64,000 nt of DNA from Pseudoflavonifractor sp. An44 (GTDB lineage: Bacteria; Bacillota; Clostridia; Oscillospirales; Oscillospiraceae): assembly GCF_002161675.1 (NCBI RefSeq), contig NZ_NFIH01000008.1, positions 1 through 64,000 on the forward strand. The letters are read 5' to 3'. A program made the position numbers and the translations under genes. Below are positions 1 through 64,000 of this stretch, one piece after another. The notes beneath the pieces are model-generated. The model was not told the DNA's origin. It worked only from the letters and a program-made list of their open reading frames with translations, and did no database searches. Each line of letters starts with the position of its first letter. The first letter of the stretch is position 1.

Positions 1-1012
1 CGGCAGCAAGTCCATCCACTGCTCCCGGTGCGATGCCGTCACCGATGTCCAGACCATCCCCGCCACCGGCCACACCTGGGACCAGGGCACCGTCTTCACC
101 CCCGCCACCTGCACGGAAAACGGCACCATGCGCTACACCTGCACCGTCTGCGGCGAGACCCGGGATGAGGTGATTCCCGCCACTGGCCACACCTGGGACC
201 AGGGCACTGTCCTCACCCCCGCCACCTGCACAGAAAACGGCACCATGCGCTACACCTGCACCGTCTGCGGCGAGACCCGGGATGAGGTGATTCCCGCCAC
301 TGGTCACACCTGGGACCAGGGCACTGTCCTCACCCCTGCCACCTGCACGGAAAACGGCACCATGCGCTACACCTGCACCGTCTGCGGCGAGACCCGGGAC
401 GAGGTGATTCCCGCCACCGGTCACGCCTGGGACCAGGGCACTGTCCTCACCCCCGCCACTTGCACGGAAAACGGCACCATGCGCTACACCTGCACCGTCT
501 GCGGCGAGACCCGGGACGAGGTGATTCCCGCCACCGGTCACGCCTGGGAGGATGATTACACCGTGGATCAGGCTCCCACCTGCACTCAGGACGGCAGCAA
601 GTCCGTCCACTGCTCTCAGTGCGATGCCGTCACCGATGTCCAGACCATCCCCGCCACTGGCCACTCCTATGAGTGGGTGGTGGACCAGGAGCCCACTGCC
701 ACCCAGGCAGGCAGCCGTCACCAGGAATGCACCGTGTGCGGCGCCCTGGGTGCCACGGAGACCATTCCCGCCACTGGCACTGAGCCTGGCACTGAGCCCA
801 GCACCCAGCCCAGCACCCAGCCTAGCACCCAGCCTAGCACCCAGCCCAGCACCCAGCCCAGCACCCAGCCCAGCACCCAGCCCCAGGCCGGCAGCACTGT
901 CCCGTCCACCGGCGACCACAGCCACCTGACTGTGTATGTGGGTATCCTGGCGGTGTGCGTGCTGGCCCTGGCTGGAGTCGGCGCAGTGGCTGTCCGTCGC
1001 CGCCGCCGCTAA
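1..1012 (+). CDS. Wall-anchored tandem-repeat surface protein, 3' part only
   Basis: The gene is cut by the window edge: the frame is open from base 2 and ends with TAA at 1010-1012. The visible part holds four near-identical 39-residue repeats, each with one Cys near its start and a CTVCGE motif. Two diverged units of the same kind follow, then a Pro/Thr/Ser-rich spacer of seven STQP tetrapeptides. The end is VPSTGD, a hydrophobic segment and a run of Arg, which is the layout of a sortase sorting signal (LPXTG variant). The protein is therefore probably exported and linked to the cell wall, with the STQP stretch as a wall-spanning stalk. The repeats resemble the ATC-x-CxxCG-x-IPATGH units common in Clostridia surface proteins; their ligand is unknown. 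The N-terminal functional domain lies outside the window, so no activity can be named. Confidence 0.85.
   Translation, partial: GSKSIHCSRCDAVTDVQTIPATGHTWDQGTVFTPATCTENGTMRYTCTVCGETRDEVIPATGHTWDQGTVLTPATCTENGTMRYTCTVCGETRDEVIPATGHTWDQGTVLTPATCTENGTMRYTCTVCGETRDEVIPATGHAWDQGTVLTPATCTENGTMRYTCTVCGETRDEVIPATGHAWEDDYTVDQAPTCTQDGSKSVHCSQCDAVTDVQTIPATGHSYEWVVDQEPTATQAGSRHQECTVCGALGATETIPATGTEPGTEPSTQPSTQPSTQPSTQPSTQPSTQPSTQPQAGSTVPSTGDHSHLTVYVGILAVCVLALAGVGAVAVRRRRR
74..541 (+). repeat. Four tandem 117-bp coding repeats
   Basis: Four units of 117 bp (39 codons) begin at 74, 191, 308 and 425. Their internal ATGCGC motif recurs at 128, 245, 362 and 479. The first unit has Phe where the others have Leu. 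Near-identity at the DNA level implies recent expansion by slippage or unequal recombination, so copy number may vary between strains. Confidence 0.93.
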
Positions 1013-1047
1013 TCGTTCCGCATCTCCCCATATTCCCCTGATCATTT

Positions 1048-1083
1048 CCTGTGGCCCTCAAAAGAGGGCCACAGGATTTTTTT
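1048..1083 (+). terminator. Rho-independent terminator after the surface protein
   Basis: Perfect 12-bp stem (1048-1059 with 1064-1075), AAAA loop, then a run of T to 1083. It separates the surface gene from arcA. Confidence 0.93.
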
Positions 1084-1144
1084 GCATACTTTTTCTCCCA
1101 TGGGAAACCCTATCCATGCAAGTGAAACCCAAAGGAGTGATTGC

Positions 1145-2365
1145 ATGGGTCAGCCGGCCATTGACATCAAAAGCGAAATTGGCCCCTTGAAGCGGGTGCT
1201 GCTCCACCGCCCCGGGGGCGAGCTGGAAAACCTGATGCCGGAGTATCTGGAGCGCCTGCTCTTCGACGACATCCCCTACCTGAAAATCGCCCAGGAGGAG
1301 CACGACGCCTTCTGTGGGCTGCTGCGGGACAACGGCGTGGAGGTGGTGTACCTCACCGACCTGGTCAGCGAGTCCCTCACCGACGGAGCGGTGAAGGAGC
1401 AGTTTGTCCGGGCGTATATCGCCGAGGCGGGGGTGCGGGGCACCAAGCGCACCGCCATGATCGCCGACCACTTTCTGTCCATGTCCACCCACAACATGGT
1501 CTCGGCCATGATGGCGGGGCTGCGCAAGGCCCAGGTGCGGGGCTACGGGCGGAAAAACCTCACCGACTACCTGGAAGACGACTATCCCTTTGTCCTGGAC
1601 CCCATCCCCAACCTGTACTTTACCCGGGACCCCTTCGCCGCCATGGGCAACGGGGTAACCATCCACCGAATGCACACCGTCACCCGGCGGCGGGAGACCC
1701 TCTTCGCCCAGTATATCTTCGCCTACCACCCCCAGTACAAGGGCACCCCGGTGTACTACGACCGGGCCGCCCCCGCCTCCATGGAGGGGGGCGACATTCT
1801 GGTGCTCTCCCCCCAGGTGGTGGCCATCGGCATCTCCCAGCGCACCCAGCCCTGGGCCATTGAGCAGCTGGCCAAACGGCTTTTGTCCCCCCAGGTGGGC
1901 TTTACCAAGGTGCTGGCCTTTGACATCCCCAAAAACCGGGCCTTCATGCACCTGGATACCGTGTTTACCATGGTGGACCGGGACAAATTCACCATGCACC
2001 CGGGCATCTCCTCCCACCTGCGCCTGTTCGTGCTGGAGCTGGAGGAGGGGGCCCACCTGACCATCACCGAGGAGGAGGACAGCCTGGAAAACATCCTGAA
2101 AGAGCATTTGAACCTGGACTCCGTCACCCTCCTCAAGTGCGGCGGCGGCTCGGTGATCGACGCCGCCCGGGAGCAGTGGAACGACGGCTCCAACACCTTC
2201 TGTCTGGCCCCCGGCCGGGTGGTGGCCTACTCCCGCAACCATGTCACAAACCGGGTCATGGAGGAGGCGGGCATTGAGGTGCTCACCATTCCCAGCAGCG
2301 AGCTGTCCCGGGGCCGGGGCGGCCCCCGGTGTATGACCATGCCCCTGGTACGGGGTTCCATCTAA
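1145..2365 (+). CDS. arcA: Arginine deiminase
   Basis: Hydrolyses L-arginine to citrulline and ammonia, the first step of the arginine deiminase pathway in the cytoplasm. At 406 residues it has normal family length. Visible family motifs are FTRDPFA, MEGGDIL, HLDTVFTMVD and a C-terminal GGPRCM whose Cys396 is the expected catalytic nucleophile. The ATG at 1145 is preferred over an in-frame start at 1082 because AAGGAG lies at 1132-1137 and homology begins just after MGQPAIDIKSEIG. First gene of an arcA-argF-arcC operon, 26 bp from the next gene. Confidence 0.97.
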   Translation: MGQPAIDIKSEIGPLKRVLLHRPGGELENLMPEYLERLLFDDIPYLKIAQEEHDAFCGLLRDNGVEVVYLTDLVSESLTDGAVKEQFVRAYIAEAGVRGTKRTAMIADHFLSMSTHNMVSAMMAGLRKAQVRGYGRKNLTDYLEDDYPFVLDPIPNLYFTRDPFAAMGNGVTIHRMHTVTRRRETLFAQYIFAYHPQYKGTPVYYDRAAPASMEGGDILVLSPQVVAIGISQRTQPWAIEQLAKRLLSPQVGFTKVLAFDIPKNRAFMHLDTVFTMVDRDKFTMHPGISSHLRLFVLELEEGAHLTITEEEDSLENILKEHLNLDSVTLLKCGGGSVIDAAREQWNDGSNTFCLAPGRVVAYSRNHVTNRVMEEAGIEVLTIPSSELSRGRGGPRCMTMPLVRGSI

Positions 2366-2391
2366 TCTATGTTGCAAAGGAGATCACAACC

Positions 2392-3384
2392 ATGGCAGTC
2401 AATCTAAAAGGCAAATCCTTCCTCACCCTCATGGACCTCTCCGCCCAGGAGATCCGCTACCTGTTGGACCTGGGCCATTCCCTAAAGGCCAAGCGGCAGA
2501 TGGGACTCCACGGGGAGGCCCTCAAAGGCAAGCACATCGTGCTGCTCTTTGAAAAGACCTCCACCCGCACCCGCTGCTCCTTCGAGGTGGCCATGGCCGA
2601 GGAGGGGGGCCGGGTGACCTACCTGGACCCCGGCTCCTCCCAGATGGGCAAAAAGGAGTCCATGGAGGACACCGCCAAGGTGCTGGGCCGCTTTTTTGAC
2701 GGCATCGAGTACCGGGGCTACGACCAGGCCAACGTGGAGACCCTGGCCAAATACTCCGGGGTGCCGGTATACAACGGCCTCACCGACCTGGACCATCCCA
2801 CCCAGATCATCGCGGACATGATGACCATGGAGGAGCACTTGAGCAAGCCCCTCAAGGACTGCAAAGTGGTGTTCGTGGGGGACGTGCGCAACAACATGTG
2901 CTATGCCTGGATGTTTGGCTGCTGCAAGATGGGGGTGGACTTTGTGGGCTACGGGCCCCAGGAGCTCATTGACGGGGCGGACAAGACCATTTTGGAGGCC
3001 TGCAAGCAGGAGGGGGCCATTTCCGGGGCCAACATCACCCTGACCTGCGACCCCAACGCTTTGAAGGGGGCAGACGTACTCTACTCGGACATCTGGGCCT
3101 CCATGGGCGAGGAGGAGCTGATTCCTCAGCGGGCCAAGCTGCTCACCCCCTACCGCATCGACCACACCATGCTGGCCGCCACGGGGAATCCCGAGGTCAT
3201 CTTCATGCACTGCCTGCCCTCCTTCCACAACTTCGACACCAAGCTGGCCAAGGAGTGGATGGACAAGGGGGTGGACATCCGGGAGGTCACCGATGAGGTG
3301 TTCCGCTCCCGTCACTCGGTGGTGTTTGACGAGGCGGAGAACCGGATGCACGCCATCCGTGCCATTCTGGTGGCAACCCTATGA
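2392..3384 (+). CDS. argF: Ornithine carbamoyltransferase (catabolic context)
   Basis: Interconverts citrulline plus phosphate with ornithine plus carbamoyl phosphate. Its position between arcA and arcC indicates the catabolic direction, so arcB would be an equally good name. 330 residues. Visible motifs are STRTRCSFE (carbamoyl-phosphate binding), HPTQIIADMM, and HCLPSF near the C-terminus. The start at 2392 has AAAGGAG 9-16 bp upstream. Its TGA overlaps the arcC ATG by four bases (ATGA), indicating translational coupling. Confidence 0.95.
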   Translation: MAVNLKGKSFLTLMDLSAQEIRYLLDLGHSLKAKRQMGLHGEALKGKHIVLLFEKTSTRTRCSFEVAMAEEGGRVTYLDPGSSQMGKKESMEDTAKVLGRFFDGIEYRGYDQANVETLAKYSGVPVYNGLTDLDHPTQIIADMMTMEEHLSKPLKDCKVVFVGDVRNNMCYAWMFGCCKMGVDFVGYGPQELIDGADKTILEACKQEGAISGANITLTCDPNALKGADVLYSDIWASMGEEELIPQRAKLLTPYRIDHTMLAATGNPEVIFMHCLPSFHNFDTKLAKEWMDKGVDIREVTDEVFRSRHSVVFDEAENRMHAIRAILVATL

Positions 3385-4328
3385 GGGGGGCCACCAAAGT
3401 GGTGGTGGCCCTGGGGGGCAACGCCCTGGAGGACAAGCAGCTCCCCCCCACCGCCCAGTCTCAACACCAGGTGCTCCAGCGCACCGCCCAGCAGCTGTCC
3501 CAGCTGTCGGTGTCCGGGTATGAGTTGGCCATCGTCCACGGAAACGGCCCCCAGGTGGGGCGCATCCTCCTGGCCAGCGAGACCGCCCGTGACGTGACGC
3601 CCCCCATGCCCTTTGACGTGTGCGGGGCCATGAGCCAGGGGTATATCGGCTACCACATCCAGCAGACCCTCACCGCCGCCCTGCGGGCCCAGGGTAAGAA
3701 CATCCCTGTGGTGACGGTGGTGACTCAGGTGGTGGTGGACCCCCAGGACCCCGCCTTTTCCCATCCCACCAAGCCCATCGGGCCCTTTTACACCCAGGCC
3801 CAGGCGGACACCCTCACCCGGGAGCGGGGCTATCACATGCGCCAAGACGGCCAGCGAGGGTACCGCCGGGTGGTGCCCTCTCCAAGCCCGCAGCGCATTG
3901 TGGAGATCGGCACCATGAAAACTCTGTGGAACACCACCATCACCATCGCCTGCGGCGGCGGGGGCGTGCCGGTGGTGGAGGGGGCGGACGGACACCTGGA
4001 AGGGGTGGCCGCCGTCATCGACAAGGATTTGGCCGCCTGCCGTCTGGGCATTGAGATGGAGGCGGACGTGCTGATGATTCTCACCGAGGTGCCCGCTGTG
4101 GCCCTCCACTTCGGCACCCCTCAGCAGGAGGACCTGGGCGAGGTGAAGGCGGAGACCCTGGAGCAGTACGCCCACCAGGGACACTTTGGGGAGGGCTCCA
4201 TGCTGCCCAAGGTGAAGGCGGCCATTCAGTTTGCCCGCTCCGCCCGGGGCCGGACCGCCATCATCACCAGCCTGGACCGGGGGCTGGAGGCCCTGGCGGG
4301 CAAGTGCGGCACCCGGGTGACGGCCTGA
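3381..4328 (+). CDS. arcC: Carbamate kinase
   Basis: Transfers the phosphate of carbamoyl phosphate to ADP, giving ATP, CO2 and ammonia; this is the energy-yielding step of the pathway. 315 residues, amino-acid-kinase fold. Visible motifs are VVALGGNAL at the N-terminus, HGNGPQVG, CGGGGVPVV and IDKDLAA. The ATG overlaps the previous stop codon (ATGA), so translation is probably coupled. No clean terminator follows; the next 800 bp is a repeat element, after which the likely arginine/ornithine antiporter begins. Confidence 0.97.
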   Translation: MRGATKVVVALGGNALEDKQLPPTAQSQHQVLQRTAQQLSQLSVSGYELAIVHGNGPQVGRILLASETARDVTPPMPFDVCGAMSQGYIGYHIQQTLTAALRAQGKNIPVVTVVTQVVVDPQDPAFSHPTKPIGPFYTQAQADTLTRERGYHMRQDGQRGYRRVVPSPSPQRIVEIGTMKTLWNTTITIACGGGGVPVVEGADGHLEGVAAVIDKDLAACRLGIEMEADVLMILTEVPAVALHFGTPQQEDLGEVKAETLEQYAHQGHFGEGSMLPKVKAAIQFARSARGRTAIITSLDRGLEALAGKCGTRVTA

Positions 4329-4332
4329 CAAA

Positions 4333-4385
4333 TGGCCCCCTTGCATGAAGGGGTCATCTGCCCAAAAGCTGACCGAGAGGGCCTG
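4333..4385. repeat. Short GC-rich hairpin repeat downstream of arcC
   Basis: Contains the hairpin CCCCTT-gca-TGAAGGGG followed by a second short inverted segment. It is a diverged relative of the hairpin repeats at 45936-45987, 46571-46630 and 53217-53276. It might also serve as a weak terminator for arcC. Confidence 0.4.
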
Positions 4386-4427
4386 TTCTTCTCCGATTTC
4401 TGTGGTGAAAACCACCGTCCCCGCCGG

Positions 4428-5090
4428 GGACGCTCCGCTGGGCCCGATTTCTCCCCGATGAGAAATCGGGGAAAGAATCGCCAAAGGCGGGGCCTTCCCC
4501 CGCCTTGTGGAATCCACCCCGCGGTACGGGGGGTGCGCCTGCGTTCTTCTCTGTTCGGCCCTTGGCCCAGTTCATGTCACATAGATAGCTTTTCAGTCTA
4601 TGGATTGTATCTACTCCTCTGCTGGTACAATCTTCTACCCTCAGGGCCTTTCCCTGGTATGCAACTGTTCCCAGTTGCCGGGGGCCGGGCGCAAAAAGCC
4701 CCTGAACATTGCCGAATTTCTTGCGTTGTTGGGTGTAGGGGAGGGGCTTGCCCCTCCCGAATCCCCCAGGGCAATACAAGGGAACCAACGGGCCGGGCAA
4801 GCCACGGCCCTTACCGCAGCGCAACAGGATGGTGCAGCAAAACCCCCGGCGGCGGGAACGCCGCTTGGCCAGGGTAGGCCCGGATATGGAACGCACCCAG
4901 CTATAGGGCCAGTTGCCCAGAGTAGCCTGGTATCATGGCAGTGCCAGGAACCACAGCAAGGGTGACGGGCCGAGCCTAGACCTGACGCAGTTTCAGCCCA
5001 GTACCCCAGGGGGGTACCTAGGGGGGAACGCCCTGGGCGGGTTTTGGTGACTTTTGCCCGAACAAAAGTCACCCCCAGCGGGGAGCGTCC
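4428..5090 (-). repeat. Dispersed about 510-bp intergenic repeat, copy A
   Basis: Non-coding element bounded by GGACGCTCCGCTGGG (4428-4442) and an imperfect inverse CCCAGCGGGGAGCGTCC ending at 5090. Both ends carry inner hairpins (CCGATTTCTC/GAGAAATCGG on the left, GTGACTTTTG/CAAAAGTCAC on the right). Shared internal blocks include a Lys-rich-looking but untranslated stretch ending in CACATAGAT, GGCGGGAACGCC, and AGGGGGGAACGCCCT near 5016-5032. It lies in the opposite orientation to copies B, C and D. About 155 bp (roughly 4690-4845) is absent from the other copies and contains a REP pair; without it the element is about 508 bp. Confidence 0.85.
4735..4814. repeat. REP pair (BIME-like) inserted in repeat copy A
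   Basis: Two palindromic units: GTAGGGGAGGGGCTTGCCCC at 4735 onward and GGGCCGGGCAAGCC at 4790 onward. The same pair occurs at 24170-24248 beside the REP-associated transposase gene and, inverted, at 26646-26725. Confidence 0.8.
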
Positions 5091-5138
5091 CCACCAGGCT
5101 GGCAAGCCTGTATTCATTTCTCCGTAAGGAGGTACACT

Positions 5139-6533
5139 ATGAAATCCTTTCGCATGCCCACCGCCTACACCATTCTCCTCTCCCTGCTGCTGGTGATGAC
5201 CATTCTCACCTGGGTCATCCCCGCCGGACGCTACCAGACGGGAGCGGAGGGGGAGCCGGTGTCGGGCACCTATGAGCAGATTCCCCAACAGGGCCAGCCC
5301 ATCACCTCGGTGTTCACCGCCCCTCTGGAAGGGCTGTACGAGGCCATCGACATCGCCGCCTTTATCCTCATGGTGGGCGGGTTTCTGGGGGTGGTGGGCA
5401 AAACCGGGGCCATTGACCGGGGTATCTCCGCCCTGGTGGTCAAGCTCCGGGGTAAAGAGACCCTGCTCATCCCCATTTTGATGCTGGTGTTCGCCCTGGG
5501 GGGCACCACCTTCGGCATGGCGGAAGAGACCATCGCCTTTTACCCTCTGGTGCTGCCCATTCTGGTCTCCGCCGGGTATGACCCCATCACCGCTGTGGCG
5601 GTAATTTTGGTGGGGGCTGGGGTGGGCACTCTGGCCTCCACCGTCAACCCCTTCGCCACCGGCATCGCCGCAGGCTTTGCCGGGGTGTCCCTGGGCACCG
5701 GGATGTTGCTGCGGGTCATCATGCTGGTGGTGATGCTGGCGGCGTCCATCTATTTTGTGATGCGCTACGCCGCCCGGGTCAAAGCCCACCCGGAGACCTC
5801 CCTCATGGCCAGCCGTCGGGCGGATTACACCGCCCGCTTTGCCGCCCAGGGTTCGGACGGGGCCAAGCTGACCTGGGTGCAGTCTCTGGCCCTGGCCCTC
5901 TTCGCCCTCACCTTCCTGGTGATGATCTACGCCGTCATTCCCTTTGACGACATGGGGCTGCCCCTTCCCACCCTGGGCTGGTGGTTCCCCCAGCTCTCCG
6001 CCCTGTTCCTGGCCGCCTCCATCCTGGTGGGGGTGTGCTGCGGACTGGGGGAGGAGGAGACGGTGGGAGCTTTCATTCACGGAGCCGCGGACCTGCTGGG
6101 AGTGGCCTTTATCATCGGCATTTCCCGGGGTATCACCGTCATCATGAATGGGGGCCAAATCACCGCCACAGTGCTCTACTGGGGGGAACAGGCCCTGCGA
6201 GGGGCGGGGGCGGTGAGCTTTACCCTGCTCACCTTCCTTTTGTACCTGCCTCTGTCCTTCCTCATCCCCTCCTCCTCGGGGCTGGCCACCCTGTCCATGC
6301 CCATTATGGCCCCTCTGGCGGACTTTGCGGGGGTGGGGCGGGAGGTGGTTATCACCGCCTTTCAGACCGCCTCGGGGCTTATCAATCTCATCACCCCCAC
6401 CAGTGCGGTGGTGATGGGGGCCCTGGCCCTGGGCCATGTGCCCTATGGGGCGTTTTTAAAGTTCATCTGGAAGCTGTTGGCCATCCTGCTGGTGCTGTCC
6501 CTCATGTTCTTGGCTCTGGGGGCTCTGGCATAG
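5139..6533 (+). CDS. YfcC/ArcD-type membrane antiporter, probably arginine/ornithine
   Basis: A 464-residue polytopic membrane protein of the YfcC (DcuC/ArcD-related) family with about 11-12 hydrophobic segments. Recognisable features are the opening helix followed by TWVIPAGRY, the GGTTFGMAEET segment and the STVNPFATG re-entrant-like segment. Family members move amino acids or dicarboxylates. Its place after arcA-argF-arcC makes exchange of external arginine for internal ornithine the likeliest role (inference). A strong AAGGAGG lies 7 bp before the ATG. An 810-bp repeat separates it from arcC, so it may have its own promoter. Confidence 0.88.
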   Translation: MKSFRMPTAYTILLSLLLVMTILTWVIPAGRYQTGAEGEPVSGTYEQIPQQGQPITSVFTAPLEGLYEAIDIAAFILMVGGFLGVVGKTGAIDRGISALVVKLRGKETLLIPILMLVFALGGTTFGMAEETIAFYPLVLPILVSAGYDPITAVAVILVGAGVGTLASTVNPFATGIAAGFAGVSLGTGMLLRVIMLVVMLAASIYFVMRYAARVKAHPETSLMASRRADYTARFAAQGSDGAKLTWVQSLALALFALTFLVMIYAVIPFDDMGLPLPTLGWWFPQLSALFLAASILVGVCCGLGEEETVGAFIHGAADLLGVAFIIGISRGITVIMNGGQITATVLYWGEQALRGAGAVSFTLLTFLLYLPLSFLIPSSSGLATLSMPIMAPLADFAGVGREVVITAFQTASGLINLITPTSAVVMGALALGHVPYGAFLKFIWKLLAILLVLSLMFLALGALA

Positions 6534-6570
6534 AAAAAGCACACGCTGAATCCATCAGCGTGTGCTTTTT
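6534..6570. terminator. Bidirectional terminator between the antiporter and the SLOG gene
   Basis: Perfect 16-bp stem (6534-6549 with 6555-6570) with AAAAA on one side and TTTTT on the other, located exactly between two convergent genes. Confidence 0.93.
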
Positions 6571-7048
6571 ATCGTGGTGTGTCCCCCAGATTCACCACCT
6601 CCAGCCTCTGGGCTATGGCATAGTCCACCGTGTACGCGGTCCCGCCCGTGGGCTGGGTAAGGTAGCTGATGCACAGACTGCTGTGGTCCACCAGATGGCG
6701 GTTGCGCACATGCATACATCCCCGGTGGTACCCTCGAGACGTGTACACCACCTTGTCCGCCTGGGCCTTGATGGCCTCATAGGTCTGCTGCTGCTCCCTG
6801 CTCCACCGCTCTGCCTGAGACCGACAGGGCAGCACCAAAATGAGGCGGATGTGGGGGTGGTCTTTTTTCAATTCCAGCACCGTCTGGGCCGCCAGGGTGT
6901 CGAAGCCCAAGGCACCCCCTGCCCCAAAGTAGCGATATCCCCGGCCAATGGCATCCTCCACCGCTGCCCGCAGCCGCTGGGCCAAGTCCTCCAGCTGCTG
7001 GGGCGGGATGGTACGGTGTCCGGTAAAACAAGCGGTCTGTTCTCTCAT
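6569..7048 (-). CDS. YpsA-like SLOG-family protein (DUF1273)
   Basis: A 159-residue Rossmann-like protein opening with ACFTGHR and followed by GRGYRYFGAGGALGFDTLAA. This matches the YpsA/DUF1273 branch of the SLOG nucleotide-binding superfamily. Related proteins are thought to bind or process nucleotides, and B. subtilis YpsA affects cell division; the substrate is unknown. Two starts are possible: ATG at 7048 (chosen) and GTG at 7057, neither with a strong ribosome binding site. It converges on the antiporter gene and shares a terminator with it. Confidence 0.8.
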   Translation of the reverse strand: MREQTACFTGHRTIPPQQLEDLAQRLRAAVEDAIGRGYRYFGAGGALGFDTLAAQTVLELKKDHPHIRLILVLPCRSQAERWSREQQQTYEAIKAQADKVVYTSRGYHRGCMHVRNRHLVDHSSLCISYLTQPTGGTAYTVDYAIAQRLEVVNLGDTPR

Positions 7049-7185
7049 ATCTCTCACATCTATTCTAATTATATATTAATTATTGTTTATCTAGTTATAG
7101 TAGTTACACGGGCGCAAATCAATGATTGAACTATATAATTTTTCCTATACCATATAGTACAATCATACAAAAGGTGGTGGGGACT

Positions 7186-7494
7186 GTGGAGAAAGAGGAA
7201 TTTATCAAACGGCTGACCCAACTTCGGGTACAAAAAGGGGTGTCTGCCAGAGATATGAGTCTTTCCATCGGACAAAGTGCCGGATACATCAATAACATCG
7301 AAAACGGTGTGAATCTGCCATCTATGGCGGCATTTTTCTATATCTGCGACTATCTTGGAATTTCCCCCAGGGACTTCTTTGACACCCAGGCCACCGCCCC
7401 CTCCAAAGCCTCGGAGCTCTTGGAAGTGGCCAAAACCTTGGAGCCTGAGCAACTAGACCACCTCATTGCCCTGGCAAAAGGCTTACAGAGATAA
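7186..7494 (+). CDS. Small XRE-family helix-turn-helix regulator
   Basis: A 102-residue protein with an N-terminal HTH_3 domain (residues about 8-62, with GVSARDMSLSIGQSAGYINN as the recognition region) and a short C-terminal tail ASELLEVAKTL-x-ALAKGLQ. The GTG at 7186 is chosen because AAGGTGG precedes it and the resulting length equals that of its paralogue at 8031-8339. It has no enzymatic or sensor domain. Base composition is lower in GC than in the surrounding genes. Confidence 0.85.
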   Translation: MEKEEFIKRLTQLRVQKGVSARDMSLSIGQSAGYINNIENGVNLPSMAAFFYICDYLGISPRDFFDTQATAPSKASELLEVAKTLEPEQLDHLIALAKGLQR

Positions 7495-7510
7495 CTCCTT
7501 CTCGTATCAC

Positions 7511-7554
7511 CCCATTTGTGAGCGGAAACACCCCCGCCTCACAAATGGGTTTTT
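7511..7554 (+). terminator. Terminator after the first XRE gene
   Basis: Stem CCCATTTGTGAG (7511-7522) with CTCACAAATGGG (7538-7549), extended by CGG/CCG, followed by TTTTT. Confidence 0.88.
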
Positions 7555-7587
7555 ACTTGTTCTATTATATCGCATTGTGGATTTAAG

Positions 7588-7623
7588 TCAACAACTTGCG
7601 CTTATAATTTTTCATCTTGTTGA
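7588..7623. promoter_or_regulatory. Possible operator upstream of the second XRE gene
   Basis: Inverted half-sites TCAACAA (7588-7594) and TTGTTGA (7617-7623) enclose an AT-rich stretch containing TATAAT; another TATAAT follows at 7624-7629. The layout suits autoregulation by a neighbouring XRE dimer, but spacing to a -35 box is not clear. Confidence 0.4.
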
Positions 7624-7653
7624 TATAATTTAACAATATGAGAAGGAGGTGAG

Positions 7654-7992
7654 ATGGTGTCTGACAACGATTTGTGTTTGAAAGAAATCGGTCATCGCAT
7701 CACAGAGCGCCGCAAGCAGCTGGGTCTGACACAAGAAGCCCTGGCAGAAAAGGGCGATATGACCACTCAGTTTGTGTCCTATGCAGAGGCAGGCAAACGG
7801 GCCATGAGGCCGGAAAATCTTTTAAAAATCTCCTCTGCCCTGGGTGTCAGTGCGGATTACCTGCTCACAGGGGACGTAATTGACAAAGACCTCCTGTTGC
7901 TCTCCCGCAAACTAGAAAAGCTTACGCCATCTCAGCTTCAACACATCGAAAATATCATTGATGAGTGCTTGCTTCTCTTTCATTCGAACTGA
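7654..7992 (+). CDS. XRE-family transcriptional regulator
   Basis: A 112-residue protein with an HTH_3 domain (residues about 8-65; ITERRKQLGLTQEALAEK is typical) and a short helical C-terminus ending CLLLFHSN. AAGGAGGTG (7643-7651) sits very close to the ATG at 7654. The next codon, GTG at 7657, would have better spacing, so the first residue is uncertain. It lies between two paralogous XRE genes but is not close to either in sequence. It is probably a DNA-binding repressor; its target is unknown. Confidence 0.85.
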   Translation: MVSDNDLCLKEIGHRITERRKQLGLTQEALAEKGDMTTQFVSYAEAGKRAMRPENLLKISSALGVSADYLLTGDVIDKDLLLLSRKLEKLTPSQLQHIENIIDECLLLFHSN

Positions 7993-8030
7993 GTTGCTGC
8001 TCCCATTTTCGTGGGCATGGTGATGATTGC

Positions 8031-8339
8031 ATGACGGAACAAGAATTTTCCCTGCGTTTGGCCAAACTCCGAACAGACAAAGGCGTTTCCGCTCGTGATA
8101 TGAGCCTATCCATGGGGCAAAATCCCGGCTACATCAATAACATTGAAACGGGAAAATCCATGCCTTCTCTCACCGGAATTTTTAATATCTGTGACTACTT
8201 GGGCATTACCCCCAAGGAGCTATTCGATACGGAGACGCAAAATCCCACCAAAGCCTCTGAGCTATACGCCATCGCAAAAGGGCTATCAGGCGAACAGCTT
8301 GACCTCCTCATTGCCCTGGCGAAAGGCTTACAAAAGTAA
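8031..8339 (+). CDS. Small XRE regulator, paralogue of the 7186 gene
   Basis: A 102-residue protein of exactly the same length and architecture as the product of 7186-7494. It shares GVSARDMSLS, GYINNIE, ICDYLGI and the ALAKGLQ ending. The pair arose by duplication, with a different XRE gene now between them. The ATG at 8031 has only a weak GGTGAT upstream, and the stop of the previous gene is 39 bp away, so it may be co-transcribed with it. The target is unknown. Confidence 0.85.
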   Translation: MTEQEFSLRLAKLRTDKGVSARDMSLSMGQNPGYINNIETGKSMPSLTGIFNICDYLGITPKELFDTETQNPTKASELYAIAKGLSGEQLDLLIALAKGLQK

Positions 8340-8341
8340 TC

Positions 8342-8383
8342 AAAAATAGACGATACAGCTTCCATTCTGTATCGTCTATTTTT
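8342..8383. terminator. Terminator after the third XRE gene
   Basis: Perfect 17-bp stem (8342-8358 with 8367-8383) with A5 and T5 flanks, functional in either direction. Confidence 0.93.
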
Positions 8384-8464
8384 ATCCCCGCTTTGTGTCT
8401 TGTCCCCGATCCACAAATTATAAATGCAAAGTTAGTTTGTTTATTTCTCATAAATCTACAAAAT

Positions 8465-8493
8465 ATTTAGCTTAATTTAAAATTAAGCTAAAT
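8465..8493. repeat. 29-bp AT-rich palindrome
   Basis: Two 14-bp arms around one central base, built on TTAGCTTAATTT and its complement. It has no T tract and no adjacent start codon. It sits in a 170-bp AT-rich gap (8384-8553) between the XRE genes and the transporter remnant. It could be a protein-binding site or the scar of a mobile element. Confidence 0.6.
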
Positions 8494-8553
8494 CACTTTG
8501 CTTAATTCTCTTGATTTTGCAAAAATATTTTGCTAATCTTAGCTAGCTAGTTC

Positions 8554-8600
8554 AAAAACACCCAGAGCACACCGAAGAAACGGTATACTCTGGGTGTTTT
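8554..8600 (-). terminator. Terminator for the minus-strand transporter remnant/TrmO operon
   Basis: 13-bp stem AAAACACCCAGAG (8555-8567) with its complement (8588-8600); read on the minus strand it ends in a run of T. Confidence 0.85.
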
Positions 8601-8607
8601 AGCTCTT

Positions 8608-9109
8608 TTATAGTTGAATGATTTGCCGCTTCTTGTCGTACAGCGTCTTGCTGCCGAAGTACAGCGTGCCAAAACAGGCACAGGTGACAGCGGTACAGAT
8701 GGCGATCATAATGGCGATCTGATAGAGGATGGAGGTCATGGGCAGGGTGCCCGCCAGAATCTGTCCGGTCATCATCCCGGGCAGGGAGACAATGCCCATA
8801 CCCACCATGGAGTTGAGGGTGGGCAGTATGGCGGTCTCCAGGGCCTGACGGACAAAGGTACACCGCCTGGGGCACCAGCAGCACCTGGCGGCGATAGGGC
8901 AAGATCTGGTACTCCTCCAGGGGGATGCCCCGGTAGAACATACAGCCCGGGTCGGCGGGAATGGACCCATTGAGCAGCCGCAGATAGGTGCTCTTCCCCG
9001 CCCCGCTGCGCCCGGTGACAAAGGCAAACTCCCCCTCCTCCACCCGAAGGGCCGGGTAGCGGAGGAAGTCCTGGAATGTTAGGGCTTCCGTGGTGCGTAT
9101 CATGTCCAT
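8608..9109 (-). pseudogene. Remnant of a FetA/FetB-like ABC transporter fused by deletion
   Basis: From 9109 to about 8866 the minus strand encodes the first 80 or so residues of an ABC ATPase (Walker A GRSGAGKST, then QVLLVPQAVYL). From about 8865 to 8608, in another frame, it encodes the end of a UPF0014/FetB-type permease (FVRQALETAILPTLNS, then SLPGMMTGQILAG and IAIMIAICTAV, ending KKRQIIQL). The rest of the ATPase (signature, Walker B) and most of the permease are missing. A single deletion spanning the two adjacent genes explains this. In intact relatives the pair exports or moves metal ions such as iron. No functional transporter can be made here. Confidence 0.85.
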
Positions 9110-9122
9110 ACCAGCGTCCCCC

Positions 9123-9791
9123 TCACCCGTGGATGTCCACGATGCGAGCTACGCCGTCGTCCACGGTGAAGTGCACCTCCAGCCCGCCAAAGCCGAAGCC
9201 GTATACCCGCTGGCTGTCCCGCTGGTAGGGGGGCCGGGGGTCCTGGGCCAGCACTCCGGCCAGGGCCTCCCGCTTCCCCTCAGGGATGAGGCAGAGCAGA
9301 TGGGGTGGAATGTCCACCTTCAGCTTTTGCTCCGGGGCGTCCTGAGCAAAGCCCCCCACCGCCTCCGGGTGGCAGTCGGCATAGGGCACATAGGGCTTGA
9401 TGTCATAGATGGGGGTGCCGTCCATGAGGTCCGCCCCCGCCACGTAAATCACCGGGCCCTGGGGCGTGTGCTCCTCCACCCCCACCAGCTCCACGCAGGA
9501 CAGGCCGATGGGGTTGGGCCGGAAGGGGGACCGGGTGGCAAACACCCCCATACGGGCGTTGCCCCCCAGCCGGGGCGGGCGCACCGTGGGAGACCAGGGC
9601 TTGCCCACACACTGGGAGAACTCCCAGATGAGCCACAGGTGAGAGAAGCCGTCTAAGCCCCGCAGCGCCTCCGGGTTGCGATACTCCGGGGCAAAGACAA
9701 TGGTGGCCCGGAGTTCACGCACCAGCCCCGCCTGGCGGGGGACCCCGAATTTACTGGTGAAATCCGTATGAATGTGGGCGATGGGTTCCAT
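9123..9791 (-). CDS. trmO: tRNA (t6A37) N6-methyltransferase TrmO/TsaA
   Basis: A 222-residue TsaA/TrmO-family protein. In characterised members it uses S-adenosylmethionine to methylate N6-threonylcarbamoyladenosine at position 37 of tRNA-Thr. Typical features are the N-terminal IAHIHTDF, the EFSQC segment, ATRSPFRPNPIGLS (the family fingerprint) and DIKPYVPY-AD. The C-terminal extension is the usual second domain. The ATG at 9791 follows a GAGGTG-like site. It lies 13 bp upstream of the transporter remnant on the same strand and is probably co-transcribed with it. Confidence 0.92.
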   Translation of the reverse strand: MEPIAHIHTDFTSKFGVPRQAGLVRELRATIVFAPEYRNPEALRGLDGFSHLWLIWEFSQCVGKPWSPTVRPPRLGGNARMGVFATRSPFRPNPIGLSCVELVGVEEHTPQGPVIYVAGADLMDGTPIYDIKPYVPYADCHPEAVGGFAQDAPEQKLKVDIPPHLLCLIPEGKREALAGVLAQDPRPPYQRDSQRVYGFGFGGLEVHFTVDDGVARIVDIHG

Positions 9792-9812
9792 GAAAACACC
9801 TCGTTTGTACTC

Positions 9813-11021
9813 TTATTCTTCCAAGTTCTCCCGGGTCAACAGCTTCCGGTAGGTGGCGTCCATACCGATGGCCCCCAGGGGTGCGGTGATGAGGATGCCC
9901 AGCACCGCCACAGACAGCACAATCTGTCCGCAGGGCAGGCCCATGGCCAGGGGCACCGAGCCAATGGCGGCCTGCACCGTGGCCTTGGGCAGATAGGCGA
10001 TGACGCAGAACAGGCGCTCCTTGCGGGTGAGCTTGGTGCCCGCCACACACAGGCACACACCCACGGCCCGGAACACCAGGGCGCACAGAATCATGAGCAC
10101 GGCGGCCCCTCCGGCGCTCATGGTGTAGCGGATATCCACAGCGGCGCCCACCAACACGAAGAGGATGACCTCGGCGGCAATCCACAGCTTGCCGAACTTC
10201 TCAGACAGGCGCTTGGAGACAAAGGCAGGGCTCTTGATTTTCAGCACGCAGGCCATGCTCACCACGGCCAGCAGACCGGAGACCGACACGATGCCCTCCA
10301 GCCAGGTCTCCACTGCCATCAGGGTGAAGGACACGCCCAGGACGATGATGACCTTGGTGCTGTTGCGCACACAGTGCTGGTGGGCATAGGCGGTCTCGAA
10401 AAAGCGGCTTAAAAGCCACCCCACCACAGCGCCCAGGGCCACACCCAGGACGATGGACACGGGGATGTTGACAAAGTCCATGAGCTGGGGGTTGCCGCCC
10501 TGGGCCATGCCGGTAAAGGTGGTAAAGAGGACGATGACAAAGATATCATCACAGGAGGCTCCGGCCAGAATCATCTGGGGGATGCCCTTTTGGGTGCCGT
10601 ACCCCGTCTCCATCAGCTGCACCATCCGGGGCACCACCACCGCCGGGGACACCGCCCCCAGCACGGCGCCCATGACGGCGGCCTCCATGATGTTGACCCC
10701 CAGCAGGTGGGGGGCCACCAGCACGTAGCCCAAAATCTCAAAGCTGGCGGGGACAAAGGACATCATCACCGCCGGACGGCCCACCTTTTTCAGGTCGGAC
10801 AGGTTGAGGGCCAGGCCCGCTTTCAGCAGGATGATGATGAGGGCCATCTGGCGAAGCTCCGCCGAGATGGACAGAATGGACGGGTCCAGCCAATTGAGCA
10901 CATAGGGGCCCACCACAATGCCGGTGATGAGCATACCGATGATGCGGGGCAGCTTGAGCTGCTGGACGATGGCCGCCATGGATAGGCCCACCAGGAATAT
11001 GAGTGCCAGGGATGTTAACAT
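9813..11021 (-). CDS. CPA1-type cation:proton antiporter
   Basis: A 402-residue integral membrane protein with about 12-13 hydrophobic segments, of the monovalent cation:proton antiporter (CPA/Kef-like NhaP) superfamily. Conserved-looking parts are LPRIIGMLITGIVVGP near the N-terminus, ASCDDIFVIV (the acidic ion-binding helix) and a C-terminal LPKATVQAAIGSVPLA. It has no cytosolic TrkA/RCK domain. The ATG at 11021 is chosen over an upstream in-frame codon because AAGGAGG precedes it directly. It probably exchanges Na+ or K+ for H+; the ion is not determinable here. Confidence 0.88.
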   Translation of the reverse strand: MLTSLALIFLVGLSMAAIVQQLKLPRIIGMLITGIVVGPYVLNWLDPSILSISAELRQMALIIILLKAGLALNLSDLKKVGRPAVMMSFVPASFEILGYVLVAPHLLGVNIMEAAVMGAVLGAVSPAVVVPRMVQLMETGYGTQKGIPQMILAGASCDDIFVIVLFTTFTGMAQGGNPQLMDFVNIPVSIVLGVALGAVVGWLLSRFFETAYAHQHCVRNSTKVIIVLGVSFTLMAVETWLEGIVSVSGLLAVVSMACVLKIKSPAFVSKRLSEKFGKLWIAAEVILFVLVGAAVDIRYTMSAGGAAVLMILCALVFRAVGVCLCVAGTKLTRKERLFCVIAYLPKATVQAAIGSVPLAMGLPCGQIVLSVAVLGILITAPLGAIGMDATYRKLLTRENLEE

Positions 11022-11189
11022 GTTGGTTTCCTCCTTGTGGCCACAAAAAAAGCCAATGCCCCCTGTGACCAAAATAAATCACAGAAGTCATCAGCTGAAC
11101 ACAGCGGTTTCGGTTGCCCGTGGGAGAACTTCATTCCCACAGGAGATTATAGCCCACTTATCTGGGTTTGTAAAGGACTTTTTCTGCCC

Positions 11190-11219
11190 TTGACAGCCTC
11201 CTTGTCCCACAGGTATGAT
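11190..11219 (+). promoter_or_regulatory. Sigma-A promoter of the AIM24-family gene
   Basis: TTGACA (11190-11195), an 18-bp spacer and TATGAT (11214-11219), 35 bp before the ATG at 11254. Confidence 0.7.
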
Positions 11220-11253
11220 AATAATATCCTAGATACAAAAAGGGAGGGTTTCT

Positions 11254-11931
11254 ATGAGATACGAAATTACCGGCGGCGCATTTCCCGTGGTCATCTGCCA
11301 CTTGCAGGACCGGGAGCAAATGATCACCGAGCGGGGCTCCATGGTGTGGATGAGCCCCAACATGGCCATGGAGACCTCCGGGGGCGGTCTGGGCAAGATG
11401 TTTTCCCGGGCCTTCTCAGGAGAGAGCATGTTCCAGAACATCTACACCGCCCGGGGCCAGGGCATGATCGCCTTTGGCTCCAGCTTCCCCGGCAAGATCA
11501 TGCCCCTGAACATCGGGCCCGGCCAGGAGATGATCTTGCAGAAAAACGCCTTTTTGGCTGCCGAGTCCACGGTGGACCTGTCCATCCACTTCAGCCGCAA
11601 GCTGGGGGCAGGCTTCTTCGGCGGCGAGGGCTTTATCATGCAGCGCCTGTCCGGGCGTGGCGTGGCCTTTGCGGAAATTGACGGCGAGCTCATCGAGTAC
11701 GACCTGGCACCGGGGCAGCAGATCGTGGTGGACACCGGCAACGTGGCCGGCTTCTCCCCCACCGTCACCATGGACATCCAGCAGGTGCCCGGGCTAAAAA
11801 ACAAGTTCCTGGGCGGTGAGGGTCTCTTCAATACCCTGCTCACCGGCCCCGGCAAGGTGTGGCTCCAGACCATGCCCATCTCCAATGTGGCCATGGCCAT
11901 CCGCCCCTTCATCCCCACCGGCAACGGTTAA
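11254..11931 (+). CDS. AIM24/TIGR00266-family protein
   Basis: A 225-residue soluble protein made almost entirely of beta-strand-like segments with many Gly, matching the AIM24 (TIGR00266) family. Members are small beta-barrels of unknown bacterial function; the yeast mitochondrial namesake supports inner-membrane organisation. Motifs seen are ERGSMVWMSPN, GSSFPGKI, GGEGFIMQRLSG and GGEGLFNTLLTGPG, the last two showing the internal repeat. No signal peptide or membrane segment. GGGAGG lies before the ATG. It has its own promoter and terminator, so it is monocistronic. Confidence 0.85.
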   Translation: MRYEITGGAFPVVICHLQDREQMITERGSMVWMSPNMAMETSGGGLGKMFSRAFSGESMFQNIYTARGQGMIAFGSSFPGKIMPLNIGPGQEMILQKNAFLAAESTVDLSIHFSRKLGAGFFGGEGFIMQRLSGRGVAFAEIDGELIEYDLAPGQQIVVDTGNVAGFSPTVTMDIQQVPGLKNKFLGGEGLFNTLLTGPGKVWLQTMPISNVAMAIRPFIPTGNG

Positions 11932-11948
11932 TTTGTGTACATCTGTGC

Positions 11949-11994
11949 GTCCCCGGCGGAACTGTCCTTCCGCCGGGGACAACTTTTCTTTTTT
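11949..11994 (+). terminator. Terminator after the AIM24-family gene
   Basis: 12-bp stem GTCCCCGGCGGA (11949-11960) with 11969-11980, then a T-rich tract to 11994. Confidence 0.92.
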
Positions 11995-12083
11995 ACCTCT
12001 TTACATTATCTCGTTACTGTGCTAAAATACCGTCACTGGCTCCTCCACCCACAGGAGGGACCCAATGAGGAGGATATGAGGAT

Positions 12084-12884
12084 ATGAAAAAGATGATTTC
12101 TCTGGCGCTGGCCCTGGCCATGGGGCTGAGCCTGGCCGCTTGCAGCGGAAAAGACGCGAAAAACACCGAACCCACCAGCGATCTGGCCTATGTCCAGGAC
12201 AAGGGCACCCTGGTGGTGGGCATCACCGAGTTTGAGCCCATGGACTACCAGGACGAGAATGGCAACTGGGTGGGCTTCGACGCCGACATGGCCACCCTCT
12301 TTGCCGAGAGCCTGGGGGTGGACGTGGAGTTCCAGCTCATCGACTGGGACAGCAAGATCATGGAACTGGACGGCAAGACCATTGACGTGGCTTGGAACGG
12401 CATGACCCTCACCGAGGACGTGAAGGAGGCCATGGAGTGCTCCAACCCCTACTTCAACAACGCCCAGGTGGTGGTGGTCAAGGCCGACCAGGCGGACAAA
12501 TATCAGACCGTGGACAGCATCAAGGACCTGAGCTTCTCCGTGGAAAGCGGGTCGGCAGGCATGGAGCAAGCCGATGCCTATTCCCTCAACTACACCCCCG
12601 CTAAGAGTCAGGCCAACACTCTGCTGGAGGTGGCCTCCGGCACCTCGGATGCGGCCATCATCGACTACCTCATGGCCGTGGCGTCCACCGGCGAGGGCAC
12701 CAGCTATGAAAATCTCACCTACACCGTGTCTCTGGCCGACGAGCAGTACGGCGTGGGCTTCCGCAAGGGCTCCGACCTGGCGGAAAAACTCAACGAGTTC
12801 TTCGCCGAGAAGTACGCCGACGGCACCATGCAGAAGGTGGCGGAGAAGTACGGCATTGCCGAGAAATTGGTGGAGCAGCCATAA
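12084..12884 (+). CDS. Polar amino-acid ABC transporter substrate-binding lipoprotein
   Basis: A 266-residue family-3 solute-binding protein. It has a lipoprotein signal peptide (hydrophobic stretch, lipobox LAAC, Cys20 as the lipid anchor) and the usual two-lobe fold. VVGITEFEPMDYQD opens lobe one and GFDADMATLFAESLGV follows the family signature; WNGMTLT and VESGSAG line the expected ligand cleft. It delivers an amino acid to the permease and ATPase encoded next. The ligand cannot be read from the sequence. A 301-bp gap with a strong hairpin lies between it and the permease, consistent with more binding protein than membrane components. Confidence 0.92.
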   Translation: MKKMISLALALAMGLSLAACSGKDAKNTEPTSDLAYVQDKGTLVVGITEFEPMDYQDENGNWVGFDADMATLFAESLGVDVEFQLIDWDSKIMELDGKTIDVAWNGMTLTEDVKEAMECSNPYFNNAQVVVVKADQADKYQTVDSIKDLSFSVESGSAGMEQADAYSLNYTPAKSQANTLLEVASGTSDAAIIDYLMAVASTGEGTSYENLTYTVSLADEQYGVGFRKGSDLAEKLNEFFAEKYADGTMQKVAEKYGIAEKLVEQP

Positions 12885-12895
12885 CACAGGCGCAA

Positions 12896-12925
12896 CCGAA
12901 GGCAGAGCGGATGCTCTGCCTTCGG
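12896..12925 (+). promoter_or_regulatory. Intra-operon hairpin after the binding-protein gene
   Basis: Perfect 13-bp GC-rich stem (12896-12908 with 12913-12925), GGAT loop and no T tract. Such stems downstream of binding-protein genes often act as partial terminators or protect the upstream mRNA. Confidence 0.7.
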
Positions 12926-13170
12926 TCAGATCATGAAAAAGCAAATTCCATGTAAGATATTCAGATTATTTTGCAGGATCATAAGCCCTCGGCAGAGTTT
13001 TCCCGCCGAGGGGCGGGAAAATAAATTGAAATCTGTTTTTTCCGGGGACATGCGCATCGGAAAAAACACTTCTGGAGCCCGCCAGTGTGGCCTTGGGTCG
13101 CCCTTTGACCCAAGGGTGCATGCAGCGGGCTGCACTTTCTCTCAAAAATGCAAGCATTTTTGAGACGCAT
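12926..13170 (+). other. Structured gene-free stretch between binding protein and permease
   Basis: No credible gene. It contains four further hairpins: CCGAGGGC-type pairing near 12990-13010, TGTTTTTTCCG/CGGAAAAAACA (13034-13044 with 13058-13068), CCTTGGGTC/GACCCAAGG within a GCCCGC/GCGGGC outer stem (about 13078-13132), and CTCAAAAATGC/GCATTTTTGAG (about 13141-13164). The density of inverted repeats suggests a composite repeat element or an RNA regulator inside the operon. Only one copy is seen in this window. Confidence 0.55.
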
Positions 13171-13185
13171 TAAGGTGGTATTGAC

Positions 13186-13857
13186 ATGTTTGCAACCGTC
13201 ATTGGAGCGCTGAACGAGGGCTTTGTCCAGACGCTCAAACTTTTTTTCGTCACCCTATTAGGGGCGCTTCCCCTGGGTCTGGTCATCTGCTGGGGGTCCA
13301 TGAACCGCTTTTTCCTCCTGCGATGGCTCTCCCGGGCGCTGGTGTGGGTCATCCGGGGCACCCCGCTGATGCTCCAGCTGTTCGTCATCTTCTATGTCCC
13401 GGGCATGATTCCTGGTTTCGAAAACCCCTGGCCCGCTGGCGATTCCGGACGGTTTATCGCCGCCAGTGTCACCTTCATTCTCAACTACGCCTGTTACTTC
13501 TCGGAGATCTACCGAGGCGGCATTCAGGGCGTCCCCAAGGGGCAGCAGGAGGCGGGGCAGGTGCTGGGCATGACCAGGGGCCAGATTTTCTTCCACGTCA
13601 CCCTGCTGCAAATGATCAAGCGCATCGTGCCCCCCATGTCCAACGAGGTCATCACCCTGTTAAAGGACACCGCTCTGGCAGGCGTCATCTCCCTGCAAGA
13701 GCTGTTGTGGGCAGGCGAGGCCTTCCTGAAAAGCTCCCACGGCTACCGTGGCCTGCTGTGGCCCCTGTTCTTCACCGGCGTATACTACCTGGTCTTCAAC
13801 GGCCTGCTCACCCTGCTGCTGGGGCGGCTGGAGAAGAAGCTGGACTATTTCTCCTGA
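13186..13857 (+). CDS. Polar amino-acid ABC transporter permease
   Basis: A 223-residue inner-membrane permease with about five hydrophobic segments, of the HisM/GlnP type. The N-terminal FVQTLKLFFVTLLGALPLG and RGTPLMLQLF are characteristic. The EAA loop that docks to the ATPase is GQQEAGQVLGMTRGQIFFH. As a single permease gene it should work as a homodimer. AAGGTGG precedes the ATG. The ATP-binding subunit starts 17 bp downstream, so the two are co-translated. Confidence 0.94.
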   Translation: MFATVIGALNEGFVQTLKLFFVTLLGALPLGLVICWGSMNRFFLLRWLSRALVWVIRGTPLMLQLFVIFYVPGMIPGFENPWPAGDSGRFIAASVTFILNYACYFSEIYRGGIQGVPKGQQEAGQVLGMTRGQIFFHVTLLQMIKRIVPPMSNEVITLLKDTALAGVISLQELLWAGEAFLKSSHGYRGLLWPLFFTGVYYLVFNGLLTLLLGRLEKKLDYFS

Positions 13858-13874
13858 AAAGGCGGGTGTGACAT

Positions 13875-14660
13875 ATGGCAATCTTAGAGGTAAATAACCT
13901 GGAAAAACACTTTGGGTCCACCCGGGTGCTGGAGGATATCAGCTTTGATTTGGAGAAGGGCAAGGCCCTGGCCATCATTGGCTCCTCGGGCAGCGGCAAG
14001 ACCACCCTGCTGCGGTGCCTGAACTTCCTGGAGACCCCGGATCAGGGCACCATCTCGGTGGGGGGCAACGTCATCTTTGACGCCGCCAACCGCCGCAGCC
14101 AGACCGATGCCGAAATCCGCAAAAAACGCCTCCACTTCGGCATGGTGTTTCAGTCCTTCAACCTGTTTCCCCAGTATACAGCCCTGAAAAATGTGACCCT
14201 GGCCAAGGAACTGCTGGCCCGGGAACGGCCCGACTTCAAGGCCAACAAAAAGGCCATTTTGGAGGAGATTCAACAGGAGGGCCTGGAGCTGCTCACCAAA
14301 ATGGGCCTGGAGCAGCGGGCAGGCCACTACCCCAGCCAGCTCTCCGGCGGCCAGCAGCAGCGGGTGGCCATCGCCCGGGCCCTGGCCCTGAAGCCGGATA
14401 TCCTGTGCTTTGACGAGCCCACCTCTGCCCTGGACCCGGAGCTCACCGGAGAGGTGCTGCGGGTCATCCGGGGCCTGGTGGAACAGAAGACCACCATGAT
14501 CATCGTCACCCACGAGATGGCCTTCGCCCGGGACGTGGCCGACGAGGTGATGTTCATGGATGGGGGCCTCATCGTGGAGCGAGGCCCCGCCCGACAGGTC
14601 ATCGAGAACCCCCAAGAGGAGCGCACCCGGCAGTTTTTGGCCGGATACACCCAAGAATAA
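13875..14660 (+). CDS. Polar amino-acid ABC transporter ATP-binding protein
   Basis: A 261-residue ABC ATPase of the GlnQ/HisP type powering uptake by the preceding permease and lipoprotein. Walker A is GSSGSGKTT (residues about 36-44), the Q-loop is VFQSFNLFP, the signature is LSGGQQQR, Walker B is ILCFDEPTSALDP and the switch His is in VTHEMAFA. All catalytic elements are intact. An insertion of about 15 residues between Q-loop and signature (ARERPDFKANKKA) is slightly longer than in GlnQ. Last gene of the operon, followed by a strong terminator. Confidence 0.96.
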   Translation: MAILEVNNLEKHFGSTRVLEDISFDLEKGKALAIIGSSGSGKTTLLRCLNFLETPDQGTISVGGNVIFDAANRRSQTDAEIRKKRLHFGMVFQSFNLFPQYTALKNVTLAKELLARERPDFKANKKAILEEIQQEGLELLTKMGLEQRAGHYPSQLSGGQQQRVAIARALALKPDILCFDEPTSALDPELTGEVLRVIRGLVEQKTTMIIVTHEMAFARDVADEVMFMDGGLIVERGPARQVIENPQEERTRQFLAGYTQE

Positions 14661-14662
14661 GC

Positions 14663-14704
14663 AAAAAACATCCACATGGACCCAGGTCCATGTGGATGTT
14701 TTTT
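14663..14704. terminator. Bidirectional terminator between convergent operons
   Basis: 20-bp perfect inverted repeat (14663-14682 with 14685-14704) with A6 and T6 ends, between the ABC ATPase gene and the isomerase gene. Confidence 0.92.
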
Positions 14705-14712
14705 CTGTTCTC

Positions 14713-16188
14713 TCAGGCGAAGGGATTCTCGTCGGGATAGGGCAGGCTCTTGGGCTGGTTGTAGGCGATATCCCCCACGCCCAGGTACTTGAACACCTCG
14801 TACAGGGCCTTGCCGTGGTGACCGAAGGCCACAGCCCCGTGGTGGGGATAGCGCTTGGCCAGCAGCACATGGCGGTAGAAGCGGTCCATCTCCGGGATGG
14901 CAAAGGCGCCGATGGAGCCGAAACTCTGGCAGTCCACATCCATCACCTGGCCCTGGGCGATGTAGGCCCGCAGCTGGGTGTCGGCAGTGCTCTGGAGGCG
15001 GAAGAAGGTGATGTCTCCGGCCTTGATGTTGCCCTCCATGGTGCCACGAGTGATGTCCGGCTCGGCCAGCTCGGGCTCCAGGTCCCGCTTCATGATGAGC
15101 TGATAGCCCATGTGGGGATTTTTCAGCAGGGAACAGCTGGTGTTGCCGCAGTGAAAGCCCATGAAGGTCTCGTTCAGGCGTACGTCGTACTTGCCCCGCA
15201 CGCACTGGTCATACATGGACTGGGGCACGGTGTTGTTGATGTCCAGCAGGGTGGTGGGCCCGCCGGAGACGCACACCCCGATGTACTCGGACAGGGCCCC
15301 GTAGATATCCACCTCGCAGGCCACGGGGATGCCCCGGGCGGCCAGACGGCTGTTGACGTAGCAGGGCACGAACTTGAACTCGGTCTGGAAGGCGGGCCAG
15401 CACTTGTTGGCAAAGGCCACATACTGCCGGGTGCCCTTGTGGTCCCGGGCCCAGTCCTCCAGGGTCAGCTCATACTGGGCCAGACGGGGCAGAATGCCAG
15501 CGTAGGGGTTGTGGTCCCCCAGCTCCGCCTCCATCTCCGCCATCTTGGCGGGAATGCGGGGGTCGTCAGCGTGCTTGTTGTAGGCCACCAACAGGTCCAG
15601 CTCGGAGTTCTCCTCCACCGCCACGCCCAGGTCGTACAGGGCCTTGATGGGGGCGTTGCAGGCCAGAAAATCGTCGGGACGGGGGCCAAAGGTGATGACT
15701 TTCAGACCCTTGAGGCCCAGAATGGCCCGGGCGATGGGGACAAACTCCGCCATGGCGTGGGCCAGGTCCTGGGCGGTCCCCACGGGGTACTCGGGGATGT
15801 AGGCCCGCAGGCCCCGCAGCCCCAGGTTATAGGAGCAGTTGAGCATGCCGCAGTAGGCGTCGCCACGGCCATCGTGGAGGTCGCCGTCTCCCTCGGCGGC
15901 GGCCACGTACATCACAGGGCCGTCAAACCACTCGCCGATGAGGGTCTCCGGGGTCTCGGGGCCGAAGTTGCCCAAAAACACCACCAGAGCGTTGACCCCG
16001 GCCCCCTTCACGTCGTCCACGGCGGCCCGGGCGTCCAGCTCGGTCTCCACGGTGACGGGGCACTCATACACGCCCTCCCCATAGGCGGCCACCAGGGCGG
16101 CCCGGCGGCGCTGGGACAGCGCGGCGGGGAAACAGGAGCGGGACACGGCGATTAAGCCCAGCTTTACCTCAGGAATATTGTCAAACAT
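14713..16188 (-). CDS. L-fucose/L-arabinose isomerase-family protein
   Basis: A 491-residue protein of the FucI/AraA-like aldose-ketose isomerase superfamily, cytoplasmic and metal-dependent in known members. Recognisable parts are GPRPDDFLACNAP, EVDIYGALSEYIGVC, LLDINNT, FHCGNTS and the C-terminal FGHHGKALYEVFKYLG. It starts 36 bp after the kinase gene stops, in the same direction, so the two form an operon. The partner looks like xylulokinase, so the substrate may be a pentose or a 6-deoxy-hexose whose ketose is then phosphorylated. The specific sugar is not determinable. Confidence 0.85.
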   Translation of the reverse strand: MFDNIPEVKLGLIAVSRSCFPAALSQRRRAALVAAYGEGVYECPVTVETELDARAAVDDVKGAGVNALVVFLGNFGPETPETLIGEWFDGPVMYVAAAEGDGDLHDGRGDAYCGMLNCSYNLGLRGLRAYIPEYPVGTAQDLAHAMAEFVPIARAILGLKGLKVITFGPRPDDFLACNAPIKALYDLGVAVEENSELDLLVAYNKHADDPRIPAKMAEMEAELGDHNPYAGILPRLAQYELTLEDWARDHKGTRQYVAFANKCWPAFQTEFKFVPCYVNSRLAARGIPVACEVDIYGALSEYIGVCVSGGPTTLLDINNTVPQSMYDQCVRGKYDVRLNETFMGFHCGNTSCSLLKNPHMGYQLIMKRDLEPELAEPDITRGTMEGNIKAGDITFFRLQSTADTQLRAYIAQGQVMDVDCQSFGSIGAFAIPEMDRFYRHVLLAKRYPHHGAVAFGHHGKALYEVFKYLGVGDIAYNQPKSLPYPDENPFA

Positions 16189-16223
16189 GATAAAAACCCT
16201 CCTTACAGGTTCAAAATATACTC

Positions 16224-17705
16224 TTAGTCTTGGGCCAGGGTGGCAAACAGCCCCCGGCAGGCGGGATAGATCTGGCGGAATTTCTGATATTTGGCCTCAT
16301 ACCGGGCCACCAGCTCCGGCTGGGGCTCCACGGTGTCCTTCACCTGCACCAGGGCCTGGGCGGCCTGCTGGACACTGGCAAAGGCCCCGCAGCACACCAT
16401 GGCCAGTATGGCGGCTCCATACCCCGGCCCCTGCTCGGTGGCCATGGTGTCCAGGGGAATGCCCAGGACGTTGGAGAGAATGGTACGCCACAACGGCGAC
16501 TTGCTGCCCCCGCCGCACAGGCCGGACCGGGGGATGTTCAGCCCCAGGCTACGGGCCACCTCCAGGGAGTCCCGGATGGCAAAGGCCACCCCCTCCAGCA
16601 CCGCCTGGGTCATGTCCGCCCGGGTGGTGTCCATGGTCATCCCCAGAAAGGCGCCCCGGGCGTCGGTGTCGTTGATGGGGCTGCGCTCCCCCATGAGATA
16701 GGGGAGGAAATACACATGGCCCCGCCCCAGCTTGTCCTGGGAAATGGGGGCCTGTTGGGCGGCGTAGTCCGAGGTGCCCAGGATGTTGTCACACCACCAG
16801 GCGTTGCAGGAGGCCGCCGACAGCATACACCCCATGAGGTGCCAGCCCCCATCGGCGTGGGCGAAGGCGTGAAGGGCGTTGTTGGGGTCCACCCGGAACT
16901 GGGTGGAGGAGATGAAAATGGTGCCGGAAGTGCCCAAGCTGATGTTGCACTTGCCGTCCCCCACGGTTTGGGTGCCCACCGCGGCGGCGGCGTTGTCCCC
17001 CGCCCCGGCGCACACCAGAGTGTTGGGAGACAGCCCCAGGGCCTGGGCCACGTCCTCCCGCAGAGCCCCCACCCGCTCCCAGCTCTCGTGGAGGGTGGGC
17101 ATCTGGTCCTCCCTCAGGTGGCACAGCTGGAGCATCTCCCGGCTCCAGGTCTTGTGCTCCACGTCCAGCAGCAGCGTCCCCGAGGCGTCGGAGTAGTCGG
17201 TGGCGTACGCCCCGGTGAGGCAGTACACCAGGTAGTCCTTGGGCAGGAGGATTTTGTAGATGCGGGCGAACAAATCCGGCTCATTCTGGGCCACCCACAG
17301 CAGCTTGGGGGCGGTGAAGCCCGCAAAGGCGATGTTGGCGGTGTGGCGGCTGAGCACCTCCCGGCCCACCTGATGGTTGAGCCAGTCCACCTGGGGGGCA
17401 GTGCGGCCATCGTTCCACAAAATGGCGGGGCGCAGCACCTGCCCCTGGTCGTCCAGAGCCACCAGGCCGTGCATCTGACCCCCCACCCCGATGCCCGCCA
17501 CCTGGGCAGGGTCCACCCCCTCCAGCAATTGGGGAATGCCGGACATACAGGCCGTCCACCAGTCCTGGGGGTTCTGCTCACTCCAGCCAGGCTGGGGAAA
17601 ATACAGGGGGTAGTCCCGGCTCACCGTGCGGCTCACCGTTCCCGCCCCATCCACCAACAGGAATTTGCAGGCGGACGTGCCCAAATCAATGCCAATATAG
17701 TACAA
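16224..17705 (-). CDS. xylB: Xylulokinase (FGGY family)
   Basis: A 493-residue FGGY carbohydrate kinase phosphorylating a ketopentose, most likely D-xylulose, with ATP. The N-terminus YYIGIDLGTSACKFLLVD is the phosphate-1 loop, GQMHGLV is the typical xylulokinase substrate segment, GAGDNAAAAVG and SLGTSGT form the adenosine and phosphate-2 region, and CGGGSKSPLWRTILSNVLG is the FGGY C-terminal signature. The start codon is TTG (17703-17705), with only a weak GA-rich site upstream. First gene of the two-gene sugar operon, divergent from an AraC-type regulator. Confidence 0.93.
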   Translation of the reverse strand: MYYIGIDLGTSACKFLLVDGAGTVSRTVSRDYPLYFPQPGWSEQNPQDWWTACMSGIPQLLEGVDPAQVAGIGVGGQMHGLVALDDQGQVLRPAILWNDGRTAPQVDWLNHQVGREVLSRHTANIAFAGFTAPKLLWVAQNEPDLFARIYKILLPKDYLVYCLTGAYATDYSDASGTLLLDVEHKTWSREMLQLCHLREDQMPTLHESWERVGALREDVAQALGLSPNTLVCAGAGDNAAAAVGTQTVGDGKCNISLGTSGTIFISSTQFRVDPNNALHAFAHADGGWHLMGCMLSAASCNAWWCDNILGTSDYAAQQAPISQDKLGRGHVYFLPYLMGERSPINDTDARGAFLGMTMDTTRADMTQAVLEGVAFAIRDSLEVARSLGLNIPRSGLCGGGSKSPLWRTILSNVLGIPLDTMATEQGPGYGAAILAMVCCGAFASVQQAAQALVQVKDTVEPQPELVARYEAKYQKFRQIYPACRGLFATLAQD

Positions 17706-17776
17706 GGTCTCTCGCCTCTCAGTCTTTGGGTTGTGATTCTGCTGTTACCATACCACCCCCGCCCCCTGCCGTCCTT

Positions 17777-17812
17777 GACTAGTTTGCTGTGGTGATTAGA
17801 CAAGTTTGCTGT
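17777..17812. promoter_or_regulatory. Direct-repeat operator for the AraC-type regulator
   Basis: Two copies of GACWAGTTTGCTGT at 17777-17790 and 17799-17812, start-to-start spacing 22 bp (two helical turns). They lie in the divergent gap between xylB and araC, about 72 bp upstream of the xylB start. Tandem half-sites at this spacing are typical AraC/XylS-family targets. Confidence 0.7.
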
Positions 17813-18004
17813 TTTTGTATATTAGCCGTTGTGCACATTTTGGGCATTCCTCTTTTGTCCGTTTCGTCAGTTTTGAAGTTTTACAAACTTTTTTAGCGTA
17901 TACTCACTGTTTTCTCTCCATTTGAACCGGACAACCCCATTGCATTTTCTCCCCAAGGCGAGTACAATTTCTTATACAAATTTACGATTTGGGAGGTGTG
18001 GCCT

Positions 18005-18958
18005 GTGGCGACCCTGGAAATTGTCCAACATCCCCACCTGGGGGGCGTCCATCTGTTTTTCAACACCCTGGACCACCGCTCCCTCCACATCCATCTGGAC
18101 TGGGAGCTGGTGTGGGTGCTGGACCAGCCGCTGCTGGTGTCCTGCGGCGGACAGGAGCACCGGGTGGAGCCGGGGGAGCTGGTGCTGTTTAGCCCCGGCC
18201 AGCCCCATGAGTTTCACAAGGTGGAGGGCAGCTGCACCTTTTTGTGCCTCCAGTTGGACCCCGCCGCCTTTCCCGCCGCCCAGCGGGTGTACGCTGAGAC
18301 CATCTTTCCCGCCGCTCATCTGTCTGAGGCGGAAACGGCCTGGCTGAAAACCTCCCTCGTCGCCCTGTTTCGCCGCTATCTCCAGCGCCCGCCCTTCTAC
18401 CAGCTGGACTGCCTGGGGCGAGTCAACCAGATTCTCTATCTCCTCCTCACCCGCCTGCCGGTGCGTCAGGTCACGGAACAGGAGGCGGCAGAACGGGAGC
18501 GGCGCAGCGCCCGGCTCATGCGGCTGGTGGCCTTTGTGCAGGAGAATTTCGCCCACAAAATCCGCCTGTCCGACTTTGCCCGGCAGGAGCGCCGCTCCCT
18601 GAGCTATCTATCCCACTTCGCCCGGGAGATGCTGGGCCACAGCTTCCAGGAGTATGTGGCCACGGTGCGCTTCCACCACGCCTGTCACCTCATGGCCACC
18701 ACCAACAAGGGAATGCTGGCGGTGTGCATGGAGTCGGGATTCTCCGACTACCGCTACTTCTCCCGGATGTTTCAGACCCACTTCGGCATGACCCCCGAGG
18801 CCTACCGCCGTCGGCCAAAACATTCCCAGACCACCCAGCCCCACCCCACCCTGGACTCGGCGGAGCGGTTTTACTCCCCGGAGGGAAGCTTGCAGTTGCT
18901 GGACAAGTTGGAAAAGCAGTATGGGGACAAAAAAGCCTCCCGTCTCTGCCCCGATTAA
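18005..18958 (+). CDS. AraC-family transcriptional regulator
   Basis: A 317-residue one-component regulator. The N-terminal cupin (residues about 5-140; HIHLDWELVWVLD, EPGELVLFSPGQPHEFH) should bind a sugar. The C-terminal double helix-turn-helix (about 180-275) contains MLGHSFQEYVATVRFHHACHL-type and GFSDYRYFSRMFQTHFGMTP signatures of AraC proteins. The GTG at 18005 has GGGAGG 8 bp upstream and is preferred over the GTG at 17996. Divergent from the xylulokinase/isomerase operon and next to a matching direct-repeat operator, so it probably activates that operon. A polar tail of about 40 residues follows the DNA-binding domain. Confidence 0.92.
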   Translation: MATLEIVQHPHLGGVHLFFNTLDHRSLHIHLDWELVWVLDQPLLVSCGGQEHRVEPGELVLFSPGQPHEFHKVEGSCTFLCLQLDPAAFPAAQRVYAETIFPAAHLSEAETAWLKTSLVALFRRYLQRPPFYQLDCLGRVNQILYLLLTRLPVRQVTEQEAAERERRSARLMRLVAFVQENFAHKIRLSDFARQERRSLSYLSHFAREMLGHSFQEYVATVRFHHACHLMATTNKGMLAVCMESGFSDYRYFSRMFQTHFGMTPEAYRRRPKHSQTTQPHPTLDSAERFYSPEGSLQLLDKLEKQYGDKKASRLCPD

Positions 18959-18960
18959 AA

Positions 18961-19017
18961 TCTGTGCCGCAAAGCGGCACACCACAATTCTTCATTATTC
19001 ACTCTTCATTATTCATT
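18961..19017. repeat. Small GTGCCGC...TTCATTATTCATT intergenic repeat
   Basis: A short GTGCCGC-aaa-GCGGCAC hairpin, then CACCACAATTCTT and repeats of TTCATTATTCA. A clear relative lies at 26742-26799. The two copies in unrelated gaps point to a dispersed repeat. Confidence 0.65.
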
Positions 19018-19062
19018 AAAAAAGACGCAGACACGCCGGTTTGGCGTATCTGCGTCTTTTTT
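19018..19062. terminator. Bidirectional terminator between araC and the PfkB kinase
   Basis: 20-bp stem with one mismatch (19018-19037 with 19043-19062), with A6 and T6 ends, located between convergent genes. Confidence 0.92.
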
Positions 19063-19063
19063 C

Positions 19064-19990
19064 TCACAGCTCCTCCAGGGTGGGCATGGCGGGAATGGCG
19101 CCGCTGCGGGAGCAGGTCACCGAGGCCGCCCGGTTGGCAAAGGTGAGAATCTCCTCCAGCTCCTCTTTGGTCAAGCCCTCCAGGGCTCCCTGGGTGCGGC
19201 GGCTCAGGCGGCTGAGCACGGCCCCGAAGAAGGTGTCTCCGGCCCCGTTGGTGTCCGCCACCTTTGTGGGTACGCCGGGGACGACGCCCGTGGCGTCGCC
19301 CAGGCGGTAAAACACACCCTCAGAACCCAGGGTGATGAGCACCAGGGAGATGCCCTTGTCTGCCATCACCTGACTGCAGGTCTCGGGATCATTGGAGCCG
19401 GAGAGCAGCTCCATCTCCTCGTCGGACAGCTTCAAAATGTCCACGCTGGACAGGGGACGGCGCATCCACTCCACCGCCTGGTCCTGGCTCTCCCACAGAG
19501 CGGCCCGGTAGTTGGGGTCGTAGCTCACCGTCACCCCCTGCTGTTTGGCCAGCTCCACGGCGTGGAGGGTGGCGGTGCGGGCGGGGTCGGCGGTGAGGCT
19601 CACCGAGCCGAAGTGGACAATACCCGCCCCGGCAATGAGGTCCCCATCCACCTGGTCTGCGGTCAGGTTGGCGTCCGCGCCCCGCATGAACTGGAAGGAG
19701 CGCTCCCCCTGGGCGCTCACCGACACCACCGCCAGGGTGGTGGCACCCTGGCCCACCCGCAGGCCCTGGGTGCTGACGTTGTTTTCCTCCAGGACCTGGG
19801 CCAGGTAGGTGCCGAAGCCGTCGGAGCCCACCATGCCCACGAAAGCGGTGTCCGCCCCCAGGCGGGACGCCGCCACCGCCACGTTGGCGGGAGCGCCGCC
19901 GGGATTGGCGGCATACATGGGGATGTTCTGCTGGTTATATCCGGTCTGGGTCAAATCAATGAGAATTTCGCCGATGGTGACAATGCGCAT
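19064..19990 (-). CDS. PfkB-family sugar kinase (fructokinase-like)
   Basis: A 308-residue ribokinase-like enzyme that phosphorylates a sugar with ATP. The N-terminus VTIGEILIDLTQ and NPGGAPANVAVAASRLG (PfkB signature 1) and the C-terminal VADTNGAGDTFFGAVL (signature 2, catalytic Asp in GAGD) are intact. The closest-looking group is fructokinases. A sigma-A promoter and a cre-like operator lie directly upstream (20010-20060). It is divergent from a GntR regulator that could control it. Confidence 0.93.
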   Translation of the reverse strand: MRIVTIGEILIDLTQTGYNQQNIPMYAANPGGAPANVAVAASRLGADTAFVGMVGSDGFGTYLAQVLEENNVSTQGLRVGQGATTLAVVSVSAQGERSFQFMRGADANLTADQVDGDLIAGAGIVHFGSVSLTADPARTATLHAVELAKQQGVTVSYDPNYRAALWESQDQAVEWMRRPLSSVDILKLSDEEMELLSGSNDPETCSQVMADKGISLVLITLGSEGVFYRLGDATGVVPGVPTKVADTNGAGDTFFGAVLSRLSRRTQGALEGLTKEELEEILTFANRAASVTCSRSGAIPAMPTLEEL

Positions 19991-20009
19991 GACGCTCTCT
20001 CCTTCCGAG

Positions 20010-20060
20010 TGAAATCGTTTTCATATAGAAAATTGTATCACGTTTTCCCTCCGGTGACAA
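20010..20060 (-). promoter_or_regulatory. PfkB-kinase promoter with a cre-like operator
   Basis: On the minus strand, TTGTCA (20055-20060) and TACAAT (20032-20037) are 17 bp apart. Just downstream, TGAAATCGTTTTCA (20010-20023) fits the cre consensus TGWAANCGNTNWCA at every position. This predicts repression by CcpA or a LacI-family protein binding over the start of transcription. Confidence 0.75.
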
Positions 20061-20134
20061 GGGGGGCGCTGGGAACTTTTCCCCGGACCCCCCGTCCTTT
20101 TTCTTGCCTTTCTCCGCCCAATCTGCTATCCTGT

Positions 20135-20154
20135 ATACTGCAAGATACTGCAAG
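20135..20154. promoter_or_regulatory. Tandem 10-bp repeat upstream of the GntR gene
   Basis: ATACTGCAAG is repeated exactly in tandem at 20135-20144 and 20145-20154, 52 bp before the GntR start codon. It is a candidate operator; the spacing of one helical turn suits side-by-side binding. Confidence 0.5.
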
Positions 20155-20206
20155 AAACAATTGTGGCCCCCTGCTGCGGGGGTTCCACGGATTGGGAGGT
20201 ATCCGC

Positions 20207-20848
20207 ATGGCTTCCATCAAAAAACGGTCGCTGGTGGATCAGGTCTACGATCGTCTGCGCAGCGATATCATTTCCCTGCGTCTGCCCCTGGGCAGCCGGG
20301 TCAACGTCAACGAACTTCAGGACTCCCTGGGTGTCAGCTGCACCCCCATCCGGGAGGCCATCAACCGCCTGCAACAGGAAGGGCTCATTGCCTACGAGAA
20401 CAACGTGGGCGCCCGGGTGCTGACCCTGGACGCCAAGGACGTGGAGGAGATCACCCAGCTGGCCACCACCCTCCACTGTGCCGCCGCCCGGCTGTCCATG
20501 GAGCGGGAGGACCACCAGGTCCTGGCCCAGCACCTGGCGGAACGTCTGGCGGAATTTGAGGCCGCCCGGACGCCCCAGCAACTGGCGGTGGGGGTGCACC
20601 GGTTTATGGAGGTATTTTACGTCCACTGCGGCAACCGCCGTCTGGACAAGAGTATGCTGGCCATTCAGGGCCAACAGCTGCTGCTGCGCAACCTGTACAC
20701 CGCCCACGGCATGGACCTTTCGGCCAATCTCTCGGACTTCCGGGCCATGCTGGCCGGGGTAGAGCACAACCAGCCGGAGGAGATCTGCAAGGCCCTGAAG
20801 GCCAACGCACAGCGGGTGGAACGGGCAGTTAGCGAAACTCTACTGTAA
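20207..20848 (+). CDS. GntR-family regulator (FadR subfamily)
   Basis: A 213-residue transcriptional regulator. The N-terminal winged helix (residues about 5-72; VYDRLRSDIISLRLPLGSRV and SCTPIREAINRLQQEGLI) is the GntR signature. The helical C-terminal FCD-like domain (about 80-210) would bind an organic acid or metal-bound ligand. The ATG at 20207 has GGGAGGT upstream. It is divergent from the PfkB kinase, its most likely target besides itself. Confidence 0.9.
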   Translation: MASIKKRSLVDQVYDRLRSDIISLRLPLGSRVNVNELQDSLGVSCTPIREAINRLQQEGLIAYENNVGARVLTLDAKDVEEITQLATTLHCAAARLSMEREDHQVLAQHLAERLAEFEAARTPQQLAVGVHRFMEVFYVHCGNRRLDKSMLAIQGQQLLLRNLYTAHGMDLSANLSDFRAMLAGVEHNQPEEICKALKANAQRVERAVSETLL

Positions 20849-20854
20849 ATACAC

Positions 20855-20898
20855 GCAAAAGGGCTTTGATTCGTTGGGTCAAAGCCCCTTCTTTTTGC
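20855..20898 (+). terminator. Terminator after the GntR gene
   Basis: Stem GCAAAAGGGCTTTGA with TCAAAGCCCC...TTTTTGC (20855-20869 with about 20879-20898), ending in TTCTTTTT. Confidence 0.85.
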
Positions 20899-20982
20899 GC
20901 TCTGCTCTTGACTTTTTGCCCTCTGGCCCATAAAATACATAGTTACGATACCTTTATTATTTGAAAAAGGAATGAGAGTTTT

Positions 20983-22425
20983 ATGGCACAAGACAAAAGC
21001 AAACAGGTCAGCCAGATCACCGATATGGAGGCCGACTTTGCCCAGTGGTTCACCGACGTGTGCACCAAAGCGGAACTGATTGACTATTCTTCCATCAAAG
21101 GCATGTTTATCCTGCGCCCCTATGGCTACGCCATCTGGGAGAACTTCCAGAAGATTCTGGACGAGAAGTTCAAGGAGACCGGCCACGAGAATGTATATCT
21201 GCCCATGCTCATCCCCGAGTCCCTGCTCCAGAAGGAGAAGGACCACGTGGAGGGCTTCGCCCCTGAGTGCGCCTGGGTCACCTTCGGCGGCAGCGAGGAG
21301 CTGGAGGAGCGCTACTGCATCCGCCCCACCTCTGAGACCCTGTTCTGTGAGCACTACTCCCACATCATCCACTCCCACCGGGACCTGCCCAAGCTGTACA
21401 ACCAGTGGTGCTCCGTGCTGCGCTGGGAGAAGACCAGCCGTCCCTTCCTGCGCCACCGGGAGTTTTTGTGGCAGGAGGGCCACACCATGCACGCCACCGC
21501 CCAGGAGGCCATGGAAGAGACCGAGCGGATGTTCAACATCTACGCCGACTTCTGCGAGAACTACCTGGCCATGCCCGTGGTGAAGGGCCGCAAGACCGAT
21601 AAGGAGAAGTTCTCCGGCGCCGAGGCCACCTACACCGTGGAGTGCATGATGCACGACAAGAAGGCCCTCCAGGCCGGCACCTCCCACTACTTCGGCGACG
21701 GCTTCGCCCGTGCCTTCGGCGTGAGCTTTGCCGGCAAGGACAACCAACTGCACACCCCCTTTGAGACCTCCTGGGGCGTGTCCACCCGCCTCATCGGCGG
21801 TGTCATCATGACCCACGGCGACAACAACGGCCTGGTGCTGCCCCCCCGCATCGCCCCCACCCAGGTCATCGTCATCCCCGTGGCCCAGCACAAGGACGGC
21901 GTCATCGAGGCCAACCAGGCCGTGTGCGACCGCCTGAAGGCCGCCGGCATCCGGGTGAAGATGGACGCCTCCGAGCAGTCTCCCGGCTGGAAGTTTGCCG
22001 AGTATGAGATGAAGGGCGTGCCCCTGCGCCTGGAGCTGGGTCCCAAGGACATGGAGAAGAACCAGTGCGTGCTGGTGCGCCGTGACAGCGGCGAGAAGAC
22101 CTTCGTCTCCCTGGACAACATCGAGGAGACCGTGAAAAACCTGCTGGAGGAGATTCAGCAGAGCCTCTTCGACCGGGCCAAGCGCAACCTGGACGAGAAC
22201 ACCTATCCCTGCTCCACGCTGGAGGAGGTCAAGGAGAAGATGGCCACCCAGGGCGGCTTTGCCAAGACCATGTGGTGCGGTGACGAAGCCTGCGAGCTGA
22301 AGATGAAGGAAGTGGCGGGCGTGTCCTCCCGCTGCATCCCCCTGGAGCAGGAGCACCTGGGCGACGTGTGCCCCGTGTGCGGCAAGCCCGCCAAGCACAT
22401 GGTGTACTGGGGCGTGGCTTACTAA
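20983..22425 (+). CDS. proS: Prolyl-tRNA synthetase, archaeal/eukaryotic type
   Basis: A 480-residue class II aminoacyl-tRNA synthetase charging tRNA-Pro. Motif 2 ([23 protein letters not shown]), the [14 protein letters not shown] segment and motif 3 ([19 protein letters not shown]) are plain. It lacks the INS editing domain of ordinary bacterial ProS. It has a C-terminal Zn-ribbon-like set of Cys (CGDEAC, CPVCGK) and ends in Tyr, all traits of the ProS type 3 form found in many Clostridia. AAAAAGGAATGAG precedes the ATG. No T-box leader is visible in the 134-bp upstream gap. Confidence 0.97.
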
Positions 22426-22528
22426 TCCCACAATATTGATCTGCACAGGCGTATCATGTCCCCCGGCATGGTACGCCTGTTAGCATGTCGAAAAAATGCA
22501 AGCATCGTAAAGGAGGTTTTTGAGTGCC

Positions 22529-23662
22529 ATGCCTGGTGAACCCGTTCTAATCTCTCTGTTTGTCCTGTTCGCCCTGTCCATTCTCTCCGACAAGCTTCTC
22601 TCCCGCTACCTGTACATGTCCGCCGGACTCAAGCCTGTGGATGCTCAGATGTACCTGTGGACCCGGACAGAGGACAATCACATGCACCGCAACCGTGACC
22701 GTCATGACCAGCTCTGGGCCTGGATGGAACGCCGTTCGGGCTACGCCAAAGAGTTTTACACCATGTCCCGCTACTGCTCCCTCACCAACCTGCCCATCAA
22801 GCTCTATTTTGTGGGCGTGATGGTGATTTTCGCCACTCGCCTCTACCAATATACCTGGGCCTTGGGCGCAGCTATGCTGGTCCTGTGGGCCATCTTCACC
22901 CTGTTGGGGTTCCGGTACGGCAAGTACATCCAGGCGGAGACCGCCGACTTCTTCGACAGCTCCCGCTACAAGCCCTACCGCCCCAAGCGGGAAAGCGAAG
23001 AGGAGGAAGCGGACACCCCGGAGGAGCCATACGAGGAGATTCCCTACGCCGGGCCCTTTGAGGCCGCCGAGCCGGAGGTGGCCCAGCGCCGCCGCTTCCG
23101 CCGGGGCTACACCCAGAAGCTCTTTGTGGTGGCTGTGGTGCTGGTGTTCCTGGTCCTCCCCATGCTGTCCTCCAAGTTTCTCCCGTCCTCCTCCACCCCG
23201 GAGACCACCACTCAGCCCTCCGAATTTCCCTCGGCCCAGCCCACTTCCGCAGGCACCCCTGAGGCTCAGGCCATGTACGACCGCCTGGATCAGGAGGGCT
23301 TCCACCCGCTCAACGCCGTGGGCCAGCTGTCTGACACCTACCCCGGCATCATCCTCTCCGACGGCATTCTGGTGGAGGAGGAGGGGCTGCACCTGGAGTA
23401 TCTGGTGCTGACCCAGGAGAGCCAGGCCAAGGATCTGGCCCAAGGACTGCAACACCAGCTCTATGAGCTGGTGGCCGCCCGGGACCCGGACATTACCGAG
23501 GAATCCGGGGAGGGCTACACCCTCTACACCCAGGAGACCGAGGGAGACTATGGCGTCGTGGTGCGGGACGGCACCAACATCCTTTATGTCTACTGCCCCC
23601 AGTACGACACCACCTGGATGAAGTGGTTTCTCAATGATTTGGGGTATCTGAGCGACTATTAA
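22529..23662 (+). CDS. Membrane protein of unknown function with extracytoplasmic C-terminal domain
   Basis: A protein of about 377 residues not matched to a named family. An N-terminal hydrophobic segment is followed by a charged cytoplasmic stretch (TRTEDNHMHRNRDRHDQL), two helices around residues 90-130, an acidic linker, an RRRFRRGY stop-transfer-like site and a further helix (about 195-215). A Ser/Thr/Pro linker then leads to a soluble domain of about 140 residues, probably outside the membrane. An ATG at 22529 and a TTG at 22520 both follow AAGGAGG; the ATG is listed. The 23675 gene starts 12 bp later, so the two are an operon and may act together. Confidence 0.75.
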   Translation: MPGEPVLISLFVLFALSILSDKLLSRYLYMSAGLKPVDAQMYLWTRTEDNHMHRNRDRHDQLWAWMERRSGYAKEFYTMSRYCSLTNLPIKLYFVGVMVIFATRLYQYTWALGAAMLVLWAIFTLLGFRYGKYIQAETADFFDSSRYKPYRPKRESEEEEADTPEEPYEEIPYAGPFEAAEPEVAQRRRFRRGYTQKLFVVAVVLVFLVLPMLSSKFLPSSSTPETTTQPSEFPSAQPTSAGTPEAQAMYDRLDQEGFHPLNAVGQLSDTYPGIILSDGILVEEEGLHLEYLVLTQESQAKDLAQGLQHQLYELVAARDPDITEESGEGYTLYTQETEGDYGVVVRDGTNILYVYCPQYDTTWMKWFLNDLGYLSDY

Positions 23663-23674
23663 GGGGGTTCTGTT

Positions 23675-24085
23675 ATGGATATCACCCTGTTTGTCATCAA
23701 CACCGTCATCTGCGCCATATTCTGGCTGTTGAGCCGGCTGTGCTGCGTCTGGATTGGGCGGCTATCGGAGGCCTCCGCCGGGCAGACCCTCCGGGATGTG
23801 GAGGCCCACCTCAGCCAGGCCCCCGGAGAGAAACTCTTTCCCTGGCTCATGGACATCTCCCCCCGGCCCCGGCTCACCGCCCTGTTTCACTACCTGTTCC
23901 GGGGCCTCACCTCTCTGCCCCTCTTGGGCATGGTTTTTGGGGTCACCCTCCTCTTTGTGCCCGCCTGGGAGGTGTACGCCCGGTACCTCATCAACACCAT
24001 GTTCGTGCTCTATATGGCCCTCTTCGTCCTGGGTCTGGCGCTCTTTGACCCCCTGCACTACCGCTGGACAGGGAAATACCGGTAA
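23675..24085 (+). CDS. Small membrane protein of unknown function
   Basis: 136 residues with an N-terminal hydrophobic segment (residues 3-28) and a pair of helices (about 75-120), the middle being amphipathic. No known family is recognised. It directly follows, and is probably translated with, the membrane protein gene at 22529-23662. A terminator comes immediately after, so the operon is these two genes. Confidence 0.72.
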   Translation: MDITLFVINTVICAIFWLLSRLCCVWIGRLSEASAGQTLRDVEAHLSQAPGEKLFPWLMDISPRPRLTALFHYLFRGLTSLPLLGMVFGVTLLFVPAWEVYARYLINTMFVLYMALFVLGLALFDPLHYRWTGKYR

Positions 24086-24128
24086 AAACGACCAGGGGCC
24101 TTCCACGATGGAAGGCTCCTGGTCGTTT
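24085..24128 (+). terminator. Terminator after the two membrane-protein genes
   Basis: Long stem AACGACCAGG-G-GCCTTCCA with TGGAAGGC-T-CCTGGTCGTT around a CGA loop. Confidence 0.85.
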
Positions 24129-24169
24129 GCTGGTGTTGCGTTTTTCCGCCGACTCCTTGCGTTGCTGGC

Positions 24170-24248
24170 GTAGGGGAGGGGCTTGCCCCTCCCGAATCCC
24201 CCAGGACAATGCCGGAAAAGCAACGGGCCGGGCAAGCCCGGCCCCTAC
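24170..24248. repeat. REP pair next to the REP-associated transposase
   Basis: Two palindromes: GTAGGGGAGGGGCTTGCCCC beginning at 24170 and GGGCCGGGCAAGCCCGGCCC at 24225-24244 (unit to 24248). The second overlaps the far end of the transposase gene. This REP-spacer-REP layout is the BIME arrangement of REP/RAYT systems. Confidence 0.8.
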
Positions 24249-24742
24249 CACGGCTGGTAGTATCTGTCCTCCCTCCACTTGGCGGGATTCTCTTCGATAT
24301 ACTGCCAAATCCGCAAATAATCTTCTTGGTTGCCAATGACATGGTCATACTAGCTGCGTTGCCACAGCCGCTCCCCCATAACACCTCTTACTTGGTTCCA
24401 TCTACGGGTGGTCAATGACTTAAACGCACCCAGAATCTCAGGCAACGATGCCGTAGGGGCCGAACTCGCCGACAAGCGCAGAATGGCATGTACGTGGTTG
24501 GGCATGATCACATATTTGTCTACTGCCACATGGGGAAAGCGTTCTGGCAGCCGTGCTGCTTCTTCCCGTACCATCTGCCCCACTGGAGACAGTTCGGGCC
24601 GGGCAAGCCCGGCCCCTACCACCGTGCCCAACACACAGCGGTTATCTTGGGTGCATACGGTGACAAAATAGTAGCCAGCGGTACCATAATCGTAGTTGGG
24701 TAGCCGCATCCGCTTCCGGCGAGGCAGCTCCGCACCGCTCAT
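24245..24742 (-). pseudogene. REP-associated tyrosine transposase (RAYT), interrupted by an amber codon
   Basis: The frame opens at ATG 24742 (ATGA overlap with the kinase stop) with PRRKRMRLPNYDYG and YYFVTVCTQDNRC, typical of RAYT/Y1 transposases. It contains MPNHVHAIL, the HUH metal-binding motif. After GERLWQRS it meets TAG at 24350-24352 and then continues in the same frame (YDHVIGNQEDYLRIWQYIEE) to a TAG at 24245-24247. The stop falls at the first of a usual Tyr pair, next to where the catalytic Tyr of this family lies. The product is therefore probably inactive unless the stop is suppressed. An exact REP unit lies inside the coding region (24596-24619), read as VVGAGLARP. Confidence 0.85.
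24596..24619. repeat. REP unit inside the transposase coding sequence
   Basis: The 24-bp unit is identical to the REP at 24225-24248 and reads in frame through the transposase. It adds a short GAGLARP-type peptide between the first beta strands. Confidence 0.8.
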
Positions 24743-25512
24743 CCCAGTGTATCCGGGGCAAAAGACTGTGCGGGCAGCACATCGCTCAAGCCCACCAGCA
24801 CCGGGTCCAGCCCGTTGTCCCCCCACTGAGGCGGAGGCGTCTCCAGGCGGCGGGGCGGCATCCCATCCCGCAGAGGGATCACCGCCACCATATTCACCCC
24901 ATGGCCCAGCTTGCTGTCCGCCATGAGCAGACCGCCGTGGAGCTGGGCAATCTGTTGGGCCAGGGCCACCCCCATGCCCTGCTCCTCCTGAGGGGGCTGC
25001 TGAAAGAGGGTGGACAGCTGCTGGGCGTCCAGCCCCGGCCCCTGATCGGACACGGTGATGCGCACCGACCCGGTGCCCGGCTGCACCGTCAGCTTCACGG
25101 GGCTTCCCGTCTTGGCAGCGTTGGACACCAGCTCCAGCACCAGCTGCTCCAGCATCCCGCCGTCTGCCACTCCGGACAGCCCCGGCGCCACCTCCCAGGT
25201 AAAGGAGACGTTGGCCCCAGCCAAGGCCCCCTCCAGCCGCCGGGCCAAATCCGTGCCCCAGCGGGTAATATCCAAGGGAGCCACTTGCAGGCGCACCTCG
25301 TCCTCGTCGGTGAGCCGCCGTGCCAGCTCCAGCCGCCCCACCAGGCGCAGCATGCGGCACACGCTTTGGTTGATGGTGCTCAGATACGCGCAGCTCTTTT
25401 CATCCGTGGCGTACCGCTCCAGCAGCTGACTGGCGGCGGTCATCTGGGCCAGCTGCATCCGCAGCTGCGCCATGTGCGCCCCGGTGGAGCTCTCCAACAT
25501 CCATCGTTCCAA
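24739..25512 (-). CDS. Orphan sensor histidine kinase-like protein, soluble
   Basis: A 257-residue cytoplasmic protein with a C-terminal HATPase_c domain: N box LVLELVSNAAKTG, G1 DQGPGLD, F box TLFQQP and G2 GMGVALA. The N-terminal helical part (residues about 10-80) should be the dimerisation domain. Its only candidate phospho-acceptor is His13 in GAHMAQLR, which does not match a standard H box. No sensor or membrane segment and no neighbouring response regulator. The TTG at 25512 has GGGAGG 8 bp upstream; the ATG at 25500 is the alternative. Its stop overlaps the transposase start. Confidence 0.75.
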   Translation of the reverse strand: MERWMLESSTGAHMAQLRMQLAQMTAASQLLERYATDEKSCAYLSTINQSVCRMLRLVGRLELARRLTDEDEVRLQVAPLDITRWGTDLARRLEGALAGANVSFTWEVAPGLSGVADGGMLEQLVLELVSNAAKTGSPVKLTVQPGTGSVRITVSDQGPGLDAQQLSTLFQQPPQEEQGMGVALAQQIAQLHGGLLMADSKLGHGVNMVAVIPLRDGMPPRRLETPPPQWGDNGLDPVLVGLSDVLPAQSFAPDTLG

Positions 25513-25655
25513 TCCTCACGCCTCCCTTGCCCATTATCCTATGCAAAGAAGCCCCATTTCTCTCTGGAAAAATCAGGGCCTGTTCAGTATGACCCATTAT
25601 ACCAGATTTCGACGTGGGCAACAAGCACCCCAGAAAAATTTTCCTGAAAATGCCA

Positions 25656-25683
25656 AATCCGTGACGGCGGACCGTCACGGATT
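25656..25683 (-). terminator. Terminator downstream of mrp
   Basis: Perfect 12-bp stem (25656-25667 with 25672-25683); on the minus strand it is followed by a short T-containing tract. It lies just after the mrp stop codon. Confidence 0.7.
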
Positions 25684-25693
25684 GGAACATTTG

Positions 25694-26518
25694 TCATTCA
25701 GCGTCCAGCTGGGCAGCCACCTGGGCCAGAGGATTGGGGGTGTAGCCCTCCACGGTGCCCTCGTCCATGGCGCGGGCCAGAGCGGAATCCAGAGGCAGCT
25801 TGGCCAACACAGGCAGGTTCAGCTCAGCGCCCAGGGCGTCGATGGTGCTCGCACCGAAGATGGGGTGCTCGCCGCCGCAGTCGGGGCAGCGGAAGAAGCT
25901 GTAGTTCTCCACCAGGCCCAGCACGGGCACCTTCATCATCTCCGCCATGCGCACGGCCTTGGTGACGATCATGCCCACCAGGGTCTGGGGCGCGGTGACC
26001 ACCACCACGCCGTCCACGGGCAGGGACTGGAACACGGTCAGGGGCACGTCGCCGGTTCCGGGAGGCATGTCCACGAACAGGTAGTCCAGCTCGCCCCACA
26101 CCACGTCGGTCCAGAACTGCTCCACCGCTCCGGCGATGACCGGGCCCCGCCAGATCACCGGGTCGGTCTCGTTGTCGGTGAGCAGGTTCAGGCTCATCAT
26201 CTTGATGCCGCCGGCGGTCTCCACCGGCAGGATGCCGTCATCGGTGCCCATGGCGTGCTGGTGGATGCCAAAGGCACGGGGGATGGAGGGGCCGGTGATA
26301 TCGGCGTCCAGAATGCCCACCTTCTTGCCCCGGGCGGCCATGGCGGCGGCCAGAGAGCAGGTGACGGTGGACTTGCCCACGCCGCCCTTGCCGCTGACCA
26401 CGGCAATCACCTTTTTGATGTGGGAGTGGGCGTTGCAGGGCTTACGGAAGTCGTGGGGCTGTTGACGCTCCCCGCAGTTGGAGCTGCAGCTGGAGCAGTC
26501 GTGGGTACATTCACTCAT
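25694..26518 (-). CDS. mrp: Mrp/NBP35-family Fe-S cluster carrier ATPase
   Basis: A 274-residue P-loop ATPase that holds and transfers [4Fe-4S] clusters to apoproteins. The N-terminus is Cys-rich (CTHDCSSCSSNC), as in NBP35-type proteins. The deviant Walker A is GKGGVGKST (residues about 43-51), followed by ILDADITGPSIP, FVDMPPGTGD and the cluster-ligand pair CPDCG in the C-terminal half. TAAGGAG precedes the ATG at 26518. It stands alone, with REP repeats upstream and a terminator downstream. Confidence 0.95.
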   Translation of the reverse strand: MSECTHDCSSCSSNCGERQQPHDFRKPCNAHSHIKKVIAVVSGKGGVGKSTVTCSLAAAMAARGKKVGILDADITGPSIPRAFGIHQHAMGTDDGILPVETAGGIKMMSLNLLTDNETDPVIWRGPVIAGAVEQFWTDVVWGELDYLFVDMPPGTGDVPLTVFQSLPVDGVVVVTAPQTLVGMIVTKAVRMAEMMKVPVLGLVENYSFFRCPDCGGEHPIFGASTIDALGAELNLPVLAKLPLDSALARAMDEGTVEGYTPNPLAQVAAQLDAE

Positions 26519-26645
26519 GGAAACATCTCCTTATACAGTCTGCCCAGAGGGCAGACTTTTTCCTCATATTCAAAGTAGCTTGGTTATTTTACCACAGTTT
26601 GTGCCCCGTTACAACGGGTGAGGCGGGAAAAGCTACTCTACGGTG

Positions 26646-26725
26646 GTAGGGGCCGTGGCTTGCCCGGCCCGCCACTCCCCTGGCATTGTCCTGGGACATT
26701 CGGGAGGGGCAAGCCCCTCCCCTAC
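26646..26725. repeat. REP pair in inverted orientation
   Basis: Reverse-oriented version of the 24170-24248 unit: the GGCCGTGGCTTGCCCGGCCC palindrome (unit 26646-26670), spacer, then GGGAGGGGCAAGCCCCTCCC (unit about 26698-26725). It lies in the gap between mrp and the nucleoside kinase. Confidence 0.8.
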
Positions 26726-26741
26726 GCCCGATCTATGGAAA

Positions 26742-26799
26742 TCCGTGCCGCAGGCACACCACAGTTATTCATTATTCATTATTCGTTATTCATTTCATA
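26742..26799. repeat. Second copy of the TTCATTATTCATT intergenic repeat
   Basis: GTGCCGCAGGCAC hairpin, CACCACAGTTATT and tandem TTCATTATTCA blocks, parallel to 18961-19017. It abuts the 3' end of the kinase gene on the minus strand. Confidence 0.65.
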
Positions 26800-26800
26800 C

Positions 26801-27718
26801 TCACCCAATAAACTCGTGGAGCAGCGACTCCTTGGGCACCAGTCCCGGCTCGATGGTCTCGAACCAGTCAAAGGCCCGCACCAGCTCTAAAAGCTCGTGA
26901 CGGCGCTGGTTCTCCTGGGGCACCGCCGCCATGAGGGGGCGGGCATAGCAGGCCATCACCGACACCTCATAGGGCAGGGACGAGTCAAAGAGCATGTGGG
27001 CGGTGTGCTTGTAGGGAGAGATGTACAGCTTTTCTCCCCGGCGCACGTTGGCCCACATATCCAGGGTGCCCACAATGTCGGTGCCCCGGAAGTTGAAGTC
27101 CCGCACCGCCCGGCGGGTCAGCCGCATCCAGGTGCCCTTGAAGCGCAGCACCTCCCCGTCCATCACATTGCTGCGGGCGGAGATGTACAGCCGGGTGGCG
27201 TTGGGGTGTCCGGCGGTGAGTTTGGTATTCAAGGCATGGATGCCCTCAAAAATCGCCACCTCATCCTTGCCCAGCTTCAACGGCTTGGCCTTGCTGTCGT
27301 TGCGCATCTGGCGGGCAAACTCGAAGTGGGGCACCAGAATCTCCTCTCCCCGGGTGAGCTGGGCAAAGTGCTGGCTGAGCAGCTGCAAGTCCATCATCTC
27401 CGGGGACTCGTAGTCGATCTCCCCCTCGGGGGTGCGGGGGGCGGTGCTGGGGTCCCGGCGCACAAAGTAGTCGTCCATGGAAATGGTGTGGGTGCCCACC
27501 CCCCGCCGCTGCAGCTCGGCGGTGATTTTATGGGCGGTGGTGGTCTTCCCCGACCCGGAGGGACCGGAGAGGAGCACCACCGGGCTCAGCTTCATATTCT
27601 TGCAGATCAAATCGGCGGCCTGCTCCACTTTCTTCTGGTATTGGTGGTCACATTCCTCCATAAATCCCAGCTTATCCTGCCGGACTGCCCGGTTGATTTC
27701 CTCCAGTTGATAGGCCAT
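26801..27718 (-). CDS. Uridine kinase-like nucleoside kinase
   Basis: A 305-residue P-loop kinase of the phosphoribulokinase/uridine kinase family. Walker A is SGPSGSGKTT (residues about 51-60), followed by ISMDDYFVRR and AIFEGIHALN, the two acidic substrate-site motifs of uridine kinases. The 50 residues before the P-loop are helical and lack the TGS/HxxxH threonyl-tRNA-synthetase-like part seen in some relatives. TAGGAGG precedes the ATG at 27718, 17 bp after the mutL stop, so it is the last gene of a dtd-mutL-kinase operon. The natural substrate is not certain. Confidence 0.87.
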   Translation of the reverse strand: MAYQLEEINRAVRQDKLGFMEECDHQYQKKVEQAADLICKNMKLSPVVLLSGPSGSGKTTTAHKITAELQRRGVGTHTISMDDYFVRRDPSTAPRTPEGEIDYESPEMMDLQLLSQHFAQLTRGEEILVPHFEFARQMRNDSKAKPLKLGKDEVAIFEGIHALNTKLTAGHPNATRLYISARSNVMDGEVLRFKGTWMRLTRRAVRDFNFRGTDIVGTLDMWANVRRGEKLYISPYKHTAHMLFDSSLPYEVSVMACYARPLMAAVPQENQRRHELLELVRAFDWFETIEPGLVPKESLLHEFIG

Positions 27719-27735
27719 GGTGTGTTCCTCCTATG

Positions 27736-29784
27736 CTATGCCCGTTTGAATTGCTTCTCCAACTCTCCTCGGGTCAGCTCGATGGCCACGGGCCGCCCAT
27801 GGGGACAGTACTTCACCTCTCCCGCCATCACCTTCTGGGCCACCCGCTCCAGCTCCTGGGAGTCGTTGCGCTGGCCCCCCTTGATGGCAGCCTTGCAGGC
27901 CATGGTGTGCATCACCTCATCCCGGGCGGCGCTGGGGTCCGCCCAACCGGTGAGGCGCAGCTTTTTGGCCAGCTCCAGCAGGGTGGGCTCCACGTCCCCG
28001 GTCTCCAGGTAGTCGGGCACCGCCCGCACGGCGATGCTCCCCGCCCCGAACTCCTCCAGCTGGAAGCCGAAGCCCTCCAGCACCTCCTGGCCGTCCAGCA
28101 GCACCTGCCGCTCCTGGGGTCCGGGGGTGATGGTGATGGGAATGAGCAGCTCCTGGACCATGGGCCGGTAGTCCTGAGCCTTGAGGCGGTCAAAATTCAC
28201 CCGCTCGTGGGCGGCGTGCTTGTCGATGAGCACCACCTTGTCCCCCTGCTCCACCATGATATAGGTGTGGAACAGCTCGCCCCGCACCACCCAGGGCTCC
28301 TGGGGCTCCTCCACAGGGACGGGTTCCGGCTCTGGCTCCACCACGGGGATGGGAATCTCCGCCTCCACTGGCTTCTCCACCTGGGGAGCCGGGGTGGGCT
28401 TCTTCACCCCCACCGGGGCGGGAACAGCTGCCACAGGGGCCGCCACCTTGGGTTTCTCCTCTACCACGGTGGGCGGAATCTGTTTCGACTCCACCGCAAC
28501 ACTGGCTTGGACGGACTTCTCCTCCACCACCGTCCGCTGCACCACAGGCCGGGAGATAAAGGAGGAAGCCGCAGGGGCCGCCTTCTTCTCCTGTACCGTG
28601 GGGGTGTCCAACGGAGTCACCCGGCGGAAGGGGCTGGGCGTGGTCTGGGGCTTGGAAACCACCGCCGCCGGGGGCGGGGTGGTGGTGGTCTTGGGCTGGG
28701 CCACCGTGGAGGTAAGCATGTCGTGGAGACTGGTCTGGTTGGGGGTTACGGTGTCCTGGCGGGGCAGCACCGACTTCACCACCGCCTGGGGGCGGCTCTG
28801 GTCCCCGTTCAAAGCAGCCAGCACCCCGTGGTACACGGTGGAAAACACCTGCTGCTCGTTTTGGAACTTCACCTCGGTCTTTGTGGGGTGGACGTTCACG
28901 TCCACGGTGTTGGGCCGCACGGTGAGGTGGAGCACACAGCCCGGGAACTTGCCCACCATCTTCTGGTTGCGGTAGGCCTCCTCCAAGGCCGCCATCATCA
29001 CCCGGCTTTTGATGTACCGTCCGTTGACGAAAAAGTGCTGATAGCTGCGGCTACCCCGGCAACAGGTGGGCAGGGAGACAAAGCCGGAGATCTCCATGTG
29101 CTCCCCGGACCCCTTCGCCGGCAAAAAGCCCAGGGCCAAATCCCGGCCCAGCACGGCGTAAATGGCACTTTTCAGCTGTCCGTCTCCGGGGGTGAGCAGT
29201 TCCTGCTTGCCGTCCCGAATAAACTTCACCGACAGCTCCGGGTGGGACAGGGCCAGCCGCTGCACCACAGCGAACACCGCCGCACCCTCGGCGGAGTCTT
29301 TCTTCATGAATTTCAGCCGGGCGGGGGTGTTAAAAAACAAATCCCGCACCAGCATGGTGGTACCCTTGGGGCATCCCGCCTCCTCCTGTTCCACCAACTG
29401 TCCCCCTTCCAGAGACAAGGCGGTGCCCAGCCCCTGGCCCTGGTTGGTGAGCAATTCCACCCGGGACACCGCCGCAATGGCGGCCAGAGCTTCCCCCCGG
29501 AAGCCCAGGGTGCCGATGGCCTCCAGGTCGTACTCCGAGGAGATCTTGGAGGTGGCGTGGCGGAGAAAGGCGGTTTGACACTGGTCGGGGGCGATGCCGC
29601 AGCCGTCGTCGGTGACGCGGATGAGGGCCATGCCCCCGTGGGCGATCTCCACGGTGATGGCGTTGGCCCCGGCGTCGATGGCGTTTTCCATCAGCTCTTT
29701 CACCACCGAGGCGGGCCGCTCCACCACCTCACCGGCGGCGATGAGGTCCGCCACATGGGGGTCTAGTTGTCGAATGGTGGGCAT
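27736..29784 (-). CDS. mutL: DNA mismatch repair protein MutL
   Basis: A 682-residue mismatch-repair ATPase and nicking endonuclease. The N-terminal GHKL domain has ENAIDAGA, DDGCGI, GFRGEALAAI and the VDVNVHPTK motif (residues to about 330). A Pro/Val/Lys-rich linker (about 335-470) follows. The C-terminal domain carries a variant endonuclease motif DKHAAHERVNFD (usual form DQHA(x)2E(x)4E) and CPHGRP near the end, so incision activity is likely. It partners with MutS encoded 10 kb away. Dtd is 12 bp upstream and the kinase 17 bp downstream on the same strand. Confidence 0.97.
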   Translation of the reverse strand: MPTIRQLDPHVADLIAAGEVVERPASVVKELMENAIDAGANAITVEIAHGGMALIRVTDDGCGIAPDQCQTAFLRHATSKISSEYDLEAIGTLGFRGEALAAIAAVSRVELLTNQGQGLGTALSLEGGQLVEQEEAGCPKGTTMLVRDLFFNTPARLKFMKKDSAEGAAVFAVVQRLALSHPELSVKFIRDGKQELLTPGDGQLKSAIYAVLGRDLALGFLPAKGSGEHMEISGFVSLPTCCRGSRSYQHFFVNGRYIKSRVMMAALEEAYRNQKMVGKFPGCVLHLTVRPNTVDVNVHPTKTEVKFQNEQQVFSTVYHGVLAALNGDQSRPQAVVKSVLPRQDTVTPNQTSLHDMLTSTVAQPKTTTTPPPAAVVSKPQTTPSPFRRVTPLDTPTVQEKKAAPAASSFISRPVVQRTVVEEKSVQASVAVESKQIPPTVVEEKPKVAAPVAAVPAPVGVKKPTPAPQVEKPVEAEIPIPVVEPEPEPVPVEEPQEPWVVRGELFHTYIMVEQGDKVVLIDKHAAHERVNFDRLKAQDYRPMVQELLIPITITPGPQERQVLLDGQEVLEGFGFQLEEFGAGSIAVRAVPDYLETGDVEPTLLELAKKLRLTGWADPSAARDEVMHTMACKAAIKGGQRNDSQELERVAQKVMAGEVKYCPHGRPVAIELTRGELEKQFKRA

Positions 29785-29796
29785 ACGCTCCCCTCC

Positions 29797-30231
29797 TTAC
29801 AGCTCCAGCAGGATGGTGACCGGGCCGTCATTTTGGGAGAACACCTGCATGTCCGCCCCAAATTCCCCGTGCTCCACGGTGAAGCCCCGCTCCCGGCACT
29901 GGTCCATAAACCGCTCATAGAGGGGGATGGCCAGGTCCGGCTTGGCGGCCCCGGAGAAGCCGGGGCGGCGGGAGGAGGTGTCGGCGTAGAGGGTGAACTG
30001 GCTGACCACCAGCAGCGAGCCCCCCACCGTCTCCAAATTCCGGTTCATTTTCCCGGCCTCGTCCTCGAAAATCCGCAGGCCGCACACTTTATCCGCCATT
30101 TTGTCCGCCGTGGCCGGGGTGTCGTCGGGGCCGACGCCCAACAGCACCAACAGCCCCTGGTCAATGGCTCCGTTTACCGCCCCGTCGATTTCCACCCGGG
30201 CGTTTTTCACTCTGGTCACCACTGCTTTCAT
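29797..30231 (-). CDS. dtd: D-aminoacyl-tRNA deacylase
   Basis: A 144-residue cytoplasmic enzyme that removes D-amino acids (and glycine from mischarged tRNA) from tRNA, protecting translation. The diagnostic motifs are SQFTLYADT and, at the C-terminus, NDGPVTI, the Gly-cisPro site. The N-terminus MKAVVTRVKNARVEIDG is the normal start, with AAGGAGG upstream. Leading gene of the dtd-mutL-kinase operon. Confidence 0.96.
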   Translation of the reverse strand: MKAVVTRVKNARVEIDGAVNGAIDQGLLVLLGVGPDDTPATADKMADKVCGLRIFEDEAGKMNRNLETVGGSLLVVSQFTLYADTSSRRPGFSGAAKPDLAIPLYERFMDQCRERGFTVEHGEFGADMQVFSQNDGPVTILLEL

Positions 30232-30321
30232 GTGGGTTTCCTCCTTGTGGGTCTATGATTTTCCCCAGTATACCACAGGTTCCAGAGAAATGCTATGCTC
30301 TGACCGGGTGGGAGATGCAGG

Positions 30322-30363
30322 CAAACGGGGCTGCCGCATCCCGAAGATGCAGCAACCCCGTTT
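30322..30363. terminator. Hairpin between dtd and the anti-sigma operon
   Basis: Stem AAACGGGGCTGC... with GCAGCAACCCCGTTT (one bulge) around a CCGCATCCCGAAGAT loop region. It lies just past the stop of the 30377-30934 gene; only a short T tract. Confidence 0.6.
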
Positions 30364-30376
30364 GGAATTCACGATC

Positions 30377-30934
30377 TCATTGGGCAGAGCGGTAGCTGTA
30401 GAGCAGGTAGTCCTCTTGTTCCGGCTCGTCAGACCAGACACGATGCCAGCGCAGCCACACCTGGGTCACGCCGTCCTCCTCCACCGTCTCACTCTTCATC
30501 TCGTATTTCGTGCCCGGGTTGAGTACACCTTGGTCCTGCACCACATAGGTGTCTAGGGCCACCAGGTTCTCTCTGAGGCTGCGCTGCAACACCAGAAGCA
30601 CCGGACCCTCCTCCTCGGTGTCCTTGGACAGAATGAGAAGCCGTTTTCCCGTCTCTTTTGTGGAGTCCAGAAACTCCGAAACCTCCTGGAGCTCCTCCGG
30701 CTGAATTTGGGTGACGTCCCGATACCCCCGCTCCTCCAGCTGCTCCATGGTGGCGTCCCGGGGCAGGGTCTCCCCCAGTTCCTCCCAGAGGTCGCCCAGC
30801 TCACCACTGGGCCAAACGGGGTGGGTCTCCCGGTAGTGGATGTAGCCACGGTAGCCGAAGATGCCCACCACCACCACTACAAAGACCACAAGGACTGCCA
30901 CATATCCACGCATAGGCTTGTTCTCGCTCTTCAT
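30377..30934 (-). CDS. Membrane-anchored protein of unknown function in a sigma-factor operon
   Basis: 185 residues: a basic N-terminus, one membrane helix (residues about 10-27, nearly all Val) and an extracytoplasmic domain rich in Glu, with RDATMEQLEERGYRDVTQ and a C-terminal WLRWHRVW segment. No known family is recognised. It follows the sigma factor, a DUF4367 protein and another membrane protein in the same direction with short gaps. It may therefore be an effector or sensor of that regulatory unit (inference). Confidence 0.72.
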   Translation of the reverse strand: MKSENKPMRGYVAVLVVFVVVVVGIFGYRGYIHYRETHPVWPSGELGDLWEELGETLPRDATMEQLEERGYRDVTQIQPEELQEVSEFLDSTKETGKRLLILSKDTEEEGPVLLVLQRSLRENLVALDTYVVQDQGVLNPGTKYEMKSETVEEDGVTQVWLRWHRVWSDEPEQEDYLLYSYRSAQ

Positions 30935-30972
30935 ACTCCTTCACCTCCACAATCATGTGTCCTAGTCCGTTC

Positions 30973-31443
30973 TTACCAGCCTTCCCACTCCAGGGTCCAA
31001 TTGCCCACAAAGGTAGGAATATCGGAAAATTTGGAGGCATAGGTGAGAGAACCGTCCTGGTCGGTGTAATATACCCCATCTTTCACCAGGAGAATGTCTC
31101 CGCTTTCCCCTGCATTTCCCTCCAAATGGTACTGATTCCCCCCGGACGCCTCATAGGTGCCCTCCTCCAGCAGGCCCTCCTTCTGGTTGTATTTGCAGTA
31201 ATTCCCATTTTTGTCAAACACAATATACGAACGCCAATAGGCATTGGTGGAATAAGAGCCCGCCAAGCTCAGCTCCCGGCTGGCATTCCACCGGTCCAGC
31301 TGGACCAGATTGATGCAGCAGGAGACACAAAACGCCACCACAAGTCCCCAAAAGGCCAGGCGACAGACGGGGACCTCCTTCATCAGTACCTGTTTGATGG
31401 CAGCCATTCTCTTTTTCATGGTCTCACGTCCCTTCTCTTCCAT
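30973..31443 (-). CDS. Single-pass membrane protein of unknown function in a sigma-factor operon
   Basis: 156 residues with a cytoplasmic N-terminus, one hydrophobic helix (about 31-47, CRLAFWGLVVAFCVSCCINL) and a small extracytoplasmic domain of beta-like segments (YIVFDKNGNYCKYNQ, EEGTYEASGGNQYHLEG). The ATG at 31443 is supported by AAGGTGG, which overlaps the stop of the DUF4367 gene; an ATG at 31419 is an alternative. The repeated pattern of small-residue strands resembles lipocalin-like DUF domains, but no family can be named. Confidence 0.72.
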   Translation of the reverse strand: MEEKGRETMKKRMAAIKQVLMKEVPVCRLAFWGLVVAFCVSCCINLVQLDRWNASRELSLAGSYSTNAYWRSYIVFDKNGNYCKYNQKEGLLEEGTYEASGGNQYHLEGNAGESGDILLVKDGVYYTDQDGSLTYASKFSDIPTFVGNWTLEWEGW

Positions 31444-31452
31444 GTGGCCACC

Positions 31453-32181
31453 TTACGCCAACATGGATTCCGCCACTCGCACTAAAACCTCCTGTTCGGG
31501 GCCTTCCAGGCAGCAGGCCACCTGCCCGCTGTGCCACGTCACGGTCACACCATCCGAATGTTCCAGGATGTACACGGTCTGTCCGTACATCTCGGTGCGC
31601 TCCACGGTTCCTTCCACGGTTTCCAGGGCCGCTTGGGAGATATCTGCATTGGAAATCTCCAAAACCATGGTGTTTCCCTGGTATTCATAGGTGGTATTCA
31701 GCTGATAGTACACCTGATCCAGGGTATAAATCCGCTCCGTGGTCTGGCTCTGGCACCCCCGGGGCAGCCAGGTGGGGGCTTTCACCTGGGTGACGCCGTA
31801 GGTGTCCAGAACGCCCTGTAAGGGATCGTCCCCCACCCATCCGGCGGCCCGGGCGGTGAGCATCCCCACAAACGCCAAAACCAGCGCCGCAGCGGTGGCC
31901 CCCAGGCCTCGGGGCAGCCGCTGCCACCGCCGCACCTTTGGGGTGTGTCCCGGGGCTTGGGTCTCCTTCTCGGTGTGGAGATAGTCCCGCTGGAAACGGC
32001 TCCAGGCTGCATCTACATCCACATGGACCTCACCCTTCTCCTCTTCTCTCTGGCCCAACAGGTCCAGCATGTACAAAATATCCTCGGTGGGGTATTCCTC
32101 CACCCCTTGGGAATCCAGGCGCAGAATTTCTTTGAGTTCTTCGCTGCCCATCCGGGCCAGCTCGTCCCGGGACTTTCGCAT
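31453..32181 (-). CDS. DUF4367 membrane protein, probable anti-sigma factor
   Basis: 242 residues. The N-terminal cytoplasmic part (about 1-90) with ELARMGSEELKEIL and VDAAWSRFQ resembles the sigma-binding region of anti-sigma factors. One membrane helix (about 95-115) follows, then an extracytoplasmic DUF4367 domain (about 130-242, including APTWLPRGC and EHSDGVTVTWHSG). It follows the sigma-70-type gene by 54 bp on the same strand. The natural reading is that it holds the sigma factor at the membrane until a signal arrives. Confidence 0.82.
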   Translation of the reverse strand: MRKSRDELARMGSEELKEILRLDSQGVEEYPTEDILYMLDLLGQREEEKGEVHVDVDAAWSRFQRDYLHTEKETQAPGHTPKVRRWQRLPRGLGATAAALVLAFVGMLTARAAGWVGDDPLQGVLDTYGVTQVKAPTWLPRGCQSQTTERIYTLDQVYYQLNTTYEYQGNTMVLEISNADISQAALETVEGTVERTEMYGQTVYILEHSDGVTVTWHSGQVACCLEGPEQEVLVRVAESMLA

Positions 32182-32235
32182 ACCTGGCTCCTCCTTTCAC
32201 TTGGTATATGTCAAATTTCCTTGTTTGGGGGACAT

Positions 32236-32718
32236 CTATTCCTGCTGTTGTTCAAAATATTTTTTCAGCTTTTTTCTGGCCCGCTGCAACTGCTTTTTGC
32301 AGGCTTCCCGGGAAAGCCCTCTGGCCCGGGCCAGCTCGTCCACACTCTGGTGCTCCAAGGCGTACTCTTTCATCAGCTCATAGGCCGCCTGGCCCACCAA
32401 ATCCCCGTAGATGGTGTCCAAATTCTCCTCGTCAGTGGCCGCCACCTCTCCGGCGTCCTCCGCCGCCTGGGCCGCCCACCTTGCCCTATCCCGGCTCCTG
32501 CGGGTGGCCTGGATGACGTGTTTCAAGGTCTCCATCATCCAGCCCTGGGGGTTGGGGCTGGCCATGAGCACATCGATTCTGCGCCAGGCGGTGGCAAAGG
32601 CCTCCTGCACCGCCTCCTCCGCCAGCAGGGCGTCCCCCTCCAGGGCATATTGGGCGTAGCGCAGCAGGGGGGCATACATGCTCCGGTACAGCTGCTCCAG
32701 AAGTTCCTCTCGGCCCAT
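32236..32718 (-). CDS. RNA polymerase sigma factor, ECF type
   Basis: 160 residues with sigma region 2 (YAPLLRYAQYALEGDALLAEEAVQEAFATAWRR, residues about 14-50, truncated here for length in other fields) and a C-terminal region 4 with HQSVDELARARGLSREACKK as the -35-recognition helix-turn-helix. It has no region 1 or 3, as expected for the extracytoplasmic-function class. The ATG at 32718 follows GGGGGAG; a longer upstream frame runs through a REP repeat and is not credible. It leads a four-gene operon with the DUF4367 protein and two membrane proteins. Confidence 0.9.
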   Translation of the reverse strand: MGREELLEQLYRSMYAPLLRYAQYALEGDALLAEEAVQEAFATAWRRIDVLMASPNPQGWMMETLKHVIQATRRSRDRARWAAQAAEDAGEVAATDEENLDTIYGDLVGQAAYELMKEYALEHQSVDELARARGLSREACKKQLQRARKKLKKYFEQQQE

Positions 32719-32807
32719 GGTCTCCCCCCTTTTTTCTCTTCTTGATGCTACCATACCCCAAACCGCCCCCCGCCGCAAGAGGGAGTGCACCGGTTGCGGC
32801 TGGGGTG

Positions 32808-32832
32808 GTAGGGGCCGTGGCTTGCCCGGCCC
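32808..32832. repeat. Single REP unit
   Basis: GTAGGGGCCGTGGCTTGCCC and following bases match the REP type at 26646-26670. Only one half of the usual pair is present. Confidence 0.7.
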
Positions 32833-32950
32833 GTGGCTGCCTGGGCAATGCCAGGGCATCATCAGACGGTGTGCTTTTCTATTTCACCGGAATCCGGGGG
32901 AAAAACTCTGGACATCTGGGAGTTTTTTCATTCCTTTTTTTCCACCGTTG

Positions 32951-32983
32951 TGGTATAATAACCGCAAAACGGTTATTATACCA
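32951..32983. promoter_or_regulatory. Perfect palindrome containing back-to-back TATAAT boxes
   Basis: Arms TGGTATAATAACCG (32951-32964) and its exact complement (32970-32983) around CAAAA. Each arm contains TATAAT, so both strands present a -10-like box. It lies between the sigma operon (minus) and zapA (plus). Confidence 0.6.
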
Positions 32984-33144
32984 AGATTCCTATTGCCGTT
33001 TTTCTCGCCCCTAACGGGGCAACCGAAAAGACATGGCATGATACCATTCCAGCTTCGCTGTCATGGTATCGTAGCTATGCTGTAAAAATGTCAGCAGGCA
33101 TTCTGCTGTGTACTTGGAAATGATAAAATCGAGGAGGAATTTCC

Positions 33145-33459
33145 ATGCAAAATCGTGTCACTGTCACCGTAGCCGGACACAACTATACGCTTTTGGCGGA
33201 AGAGGGAGAGGACTACGTACGCCGCGTGGCGGACTTCGTCAATGAGCAGATGCGCCAGACCCAGGAGGGCACGGAAATCAGCCAGCTGGACTGCGCCCTG
33301 CTCACCTGCCTGAACATCGCCGACCAGTATGCCAAGGACAAGGTGTCCAGCGCCAACCTGCGCCAGCAGATCAAGGACCTGCTGGAGGAGAACGCCCAGC
33401 TGAAGCTGGAGCTGCACCAGGCCAAGCATCCCCGCCAGGATAAGAACGTCAAGAAGTAA
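33145..33459 (+). CDS. zapA: Cell division protein ZapA
   Basis: A 104-residue cytoplasmic protein that bundles FtsZ filaments at the division site. The N-terminal part (NRVTVTVAGHNYTLLAEEGEDYVRRVADFVNEQM) is the ZapA domain, and the C-terminal half (about 62-98) is a charged coiled coil (QQIKDLLEENAQLKLELHQ). GAGGAGG precedes the ATG. The U32 gene starts 28 bp downstream in the same direction. Confidence 0.93.
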   Translation: MQNRVTVTVAGHNYTLLAEEGEDYVRRVADFVNEQMRQTQEGTEISQLDCALLTCLNIADQYAKDKVSSANLRQQIKDLLEENAQLKLELHQAKHPRQDKNVKK

Positions 33460-33487
33460 GGGAAAGCCCCTAATACGGAGGAATACT

Positions 33488-35566
33488 ATGGAGATATTAT
33501 CCCCTGCCGGCAGTCCCGAGGCCGTCCGTGCGGCGGTCTACGCCGGGGCGGATGCCGTGTATCTGGGCTACGGCCCCTTCAACGCCCGCCGCAACGCCCG
33601 GAACTTCAACCGGGAGGAGCTGGAGGAGGCCATCCATCTGTGCCACCTCTACGGGGTGAAGGTGTACCTCACCCTCAACACCCTGGCCTCGGACCGGGAA
33701 GTGGCCCAGGCCGCCCAGGTGGCGGTGGAGGCCTCGAGTCTGGGCGTGGACGCCATTCTGGTCCAGGACATGGGCCTTTTGCAGGTGGTGGGTCAGGTGG
33801 CCCCCGACGTGCACCTCCACGCCTCCACCCAGATGACCATTCACAACCTGGATGGCGTGAAACGCTGTGCGGATTTGGGGCTCACCCGGGCGGTGCTGTC
33901 CCGGGAGCTGTCCGCCAAGGAGATCTCCTACATCTGCGCCCACTCCCCCATTGAGATTGAGACCTTTGTCCACGGCGCGCTGTGCATGTGCTATTCGGGA
34001 CAGTGCTTCTTCTCCTCGGTGCTGGGTGGCCGCAGCGGCAACCGTGGCCTGTGCGCCCAGCCCTGCCGCCTGAGCTACGGCTGGAAGGGTAAAGCCGACC
34101 ACTACCCCCTGTCCCTCAAGGACATGTCCCTGGCCGGACACCTAAACCAGCTCCAGGACATGGGGGTGGCCTGCGCCAAAATCGAGGGCCGGATGAAGCG
34201 GCCAGAGTACGTGTGGGTGGTCACCAAGGTGTACGCCGACGCCCTGCGGGAGGGCCGGGAGCCCACTGCGGAAGAGGTGGCCCAGCTCACCGCCGCCTTC
34301 TCCCGCCAGGGCTTCACCGACGGGTACTTTATGGGGGACAAGGGCGCCCACATGTTCGGCGTGCGGGAGCAGCAGCCGGAACCCAAGGAGTTGTTTGCCG
34401 CCGCCCGGGCGGGGTATGATAAGCCCACCCAGCTGGTCCCCGTGACCCTGAATGCCTCCATCCAGGCGGACGCCCCCGCCTCCCTCACTCTCACCGACCA
34501 AGACGGCCACACCGTCACCGTCACCGGGCCCGCCCCGGAGGCCGCCCGCACCCGTGCCCTGGAGGCAGAGGATGTGGCGGCCCAGCTGTCCAAGACCGGA
34601 GGTACCCCCTACCGGGTTGAGGGGTACCAGGTGGAGGTGGAAGCAGGTCTGTCCCTGCCTCGCTCCGCCCTCAACGCCCTGCGCCGGGACGCGGTGGAGC
34701 AGCTCTCCACCCAGCGGACGGCGCTGCCCCAGCGGCGGCACTTCCCCTATGAGCCATTGCCCAAGGTGGCAAATTCCACCCAGGTTCCCGCCCTCTATGT
34801 CACCCTCCACAGCGCCCAGCAGTGCTCACAGGAATTGCTGGAGGCCCAGCCCGCCCGCATTGCCCTGCCTGTAGACGAGGCCGCCCGCCATCCCCAGGTG
34901 GTGGCGGACATCCTCGCCCACGGCATCCAGGCCGCGGTGGTGCTCCCCCGCATCTGCTGGGACGGAGAGCTGGACACCCTAAACCAGCAGCTCACCGTGT
35001 GCAAAGAGCTGGGTATTTCCCATGCCCTGGTGGGCAACCTGGGACTGCTGGACGTGGCCCGGGATTTGGGCTTTACCCTACACGGAGACTACGGCCTCCA
35101 GGTGTTCAACAGCCACGGGGTGGAGGAATACCGCTGTCTGGGCCTTGCCTCTCTCACCGCATCCTTTGAGTTGAAGCTGGCCCAGATTCGGGACCTGTCC
35201 AAGACTCTGCCCGTGGAACTGCTGGCCTATGGCCGCCTGCCCCTGATGATTACCGAGAACTGCGCCATGAAGGCAGGGGCGGGCCAGTGCTGCTGCGGCA
35301 ACGGCAACACCCTCACCGACCGCCGAGGGGTGGGCTTCCCGGTCCTCAAGGCCTGGGGCTGCCGCAACGAGATTTTCAACGCCGACACCCTCTTTTTGGC
35401 GGACAAGTCCGGGGACTATCTCCGGGCCGGGGTGTCCGGGCTGCAACTGCTGTTTACCACCGAGGACGCCCACACCGTGGTGGACATGGTGCGGCGTTAT
35501 CAGGGCGTGGGGGACGCTGCCCCTACTGGCTATACCCGGGGGCTTTACTATCGGGACGTGGAGTGA
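33488..35566 (+). CDS. U32-family peptidase/hydroxylase-like protein
   Basis: A 692-residue protein of the U32 (collagenase-like) family. The N-terminal TIM-barrel half has LSPAGSPEAVRAAVYAGADAVYLG, HASTQMTIHN, FVHGALCMCYSGQCFFSS and the signature around NRGLCAQPCR. These four Cys match the cluster-binding pattern of RlhA-type tRNA/rRNA hydroxylases, to which many U32 members are now assigned. The C-terminal half ends with a domain carrying ENCAMKAG and a CCCGNG Cys cluster, as in long clostridial versions. The precise substrate is not known. Linked to zapA; the cassette at 35610 is clearly different in composition. Confidence 0.9.
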   Translation: MEILSPAGSPEAVRAAVYAGADAVYLGYGPFNARRNARNFNREELEEAIHLCHLYGVKVYLTLNTLASDREVAQAAQVAVEASSLGVDAILVQDMGLLQVVGQVAPDVHLHASTQMTIHNLDGVKRCADLGLTRAVLSRELSAKEISYICAHSPIEIETFVHGALCMCYSGQCFFSSVLGGRSGNRGLCAQPCRLSYGWKGKADHYPLSLKDMSLAGHLNQLQDMGVACAKIEGRMKRPEYVWVVTKVYADALREGREPTAEEVAQLTAAFSRQGFTDGYFMGDKGAHMFGVREQQPEPKELFAAARAGYDKPTQLVPVTLNASIQADAPASLTLTDQDGHTVTVTGPAPEAARTRALEAEDVAAQLSKTGGTPYRVEGYQVEVEAGLSLPRSALNALRRDAVEQLSTQRTALPQRRHFPYEPLPKVANSTQVPALYVTLHSAQQCSQELLEAQPARIALPVDEAARHPQVVADILAHGIQAAVVLPRICWDGELDTLNQQLTVCKELGISHALVGNLGLLDVARDLGFTLHGDYGLQVFNSHGVEEYRCLGLASLTASFELKLAQIRDLSKTLPVELLAYGRLPLMITENCAMKAGAGQCCCGNGNTLTDRRGVGFPVLKAWGCRNEIFNADTLFLADKSGDYLRAGVSGLQLLFTTEDAHTVVDMVRRYQGVGDAAPTGYTRGLYYRDVE

Positions 35567-35609
35567 TAGGAAGCAATAAGGGGAATGATTGAAACGGGGT
35601 GAAGATACT

Positions 35610-36638
35610 ATGAACAGCAAAATCAATCAAGTCATTTTGGAAAACTTCGGTATGATTCCATCCTTTTCCTGTGACAATTTTTCAAATATCAACCTGGTCA
35701 TTGGTGAAAACGGGACAGGGAAAACCTTTTTCTTGAAGGCTCTGTACTCCGCAACTCGGGCCATGGAAGAGTACCGGAGAGGTGATGACATCCGAACCAT
35801 CAGTGATGTGTTGGCCGAAAAACTGAGATGGACCTTTCAAGTGGAAAAGTTGGGGGATATGGTCACTAGATCTTCCCCCGAGAATTTGACGTTCCGTGCC
35901 TCCATTGGAACCGATAAAATTGGCTACCAGTTTTCACAAAGTGCCACCAGCAAAATCGGAAAAGTGATTACTCCCACTCAGAGACGAGACACCAACTCCA
36001 TTTTTATCCCGGCAAAGGAAGTCCTATCCCTGTATTCAGTCATTCTAAAGTCCCGAGAGGTGGACAAATCCTTTGGATTTGATGACACCTACTATGATTT
36101 GGTCAAGGCAGTCCGTCTATCTCCAAAACGAGGGAGAAATTACACTACGTTTGCAGATTCTCGCAAATTGGTGAAAGATGTCATCGATGGGCGAATTGAA
36201 TTTGATGAAACCAGTGGGAAATGGTTCTTTAAAAACAATCGGAACCAGAAATTTTCGATTGGAGCAACTTCGGAAGGCGTAAAAAAGATTTCCATCATGG
36301 ACCGCCTGTTGGCCAACGGATATGTGGACAAACAGTCCATTATATTTATCGATGAAATCGAATCTGCCCTTCATCCCTCTGCGGTTTGTCAGTTTCTAGA
36401 CATGATAAATAACATCGCAACCAACATGGACATGCAGTTTTTTATCTCTAGCCACTCTTATTTTGTCATCAAGAAGCTTGCACTCATCGCCATGAACACA
36501 CCCGGTCTGGTCACCTGTATTTCCCTGCATAAGGCGGCCCCGCCTGAGGTGCACGATTTGTATGATGGAATGCCCAATAACTCCATCATAGACGCCGCCA
36601 TCCGCCTCTATGAGCAGGAAATTCGGGAGGGGCTTTGA
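35610..36638 (+). CDS. ABC/SMC-like AAA ATPase, probable defence-type partner
   Basis: A 342-residue soluble ATPase of the AAA_15/AAA_21 (OLD/RecF-like) group. It begins with the typical VILENFGMIPSF recognition strand. Walker A is GENGTGKT (residues 32-39), a signature-like SIGATSEGVKK precedes Walker B IIFIDEIESALHP (Asp248-Glu249), and SSHSYFVIK is the switch. GGGGTGAAG precedes the ATG at 35610. Codon use is much more AT-rich than in flanking genes, suggesting horizontal gain. The next gene starts 2 bp after its stop, so the two proteins should act together. Confidence 0.85.
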   Translation: MNSKINQVILENFGMIPSFSCDNFSNINLVIGENGTGKTFFLKALYSATRAMEEYRRGDDIRTISDVLAEKLRWTFQVEKLGDMVTRSSPENLTFRASIGTDKIGYQFSQSATSKIGKVITPTQRRDTNSIFIPAKEVLSLYSVILKSREVDKSFGFDDTYYDLVKAVRLSPKRGRNYTTFADSRKLVKDVIDGRIEFDETSGKWFFKNNRNQKFSIGATSEGVKKISIMDRLLANGYVDKQSIIFIDEIESALHPSAVCQFLDMINNIATNMDMQFFISSHSYFVIKKLALIAMNTPGLVTCISLHKAAPPEVHDLYDGMPNNSIIDAAIRLYEQEIREGL

Positions 36639-36640
36639 CT

Positions 36641-37156
36641 ATGATGATCGAAGAATCGGAGATGCAATTTGGCAATTATCCAGACGACGCAGTATTTCAT
36701 TTGGAAAAGAGCCCCCAATACCAAGACAAGCTCCGCTCCAATGGTGTAAAGAGTTGCGAATTTATCTTATTCAAAGAGAATGCATTGTATTTTATAGAGG
36801 CGAAAAAGTCTTGTCCCAACCAAATTTCTGCAGATACCTCCATAGAAAAAGTTGAAAAGTACCATGAATACATTGCAGATATCACAAATAAGATGCGGCA
36901 TTCCCTAGCTCTTTATGCCAATATTTTGTTGAAACGTCACGATTGTACCGGCGTACCACCGTCTCTTCTTGAGACAGATTTGTCGGGAAAAGAGCTAAAA
37001 CTGGTTCTTGTGGTAAAAAATGCCCAGCCTCAATGGCTGATACCATTGTCGGAGAAGTTGAATCGTGTATTAAAGCCAGAAACAGGAATCTGGAAGTGCT
37101 CCAGAATTTTTGTTATCAATGAAGCCACGGCCCGGGACATTCATCTGGTGGTTTAA
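36641..37156 (+). CDS. Small protein with PD-(D/E)xK-like ExK motif, partner of the ATPase
   Basis: 171 residues, no signal peptide or membrane segment. Around residues 35-60 it reads VKSCEFILFKENALYFIEAK: an acidic residue (Glu40) on one strand and Glu53-x-Lys55 on the next. This is the spacing of a PD-(D/E)xK nuclease core, followed by KSCPN. No named family is recognised. The ATG at 36641 has GGGAGG 9 bp upstream, within the end of the ATPase gene. Same AT-rich composition as the ATPase. Together they resemble a two-gene ATPase-effector system such as OLD/PARIS/Septu-type defence modules, though the effector differs from those I know. Confidence 0.72.
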   Translation: MMIEESEMQFGNYPDDAVFHLEKSPQYQDKLRSNGVKSCEFILFKENALYFIEAKKSCPNQISADTSIEKVEKYHEYIADITNKMRHSLALYANILLKRHDCTGVPPSLLETDLSGKELKLVLVVKNAQPQWLIPLSEKLNRVLKPETGIWKCSRIFVINEATARDIHLVV

Positions 37157-37235
37157 TATCATCGTACAAGATAAACTGACGTTCTATTACGCAGCTACAT
37201 AGGAATTCACGCACAACAAGGAGGAACCATTCAAC

Positions 37236-37823
37236 ATGGATATCATCTTGGCATCCCAGTCCCCCCGGCGGAAAGAGCTGCTGGGCCAGATGGGGCTACG
37301 GGGCTTTAAAATCACCTCCCCGGAGGTGGACGAGACGGTGGAGGAGCACATGCCCCCCGCCCAGGTGGTGGAGGAGCTGTCCCGGCGCAAAGCCCTGGCG
37401 GTGGCCGGGCACGCTGACCCCGACGACCTCATCATTGCCGCCGACACGGTGGTGGCTCTGGAGGGGGCGGTGCTGGGCAAGCCCGCCGACCAGCGGGATG
37501 CCTTTGCCATGCTCACCGCCCTCAGCGGCAACCGCCACTACGTCTACACCGGACTCACCGTCATCCAGGGGGACCAGGTGGTGACCCAGCACGAGTGCAC
37601 CACCGTCACCTTCCGGGAACTGGAGCCGGAGGAGATTTCCCACTACATCGCCACCGGCGAGCCCATGGACAAGGCTGGGGCCTACGGCATCCAGGGCCTG
37701 GGCGCCATGCTGGTGTCCGGCATTGAAGGAGACTATTTCAACGTGGTGGGCCTGCCCATCTTCCGGCTGAGCCGGATTCTGGCGGGCTTCGGTCTGGACC
37801 TGTTCCAGATGGCCGACCACTGA
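37236..37823 (+). CDS. maf: Maf-family nucleotide pyrophosphatase
   Basis: A 195-residue house-cleaning pyrophosphatase that hydrolyses dTTP/UTP or modified nucleotides to monophosphates. It opens with ILASQSPRRKELL (the Maf signature). EVDET, IIAADTVVALEG and the KAGAYGIQGLGA segment with the catalytic region are all present. AAGGAGG lies before the ATG. MreC follows 14 bp downstream, the usual Firmicutes maf-mre linkage, although mreB is absent here. Confidence 0.95.
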   Translation: MDIILASQSPRRKELLGQMGLRGFKITSPEVDETVEEHMPPAQVVEELSRRKALAVAGHADPDDLIIAADTVVALEGAVLGKPADQRDAFAMLTALSGNRHYVYTGLTVIQGDQVVTQHECTTVTFRELEPEEISHYIATGEPMDKAGAYGIQGLGAMLVSGIEGDYFNVVGLPIFRLSRILAGFGLDLFQMADH

Positions 37824-37837
37824 GGACAGGAGATACT

Positions 37838-38668
37838 ATGAAGGGATTTTTCCGGAACAACGGAGGGCTTTTGGTGGTGGCGGCGGTGCTGCTGGCCGCC
37901 CTGCTGGCCATTCTCTCCGCCATCACCGGGGCCAACCCCATCACCAACGCCCTCCAGGTCATCACTCGCCCGGTGGGGTCGCTGACCTCCGGCATCTCCA
38001 ACTGGTTCCAGGGGCAGCACGACCGCCTCACCGGGTATGACCAGCTGCTGGAGGAAAATGAGACGCTGAAGGAGCAGCTGGCCGAGCTGGAGGAGCAGGT
38101 GCGAGAGGGGCAGGACGCCCTGCGGGAAAATGAGCGGCTGCAATCCCTGCTGGGAGTGGCCCAGGAGCACCCGGATTGGACCTACGCCTCCGCCACCGTC
38201 ATCCAGCGTTCCACCACCAACTGGGCCAACCAGATCACCATCAGCGTGGGCAGCGGCCAGGAGGTGGAGGCGGGTGACTGCGTCATCGACCAATACGGCA
38301 ATCTGGTGGGCGTGGTGAAGGAAGTGGGCACCAACTGGGCCCTGGTGGACACCCTGCTGGACCCCGGCATGGAGCTGGGGGTGCGGGTGGCCCGCACCGA
38401 CGACAGCGCCATGGCCCAGGGGGATTTTACTCTCATGGGCGAAGGCAAGCTGCGCATGACCTATATCCCCCAGGACGCCCAGCTGATCTCTGGCGACCAG
38501 GTGACCACCTCGGGGCTGGGGGGCAAGTACCCCGGCGGCCTGCTGGTGGGCCAGGTGGAGAGCATCGAGACGGAGGCCGACGGCATCAGCCGTTCGGCGC
38601 TGCTTAACCCCAGTGCGGATGTGGAAAACATTCGATATGTATATGTAATCACCAATTTCGAGGGGTAA
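37838..38668 (+). CDS. mreC: Rod-shape-determining protein MreC
   Basis: A 276-residue single-pass membrane protein that scaffolds cell-wall elongation. One N-terminal membrane helix (about 10-30) is followed by a coiled coil (about 65-108, LLEENETLKEQLAELEEQV) and the beta-barrel MreC domain with DWTYASATVIQRSTTNWANQ, GDCVIDQYGNLVGVV and a C-terminal LLVGQVESIETEADG. It is complete. The usual next gene, mreD, is missing; an intergenic repeat of about 670 bp follows, then mutS. Confidence 0.94.
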   Translation: MKGFFRNNGGLLVVAAVLLAALLAILSAITGANPITNALQVITRPVGSLTSGISNWFQGQHDRLTGYDQLLEENETLKEQLAELEEQVREGQDALRENERLQSLLGVAQEHPDWTYASATVIQRSTTNWANQITISVGSGQEVEAGDCVIDQYGNLVGVVKEVGTNWALVDTLLDPGMELGVRVARTDDSAMAQGDFTLMGEGKLRMTYIPQDAQLISGDQVTTSGLGGKYPGGLLVGQVESIETEADGISRSALLNPSADVENIRYVYVITNFEG

Positions 38669-38731
38669 GTCTCCCCTCTAGGGGCTTTCCTCTTCTCATA
38701 TTTCTCAGACGCAAATTTGCGCCCCCGGCAG

Positions 38732-39398
38732 GGACGCTCCGCTGGGGTCCATTTTGAGTGGCCAAAATAAGGAACCTCCGATTCCCTACAGCATCGGAGT
38801 CTTGTGGCCCTTTTACGCCATAAATTCGTTGCATCTTCTGGAAATACACCAAGTATTTCTGCGAAGCTGCGTCTCTTTCTGACGCAAAATGTCTCACAAT
38901 TCTCTCTCGCTTAGGGAATCGGACGTTCCTACCAAAACCCGCTTAGGGCGTTCCCCCCTAAGGACCTCCCTTTGGGTACGAGGCTGGACCTGCGTCAAGT
39001 CTAGATTCGGCCCGTCCCCCTTGCTGTGGCTCCTGTTCCTGCCACCACACCAGGCCACCCTGGGTAGCTGGCCCTACAGCTGGGCGGTTTCCATACCCGG
39101 GCCTACCCTGGAAAAGCAGCGTTCCCGCCGCCGGGAGCCAGGCTTCCGGCAACTAGGAACCGTTGCACACCAGGGTAAGGCCCTGGAGGTAGAAGTTTTA
39201 TTTGTCGTAGAAGCTGAGACTTACAATAGAATTTCCATGCCATCTATGTGACCCCACCCAGCCAAGGGCCGAACCGAGAAGGACGCACACGCCACCCAGT
39301 ACCGCGGGGTGGATTCCACAAGGCGGGGGAAGGCCCCGCCTTTGGTGGTCTTTGGTTCCTTTCTGGCAGCAGAAAGGAACCCCCAGCGGGGAGCGTCC
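38732..39398 (+). repeat. Dispersed about 510-bp intergenic repeat, copy B
   Basis: Begins with GGACGCTCCGCTGGG (38732-38746) and ends CCCAGCGGGGAGCGTCC at 39398. Internal blocks match copies A, C, D and E: CTTAGGGCGTTCCCC, CTTGCTGTGGCTCCTGTTCC, GGGCGGTTTCC, GCGTTCCCGCCGCCGGGA, CATCTATGTGACC, CCAAGGGCCGA and GGGGTGGATTCCACAAGGCG. A 161-bp MITE-like element interrupts the left end; without it the copy is about 506 bp. It separates mreC from mutS and probably carries the mutS promoter. Confidence 0.88.
38770..38930. mobile_element. 161-bp MITE-like insertion inside repeat copy B
   Basis: Ends are AGGAACCTCCGATTCCCTA (38770-38788) and the near-perfect inverse TAGGGAATCGGACGTTCCT (38912-38930), 18 of 19 positions matching. 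Both inner regions carry further small stems. The other four copies lack it at this point. It encodes nothing. No obvious target duplication is visible. Confidence 0.75.
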
Positions 39399-39486
39399 CC
39401 ACCAGGCTGGCAAGCCTGAGACTGGGAACGTATCAAGATACCTGGCCGATTGCCCAGCAACAACAAATAGAAAGGTCGTGCACTCC

Positions 39487-42111
39487 ATGGCGGAACTCAC
39501 CCCCATGATGAAACAATATATCAAAATGAAGCAGGACAATCCCGATTGCCTGCTTTTCTTCCGGTTGGGGGACTTTTACGAGATGTTCCAGGACGACGCC
39601 AAGATCGGCGCCCAGGAGCTGGGCCTCACCCTCACCACCCGGGACCGCAACAAGCCGGAGGAGGAGCGCACCCCCATGTGCGGGGTACCCTACCACTCCG
39701 CCCAGAACTACATCGCCCGACTCATCAAGCGGGGCTATAAGGTGGCCATCTGCGAGCAGATGGAGGACCCCGCCACCGCCAAGGGCCTGGTGGAGCGGGA
39801 CATCGTGCGCATCGTCACCCCCGGCACCGCCATGGACGACGTGATGCTGGACGAGAACAACAACAACTACATCTGCTGCGTGTACCTGGACGGGGACCGG
39901 GCAGGTATGGCGGTGTGCGACGTGTCCACCGGACAGTTCCACACCACCCCCTTCTCCGGCACCGACTGGCTGCCCCACCTGTGCAACCAGCTCTCCGCCT
40001 GTCCCCCCAGCGAGGCCATTCTCTCCCCCCAGGCCGCCGCCCAGCGGGAACTGGTGGAATTCTTGCGCCAGCGGCTGGACTGCCTGTGCCAGACGGGAAC
40101 CGAAGAGCAGTTTGACCCCCAGGCTGCCGGGTCCGCCCTGGAGGTGTGCGGGCTGTGGGAGACGGGGGCTCCGCTGCCGGAGCACGACCTGGCCTGTTAC
40201 CAGGCGGCGGGGGCTCTGGCCGGGTACCTGACCCAGACCCAGAAGACCGACCTCACCCACCTGGGCCCCCTGGTGGTGGAGCAGCCCGACCAGCGGCTGT
40301 ACATGGAGCTGGACCTCACCGCCCGGCGCAACCTGGAGCTCACCGAGACCATGCGCAGCAAGGACAAGAAGGGCTCCCTCCTCTGGGTGCTGGACCGCAC
40401 CCGCACCCCCATGGGCCACCGGATGATTCGCGCCTGGCTGGAGCGCCCCTTGCGCTCCCCCCTGGCCATCACCCGCCGTCAGGACGGGGTGGCCGCCCTG
40501 GTGGACAATCTGGTGGCCCGGGAAGAGCTGAGCCACGCCCTGCGCCAGGTGCCCGACCTGGAACGACTCATCGGCAAGGTGGGCTACGGCTCTGCCAACG
40601 CCCGGGATATGAAGGCCCTGGCCCAGGGCCTTGGGATGCTCCCCGCCCTGGCCGCCCAGCTGGAAGCCCTCACCGGCCGGGCCATGGAGGGCATCAAGGA
40701 CGGCATGCTGGGCCTGGAGGACCTGCAACAGGCCATTGATGGGGCCATCCGGGACGAGGACGACGACCACCGCCTCCCCTTCACCATCCGAGAGGGCGAC
40801 TTCATCCGCCCCGGCTACGACGAGCAGGTGGACCACCTGCGGGACATCCTCACCAACGGGGCGGATATGGTGATTGCTCTGGAGAGCCGGGAGAAGGAGC
40901 GCACCGGCATCAAGAGCCTGAAGGTCCGGTATAATAAGGTGTTCGGCTACTACATCGAGGTGTCCAAGTCCAACTACGACCTGGTGCCCGAGGACTACAT
41001 CCGCAAGCAGACCCTGGTCAACTGTGAGCGGTTCATCACCCCCGAGCTCAAGGACCTGGAGCACGAAATTCTCTCCGCCCAGACCCGCATCACCGCCCTG
41101 GAGTACCAGCTGTTCTGCCAGCTGCGGGACACGGTGTCCGCCCGGGTGCGGGAGGTGCAGCGGGCCGCAGGCAGCGTGGCCCAGCTGGACGTGCTCCTCT
41201 CCTTTGCCACGGTGGCGGTGGAGCGCAACTACTGCCGCCCGGTGGTGGACGAGAGCGGGGTCATCGACATTCAGGAGGGCCGCCACCCGGTGGTGGAGCA
41301 CACCCTGAAAGACACCCTTTTCGTGCCCAACGACACCCACATGGACGAAAACGAGCACCGTCTGTCCATCATCACCGGCCCCAACATGGCAGGTAAATCC
41401 ACCTACATGCGCCAGGTGGCCCTCATTGTGCTCATGGCCCAGATGGGCTGCTATGTCCCCGCCCGCTCCGCCCACATCGGGGTGGTGGACCGGGTGTTCA
41501 CCCGCATCGGGGCCTCCGATGACCTGGCCGCCGGACAGTCCACCTTCATGGTGGAGATGAGCGAGGTGGCCCAGCTGCTCCAAAACGCCACCCGCCACTC
41601 CCTGCTGATTCTGGACGAGATCGGCCGGGGCACCTCCACCTATGACGGCATGTCCATTGCCCGCTCGGTGCTGGAATACTGTGCCGAGGCCAAAAAGCTG
41701 GGAGCCAAGACCCTGTTTGCCACCCACTACCACGAGCTCACCGCCGTGGAGCAGGAGCTGGAGGGGGTCCACAACTTCCACATTGCGGTGAAAAAGCGGA
41801 AGGACGACATTGTCTTCCTGCGCAAAATTATCCCCGGCGGGGCCGACCAGAGCTATGGCATCGAGGTGGCCAAGCTGGCGGGGGTGCCCAATCCCGTCAT
41901 TGCCCGGGCCCGGGAAATTCTGGCCCAGCTGGAGAGCCAGGGGGCGGTGGCCCCGGTGGGTGCCGTCTCCGCCCCCGCCCAGGAACAGATGACCCTGGGG
42001 GATCTGACGGGAGGCGAGGTGCTGGACACCCTGCGGAACACCGCTGTGGACACCCTCACCCCCATTGAGGCTCTGAACCTGCTCTATCAACTGAAACAAA
42101 AGTTATCTTAA
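39487..42111 (+). CDS. mutS: DNA mismatch repair protein MutS
   Basis: An 874-residue mismatch-recognition ATPase. The N-terminal FRLGDFYEMFQDDA carries the Phe-x-Glu mismatch-reading motif. The C-terminal ATPase has GPNMAGKSTYMRQ (Walker A, residues about 630-642), LLILDEIGRGTSTYDG (Walker B) and ATHYHELTAVE. The extreme C-terminal helix-hairpin part is also present. The ATG at 39487 is chosen; a longer frame extends into the repeat and is not credible. The ribosome site is a modest AAAGG. Partner MutL is encoded on the opposite strand at 27736-29784. Confidence 0.97.
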   Translation: MAELTPMMKQYIKMKQDNPDCLLFFRLGDFYEMFQDDAKIGAQELGLTLTTRDRNKPEEERTPMCGVPYHSAQNYIARLIKRGYKVAICEQMEDPATAKGLVERDIVRIVTPGTAMDDVMLDENNNNYICCVYLDGDRAGMAVCDVSTGQFHTTPFSGTDWLPHLCNQLSACPPSEAILSPQAAAQRELVEFLRQRLDCLCQTGTEEQFDPQAAGSALEVCGLWETGAPLPEHDLACYQAAGALAGYLTQTQKTDLTHLGPLVVEQPDQRLYMELDLTARRNLELTETMRSKDKKGSLLWVLDRTRTPMGHRMIRAWLERPLRSPLAITRRQDGVAALVDNLVAREELSHALRQVPDLERLIGKVGYGSANARDMKALAQGLGMLPALAAQLEALTGRAMEGIKDGMLGLEDLQQAIDGAIRDEDDDHRLPFTIREGDFIRPGYDEQVDHLRDILTNGADMVIALESREKERTGIKSLKVRYNKVFGYYIEVSKSNYDLVPEDYIRKQTLVNCERFITPELKDLEHEILSAQTRITALEYQLFCQLRDTVSARVREVQRAAGSVAQLDVLLSFATVAVERNYCRPVVDESGVIDIQEGRHPVVEHTLKDTLFVPNDTHMDENEHRLSIITGPNMAGKSTYMRQVALIVLMAQMGCYVPARSAHIGVVDRVFTRIGASDDLAAGQSTFMVEMSEVAQLLQNATRHSLLILDEIGRGTSTYDGMSIARSVLEYCAEAKKLGAKTLFATHYHELTAVEQELEGVHNFHIAVKKRKDDIVFLRKIIPGGADQSYGIEVAKLAGVPNPVIARAREILAQLESQGAVAPVGAVSAPAQEQMTLGDLTGGEVLDTLRNTAVDTLTPIEALNLLYQLKQKLS

Positions 42112-42116
42112 CGCTG

Positions 42117-42153
42117 AGAGGCCATGCAGAGTCGTCTGCATGGCCTCTTTTTT
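42117..42153 (+). terminator. Terminator after mutS
   Basis: 14-bp stem (42117-42130 with 42135-42148), GTCG loop, T7 tract. Confidence 0.93.
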
Positions 42154-42260
42154 GACCATCTCTTTACATGATTCATACCTTTGTCCGATAGCACCATTTG
42201 CAGGCTTCCCTTATAATTCCATCTGCGAGAATTGGAATCATTAAGGAGGAAACAATACAT

Positions 42261-45200
42261 ATGAAAAAGCGGTACACAAAGCTGGCCAGCGTGGCACTCA
42301 GCGCCGCGCTGCTCACGGGGATGTACCCCCTGGCCCTGGCCGCCCAGGAGACCCCCAACACCGCCCTGTGGGGCTCCACCGCAGGCTTTGACGTGGACAG
42401 CCTGACCATTCAGCCCGGCGAAACCACTGCATCCATCAACCTCAACTGGTACGCTCCCGACGGCACCAGCGCGGCCCAGATCGCCCTGGGGGATGGCCGG
42501 GTGGTGGAGGCCACGGTGTCCGAGCTCACCACCCCCACCAAGGTGGACGAGAGCAAGTACACCGACACAGGCAAGATGGTGTGCAAGGCCACCGTGTCCG
42601 GCCTGGAGCCCGGCACCAGCTATGAATACCGCATTTCCAACGACGGGGGCCAGACCTGGTCCCAAGTCTATACCTACACCACCCCCCAGGCGGACAACTT
42701 CACCTTCGCCTTCACCAGTGACCCCCAGATCAAAGAGGACCAGTCCCACAACGACGACGGCTGGAACTCCGCCGACGGCTCCAACCAGACCGGATGGGCC
42801 AAGATGATGGAGGTGGTGGGCCAGGCCGGGGCCACCCTGATGGTGTCCGCCGGTGACCAGGTGGAGGACCAGAGCTGGGGCAAGTCCAGCGAGTACGAGG
42901 CCTTCTTTGCCCCTGAGGAGATGACCTCCATCGCCTACGCCCCCGCCGTGGGCAACCACGACCGCCACTACATGTTCGCCGACCACTTCAACCTGCCCAA
43001 CCAGATGGAGGTGGCCCAGGACGGCCTGCTGGGCTCCGACACCCTGCTGGAGCAGGTGAAGACCACCTTCCGGGGCCAGAACAGCGGCACCAGCCAGAGC
43101 CACGGCAACTACATCCAGGCCACCGCCGAGGAGATTGCTAACCAGAGCAACAGCAACGGTGTCACCCCCAACGCCGACGGTCAGTACGACTTCACCGAGC
43201 GCCGGGAGATGGAGACAAAAGGCAACTACTACTATCTCTACAACAACGTGCTCTTTGTCACCCTGAACACCGGGGCCTACCCCGGCGGCAACGACGACCT
43301 GGAGGGGGAAAACGGAGACAACGCCAGCGTGCCCAGCGCCACCCGTGACAACTCCGAGGCCGAGGCCATGGTGGAGAACTTCCGCCGCACCCTCACCAGC
43401 GCCACCCAGGAGTACGCCGGCCAGTATAACTGGCTCATCGTCACCCACCACAAGTCCACCCAGACCGTGGCCAAGCACGCCGCCGACTCGGACATTGAGA
43501 ACTACGTGGACGCCGGGTTCGAGACCCTGATGGACGACTTCGACGTGGACTTCGTCCTGGGCGGCCACGACCACGTGTACTCCCGCAGCTATGTGCTCAA
43601 GGATGGCCAGCGCAACGCCGAGGCCCTGGACACCTTCTATGACCCCGACGGCACCATCTACCTCACCGGAAACTGTGCCTCTGACATGCAGTACTATACC
43701 CCCTTCCAGTCCGTGGACAAGGCCAACAATGTGGACTACCCGGTGCTGGCCAACGGCGAGACCGGCTCTCAGGCCTACCTGGAGGGCAACCTGCCCCTGG
43801 GCAACCAGGAGTGGAACCAGGACTACAGCCCCAGCTACGCCCTGTTTGACGTGGAAGGGAACACCATCACCGTGAACGTGTACAACCTCAGCGGGGACAG
43901 CGAGGCCCCCGACTCCACCCCCATCGACCACTTCACCGTCACCAAGAACACCGACGGCGGCGCACAGACCCAGGGCGAGGAAAACGGCGACGCCCAGCTG
44001 GACATGACCAAGATTGCAGGGTATACCTCCGGGGAGTTCAACGTGGACGGGGGCGTCATGGAGATCATCTCCTACAACGCCGCCACCGGCTGGGCCTACG
44101 CCGTCAACGGCCAGTCCGGCCTGCTCACCGCCATCCCCCTCAAGACCCTGGAAGAGAAGGACACCGTGGACCTGCTGGACGGCAACGACATGGACATCAA
44201 GGCCATGGTGGAGGAGACTGACCCCACCTTTGCCTATGGGGACATGACCTCGGTGGCCGTCTCCCCCGACGGCTCCACCCTGGCTGCCGCCCTCCAGGCC
44301 GCCGGATATGCCGACGCTGGCCGGGTGGCCCTGTTTACCTGCAACGCCGACGGCTCTCTGACCCTGGACAAGCTGGTGGAAGTGGGGGTGCAGCCGGACA
44401 TGGTCACCTTTGCCGATGACCACACCGTCCTCTCCGCCGACGAGGGCGAGCCCCGCATGGGCTACTCCGCCGACGCCATCGACCCCAAGGGCTCGGTGTC
44501 TGTGGTGGATGTGGCCACCGGCACCGCCCAGGTGGTGACCTTCGACACCTTCGATGCCCAGCGGGATCAGCTCACCGCCAACCACATCATCTTGAAGCAG
44601 GGCTCCAACCCCTCCACCGACCTGGAGCCGGAGTACATCGCCGTGTCCGGCGGCAAGGCCTACGTGACCTTGCAGGAGGCCAACGCCATCGCCGTGCTGG
44701 ACCTCACCACCCGCACCTTCACCGGCATCTACTCCTGCGGCTTTGAGGACTACTCCGTCACCCCCGTGGACCTGGACAAGGGGGACGAGGCCTACAACCC
44801 CCAGACCTATGAGAACGTGCTGGGCATCCGCATGCCCGACGGCATCGCCGCCTATGAGGTGGACGGGGTCACCTACCTGGTATGCGCCAACGAGGGCGAC
44901 AGCCGGGAGTGGGGGGACTACCTCAACGAAAACGAGGCCAAGAAGGGCGCCGCCTCCCCCGCTGGCAACATCGCCGAGGGTAAGATCAGCGGCAAAGTGG
45001 TGTACTTCGGCGAGGAGAGCAAAACCGAGAGCGCCAAGGGCTATGACGGCCTGGATTCCTCCAAAGACTACCTGTTCGGCGGCCGCTCCTTCACCCTCTA
45101 CGCCGTGACCGAGAACGGCATTCAAGAGGTGTTCACCAGCGGGGATGACTTTGAGTCCCTCACCGCCCGCTACTTCCCCGACTACTTCAACACCTCCAAC

Positions 45201-45794
45201 GACAACGCCGCCCTGGACGACCGCTCCGGCAAGAAGGGCCCTGAGGCGGAGAGCGTCACCGTGGGCGTGGTGGACGGCAAGACCTACGCCTTTGTGGCTC
45301 TGGAGCGCACCGGCGGCGTGATGGTGTACGACGTCACCGCCCCCAGCGCCGTGACCTACGTCAACTATGTCAACTCCCGGGACTTCGGCTCCATCGTCCC
45401 CGGCTCTGAGGTGTACGAGGACGGAGAGCTGGACAAGTGGGTCACCGGCGGCGACGTGGCCCCCGAGGGCCTGGCCTTCCTCACCGCCCAGCAGAGCCCC
45501 ACGGGGCAGCCCATGCTGCTGGCCGCCTGTGAGGTGTCCGGCACCGTGGCGGTGTACGAGCTGACCGGGCAGGAGACGGAGCAGCCTACTCCCTCCCCGG
45601 AGGTCACACCTTCCCCCGAGGTGACCGCCACCCCCGCCCCGGAGACCTCCACCAATCCTGAGGCCACCCAGAAGCCGGAGACCGACGTGCCCCAGACCGG
45701 GGACACCGCCCAGCTGAGCCTGGTGCTGGGTGTTCTGGTTCTGTCCGCCGCCGGGCTGGCGGCTGTGGTGACGGTGCGTCGTCGGCGCAGCTAA
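42261..45794 (+). CDS. Secreted wall-anchored metallophosphoesterase with choice-of-anchor I domain
   Basis: A 1,177-residue surface protein with a signal peptide (residues 1-28), then a purple-acid-phosphatase-like Fn3 domain (about 35-130, VSGLEPGTSYEYRIS). A calcineurin-like phosphoesterase domain (about 140-460) carries the metal-ligand set SDPQ, SAGDQVED, VGNHDRH, VTHHKS and GGHDHVYSR. A choice-of-anchor I beta-propeller-like domain (about 590-1085) follows, then a Pro/Thr stalk and VPQTGD-TM-RRR (1137-1177). It probably releases phosphate from esters outside the cell. AAGGAGGA precedes the ATG at 42261. Its 3' end is duplicated in inverted form at 62699-62862. Confidence 0.9.
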   Translation: MKKRYTKLASVALSAALLTGMYPLALAAQETPNTALWGSTAGFDVDSLTIQPGETTASINLNWYAPDGTSAAQIALGDGRVVEATVSELTTPTKVDESKYTDTGKMVCKATVSGLEPGTSYEYRISNDGGQTWSQVYTYTTPQADNFTFAFTSDPQIKEDQSHNDDGWNSADGSNQTGWAKMMEVVGQAGATLMVSAGDQVEDQSWGKSSEYEAFFAPEEMTSIAYAPAVGNHDRHYMFADHFNLPNQMEVAQDGLLGSDTLLEQVKTTFRGQNSGTSQSHGNYIQATAEEIANQSNSNGVTPNADGQYDFTERREMETKGNYYYLYNNVLFVTLNTGAYPGGNDDLEGENGDNASVPSATRDNSEAEAMVENFRRTLTSATQEYAGQYNWLIVTHHKSTQTVAKHAADSDIENYVDAGFETLMDDFDVDFVLGGHDHVYSRSYVLKDGQRNAEALDTFYDPDGTIYLTGNCASDMQYYTPFQSVDKANNVDYPVLANGETGSQAYLEGNLPLGNQEWNQDYSPSYALFDVEGNTITVNVYNLSGDSEAPDSTPIDHFTVTKNTDGGAQTQGEENGDAQLDMTKIAGYTSGEFNVDGGVMEIISYNAATGWAYAVNGQSGLLTAIPLKTLEEKDTVDLLDGNDMDIKAMVEETDPTFAYGDMTSVAVSPDGSTLAAALQAAGYADAGRVALFTCNADGSLTLDKLVEVGVQPDMVTFADDHTVLSADEGEPRMGYSADAIDPKGSVSVVDVATGTAQVVTFDTFDAQRDQLTANHIILKQGSNPSTDLEPEYIAVSGGKAYVTLQEANAIAVLDLTTRTFTGIYSCGFEDYSVTPVDLDKGDEAYNPQTYENVLGIRMPDGIAAYEVDGVTYLVCANEGDSREWGDYLNENEAKKGAASPAGNIAEGKISGKVVYFGEESKTESAKGYDGLDSSKDYLFGGRSFTLYAVTENGIQEVFTSGDDFESLTARYFPDYFNTSNDNAALDDRSGKKGPEAESVTVGVVDGKTYAFVALERTGGVMVYDVTAPSAVTYVNYVNSRDFGSIVPGSEVYEDGELDKWVTGGDVAPEGLAFLTAQQSPTGQPMLLAACEVSGTVAVYELTGQETEQPTPSPEVTPSPEVTATPAPETSTNPEATQKPETDVPQTGDTAQLSLVLGVLVLSAAGLAAVVTVRRRRS

Positions 45795-45811
45795 GCCCCT
45801 GATAAAACAAG

Positions 45812-45850
45812 AAAGTACGGTCAGAGAAATCTGGCCGTACTTTTTTCTTT
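45812..45850. terminator. Terminator of the phosphoesterase gene, AAAGTACGG type
   Basis: Arms AAAGTACGGTCAG (45812-45824) and CTGGCCGTACTTT (45831-45843), then a T run. The same stem family recurs at 46637, 53283, 61971 and 62650. Confidence 0.9.
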
Positions 45851-45935
45851 ATAGGGAGCTTTCTCCAATTTCTCAGGCCAAACCCAGCGCCCCAGCCGGG
45901 GACGCTCCGCTGGGTCAAAGCTTCTGCTGTGCCCA

Positions 45936-45987
45936 ATGGCTCCCCTGTGTAAGGGGAGCTGTCTGCGAAGCAGACTGAGGGGTTGTC
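45936..45987 (+). repeat. GGCTCCCC...GGGGAGC intergenic hairpin repeat
   Basis: Palindrome GCTCCCCTGTGTAAGGGGAGC, then a stem GTCTGC-gaa-GCAGAC and TGAGGGGTTGT. Relatives, mostly in reverse, lie at 46571-46630 and 53217-53276. This motif type is frequent between genes in clostridial genomes. Confidence 0.65.
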
Positions 45988-46011
45988 GTCTAACCGCCCG
46001 TGGTTCAGGCT

Positions 46012-46534
46012 TGCCAGCCTGGTGGGGACGCTCCCCGCTGGGGGTTTCTTTTGAGCGGGCAAAAGAAACCAAAACCCGCTTAGGGCGTTCCCCCCTAAGG
46101 ACCTCCCTGGGGTACGAGGCTGGGAATGCGTCGAGTCTAGGTTCGGCCCGTGACCCTTGCTGTGGCTCCTGTTCCTGCCAGCACACCAGGATACCATGGC
46201 AGCTGGCCCTATAACTGGGCGGTTTCTATATCCGGGCCTACCCTGGAGAAGCGGCGTTCCCGCCGCCGGGAACCAGGCCGCCGAGCGCTGGAAACAGCAG
46301 CTCACCAGGGTAAGGCCCTGGTGAGAGAAGCATAGTTTTGCAGAGAAGCAGGTACATTCTGTAGCATTGCCGTGCTATCTATGTGACCCCACCAAGCCAA
46401 GGGCCGAGAAGAGAAGAACGCAGGGGCTCCCAGTACCGCGGGGTGGATTCCACAAGGCGGGGGAAGGCCCCGCCTTTGGCGATTCTTTCCCCGATTTCTC
46501 ATCGAGGAGAAATCGGGCCCAGCGGAGCGTCCCC
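46012..46534 (+). repeat. Dispersed about 510-bp intergenic repeat, copy C
   Basis: Left end GGGGACGCTCCCCGCTGGGG follows GGCTTGCCAGCCTGG at 46009 onward. The right end is the CCGATTTCTC hairpin and CCCAGCGGAGCGTCC near 46518-46532. It contains every internal block listed for copy B, in the same order, and no insertions. A second, stand-alone end sequence GGGACGCTCCGCTGGG lies at 45900-45914. It is flanked by terminators of two convergent surface genes. Confidence 0.88.
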
Positions 46535-46570
46535 GGAAGGGCGCTGGGTTCTACCCAGGAAATTGGAGCA

Positions 46571-46630
46571 GGACAATCCCTCCGACCCGGCTTGCGCCGT
46601 GCCACCTCCCTTTACACAAGGGAGGCTTTT
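46571..46630 (-). repeat. CCTCCCTTTACACAAGGGAGG-type hairpin repeat
   Basis: Hairpin CCTCCCTTTACACAAGGGAG plus a CGGCTTGCGCCG stem. It is the reverse counterpart of 45936-45987 and nearly the same as 53217-53276. Confidence 0.65.
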
Positions 46631-46636
46631 GAAGTA

Positions 46637-46672
46637 AAAAAGTACGGTCAGCCGAAGCTGACCGTACTTTTT
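46637..46672. terminator. Terminator of the GH20 gene, AAAGTACGG type
   Basis: Perfect 16-bp stem (46637-46652 with 46657-46672) with A5 and T5 ends, 14 bp beyond the GH20 stop codon. Confidence 0.93.
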
Positions 46673-46685
46673 GTAGTTCTAGAGC

Positions 46686-49600
46686 TTAGCGACGGGTCTG
46701 CTTGCGCACCACCACGGCAGTGCTCAGCAGCAGCACGGTGGAGGCCAGGATGGCCACATACACCAGCAGCATAGACTGGTCGCCAGTCTGAGGCACCTTC
46801 TCGGGCTTCTCGGTGGCCTGAGGCTTGTCGGTGGTCTCAGGCTTCTGGGAGGCCTCGGGCTTGTCGGTGGTCTCGGGAGCGCCACCGGCGGTGAGGCCGT
46901 TCATGGCGTCGCTGAGGGCAGCCACAGCAGCGTTCACGGTAGCCTGGTCGTCCTCGGTGAGGGTCTCGTCGGCCATGACAGCCTGAGCGTTCTGGAGAGC
47001 GGTGCGGAAGGCGGCCACGGACTCAGCGGTGTAGCCCTCCAGGTTGATGCCCTCGGCCTTGCCGATCAGGTCTTCCAGGATGGACTTGTCCGCCTTATAG
47101 CGCTGGGCCAGGATGGCGTTCAGCAGAGCGTCAGCGGCATCGTCCATCTCGCCCTGCATGGTGTCGCCAGCCTCGGCCAGGATCTTCTCGGCGTCGGCCA
47201 GAGCGTCCACCAGCAGCTGCCAGTTGTCGGAGACATACTTGTCTGCGTTGTCCATCATCTGGTTGGCGCGGTCCACCAGGAGCTGGAGAGCTTCGGGGTT
47301 GCCCTTGACCCAGTCCAGCATCCACACGGCGTTGAGCAGACGGTCGGTGACCTCGTCCACCTGAGCCTGGGTGTAGGCGGCAGGATCAGCCAGAATGGCC
47401 TCGGCGTCGGCCAGAGCCTGCTCATAGTAGGCCTTGGCGCTGTCGATGAGGTTGGAGTAGTCCTCCTTGACGGCCTTGTCATAGACAGCCTTCATCATGG
47501 TGGTGTCGGCGGGCTCGTTGGCGGTCCACTTGGCGTACAGGGTGATGTCGGCAGTGACAGCGGTGTCAAAGTCGTAGGCGGTGGTGCAGTTCTCGTCGGT
47601 GTACCAGCCGCCGAAGGTGTAGCCCTCCATCACGGGAGCCTCGGGCTGAGCCACGGTCTGGCCATCGGCCACCACCACGGCCTCCACAGCGGAGCCGCCC
47701 ATGGAGTTGAAGGTCACCTGGTGCTTGGCGGTGGGAGTCACGCCGTTGGCGTAGAACATCACGTCGTCCACCTGACCCACGAAGGAATTGGTCTCAGAGC
47801 CGATGCGGGCCACGGGAATGTTGAAGGAGGAGTAGGTGATGCCGGTCTTGCCCATGAACTGGGTGGTGGCGTTCTCGTCGGGGAGGAAGTAACCCACAGC
47901 GGCGATCTTCTCACCGTCCACCAGCAGGTAGGTCTTGTTGCCCTCGTTGGTGATGGTCAGCTCCACCCACTCATCGCAGGGCAGGTTGTAGTCGAACTCG
48001 TACTCGTACAGCTCACGGGCAAAGCCCAGCTTCCAGGTGCCGTCCTCGTTGGCAATGGCCTTCACGGTGGTCTCGCCGTAGGCGGCGTCGGCTTCCAGAA
48101 TGATCTGCTCGCCGGAGTTGGAGGTGCTGGCCTTAAACAGACGCAGGGACACGGTGTTCTTGGGGCCCATGACGTCCAGACCGGTGGAGGCGTAGGAGCT
48201 GTCCCCGGTGAGGGTCAGGGTGCCGTCGGTGAGGGAGGCACCGTTGAGGGTCAGGTCACGGTCGTTGCCGGAGCGGTCCTGGGTGTCGGTGAAGGAATAC
48301 TGAGCGTACTCCTGAGTGCCCTCGGCCAGGTCGATGGTGTGATAGGGGTTGGTGTTGGGGGCAGCGCCCAGGGTGGCCACGTCGGCCTTCAGGGTGGCGT
48401 AGTCACGGTCCAGGCCGTTGCCGCCGGTGCCCCACATCTTGGTGCCCAGGTAGGGCAGGGCGTCCACAAAGCGGGTGTACAGGTCGGTCTCGTTGATGCC
48501 GGCGGCACGGGTGTCAATGTTGTCGTTCCAGATGGCGTAGCAGGCGCCCAGCATCTGGGTGGAGCCGGTGGGGATCATGGTACCGCCCATGTTCTCGGGC
48601 TCCCAAGAGTTGTACAGGCTCTGGGAATTCAGCCAGTCGCCGTAGCCGCCCACGCTGCCGTTGCCGCTGGGCACCATGTACAGCTGGCCGTCGATGGTGT
48701 TGATGAGGTCGAAGCCCAGGTTGAACATATCCTGGGGTTTGGCCCAGCCGGTGTTCCAGATGTTCATCTGAGCGCCCTGGACGTGCTCGGGGCCGAACTT
48801 ATAGCCCTCGCCGCCGTTCATGGAGGACAGGCTGCCCCAGACCCGGACCTGACGATGCTTCACGTTCTCGATGTAGTCGATCATCTGGATGAGGAAGTTG
48901 CGGTAGGCGGGGTGGCTCTCATAGAACTCGTCGGCACCGATGTGCACGATGGTGTTCTCATCGAAGAGGTCCTCGTCGATGTACTCGTCGTAGATCTCCT
49001 TGATGATGTCAATGCCCTCCTGCTGCTTGATATCCACATGATCCACCCAGGGGTGGGCAGTGTCGATCTGGTGGAGCACCAGGTCGGGGCGATTCAGGGA
49101 GTACATAATGTAGTTGGTGATGGACAGAGCGTGGGCGGGCACGTCCAGCTCGGGGATAATATCCACGCCCAGGGCACGGGAGTAGTTCATGAACTCCTTG
49201 AACTCGGCCTTGGTGTAGTAGTAGTCCTTGGAGGTCAGGCCATCATCGGAGTACTCCAGGCGGTAGCCCTGGTAAGCCTGACGGATGCCATCCTCATCCT
49301 CGCCGGCCTTGTAGTAGTCCTCCATGAAGATGAGGTTGTCGCTCAGGTGCACATGGAAGCTGTTCATCTTGTACCAGGCCATGGTCTTGGAGATGGTCTT
49401 CAGAGTCTCCATGGAGGTGGGCTTACGGCCCACGTCCAGCATGAAGCCACGGTTCTCAAACTCGGGGTAGTCACAGGCGGTACCCTGGGCGATGGTCAGG
49501 TTACCGGACAGCTGCAGGGCCTGGAGCACAGAGCGGGTGCCCCAGTAGGCGCCGGTGGCGTCGTTGGCCTGGATGACCACCTGGTCGGTGACCACCATGT

Positions 49601-51584
49601 TGTAGGTCTCCTTGTCGAAGCCAGCCTGATCGTGGTACACCAGGCTGATGTCGCCGGCCTTGGGGGTGTCGTTGACGATGGGGAGGGTCAGGCCGAACAG
49701 GTCCTTCAGGTCGGCCTGGAGCTCCTTGGCCACGGAGGCGAAGGTGTCGTCGGCCACGATGCGGCTGTCGGCGGTGATGGCATAGGTCAGACCCTTCTGG
49801 TCGGCAGCGGAGTACCACTGGGCCAGCTCAGGCACCACGGCGGGCTTGGCGTTGCCCTCGTTGGCGGAGTTGACGCCGGGGATGTCCAGCTCCACAGTGG
49901 CAGAGCCACAGGTGGTGGTGTCGTTCTTGTCACGCACAGTGACGGAGATCTCCACGGTGGTATCCACCAGGGGGGTGTGGATGGCGCCGGAGGCATCCAC
50001 CACCTGCTCATAGTTGCAGCCCCAGGTGGCGGTGTACTTCTCGGGCACCTCGCCGGTCATGACCACCTTGCCGTCCTGAATCTGGATGCTCTGGGCCAGA
50101 GTCTCAGCGGTGTTGGCGGGGGTGACCACGATCTCAGACTCCTCCTGGTACACCTCAAACTCATACATAGCCACGTTGTTCCAGTAGGTGCTGCTGTACT
50201 TCTCCACCCAAACCCGGACATAGCGGGCCTCTACGGGGGCATCGAAGTTCACGGTCTGGATGGGAGCGCCGCTGGTCAGCTTGCCCTCAAAGGTCTTCTG
50301 GGTGGTCCACTGCTCACCGTCCATGGAGGTCTGCACATACCACTTGTCGGGGTTGTTGCTCTCCCAGTAGAGAATGACGCTGCCCACCATGTAGGTGTTG
50401 CCCAGGTTGTAGGTGATGGTGGGGTTCTTCACGCCGATGTCGGTGGCCCAACGGGAGCTCTTGGAGGTCTTGTCGCCGTCACGAGCCTTGTCAGCGGTGA
50501 AGGAGGTGCCGCTCTCCACGTTGGTGGCGGAGGCGATCACGCCGTTCTGACGAGCGATGTTGGTGCCCTCGGGGAGCTTCACCACATCGCTGCCAGCATC
50601 CTCGGGCATGTGGCCGTACACCTCAAACTCCCGCACACCCACGTTGTACCATTTGGACACAGCCTCGCCGTACTGGGTCACACGCAGACGCACATACTGA
50701 GCGGTGACAGCCTCAGCCAGTTGGTGCTCGGGCTCCAGAGTACCATCGGCAGACTCCACAAACACCTGCTGGGTCCAGTCGGTGCCGTTGGTGGAGGTCT
50801 CGATGTAGTAGGTCTGGATGTTGGTCTTTTCCCAGAACACCTTGAAGCCGGTGATGGTGCGCTCCTCGCCCAGGTTCAGCTGGAGCCAGCGCTCGGTGGT
50901 ACCCTTTCCATCGTTGTTGGTACCCCAGCGGGAGGCCTCATCATAGTTGCCATCGATGGTGGCGGAGGGGGGGAACTGGTCGGTCTCGGTGTCGGAGGCA
51001 GTGGCGGTGACGCCGCTCAGGCGGGCCAGGTTGCCGATGACGGGGACCACCTCATCGTTGCCGTACACCTCGAACTCACGCACGCCCACGTTCCACCAGT
51101 TGGACACGGACTGGCCGTACTTGGTGACGCTCAGACGCACATAGCGGGCCACCACAGCGTTCTCCAGCTGGTGCTCCACCTCACGGGCGGCAGCAGCGCC
51201 GGTGACCACCACCTGCTGGGTCCACTCAGAGCCATCGGTGGAGGTCTCAATGGTGTAGTCCTGGATGTTGGTCTTCTCCCAGAATACCTTAAAGCTGTCG
51301 ATGGAGTACCGGGCGCCCAGGTCCAGCTGGAGCCAGCGCTCGGTGGTGCCCTTGCCATCGTTGTTGGTTCCCCAGCGGGAGGTATCCTCATAGTTGCCGT
51401 CAATGGTGGCAGAGGGGGGGAACTTGTCGGTCTCGGTGTCGGAGGCAGTGGCTACCACGCCGTCCAGGCGGGCCAGATTCACATTGTCCGCCTTGGGCTG
51501 AGCTGCCGCCGATGCGGCCAGACCGCTGGTGAGCATCACAGCTGCCAACAGTGCGGCCAGTCCGCGCTTCAGGGACTTCTTCAT
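46686..51584 (-). CDS. Secreted wall-anchored GH20 beta-N-acetylhexosaminidase
   Basis: A 1,632-residue multi-domain surface enzyme: signal peptide (1-28); three F5/8 type C (CBM32-like) domains (about 35-175, 183-330, 340-490), the first two very similar; an Ig-like segment; a GH20b domain (about 600-715); the GH20 barrel (about 735-1085) with HIGADEF, Asp885-Glu886 as catalytic pair; a LamG-like domain; an InlB-type repeat (GGWYTDENC); two FIVAR-like helical units; and VPQTGD-TM-RKQTRR. It should cleave terminal GlcNAc/GalNAc, or lacto-N-biose, from host or milk glycans. ATG at 51584 with AGGAAGAGGTG upstream. Confidence 0.93.
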   Translation of the reverse strand: MKKSLKRGLAALLAAVMLTSGLAASAAAQPKADNVNLARLDGVVATASDTETDKFPPSATIDGNYEDTSRWGTNNDGKGTTERWLQLDLGARYSIDSFKVFWEKTNIQDYTIETSTDGSEWTQQVVVTGAAAAREVEHQLENAVVARYVRLSVTKYGQSVSNWWNVGVREFEVYGNDEVVPVIGNLARLSGVTATASDTETDQFPPSATIDGNYDEASRWGTNNDGKGTTERWLQLNLGEERTITGFKVFWEKTNIQTYYIETSTNGTDWTQQVFVESADGTLEPEHQLAEAVTAQYVRLRVTQYGEAVSKWYNVGVREFEVYGHMPEDAGSDVVKLPEGTNIARQNGVIASATNVESGTSFTADKARDGDKTSKSSRWATDIGVKNPTITYNLGNTYMVGSVILYWESNNPDKWYVQTSMDGEQWTTQKTFEGKLTSGAPIQTVNFDAPVEARYVRVWVEKYSSTYWNNVAMYEFEVYQEESEIVVTPANTAETLAQSIQIQDGKVVMTGEVPEKYTATWGCNYEQVVDASGAIHTPLVDTTVEISVTVRDKNDTTTCGSATVELDIPGVNSANEGNAKPAVVPELAQWYSAADQKGLTYAITADSRIVADDTFASVAKELQADLKDLFGLTLPIVNDTPKAGDISLVYHDQAGFDKETYNMVVTDQVVIQANDATGAYWGTRSVLQALQLSGNLTIAQGTACDYPEFENRGFMLDVGRKPTSMETLKTISKTMAWYKMNSFHVHLSDNLIFMEDYYKAGEDEDGIRQAYQGYRLEYSDDGLTSKDYYYTKAEFKEFMNYSRALGVDIIPELDVPAHALSITNYIMYSLNRPDLVLHQIDTAHPWVDHVDIKQQEGIDIIKEIYDEYIDEDLFDENTIVHIGADEFYESHPAYRNFLIQMIDYIENVKHRQVRVWGSLSSMNGGEGYKFGPEHVQGAQMNIWNTGWAKPQDMFNLGFDLINTIDGQLYMVPSGNGSVGGYGDWLNSQSLYNSWEPENMGGTMIPTGSTQMLGACYAIWNDNIDTRAAGINETDLYTRFVDALPYLGTKMWGTGGNGLDRDYATLKADVATLGAAPNTNPYHTIDLAEGTQEYAQYSFTDTQDRSGNDRDLTLNGASLTDGTLTLTGDSSYASTGLDVMGPKNTVSLRLFKASTSNSGEQIILEADAAYGETTVKAIANEDGTWKLGFARELYEYEFDYNLPCDEWVELTITNEGNKTYLLVDGEKIAAVGYFLPDENATTQFMGKTGITYSSFNIPVARIGSETNSFVGQVDDVMFYANGVTPTAKHQVTFNSMGGSAVEAVVVADGQTVAQPEAPVMEGYTFGGWYTDENCTTAYDFDTAVTADITLYAKWTANEPADTTMMKAVYDKAVKEDYSNLIDSAKAYYEQALADAEAILADPAAYTQAQVDEVTDRLLNAVWMLDWVKGNPEALQLLVDRANQMMDNADKYVSDNWQLLVDALADAEKILAEAGDTMQGEMDDAADALLNAILAQRYKADKSILEDLIGKAEGINLEGYTAESVAAFRTALQNAQAVMADETLTEDDQATVNAAVAALSDAMNGLTAGGAPETTDKPEASQKPETTDKPQATEKPEKVPQTGDQSMLLVYVAILASTVLLLSTAVVVRKQTRR

Positions 51585-51645
51585 ACGTTACACCTCTTCC
51601 TTCTTGTCTTCTCTTGTACTTAGGGCAAGCTTCGCCGGATGTGTT

Positions 51646-51801
51646 CCGCCCAAAAAAGAATAACCACACGCCCACTGCCTCAATCTGAAGGTCCCATCAC
51701 CCATTCCTCTCGTCCGAAGCAGTGACACATGTGGTTATGCCTGATTGAACAGTAACATCCCAATGGCCGACAGTTCCACCCCCAGTGGGGAAACCGTCGG
51801 C
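51646..51801 (-). promoter_or_regulatory. Structured 5' leader of the GH20 gene
   Basis: On the minus strand, one hairpin (51768-51801, CCGAC...GTCGG) is followed by a larger stem (51660-51739, ATAACCACA...TGTGGTTAT with an inner CACTGC/GCAGTG pairing) and then TTCTTTTTT, about 60 bp before the start codon. A stem plus T run inside a leader is the form of an attenuator or riboswitch expression platform. A possible promoter, TGGACA-17-TATCAT, lies upstream near 51825-51855. No known riboswitch class was recognised. Confidence 0.5.
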
Positions 51802-51991
51802 TGTGTGCCGAATCTATTGCCTTTATAGTAATGATAACAGACCAATTTTCACCTGTCCACAGACGGAACAGCCAAACCCATCGGGAAAATTCTATGCATT
51901 TTTCACAAGTTTTCCACCTGTGCGGTCTGCCTCGTTGCGGTGTTTCACACAATCCCCAGGGGCAAAATAGGCAATTTTTATTAAAAATAGG
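51802..51991. other. Gene-free stretch upstream of the GH20 leader
   Basis: No credible gene. AT-richer than the flanks; it must contain the GH20 promoter (minus strand). Nothing else recognised. Confidence 0.6.
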
Positions 51992-52030
51992 AACTGCTGA
52001 GAAGCGAAAGCCCGCTTCTCAGCAGTTTTT
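51992..52030. terminator. Terminator downstream of the truncated surface gene
   Basis: 15-bp stem (51992-52006 with 52013-52027) with A/T tracts on both sides. Confidence 0.9.
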
Positions 52031-52056
52031 GGAGCAAATTACTAACCTGCGGCCAA

Positions 52057-52530
52057 TTAGCGCTGACGGCGGCGATGCACCACAACGGCGCCCCCCAACA
52101 GGGCCAGAGAGGCGGCCAGAGTCACCACGTAGAGGGTGACGGTGGCGTCGTCGCCGGTCTGAGGCACGTTCTCAGGCTTTTGGGTGACCTGAGGCTTGTC
52201 GGTGACCTCGGGGGCGGGTGTGGGAGTCACCTGGGGCTGCTCGCCCTGGACGGTGAGGGTGGCGGTGCAGGTGACGCCGTTCTCCTGGTAGGTGACGGTG
52301 ACGGTGTCGCCGGCGGCCTCAAAGTCGGAGACGGTGGCCAGCGTGGTGACATCCCGGGAGTAGCCGGAGTCATAGGTGGCGGTGACGGTGAGGTCCAGCT
52401 TGCCGCCATCGGTGTAGGGGGCATTCTGCTGGACGGTGATGCCGGTGAGCTTGGACAGGGTCAGCTGATCGGCGGGCACGTCCACCCCGGCCACGGAGGC
52501 CACGCCGCTGGCCTGGGCACGTCTATCCAC
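52057..52530 (-). pseudogene. C-terminal fragment of a wall-anchored surface protein
   Basis: About 157 codons: one bacterial Ig-like domain (TLSKLTGITVQQ, DLTVTATYDSGYSRDVT, CTATLTVQG), a Pro/Thr stalk and a full sorting signal VPQTGD-TM-HRRRQR. It has no signal peptide, and a stop codon lies in frame about 24 bp upstream of the first GTG, followed by AT-rich sequence and then repeat copy D. The 5' part, with export signal and main domains, has been lost. It is probably not expressed as a functional surface protein. Confidence 0.75.
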
Positions 52531-52672
52531 ATCCGCACCAAATTTCAGTCACCCAATTTTGTACAAAGAGCACATATTTTCTTGGTCACAAATTCCTCGC
52601 GCTGTTATATTCATCCAATCTATAGTCTGTTCTTCTCTAATTTCTCAGGCATCGCCTTGTTCCCCTGGCGAG

Positions 52673-53180
52673 GGGAGACGCGCTCCGCTGGGGTCCATTT
52701 TGACTGGCCAAAATGGACGAAAAGCCACTTAGGGCGTTCCCCCCTAAGGACCTCCCTGGGGTACGAGGCTGGAACTGCGTCAAGCCTGGATTCGGCCCGT
52801 CACCCTTGCTGTGGCTCCTGTTCCTGCCACCACACCAGGCCCCCTGGGCAACTGGCCCTACAGCTGGGCGGTTTCCATGTCCGGGCCTACTTAAGGAAAA
52901 GCGGCGTTTCCGCCGCCGGGAGCCATACCGCCGATAGCTGGGAACAGCGGCTCACCAGGGTAAGGCCCTGGTGGTAGAAGTTTTACTTGCCGTAGAAGCT
53001 GACACTTACAAAAGAATTGCCATGCTATCTATGTGACCCCGACGGACCAAGGGCCGAAAAGAGGAGGACGCAGGGGCTCCCCGTACCGCGGGGTGGATTC
53101 CACAAGGCGGGGGAAGACCCCGCCTTTGGCGGTCTTTGGTGACTTTCTGGCGGCAGAAAGTCACCCCAGCGGAGCGTCCC
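52673..53180 (+). repeat. Dispersed about 510-bp intergenic repeat, copy D
   Basis: Left end GGAGACGCGCTCCGCTGGGG (52673-52692) with inner stem CCATTTTGACTGGCCAAAATGG. Right end GTGACTTTCTG-cgg-CAGAAAGTCAC then CCCAGCGGAGCGTCC to about 53179. All internal blocks are present and there is no insertion. The left flank (TTTCTCAGGC to CCCCTGGCGAGGGG) is shared with copy E. It lies between a truncated surface gene and the second phosphoesterase gene. Confidence 0.9.
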
Positions 53181-53216
53181 TGCCAGGCTGGCAAGCCAGA
53201 CCCGAGTCCTCGGAGA

Positions 53217-53276
53217 AAGTCAATCCCTCCGACCCGGCTTACGCCGGGCCACCTCCCTTTACACAAGGGAGGCTTT
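53217..53276 (-). repeat. CCTCCCTTTACACAAGGGAGG-type hairpin repeat
   Basis: Nearly the same as 46571-46630, with CCCGGCTTACGCCGGG as its second stem. It sits between repeat copy D and the terminator of the second phosphoesterase gene, the same arrangement as beside copy C. Confidence 0.7.
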
Positions 53277-53282
53277 TGATGC

Positions 53283-53318
53283 AAAAAAGTACGGCCAGAT
53301 TTCTCTGACCGTACTTTC
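53283..53318. terminator. Terminator of the second phosphoesterase gene, AAAGTACGG type
   Basis: Arms AAAGTACGGCCAG (53286-53298) and CTGACCGTACTTT (53305-53317), with A and T flanks. Confidence 0.9.
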
Positions 53319-53333
53319 TCACTTGTTTTGAAA

Positions 53334-55532
53334 TTAGCCGCGGCGACGGCGCAGGGTCACCACAGCACCCATGCCAGCGGCGGACAGCACCAGAATGCTG
53401 AACATCAGGCCCAGCTGGGCGTTGTCACCAGTCTGAGGCACGTTGCTCTCAGGCTTCTGGGTGGTCTGGGGCTTGTCGGTGCTCTGAGGCTTGTCGGTGG
53501 CCTCAGGAGCCTGGGAGGCCTCGGGCTTGTCGGTGGTCTCGGGAGCGCCACCGGCGGTGAGGCCGTTCATGGCGTCGCTCAAAGCAGCCACAGCGGCGTT
53601 CACGGTAGCCTGGTCGTCCTCGGTGAGGGCCTCGTCGGCCATGACAGCCTGAGCGTTCTGGAGAGCCGTGCGGAAGGTGGCCACGGACTCAGCGGTGTAG
53701 CCGGTGAGGTCGATGCCCTTAGCCTCACCGATGAGGTCCTCCAGGATGGACTTGTCGGCCTTGTAGCGCTGGGCCAGAATGGCGTTGAGCAGGTCACCAG
53801 CGGCCTTGTCCACGTCCTCCTGCATGGCGTCGCCGTCCTCAGCCACCTTCTTGGCGGCATCCAGAGCGTCCACCAGCGTCTTCCAGTTGGCCTCCACGTA
53901 CTTGTCGGCCTCATCCATCATGGCCTCGGCACGCTGGATGACCAGATTCAGCACGTCCTTGTTGCCCTGAGTCAGGCCCAGGCCCCAGATGCCTTCCAGC
54001 AGGTTGTCCCAAGCGGTGTTCACCTCAGCCTGGGTGGCGTTGGGGTTGTCCAGCACGTTCTTGGCCTCGGTGAGAGCCTTCTCAAAGGCTGCCTTGGCGG
54101 AGTCGGTGACGCCCTCGGTGGACAGGGTCACAGCGTAGTCATAGGTCTTTTGCAGCAGGCTGGTGTTGGCGGTCTCACGGTTGATGGTGAAGGTGTCCAC
54201 CACGCTCATGTCGCTGGTGCGGTAGGTGGTGATGGTGAAGGCGTCCTCAGACACGTCCACACGGGACACGTTGGGCACCCGCTCCTGGTTCTGGACGGCG
54301 GAGTACTCATACTTGGTGCTCTGGATGGTGTAGAACTTGGAGCCAGAGGCGGAGTTGGCGGTGACATACAGGATGCCGTCGGGGTTGGTGACGGACTCAG
54401 GGATGCCGTCGCCGTCCTGGTCGGTGTACTTGTCAGACTCGGTGATGGGGGTCAGGCCGTCCATCATGTAAGTACGCACATACACGTGGTCGTGGCCCAT
54501 GAGCACCACGTCGATGTCCAGGTCCTCGAACACGGGCACCAGAGCCTCACGGCGCTGGAGGATGTCGCCATCCACGGCGTGGCTGGCCACGGAGTAGACG
54601 GAGTGGTGGAAGGTGACCACCTTCCAGTCCACGTCACCGGCCTCGGCGATGGCCTGCTCCATGAAGGCCTTGTGCTCGGCGGTGGACATGCTGTTGCTGT
54701 TCAGAGCCAAAAACAGGGTATTGTTGTACACAAACCAGTAGTCGCCGCCGGCGTTGGTGACGCCCAGCTCGGACTCGTTGGGCACGTTGAAGTGCTGGTC
54801 ATAGGCGTTGCTGGAGGAGTCGTGGTTGCCCACGACGGTGGCCACGGGCAGGCTCAGCAGCTCGTCGTGGTCCAGGTAGCCGTTGTACTGGTCCTCGTTG
54901 GAGGCGGTGTTCACCTGGTCACCGGCGGAGAGGAGGAAGTCCACCCCGTCAAACTGGGTGCTGTCGGCGATGATGCCCAGGGTCTTGTCCCAGCCCTGGG
55001 TGTCGCTGTCGGCGTTGCCGCTGGCGCCAATCTGGGGGTCACCGGCCAAGGCAAAGGAGAACGCGCCGTTGGTGGCGGTGGTGAAGGTGGCCACGTCGGA
55101 CTTCTCCTCCCCATTCACCAGCTGATAGGCGTAGACGGTGCCGGGCTCCAGGCCGGTGATGGTGGCCTGGTTGGACCACTTGCCGCTCTCGTTGGCGGGG
55201 GTGGAGGTGGCATCAAACTTGGCGGCATTCTCGGGCATAGCGCCGTTCACCAGCTGGCTCTGCTTGGCCACCAGCACGTAGCCGGCTCCCTCCTGGGCGG
55301 CATACCAGGTGGCATTCATCTGGGTGTTATTGGCGCCCACGCTCAGCAGCACGTCGGTGAAGCTGGTGCTGGCCAGAGTCTGGACCCCGCTGTTCTCCTG
55401 AGCGGTGACAGCGGTCTGGGTCTGGTCGGGGACGTTGGAGGTCTGAGCCAGAGAGGGCAGGGCGGCCAGCTGGAACACCAGGCAGGTGCCGAGGACGCCG
55501 GAGATCACTTTCTTTGCGTTTTTGTGTAACAT
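53334..55532 (-). CDS. Secreted wall-anchored metallophosphoesterase with FIVAR-like stalk
   Basis: 732 residues: signal peptide (1-28), purple-acid-phosphatase-like Fn3 domain (about 45-135, ITGLEPGTVYAYQL), and calcineurin-like phosphoesterase domain (about 140-400) with AGDPQ, SAGDQVNT, VGNHDSS, FHHSVYS and MGHDHVYVR metal ligands. Helical FIVAR-like units (about 425-660) and VPQTGD-TM-RRRR follow. It is related to the 42261 protein but lacks its propeller domain and has a stalk shared with the GH20 and beta-helix proteins instead. The ATG at 55532 has AAGGAGA. The YibE/F gene is 31 bp upstream, so they may be co-transcribed. Confidence 0.9.
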   Translation of the reverse strand: MLHKNAKKVISGVLGTCLVFQLAALPSLAQTSNVPDQTQTAVTAQENSGVQTLASTSFTDVLLSVGANNTQMNATWYAAQEGAGYVLVAKQSQLVNGAMPENAAKFDATSTPANESGKWSNQATITGLEPGTVYAYQLVNGEEKSDVATFTTATNGAFSFALAGDPQIGASGNADSDTQGWDKTLGIIADSTQFDGVDFLLSAGDQVNTASNEDQYNGYLDHDELLSLPVATVVGNHDSSSNAYDQHFNVPNESELGVTNAGGDYWFVYNNTLFLALNSNSMSTAEHKAFMEQAIAEAGDVDWKVVTFHHSVYSVASHAVDGDILQRREALVPVFEDLDIDVVLMGHDHVYVRTYMMDGLTPITESDKYTDQDGDGIPESVTNPDGILYVTANSASGSKFYTIQSTKYEYSAVQNQERVPNVSRVDVSEDAFTITTYRTSDMSVVDTFTINRETANTSLLQKTYDYAVTLSTEGVTDSAKAAFEKALTEAKNVLDNPNATQAEVNTAWDNLLEGIWGLGLTQGNKDVLNLVIQRAEAMMDEADKYVEANWKTLVDALDAAKKVAEDGDAMQEDVDKAAGDLLNAILAQRYKADKSILEDLIGEAKGIDLTGYTAESVATFRTALQNAQAVMADEALTEDDQATVNAAVAALSDAMNGLTAGGAPETTDKPEASQAPEATDKPQSTDKPQTTQKPESNVPQTGDNAQLGLMFSILVLSAAGMGAVVTLRRRRG

Positions 55533-55563
55533 ACTTTCTCTCCTTACTGACATTCTTACAACT

Positions 55564-56721
55564 TTATTGAGAAACCTGAGACAACTCAGGGGTTCTCCAC
55601 TTGGGATACACCGCCGCAGAGACCAGGGAGGCCAGGGGGACGGTGAGGATGACGGCACAGGTGCCGCACAGGCCGTGGGCCATCTCCAGGGCGATGTAGT
55701 CGGAGTGGAGCAGCTGCACGGGGTCGGTGCCGTAGGTCATCAGCACCAGCAGGGTGGTGAGGGAGCCGCCGGCAAAGGCAAAAATCAGGGTGTTGCTCAT
55801 GGTGCCGATCATGTCCCGGCCCATGCGCAGCCCGGCCCGCCACAGTCCACGCCCGGTGATGTCCGGGTCGGCCAGGCGCACCTCCCACAGAGCGGACAAC
55901 AGGGACACCGCCACGTCCATCACAGCGCCCAGGGAGGCGATCATGGTGGCGGCAAAGAGCACCGTGGAGATGTTCAGGCCCGTGTTCTGGGCGGCCACCA
56001 ACAGGTTTTCTGCATCGCTGCTCTTAAATCCGGACAGGTGGAGCAGCAGGGAAAAGAGGAGAAACAGCCCGCAGGACACAAACTCGCCTGCCAGCACCAC
56101 CCCGATGCCCAGCACCCCTCGGGGGGACAGGCCGTAGATGAGAAAGACGGTGACGGCCGTGGACACCAGCACCATGGCCAGCCCCGCCAGAATGGGGGAG
56201 CCGCCGGAGTAGATGACCGGCACGGTGATCTTCAGCAGGAACACCAGAGAGAAGGCCAGAGCCAGAGTGGCGTAAAAGCCCTTTTCCCCGCCCACCAGCA
56301 ACATCAACAGCAGGAAGATGGCCACCGCCACCCCCAGGCCCACGCTGCGGTCGTACTGGTAGAGGGTGTAGTAAGGCTCCACGTTTTCCGGGGCGTCCAC
56401 ACACACCACCACCCGCATCCCCTCACGGGCCAGGATGTTGTGGGTATTGGTGAGGTAGTTGGTGAGGGTGATCTGGGAGCCGTCCTTGAGCTCAATGGTG
56501 AGGGTCTGCTCCCCCAGCTGGGGGCCGCCCTTCAAATCGCTGGGGGTGAGGTCCTCCTCCACCACCTCCAGCACGGTGCCGGAGATATAGGAGACGGTGT
56601 CAGACACCAAGCTTTGAAAGGACACCGACACCGAGGGCATAACCGCCAGCACGGCGGTGACCAAACAAACGAAAATTGCCAGAATACGCTGCCCAAACCG
56701 GGGGTTGTGGATGATTTGCAT
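55564..56721 (-). CDS. YibE/F-family membrane protein
   Basis: A 385-residue polytopic membrane protein of the YibE/F family: N-terminal helix, an extracytoplasmic domain (about 40-120, with TVLEVVEEDLT and LTIELKDGSQ), then about seven helices including DVAVSLLSALWEVR and GTMSNTLIFAFAGG. Function is unknown; the family is suspected to act in transport. It is upstream of the phosphoesterase gene on the same strand with a 31-bp gap, so export or uptake linked to phosphate esters is possible (inference). Confidence 0.87.
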   Translation of the reverse strand: MQIIHNPRFGQRILAIFVCLVTAVLAVMPSVSVSFQSLVSDTVSYISGTVLEVVEEDLTPSDLKGGPQLGEQTLTIELKDGSQITLTNYLTNTHNILAREGMRVVVCVDAPENVEPYYTLYQYDRSVGLGVAVAIFLLLMLLVGGEKGFYATLALAFSLVFLLKITVPVIYSGGSPILAGLAMVLVSTAVTVFLIYGLSPRGVLGIGVVLAGEFVSCGLFLLFSLLLHLSGFKSSDAENLLVAAQNTGLNISTVLFAATMIASLGAVMDVAVSLLSALWEVRLADPDITGRGLWRAGLRMGRDMIGTMSNTLIFAFAGGSLTTLLVLMTYGTDPVQLLHSDYIALEMAHGLCGTCAVILTVPLASLVSAAVYPKWRTPELSQVSQ

Positions 56722-57080
56722 GGAGAAACTCCTTCCTTGTCTTCGCTGTACATCATCCTACTCGCCTGGAGGCGGCAAACGCTATCTTGCGTCGGTAAAA
56801 CCAATGTAAAGATCTTGCAAATTCAGAAAAATAGTTCCTAAATTCATTGATATAAATTGAAAAATCCAGGAATGACAGTTTTCACCACCAAAATCCAAAA
56901 ATTCGGGAATGGAACTGGGCAGAACCGCCAAGCCAGAGTTGGGGATTCTGACAATTTATACAAAAAACGAGTTCTATATATAAAGTGTATATACATCCCG
57001 CCCACAGGCGTGGTATCATGAGAGATAAGCACCCAGAGGCCGGGGTACGGCCTCGCGGAGAGAAGAGAAAGGATGATACC
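56722..57080. other. Divergent promoter region of YibE/F and the beta-helix gene
   Basis: 359 bp without a gene. It is AT-rich from about 56810 to 56990, with TATATA at 56975-56980 as a possible -10 toward the plus strand. A GAGGCCG-gggta-CGGCCTC hairpin lies in the leader of the beta-helix gene (about 57032-57050). No repeat copy is present. Confidence 0.6.
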
Positions 57081-60000
57081 ATGCTGAAAAAATCCTTGAG
57101 TCTGCTGCTGGCAGGCGCCCTGACGGTATCCCTGGCCGTTCCCGCTGTGGCGGGCAACTCCCAGGCCCAACCCAAACAGGACACCTCCTACGGCACCACC
57201 TACTATCTGGACGCCTCCATTGGCAAGACCGACGGGGACGGCCTGACCCCGGCCAATGCCTTTGACAGCCTGGAGGACATCAACGCCAAGACCTTCCAGC
57301 CCGGAGACCAGATTCTCATCAAGGCCGGTACCCAGTACACCGGCACCCTGTGGCCCAAGGGCTCCGGCTGCGAGGGCTACCCCATTGTCATCGACATGTA
57401 CGGCGAGGGGGACAAGCCCCTCATCGACGGCAACGGCGCCTACTTCATGCCCCAGGTCAAGGACTGGCAGGGTCCCTTCACCGGAGAGACCGGGGACCAG
57501 ATCGGCGCTGCGGTGTACCTGTACAACCAGGAGTACATCGAGATCAACAACCTGGAAGTAAAAAACCAGGGGGACAACGTCAACCGGGACCGCAGCGGCA
57601 TCCGGGTGGAGGGCTATGACTACGGGGTCATTGACCACATCTACATCCGCAACTGCTACGTCCACGACGTGCGGGGCTACAACGGTCAGGACGACATCTA
57701 CCCCGTAGTGCCCACCAACCCCGACGGAAGCCCCACCGACGGCTTTACCGACGAGGACCAGACCAACCCCAACACCACCAACACCTTCTGGGGCGCTCGT
57801 ACCACCCACCGCACCGGCGGCATCAACTTTGTCACCTACACCGCCCGACTGCCGGAGAGCAAAAACGAGTTCAACGTCCCCGTGCAGGAGCTGGACGAGA
57901 CCAAGCAGATCACCACCTTCAACGACATTCTCATTGAGAACAACACCGTGGAGAACTGCCAGGCCAACGGCATCACCACCACCAACGTCAAGGGCACCCT
58001 GGACGACGTGGCCTTCCGCCACACCAACGTGGTCATCCGGGGCAACGACATCCACAATGTCACCCGCTCCGGCATCATCCCCATCTACACCAACGGGGTG
58101 CTGGTGGAGTACAACAAGGTGGACACCTTCCAGAGCACCTACGAGGGCTATGGCTGCGGCATCTGGTGTGACCGGGCCAACGGCATGGTGTTCCAGTACA
58201 ACGAGGTGTGCAATGGCGTCAACGGCAACGACGGCATGGCCTTCAACCTGGACGACATGACCCGGGACGGCGTCATCCAGTACAACTACACCCACGACAA
58301 CTACGGCGGCGGCTACATGCTCCACGTCCGCCAGAACTCCTACAACCGCAACAACACCATCCGCTTCAACCTGTCGGTGAACGACAGCGGGGTGTTTACC
58401 GCCCACAACGCCCAGATCGTGGCGGTGGGCGAGACCTCTACCACCAAGCTGGAGAGCGCCAAGGTGTACAACAACACCTTCCTGTCCAACAAGGACTGCC
58501 ACGCCGTGTACCAGGGGGACGAGGTGGACTACACCAACAACATCTGGTACTTCACCAACTCCGCCGTGGCCAATCGCAAGGACTGCTTCTACCCCGGCGC
58601 CAACTCCTCCTTTGACAACAACGTGTACATCGGCTGTGTGGCCCCCACGGATGCCAACCAGCACACCGACGATCCCCAGTTTGTGGGCGGGTCCAACCTC
58701 TTTGGCCTGACCCGGGACCAGGCCCTGGTGAATGCCTCCCTCACCGCCAACTCCCCCTATGTGGGCGCTGGCGTGGCGGTGGAGAATAACGGCGGCCAGG
58801 ACATTCTGGGCGGCAGCCTGGACACCCTGAACCTGGGCGCCATCGCCGGAGCCGGCCACCAGGCCGCGGCCGTGTCCCAGACCTACACCCCCAACGAGGT
58901 CACCAAGTACCTCTCCGACGGCACCCAGCAGACCCAGGTCATCCACGAGACCGTGTCTGAGTCCAACACCAAGTGGGTCAACACCACCTTCAACTCCAAG
59001 AGCGTCATCTACACCAAGAAAGAGGGCAACTACCTGGAGTTTGACATGGTGGGCACTGGCGGCACCTTCACCCTCAAGCGGGGCGGCGGCGCCGGCAACG
59101 TGAAGCTGGTGGCGTACCAGGGCGGCCAGGAAGTGAAGTCCGTCACCGTGAACACCTACAACGCCACCGCCGACACCATCACCGTGGACGACTTCACCCA
59201 GCTGTCTGGGACCAACGAGGCCTACACCATCCGCGTCTACAACGCCGAGAACGGCAAGGCCGCCAACTTCGTCTCCTTCACCACCAACGTCTCCGAGACC
59301 ACCCAGCCCGGCTGCGACAACGACGCCATCGCCGGTGTGGTGTTGGAACAGCCCATGGCCCAGGTCATCCCCTACGGCAAGACCTCCGTGTCCGTGGACC
59401 TGGCCTCCCACGTGTATTTCCGCACCTGCCAGGCCCAGCAGCCCCAGGCCACTGTGACCTACACCGCCAACAACGGGGCCACCGTGGAGGGCAACACCGT
59501 CACCTTCCCCGCCCCCGGTGACTACACCGTCACCGCCCAGGCCACCTATAACGAGGTGACCGTCACCGACACCATCACCGTCTCCGTCACCCAGGGCCAA
59601 GAGCCCCAGGTGAACGTTCCCGCCGTGGACACCCGCGCCCTCACCGGGCTCATTGCCGCCTGCGAGGGTCTGGACCTGACCCAGTATGGCGAGGCCCGTC
59701 AGGACGTGTTCCAGCAGACCCTGGCCCAGGCCAAGGCCCTGCTGGAGGGCGAGGGCTACACCCAGGCCCAGGTGGACGAGATGGTGGCCCTGCTCACCAC
59801 CGCCAAGAACGGCCTGTCCCTCACCCGTGTCAACGCCGAGGACAGCGTGGTGGTGAAAAACGGCAACTGGGTGAACCTGTCCGACGCCACCCTGGACGGC
59901 GGCAAAGCGCTCAAGTGCTCCAACGCCAATGAGTCCATGACCGTGGACTTCTTCGGCAACCAGGTTCAGGTCTACGGCCGCAAGGCGGTGGGCGTGGCCA

Positions 60001-61958
60001 TCATGACCTTCACCGTCACCCGCCTGAGCGACAACGAAGTGGTGCACACCCAGACCGTGGACGGCTACAACGCTGAGAAGCTGGACCAGCAGGAGCTGTT
60101 TGCCTGGACCGGTGAGGCCAACGACCAGTACCGCCTGACCATCACCAACACCGGAACCGACAACGAGAACGCCAACAACAGCTACAACGTCATCATCGAC
60201 TTCCTCACCTTCGGCTGTGACCAGGCCCAGCTGGCCGACCTCACCGCCCTGGCCGCTGCCCTCACCAAGGCCGACGGCCTCAACAGCGCCGACTACACTC
60301 CCGAAGCCTGGCAGGCCGTGGAGGCCGCAGCCCTGGCCGGACGCCGGGTGTATGTGGACGCCACCGCCACCCAGGCCCAGGTGGACGCCGCTGCCGCCGC
60401 CCTCAACGAGGCCATGGCTCCGCAGCCCCAGGGGCCTGTGGAGACCTACGCCCTGCAATACGTGTACGACTATGCCGTCCAGCAGGACACCAGCAACCTG
60501 ATTCCCTCGGTGGCCGCCTTCTATCAGGAGGCCCTGACCGAGGCCCAGGCGGTGCTGGACGACCCCGACGCCACCCAGCTGGAGGTGGATGCCGCCTGCG
60601 GCAAGCTGATGCGGGCAGTGCACATGCTCAACTGGGTCCGCGGCGACAAGGCCATGCTGGAGCTGCTCATCATCCGGGCCGACCAGATGGTGGCGCACGC
60701 CGACCTGTACGTGACAGACAACTGGCAGCAGCTGCTGGACGCCCTGGACCAGGCCAAGAAGGTCTATAATGACGAGAACGCCATGGACAGCGACATCCAG
60801 CCCGTGGTGGACCAGCTGCTGGCCGCCATCCTGGCCCAGCGCTACAAAGCCAGCCGGGCCATTTTGGAGGACCTGGTGGCCAAGGCAGAGGGCATGGACC
60901 TGACCGGCTACACCGCCGAGTCTGTGGCCGCGTTCCGCACCGCTCTGGACCAGGCCAAGGCCGTGCTGGTGCAGGAGAGCAATCAGGCTGCCGTGGAGGC
61001 CGCGGTCACCGCTCTGAATGATGCCCTGGCCAACCTGAACCAGCAGACCGTGGACAAGGAGGCCCTGTCCGAGCTCTACACCTATGCCGGCCAGCAGGAC
61101 ACCAGCAACCTCATCCCCTCTGTGGCCGTCTTCTATCAGGAGGCCATGACCGAGGCTAAGGCCGTGCTGGACGACGCCACCGCCACCCAGCTGGAAGTGG
61201 ACGCCGCCTGCGGTAAGCTGATGCGCGCCGTGCTCAAGCTGGACTGGGTCAAGGGTGACAAGGCCATGCTGGAAGTGCTCATCGCCCGTGCCGAGGGCAT
61301 GGTGGAGAACGTGGACAAGTACGTATCGGACAACTGGCAGCAGCTGGTGGACGCCCTGGCCAAGGCCAAGGAGGTGTTCGCCGACGAGAACGCCATGGAT
61401 GTGGACATTGAGCCCGTGGTGGACCAGCTGCTGAACGCCATTCTGGCCCAGCGCTATAAGGCAGACAAGTCCGTCCTGGAGAACCTCCTGAACCAGGCCG
61501 AGGGCATGGACCTCACCGGCTACACCGCCGAGTCCGTGGCCGTGTTCCGCTCCGCTCTCCAGAGCGCCCAGGCTGTCATGGCCGACGAGACCCTCTCTGA
61601 GGAAGATCAGGCAACGGTGGACGCCGCTGTGGCTGCCCTCAACGACGCCATGGACGGCCTCACCGCCGATGGCGCTCCCGAGACCACGGACCAACCCGAG
61701 GCCTCCCAGACTCCTGAGGCTACTGACAAGCCTGAGACCACCCAGGCTCCCGAGGCTACCGACAAGCCCGAAGCTTCTCAGAGTCCTGAGGCCACCAACC
61801 AGCCTCAGACCACCGCCAAGCCCCAGGCCACCCAGAAGCCTGAGAGCGTGCCTCAGACCGGCGATTCGTCTCAGCTGCTGGTGTGCGTGGCCGCCCTGGC
61901 CTCTGCGGTGCTGCTGCTGAGCACTGCCGTGGTGGTGCGCAAGCAGACCCGTCGCTAA
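57081..61958 (+). CDS. Secreted wall-anchored right-handed beta-helix protein
   Basis: 1,625 residues: signal peptide (about 1-25), a right-handed parallel beta-helix (about 35-590; repeated short strands such as YIEINNLEVKNQ, ILIENNTVENCQANGI, VVIRGNDIHNVTRSGI and VYNNTFLSN, as in pectate-lyase-like polysaccharide enzymes), a beta-rich segment, an Ig-like domain, a CBM-like domain (about 910-1050), and helical FIVAR-like units including two long tandem copies (QQDTSNLIPSVA...). A Pro/Thr stalk and VPQTGD-TM-RKQTRR end it. Probably a polysaccharide lyase or glycosidase; no catalytic residues can be assigned. ATG at 57081 with GAAAGGATG. Confidence 0.88.
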   Translation: MLKKSLSLLLAGALTVSLAVPAVAGNSQAQPKQDTSYGTTYYLDASIGKTDGDGLTPANAFDSLEDINAKTFQPGDQILIKAGTQYTGTLWPKGSGCEGYPIVIDMYGEGDKPLIDGNGAYFMPQVKDWQGPFTGETGDQIGAAVYLYNQEYIEINNLEVKNQGDNVNRDRSGIRVEGYDYGVIDHIYIRNCYVHDVRGYNGQDDIYPVVPTNPDGSPTDGFTDEDQTNPNTTNTFWGARTTHRTGGINFVTYTARLPESKNEFNVPVQELDETKQITTFNDILIENNTVENCQANGITTTNVKGTLDDVAFRHTNVVIRGNDIHNVTRSGIIPIYTNGVLVEYNKVDTFQSTYEGYGCGIWCDRANGMVFQYNEVCNGVNGNDGMAFNLDDMTRDGVIQYNYTHDNYGGGYMLHVRQNSYNRNNTIRFNLSVNDSGVFTAHNAQIVAVGETSTTKLESAKVYNNTFLSNKDCHAVYQGDEVDYTNNIWYFTNSAVANRKDCFYPGANSSFDNNVYIGCVAPTDANQHTDDPQFVGGSNLFGLTRDQALVNASLTANSPYVGAGVAVENNGGQDILGGSLDTLNLGAIAGAGHQAAAVSQTYTPNEVTKYLSDGTQQTQVIHETVSESNTKWVNTTFNSKSVIYTKKEGNYLEFDMVGTGGTFTLKRGGGAGNVKLVAYQGGQEVKSVTVNTYNATADTITVDDFTQLSGTNEAYTIRVYNAENGKAANFVSFTTNVSETTQPGCDNDAIAGVVLEQPMAQVIPYGKTSVSVDLASHVYFRTCQAQQPQATVTYTANNGATVEGNTVTFPAPGDYTVTAQATYNEVTVTDTITVSVTQGQEPQVNVPAVDTRALTGLIAACEGLDLTQYGEARQDVFQQTLAQAKALLEGEGYTQAQVDEMVALLTTAKNGLSLTRVNAEDSVVVKNGNWVNLSDATLDGGKALKCSNANESMTVDFFGNQVQVYGRKAVGVAIMTFTVTRLSDNEVVHTQTVDGYNAEKLDQQELFAWTGEANDQYRLTITNTGTDNENANNSYNVIIDFLTFGCDQAQLADLTALAAALTKADGLNSADYTPEAWQAVEAAALAGRRVYVDATATQAQVDAAAAALNEAMAPQPQGPVETYALQYVYDYAVQQDTSNLIPSVAAFYQEALTEAQAVLDDPDATQLEVDAACGKLMRAVHMLNWVRGDKAMLELLIIRADQMVAHADLYVTDNWQQLLDALDQAKKVYNDENAMDSDIQPVVDQLLAAILAQRYKASRAILEDLVAKAEGMDLTGYTAESVAAFRTALDQAKAVLVQESNQAAVEAAVTALNDALANLNQQTVDKEALSELYTYAGQQDTSNLIPSVAVFYQEAMTEAKAVLDDATATQLEVDAACGKLMRAVLKLDWVKGDKAMLEVLIARAEGMVENVDKYVSDNWQQLVDALAKAKEVFADENAMDVDIEPVVDQLLNAILAQRYKADKSVLENLLNQAEGMDLTGYTAESVAVFRSALQSAQAVMADETLSEEDQATVDAAVAALNDAMDGLTADGAPETTDQPEASQTPEATDKPETTQAPEATDKPEASQSPEATNQPQTTAKPQATQKPESVPQTGDSSQLLVCVAALASAVLLLSTAVVVRKQTRR

Positions 61959-61970
61959 ACTCCAAATCAT

Positions 61971-62008
61971 AAAAAAGTACGGTCAGCAAATGCTGGCCGT
62001 ACTTTTTT
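61971..62008. terminator. Terminator of the beta-helix gene, AAAGTACGG type
   Basis: 17-bp stem with one G-T pair (61971-61987 with 61992-62008), A6 and T6 ends. Confidence 0.93.
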
Positions 62009-62078
62009 GCTGTTTTCGAACTTAGACAGAACGTGTTCCCTTCTCCGATTTTCCCGGCGGAAACCAGCGTCCTTCCAG

Positions 62079-62592
62079 GGACGCTCCGCTTATGCCCCAT
62101 TTCTCCCCGATGAGAAATGGGGGAAAGAATCGCCAAAGGCGGGGCCTTCCCCCGCCTTGTGGAATCCACCCCGCGGTACTGAGTGGAAGGTGCAGTGTTC
62201 TGTGTTCGGCCCTTGGAGTGGTTCATGTCACATAGATGGCGTGGACATGCTACAGAAAGTACCTGTTCCTCTGTGTAGTTGTACTTCTACCGCCAGGGCC
62301 TTACCCAGGTGTGCAACTGTTCCCAGTTGCCGGGGGCCTGGCTTTCGGCGGCGGGAACGCCGCTTCTCCGGGGGAGGCCCGGAGGTGGAAACCGCCTGGT
62401 TGTAGGGCCAGCTGCCAGGTTAGCCTGGTGTGCTGGCAGTGGCAGGAGCCACAGCAAGGGTGACGGGCCGACCATAGACTTGACGCAGTTCCAGCCTCGT
62501 ACACCAGGGAGGTCCTTAGGGGGGAACGCCCTAAGTGGGGCTTTTCGTCCATTTTGGCCAGTCAAAATGGACCCCAGCGGAGCGCGTCTCCC
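62079..62592 (-). repeat. Dispersed about 510-bp intergenic repeat, copy E
   Basis: Minus-strand orientation, opposite to copies B, C and D. Left end GGGACGCTCCGCTTATG (degenerate) at 62078 onward with the CCATTTCTC/GAGAAATGG hairpin. Right end CCATTTTGGCCAGTCAAAATGG then CCCCAGCGGAGCGCGTCTCC to about 62592. No insertion. It lies beside the 3' end of the beta-helix gene, mirroring copy C beside GH20. Confidence 0.9.
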
Positions 62593-62649
62593 CTCGCCAG
62601 GGGAACGAGGTGAAGCCTGAGAAATTGGAGAAAGCTCCCTATAAAGAAG

Positions 62650-62681
62650 AAAGTACGGCCAGATTTCTCTGACCGTACTTT
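62650..62681. terminator. AAAGTACGG terminator of the truncated phosphoesterase fragment
   Basis: Arms AAAGTACGGCCAG (62650-62662) and CTGACCGTACTTT (62669-62681), matching 45812-45843 in inverse. Confidence 0.88.
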
Positions 62682-62698
62682 CTTGTTTTATCAGGGGC

Positions 62699-62862
62699 TT
62701 AGCTGCGCCGCTTACGCAGGTTCACCACAGCCGCCAGCCCGGCGGCGGACAGAACCAGAACACCCAGCACCAGGCTCAGCTGGGCGGCGTCCCCGGTCTG
62801 GGGCACGTCAGTCTCAGGCTTCTGGGTGGCCTCGGGATTGGTGGAGGTCTCCGGGGCGGGGG
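62699..62862 (-). pseudogene. Fragment of a phosphoesterase 3' end
   Basis: On the minus strand, 54 codons read APETSTNPEATQKPETDVPQ, TGD, a hydrophobic helix and LRKRRS, then TAA (62699-62701). This is almost identical to the end of the 42261-45794 protein. It has no start codon or upstream domains. Upstream, at about 62855-62862, homology stops in GCGGGGG and the sequence becomes the end of a repeat element. A dead gene end. Confidence 0.88.
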
Positions 62863-62949
62863 AAGGCCCCGCCTTTGGTGGGTCTTTGGTGACTTTCTGC
62901 CCACCCAGAAAGTCACCCCAGCTTCAGCGCGTCTCCCCTCGCCAGGGGA
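62855..62949 (+). repeat. Partial copy (F) of the 510-bp repeat, right end only
   Basis: GGAAGGCCCCGCC, GGTCTTTGGTGACTTTCTG with its inverse, CCCCAGC and a GTCTCCCCTCGCCAGGGG flank match the right end of copies B and D. The remaining 400 bp or so is absent, replaced by the phosphoesterase fragment. Confidence 0.75.
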
Positions 62950-63065
62950 ATTGCCCAGGTGAAACGTTCCGCCTTTACAACTCGGAAACAACTTCTTGCT
63001 GACTTGTCCAAAGCCCTGTGATAAGATGAAGGTACCATAAGCATGATGGGGAGAGGAGAAACACC

Positions 63066-63725
63066 ATGGCACACATACTCATTGTGGAGGACGAAGAAAA
63101 TATTGCCCGCATGATTGCCGCCACCCTGGAGATGGCGGGCTACACCTGTCAGAGCTGCATGGACGGGTCCAAGGCGGTGGAGCTGGTGCAGCCGGGGGTG
63201 TTCGACCTGGTGCTGCTGGACGTGATGCTCCCCGGTATGGACGGCTTCCAGGTCATGGAGCACCTGCGGGGTGTGGGGGTCCCGGTGATCTTCCTCACCG
63301 CCGTGCAGCAGGTGGGAGACAAGGTGCGGGGCCTGCGGCTGGGTGCCGAGGACTATATCACCAAGCCCTTTGAGACCCTGGAGCTGCTGGCCCGGGTGGA
63401 GGTGGTGCTGCGCCGCCGGGGCGGTGGCGTCCGGGTGCTCACCTACGGCCCCATTGTCCAGAACCTGGACAGCCACACCGTCACTTTGGACGGGGAGCTG
63501 GTGCCTCTGGCCCCCAAGGAGTTTGAGCTGCTGCGGGTATTCCTCCAGCACCAGGACCTGGCCCTGAGCCGGGAGCGGCTCCTCTCCATGGTGTGGGGCT
63601 ATGAGTACCAGGGAGAGAGCCGCACCGTGGACATCCACGTCCAGCGGCTGCGCCAGAAGCTGGACCTGTCCCAGCGCCTGGTGACCCTGCCCCGCATCGG
63701 GTACCGCCTGGAGAAGCTGCCATGA
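63066..63725 (+). CDS. OmpR-family response regulator
   Basis: A 219-residue two-component regulator. The receiver domain (1-115) has VEDEENIARM, Asp52 in LLDVMLPGMDG as phosphorylation site and Lys100 in YITKPFE. The C-terminal winged helix (about 125-218; LAPKEFELLRVFLQ, VDIHVQRLRQKL, IGYRLEK) binds DNA. Its TGA overlaps the ATG of the following kinase gene (ATGA), so the pair is translated together. AGAGGAG precedes the ATG at 63066. Confidence 0.95.
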   Translation: MAHILIVEDEENIARMIAATLEMAGYTCQSCMDGSKAVELVQPGVFDLVLLDVMLPGMDGFQVMEHLRGVGVPVIFLTAVQQVGDKVRGLRLGAEDYITKPFETLELLARVEVVLRRRGGGVRVLTYGPIVQNLDSHTVTLDGELVPLAPKEFELLRVFLQHQDLALSRERLLSMVWGYEYQGESRTVDIHVQRLRQKLDLSQRLVTLPRIGYRLEKLP

Positions 63726-64000
63726 AGCTGTGGCAGAAGATCTTTCTCTCCACCCTGGCCCTGATGGTGTCCATCACTGCCCTGTCCTCGGTGCTGCTGC
63801 TGCGCTCCACCCGGGACGCCCTGTGGCAGCGGGAACAGCAGCGGGCCATCACCCAACAGCAGTACATGGCGGGCATTCTGAAAGCGGGTATCCTCAACCA
63901 GCGGCTGCGGCTGGGTGTGGTGCTGCTCCAGGAGGATCAGACCCGGGAGACCGCCATCCAGACCCTGGAGCAACAGGCCACCGACGACTATCTGGCGGGT
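63722..64000 (+). CDS. Sensor histidine kinase, 5' part only
   Basis: The ATG at 63722 overlaps the response-regulator stop. The 93 visible codons give an N-terminal membrane helix (KIFLSTLALMVSITALSSVLLL, abridged: residues 6-27) and the start of a Glu/Gln-rich extracytoplasmic or HAMP-leading domain. The gene continues past the window. Partnership with the OmpR-type regulator is inferred from the overlap; the signal is unknown. Confidence 0.88.
   Translation, partial: MKLWQKIFLSTLALMVSITALSSVLLLRSTRDALWQREQQRAITQQQYMAGILKAGILNQRLRLGVVLLQEDQTRETAIQTLEQQATDDYLAG

Follow-up and report, generated by a model that had tools for sequence, protein, structure and literature searches.

Inversion of a surface-gene block flanked by copies of a dispersed repeat in Pseudoflavonifractor sp. 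An44

Inversion between inverted dispersed repeats is represented by a phage lambda system in which, according to the parts of PMC2327257 drawn on here, inversion between inverted genes that had diverged by 22% was about 100-fold rarer than inversion between identical ones, the minimal homology for recombination being about 30 bp. The locus described here resembles that system in having inverted homologous arms, no visible site-specific recombinase and a block that is flipped between relatives. It differs in that the arms consist of a clade-specific quasi-palindromic repeat and paralogous sortase tails, which would be the putative cause of the inversion, instead of diverged inverted genes.

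Invertons, as characterized in the sections of PMC11892184 consulted, share with this locus, which belongs to an Oscillospiraceae relative, inverted repeats around surface-related genes. However, their inverted repeats are 10-40 nt long, while the arms here exceed 1 kb (about 1.8 kb at 62-95% identity). Moreover, invertons are served by a site-specific invertase that is often nearby, and no invertase was found among the genes scanned here, nor was a promoter-like site detected in the arms or any sign that one species has both states. The repeat within the arms is similar to the REPINs and REP elements that accompany a RAYT transposase, in that both are dispersed, intergenic and hairpin-rich (PMC3116915, in the part cited).

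The mirror-image arms and the genes between them

The window, the whole stretch of 64,000 nucleotides that was analysed from this gut bacterium, contains the following features.

39352 to 42111, plus strand: mutS, the left reference gene for orientation (NCBIfam PRK05399/mutS1; one match in each of 42/42 genus genomes, E 1e-200)
42198 to 45794, plus strand: PE1, a purple-acid-phosphatase-like phosphoesterase with a choice-of-anchor I domain and a sortase tail, outside the flipped block (Pfam, NCBIfam)
45631 to 46770, unstranded: left arm, comprising the 3' end of PE1, a terminator hairpin, the dispersed repeat, a second terminator hairpin and the 3' end of GH20, with homology on to about 47486
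46005 to 46582, plus strand: left-arm copy of the dispersed repeat
46686 to 51584, minus strand: GH20, with F5/8 type C, GH20, List_Bact, two FIVAR domains and a sortase tail (Pfam)
52057 to 52530, minus strand: C-terminal surface-protein fragment of 157 aa, carrying an LPXTG-type tail (weak NCBIfam hits, translation)
52631 to 53200, plus strand: third copy of the dispersed repeat, within the block
53334 to 55658, minus strand: PE2, a phosphoesterase with FIVAR repeats and a sortase tail that is mosaic (Pfam, identities)
55564 to 56721, minus strand: YibE/F-like membrane protein (Pfam PF07907)
56985 to 61958, plus strand: beta-helix protein with four FIVAR domains and a sortase tail (Pfam)
61880 to 62862, unstranded: right arm, comprising the 3' end of the beta-helix gene, a terminator hairpin, the dispersed repeat, a second terminator hairpin and the orphan PE1 3' end, with homology reaching inwards to about 61075
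62039 to 62591, minus strand: right-arm copy of the dispersed repeat, inverted relative to the left-arm copy
62699 to 62862, minus strand: orphan PE1 3' end of 53 codons plus stop, with 95% identity to the end of PE1 itself
62855 to 62922, plus strand: truncated end of another copy of the repeat, fused with the orphan at CCCCCGCC (88% identical to 53106-53170)
63066 to 63725, plus strand: response regulator, the right reference gene for orientation (Pfam)

The original prediction, a candidate invertible segment whose two arms carry the same modules in mirror order, was correct as to the modules and their places. The PE1 3' end (45631-45794) was mirrored by the orphan (62862-62699), a 53-codon phosphoesterase end without a gene body, while the AAAGTACGG hairpin at 45812-45843 was mirrored at 62650-62681 and a second AAAGTACGG hairpin at 46639-46670 was mirrored at 61974-62005. 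The innermost module was formed by the 3' ends of the GH20 and beta-helix genes, which were indeed seen to end in the arms, both with VLLLSTAVVVRKQTRR. The left arm extended over 45631-47486 and the right arm over 60462-62862, the inner limit of homology in the latter being 60462 or about 61075. Alignment of the arms, which had been proposed as a check, gave 95% identity at the outer end and 62-90% further inward; in 150-column blocks from outside to inside, the values were 95, 89, 74, 89, 77, 85, 68, 85, 90, 89, 71, 70 and 62%, the 74% block having 54 aligned columns and the 90% block 60. The longest exact blocks were 66, 62, 61 and 51 bp, and the similarity was far above chance (BLAST E 1e-112 and 0.0). 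A third copy of the arm, at 52631-53921 between the other two and in direct orientation to the left arm, was 79% identical to the left arm over 1270 bp, about as similar as the right arm is. On the E. coli chromosome, a 1000-fold drop in recombination at 4% divergence is cited in the portion of PMC2327257 used; a drop of that size at only 4% counts against recombination between these arms.

The earlier statement that no recombinase is visible held for the five genes inside the block (GH20, the fragment, PE2, YibE/F and beta-helix) as judged by Pfam. None was found either when the six island genes, PE1 included, and their near neighbours were scanned with 16 distinct queries that included antisense or spurious frames. 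Only five promoter-like sites were found in 45600-63100, compared to 3.0 expected from shuffling, and none was in the arms. A dedicated switch was rejected on the lack of both a recombinase among the scanned genes and a promoter-like site in the arms, and on the genome-wide occurrence of the repeat.

Orientation of the block in related genomes

Gene order, another suggested check, was compared in 6 of the 41 other genomes of the genus (G001, G006, G010, G018, G020 and G024), which were picked by MutS, YibE/F or beta-helix similarity and are different species with one genome each. The 15-kb block between mutS and the response regulator had the opposite orientation in the window relative to most of them. 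GH20 was on the mutS strand in five of the six relatives, and G006 alone had the flipped orientation of the window. By MutS identity, G006 was the closest relative (97%; the other five, 88-92%).

The same block was reversed between the same flanks in these five genomes, in differing parts, and the whole of it was visible in the opposite orientation only in G020. Here, window positions 47526-60416 were collinear with G020 C3 in reverse, while the flanks ran in the same direction (mutS, 39339-42106; response regulator, 62975-66067). The order in G010 was mutS (plus), beta-helix (minus), GH20 (plus) and regulator (plus), PE2 and YibE/F being absent from the locus. G018 and G024 had mutS, GH20 and the regulator, all on the plus strand, and G001 had mutS and GH20, both plus, without a right flank. 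The response regulator came after GH20 in G010, G018, G020 and G024. PE1 occupied the mutS-adjacent place in G006 and was not there in the other five. In locus L080 (YibE/F 66%), one of three used among 47 named loci (the others being L078 and L079), the genes for YibE/F, PE2 and a PE1 relative were all on one strand, while the window has PE1 on the strand opposite PE2 and YibE/F. The arrangement in L080, a locus without mutS and the regulator, fits the flip.

G006 had a second break at the same right boundary, with the repeat at neither junction of that break. The right-arm repeat was missing from G006 and its left-arm repeat was only half present, so that the ancestral arms are not visible. 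The right junction of the window had no second witness among the genomes.

Repeats, tails and the origin of the inversion

The "510-bp repeat" of the original prediction was present in both arms, but was not peculiar to them. This genome had at least 38 copies that were 400 bp or longer and 23 inverted pairs within 40 kb of each other; copy numbers are lower bounds, as 40 of 88 candidates were scored here and at most 14 per genome elsewhere. Since the repeat is dispersed and forms so many inverted pairs, arms of this kind cannot be read as the mark of a switch. All 37 extracted copies were located between predicted genes; 35 of them had a called gene to either side, a convergent pair in 15 cases. 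Inverted copies were present at both breakpoints of the window (46005-46582, plus; 62039-62591, minus), which was not the case at the right boundary in G006. Six of 33 gene gaps in the region 27-84 kb contained a copy, both boundary gaps among them; the probability that two random gaps would both do so was 0.03 (0.05 for gaps of at least 30 bp), which is a weak indication. No repeat match was found at these two boundaries in the five uninverted relatives, so the repeats could postdate the inversion.

A crossover within the arms could in principle exchange tails, and swapping of the C-terminal parts of the surface proteins had been anticipated. Exchange involving PE2 was apparent, but none between the outer tails. 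The GH20 and PE2 tails of the window were 96% identical over 116 columns, while PE2 and its G006 counterpart were 73% identical there; part of the PE2 tail has been overwritten, making it a mosaic. No exchange between the GH20 and beta-helix tails since the split from G006 was detected; in nearly every block these two tails were at most as similar to each other as the orthologues are. The orphan at the right boundary is a duplicate of the PE1 3' end: it was 95.1% identical to the window's PE1 and 89.2% to G006 PE1 (223 columns each), while the two PE1 genes were 93.7% identical over 367 columns. Its junction had an 8-bp microhomology, CCCCCGCC.

The explanation we consider probable is a single repeat-mediated inversion that was then kept, the locus being a rearrangement hot spot of ordinary repeats and not a phase switch. 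The GH20 - PE2 - YibE/F - beta-helix block would have flipped a single time, in the ancestor shared by G006 and the window's species, when RecA-type recombination took place between inverted copies of a 3' module common to both sides (a sortase-anchor tail, the AAAGTACGG terminator and the dispersed repeat), positioned behind the outward-facing ends of the block. The orientation would have remained unchanged since, and the inversion is presumably fixed. Such modules also trade sequence by gene conversion and duplication, as in the PE2 tail and the PE1 3' end. The renewed break of G006 at the right boundary speaks for this reading. The mechanism put forward originally, homologous recombination, is compatible with the arms, whose identity and exact blocks would let RecA-type recombination proceed, if only at a low rate. 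Because the genes start inside the block and the arms contribute nothing but 3' ends and terminators, an inversion should not act as a gene switch and would probably be silent for gene expression.

It is less likely, though it deserves some weight, that the inversion arose by another route (illegitimate end joining or a lost mobile element) and that the repeats entered the boundary gaps later, since repeats collect in the intergenic space behind gene ends. The intergenic position of all 37 copies and the convergent setting of 15 of 35, the repeat-free boundaries of the five uninverted relatives, the lack of a repeat at either junction of the second break in G006 and the microhomology at the orphan junction, of the kind seen in illegitimate joining, all agree with such a history. 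However, inverted copies at both boundaries, beside paralogous tails in mirror order, are not expected from random insertion at a later time. An assembly artefact is highly improbable: the assembly comprises 51 contigs, and several contig ends fall in repeat or tail copies, but the arms have diverged enough to be assembled, a separate assembly, that of G006, shows the left junction and the block orientation again, and in four relatives GH20 is followed by the right flank gene.

A segment that still inverts in the living population by homologous recombination, perhaps swapping protein tails, is improbable. It would be consistent with arms of about 1.8 kb that include exact blocks of 61-66 bp, with the opposite state in a relative and with surface genes, which are typical neighbours of invertible DNA in the part of PMC11892184 cited. 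However, 62-90% identity over most of the arm would strongly reduce the rate (PMC2327257, in the part used), the outer tails showed no exchange since the split, no promoter-like site was found in the arms and inverted repeat pairs are common genome-wide. The candidate invertible segment stands as a block that was inverted during evolution, but not as one that is presently invertible: the two flipped genomes agree, as do the five others, and the arms are a dispersed repeat with paralogous tails, 3' ends and terminators. Single repeat-mediated inversion, the preferred reading, implies that a dispersed repeat can give rise to mirror-image arms on either side of surface genes with no switch involved, which calls for care when invertons are called from single genomes. 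It also provides a placed case in which a surface-gene block was inverted while sortase-anchor tails were exchanged, common to two sister species and not seen in five others.

Nature of the dispersed repeat

No published account of this repeat was found in literature searches. REPINs are shorter than about 550 bp, unlike the repeat here, which is about 550 bp long. The REPIN/RAYT relationship, in which the same repeat flanks the RAYT gene, does not apply to the dispersed repeat: the genome gave a single RAYT-like match, to a remnant at 24287-24529 inside the window, and the repeats that flank it are ~85 bp long and of another kind.

A coding function is unlikely, as the longest stop-free stretches per frame had medians of 69-94 codons in ~548 bp, although single copies reached 182. 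A known RNA family is unlikely too, as the five window copies had no Rfam match at the gathering score; three loci with repeat copies had only Rfam matches below that score (best E 0.057). Spread on phages or plasmids is likewise unlikely, as a search of viral contigs with an exact 38-base pattern and blastn searches gave no match. A MITE would be expected to have terminal inverted repeats and a target-site duplication. A clean duplication could be made out neither at the mreC-mutS site nor at the 26.6 kb site, since a given intergenic gap carries different modular elements from one species to another.

The structure was aligned in 33 of 37 copies. The four omitted ones, which had inserts or odd ends, were L015, L167 and two in the window, at 4.4 and 38.8 kb. 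The inverted ends of the repeat were GGGGACGCTCC..GCTGGG and CCCAGCGGAGCGTCCCC. A tentative interpretation, which we hold to be possible though short of probable, is that the repeat is an undescribed, quasi-palindromic and apparently non-coding ~550-bp family that occurs in a single subclade within one genus. The hairpins at its ends would be swapped as pairing-preserving cassettes and its inner parts replaced by their own reverse complements, so that the element flips and converts and might thereby cause adjacent surface genes to invert and to exchange tails. A hairpin-swapping repeat of this kind may be a new element family worth describing.

Mirror-image arms around the surface-gene block

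Both the arms flanking the surface genes and the inversion of the block between them are real, and the site is shaped by a dispersed repeat and by exchangeable gene tails. The original prediction that the two arms carry the same modules in mirror order was borne out by self-comparison of the window and by direct alignment. From the outside inwards, each arm comprised the 3' end of PE1 (a phosphoesterase gene outside the block), a AAAGTACGG hairpin, a dispersed repeat, a second AAAGTACGG hairpin and the 3' end of a gene for a sortase-anchored protein, the innermost module being the end of the GH20 gene at the left and of the beta-helix gene at the right. On translation, both proteins terminated in VLLLSTAVVVRKQTRR. 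Aligned in 150-column blocks, the arms were 95% identical outermost, 68-90% in the middle and 62-71% innermost, and the longest exact blocks common to both were 66, 62, 61 and 51 bp. The window had five AAAGTACGG...CCGTACTTT hairpins, located behind PE1, GH20, PE2 (a second phosphoesterase gene, inside the block), the beta-helix gene and an orphan copy of the PE1 3' end. A third arm-like copy lay inside the block at 52631-53921, direct to the left arm (79% identity over 1270 bp).

GH20, PE2 and YibE/F point to the left and the beta-helix gene to the right; each of the four starts inside the block and ends at or before the arms, which hold 3' ends and terminator hairpins. No promoter-like sites were found in the arms (a consensus scan of 45600-63100 gave 5 sites, with 3.0 expected). 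Since the genes start inside the block and the arms hold 3' ends and terminators, promoters and reading frames should be left whole in either orientation.

Inversion of the block between species

Gene order was surveyed in 6 of the 41 other genomes of the genus (G001, G006, G010, G018, G020 and G024). The proposal of an invertible segment stood in that the block was inverted between species, but the inversion was of an evolutionary kind. In G020, the equivalent of window 47526-60416 kept its collinearity but lay in reverse orientation, with mutS and the response regulator gene on either side. The order in G010 was mutS, beta-helix (opposite strand), GH20 (same strand) and regulator, without PE2 and YibE/F, and in G018 and G024 it was mutS, GH20 (same strand) and regulator; in G001, GH20 was on the mutS strand and the regulator on a separate contig. 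GH20 was thus on the mutS strand in five of the six relatives and on the opposite strand in the window and G006, whose MutS was the closest to that of the window (97% identity, compared with 88-92% for the other five). The simplest reading is that the block inverted once, in the common ancestor of G006 and the window's species.

PE1 was beside mutS in only two of the seven genomes, the window and G006, while the PE1 relatives in G019, G061 and G012 were on a different contig from mutS. In a more distant Oscillospiraceae record (L080, 2921-8532), YibE/F, PE2 and a PE1 relative lie in a row on one strand, whereas PE1 in the window is opposite to the other two. The record includes neither mutS nor the regulator gene. 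This row may represent the former place of PE1 before its arrival beside mutS.

Inverted repeat copies occurred at both block boundaries in the window. A repeat copy was present in 6 of the 33 gene gaps across 27-84 kb, so that the chance of two random gaps both having one was 0.03, or 0.05 if only gaps of at least 30 bp were counted. As a cause of the inversion the paired copies are suggestive only, and two observations count against them: none of the five uninverted relatives had a repeat copy at these boundaries, and G006 had half of the left copy and none at the right boundary. Homologous recombination at such arm divergence is possible but would be slow, judging by figures in passages of PMC2327257, which give a minimal homology of ~30 bp, an inversion frequency for inverted genes in phage lambda by the RecABCD route of 3e-4 when identical and 3e-6 when 22% diverged, and, as cited there, a 1000-fold drop in recombination in the E. 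coli chromosome when divergence is 4%.

At the right boundary, the orphan PE1 end was 95.1% identical to the window PE1 and 89.2% to the G006 PE1 (223 columns each), the two PE1 genes being 93.7% identical to each other (367 columns). Because it is closer to the window gene, the orphan was probably copied after the two species split. At CCCCCGCC, 8 bases that are found in PE1 too, it runs into a truncated repeat end. G006 had a second break at the same boundary (C7:1-1030, C8:46561-48092), where the beta-helix gene was joined to a lipoprotein gene and the regulator to the former neighbour of that gene; the lipoprotein gene and its neighbour stand side by side in G020, G010, G024, G001 and the window's genome.

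Exchange among gene tails

The FIVAR and sortase tails of GH20, PE2 and the beta-helix gene were related to one another in both the window and G006. In G020 and G010, the match to their counterparts stopped where the tail begins, and G010 had a FIVAR-like tail on another nearby gene; GH20 of G018 and G024 ended in different linkers. Tail identity between the window and G006 was 91% for GH20, 87% for beta-helix, 94% for PE1 and 77% for PE2. Columns 721-840 of the window PE2 tail were 96% identical to the window GH20 tail and 73% to G006 PE2, while columns 481-600 of G006 PE2 were closest to the beta-helix tail (85%). Such a mosaic matches the pattern of gene conversion from different donors. 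Traces of swapped C-terminal parts were seen in the PE2 tail, but not between the outer tails: GH20 and beta-helix tails had no excess identity over their orthologues, save in a single short block at the end (76%, the orthologues being at 79 and 71%), and so no exchange between the inverted arms was seen there since the species split.

An isolated fragment between GH20 and PE2 (52057-52530, - strand) encodes a C-terminus with an LPXTG-type tail but has no gene body, a further sign of tail shuffling.

The dispersed repeat and other features of the window

A search of the window's genome with the left repeat copy, in which 40 of 88 candidates were scored so that counts are lower bounds, gave at least 63 matches, at least 37 of them of 400 bp or more; with an interrupted copy at 4.4-5.1 kb, the genome has at least 38 copies of that length. 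At least 8 copies were on the window's contig. Same-contig pairs included at least 32 inverted and at least 32 direct, and at least 23 inverted pairs were no more than 40 kb apart. Given these close pairs and the third arm-like copy, such arms are to be expected at many places. Any match occurred in 11 of 42 genus genomes and stretches over 250 bp in seven (G000, G006, G018, G020, G024, G010 and G001); the 3 matching genomes among 400 sampled from the family (E 1e-20) all belonged to this genus.

The 37 extracted copies had a mean pairwise identity of 79%, and all lay between predicted genes. The window's copies matched no Rfam family at gathering score. In an alignment of 33 of these 37, five local hairpins had standard pairs in 97.7% of cells and changes on both sides in 118 cells, a value reached by none of 500 shuffles and at most 19 in slid controls; further pair types numbered 23, no higher than in shuffles (reached by 265 of 500). 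The two end hairpins, with stems that vary between copies as blocks, contributed most of the change, so the covariation reflects exchange of cassettes no less than single compensations. The long-range fold of the whole element came from the consensus sequence alone; the alignment fold had changes on both sides in 23 of 100 pairs. In three copies (L169, L171, L172), the hairpin usual at the 3' end appeared at the 5' end as its reverse complement, and in three others (L026, L029, L170) the left inner part resembled, by eye, the reverse complement of the right.

The mreC-mutS gap held full, partial or differently built versions of the repeat in the window, G006, G020 and G018, and none in G010 and G001. 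The copy before mutS in the window contains a ~160-bp MITE-like insert (38766-38930), and a 228-bp stretch 99.6% identical to it lies inside a repeat copy elsewhere in G006. The insert is therefore probably mobile and recent.

Other features of the window
1-668, tandem array, period ~117 bp, copies 93-97% identical (window self-comparison)
11075-11147, - strand, fluoride riboswitch (RF01734, 43.7 bits)
24287-24529, - strand, Y1 (RAYT-like) transposase remnant with an in-frame stop
35589-37156, + strand, two-gene pair of an AAA/OLD-type ATPase and a 173-aa partner (PADLOC)

The ATPase and its partner matched HEC-02, a candidate defence system in PADLOC (E 4e-142 and 6e-84). G006, G020, G010, G018 and G001 all lacked the 1.65-kb stretch containing them at the corresponding position, and the two genes are a putative inserted defence pair between a U32 peptidase gene and the gene preceding mreC. 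REP-like repeats of ~85 bp occurred near the RAYT-like remnant (24156-24249 and 26645-26729), and a further copy lay inside the dispersed repeat at 4720-4815.
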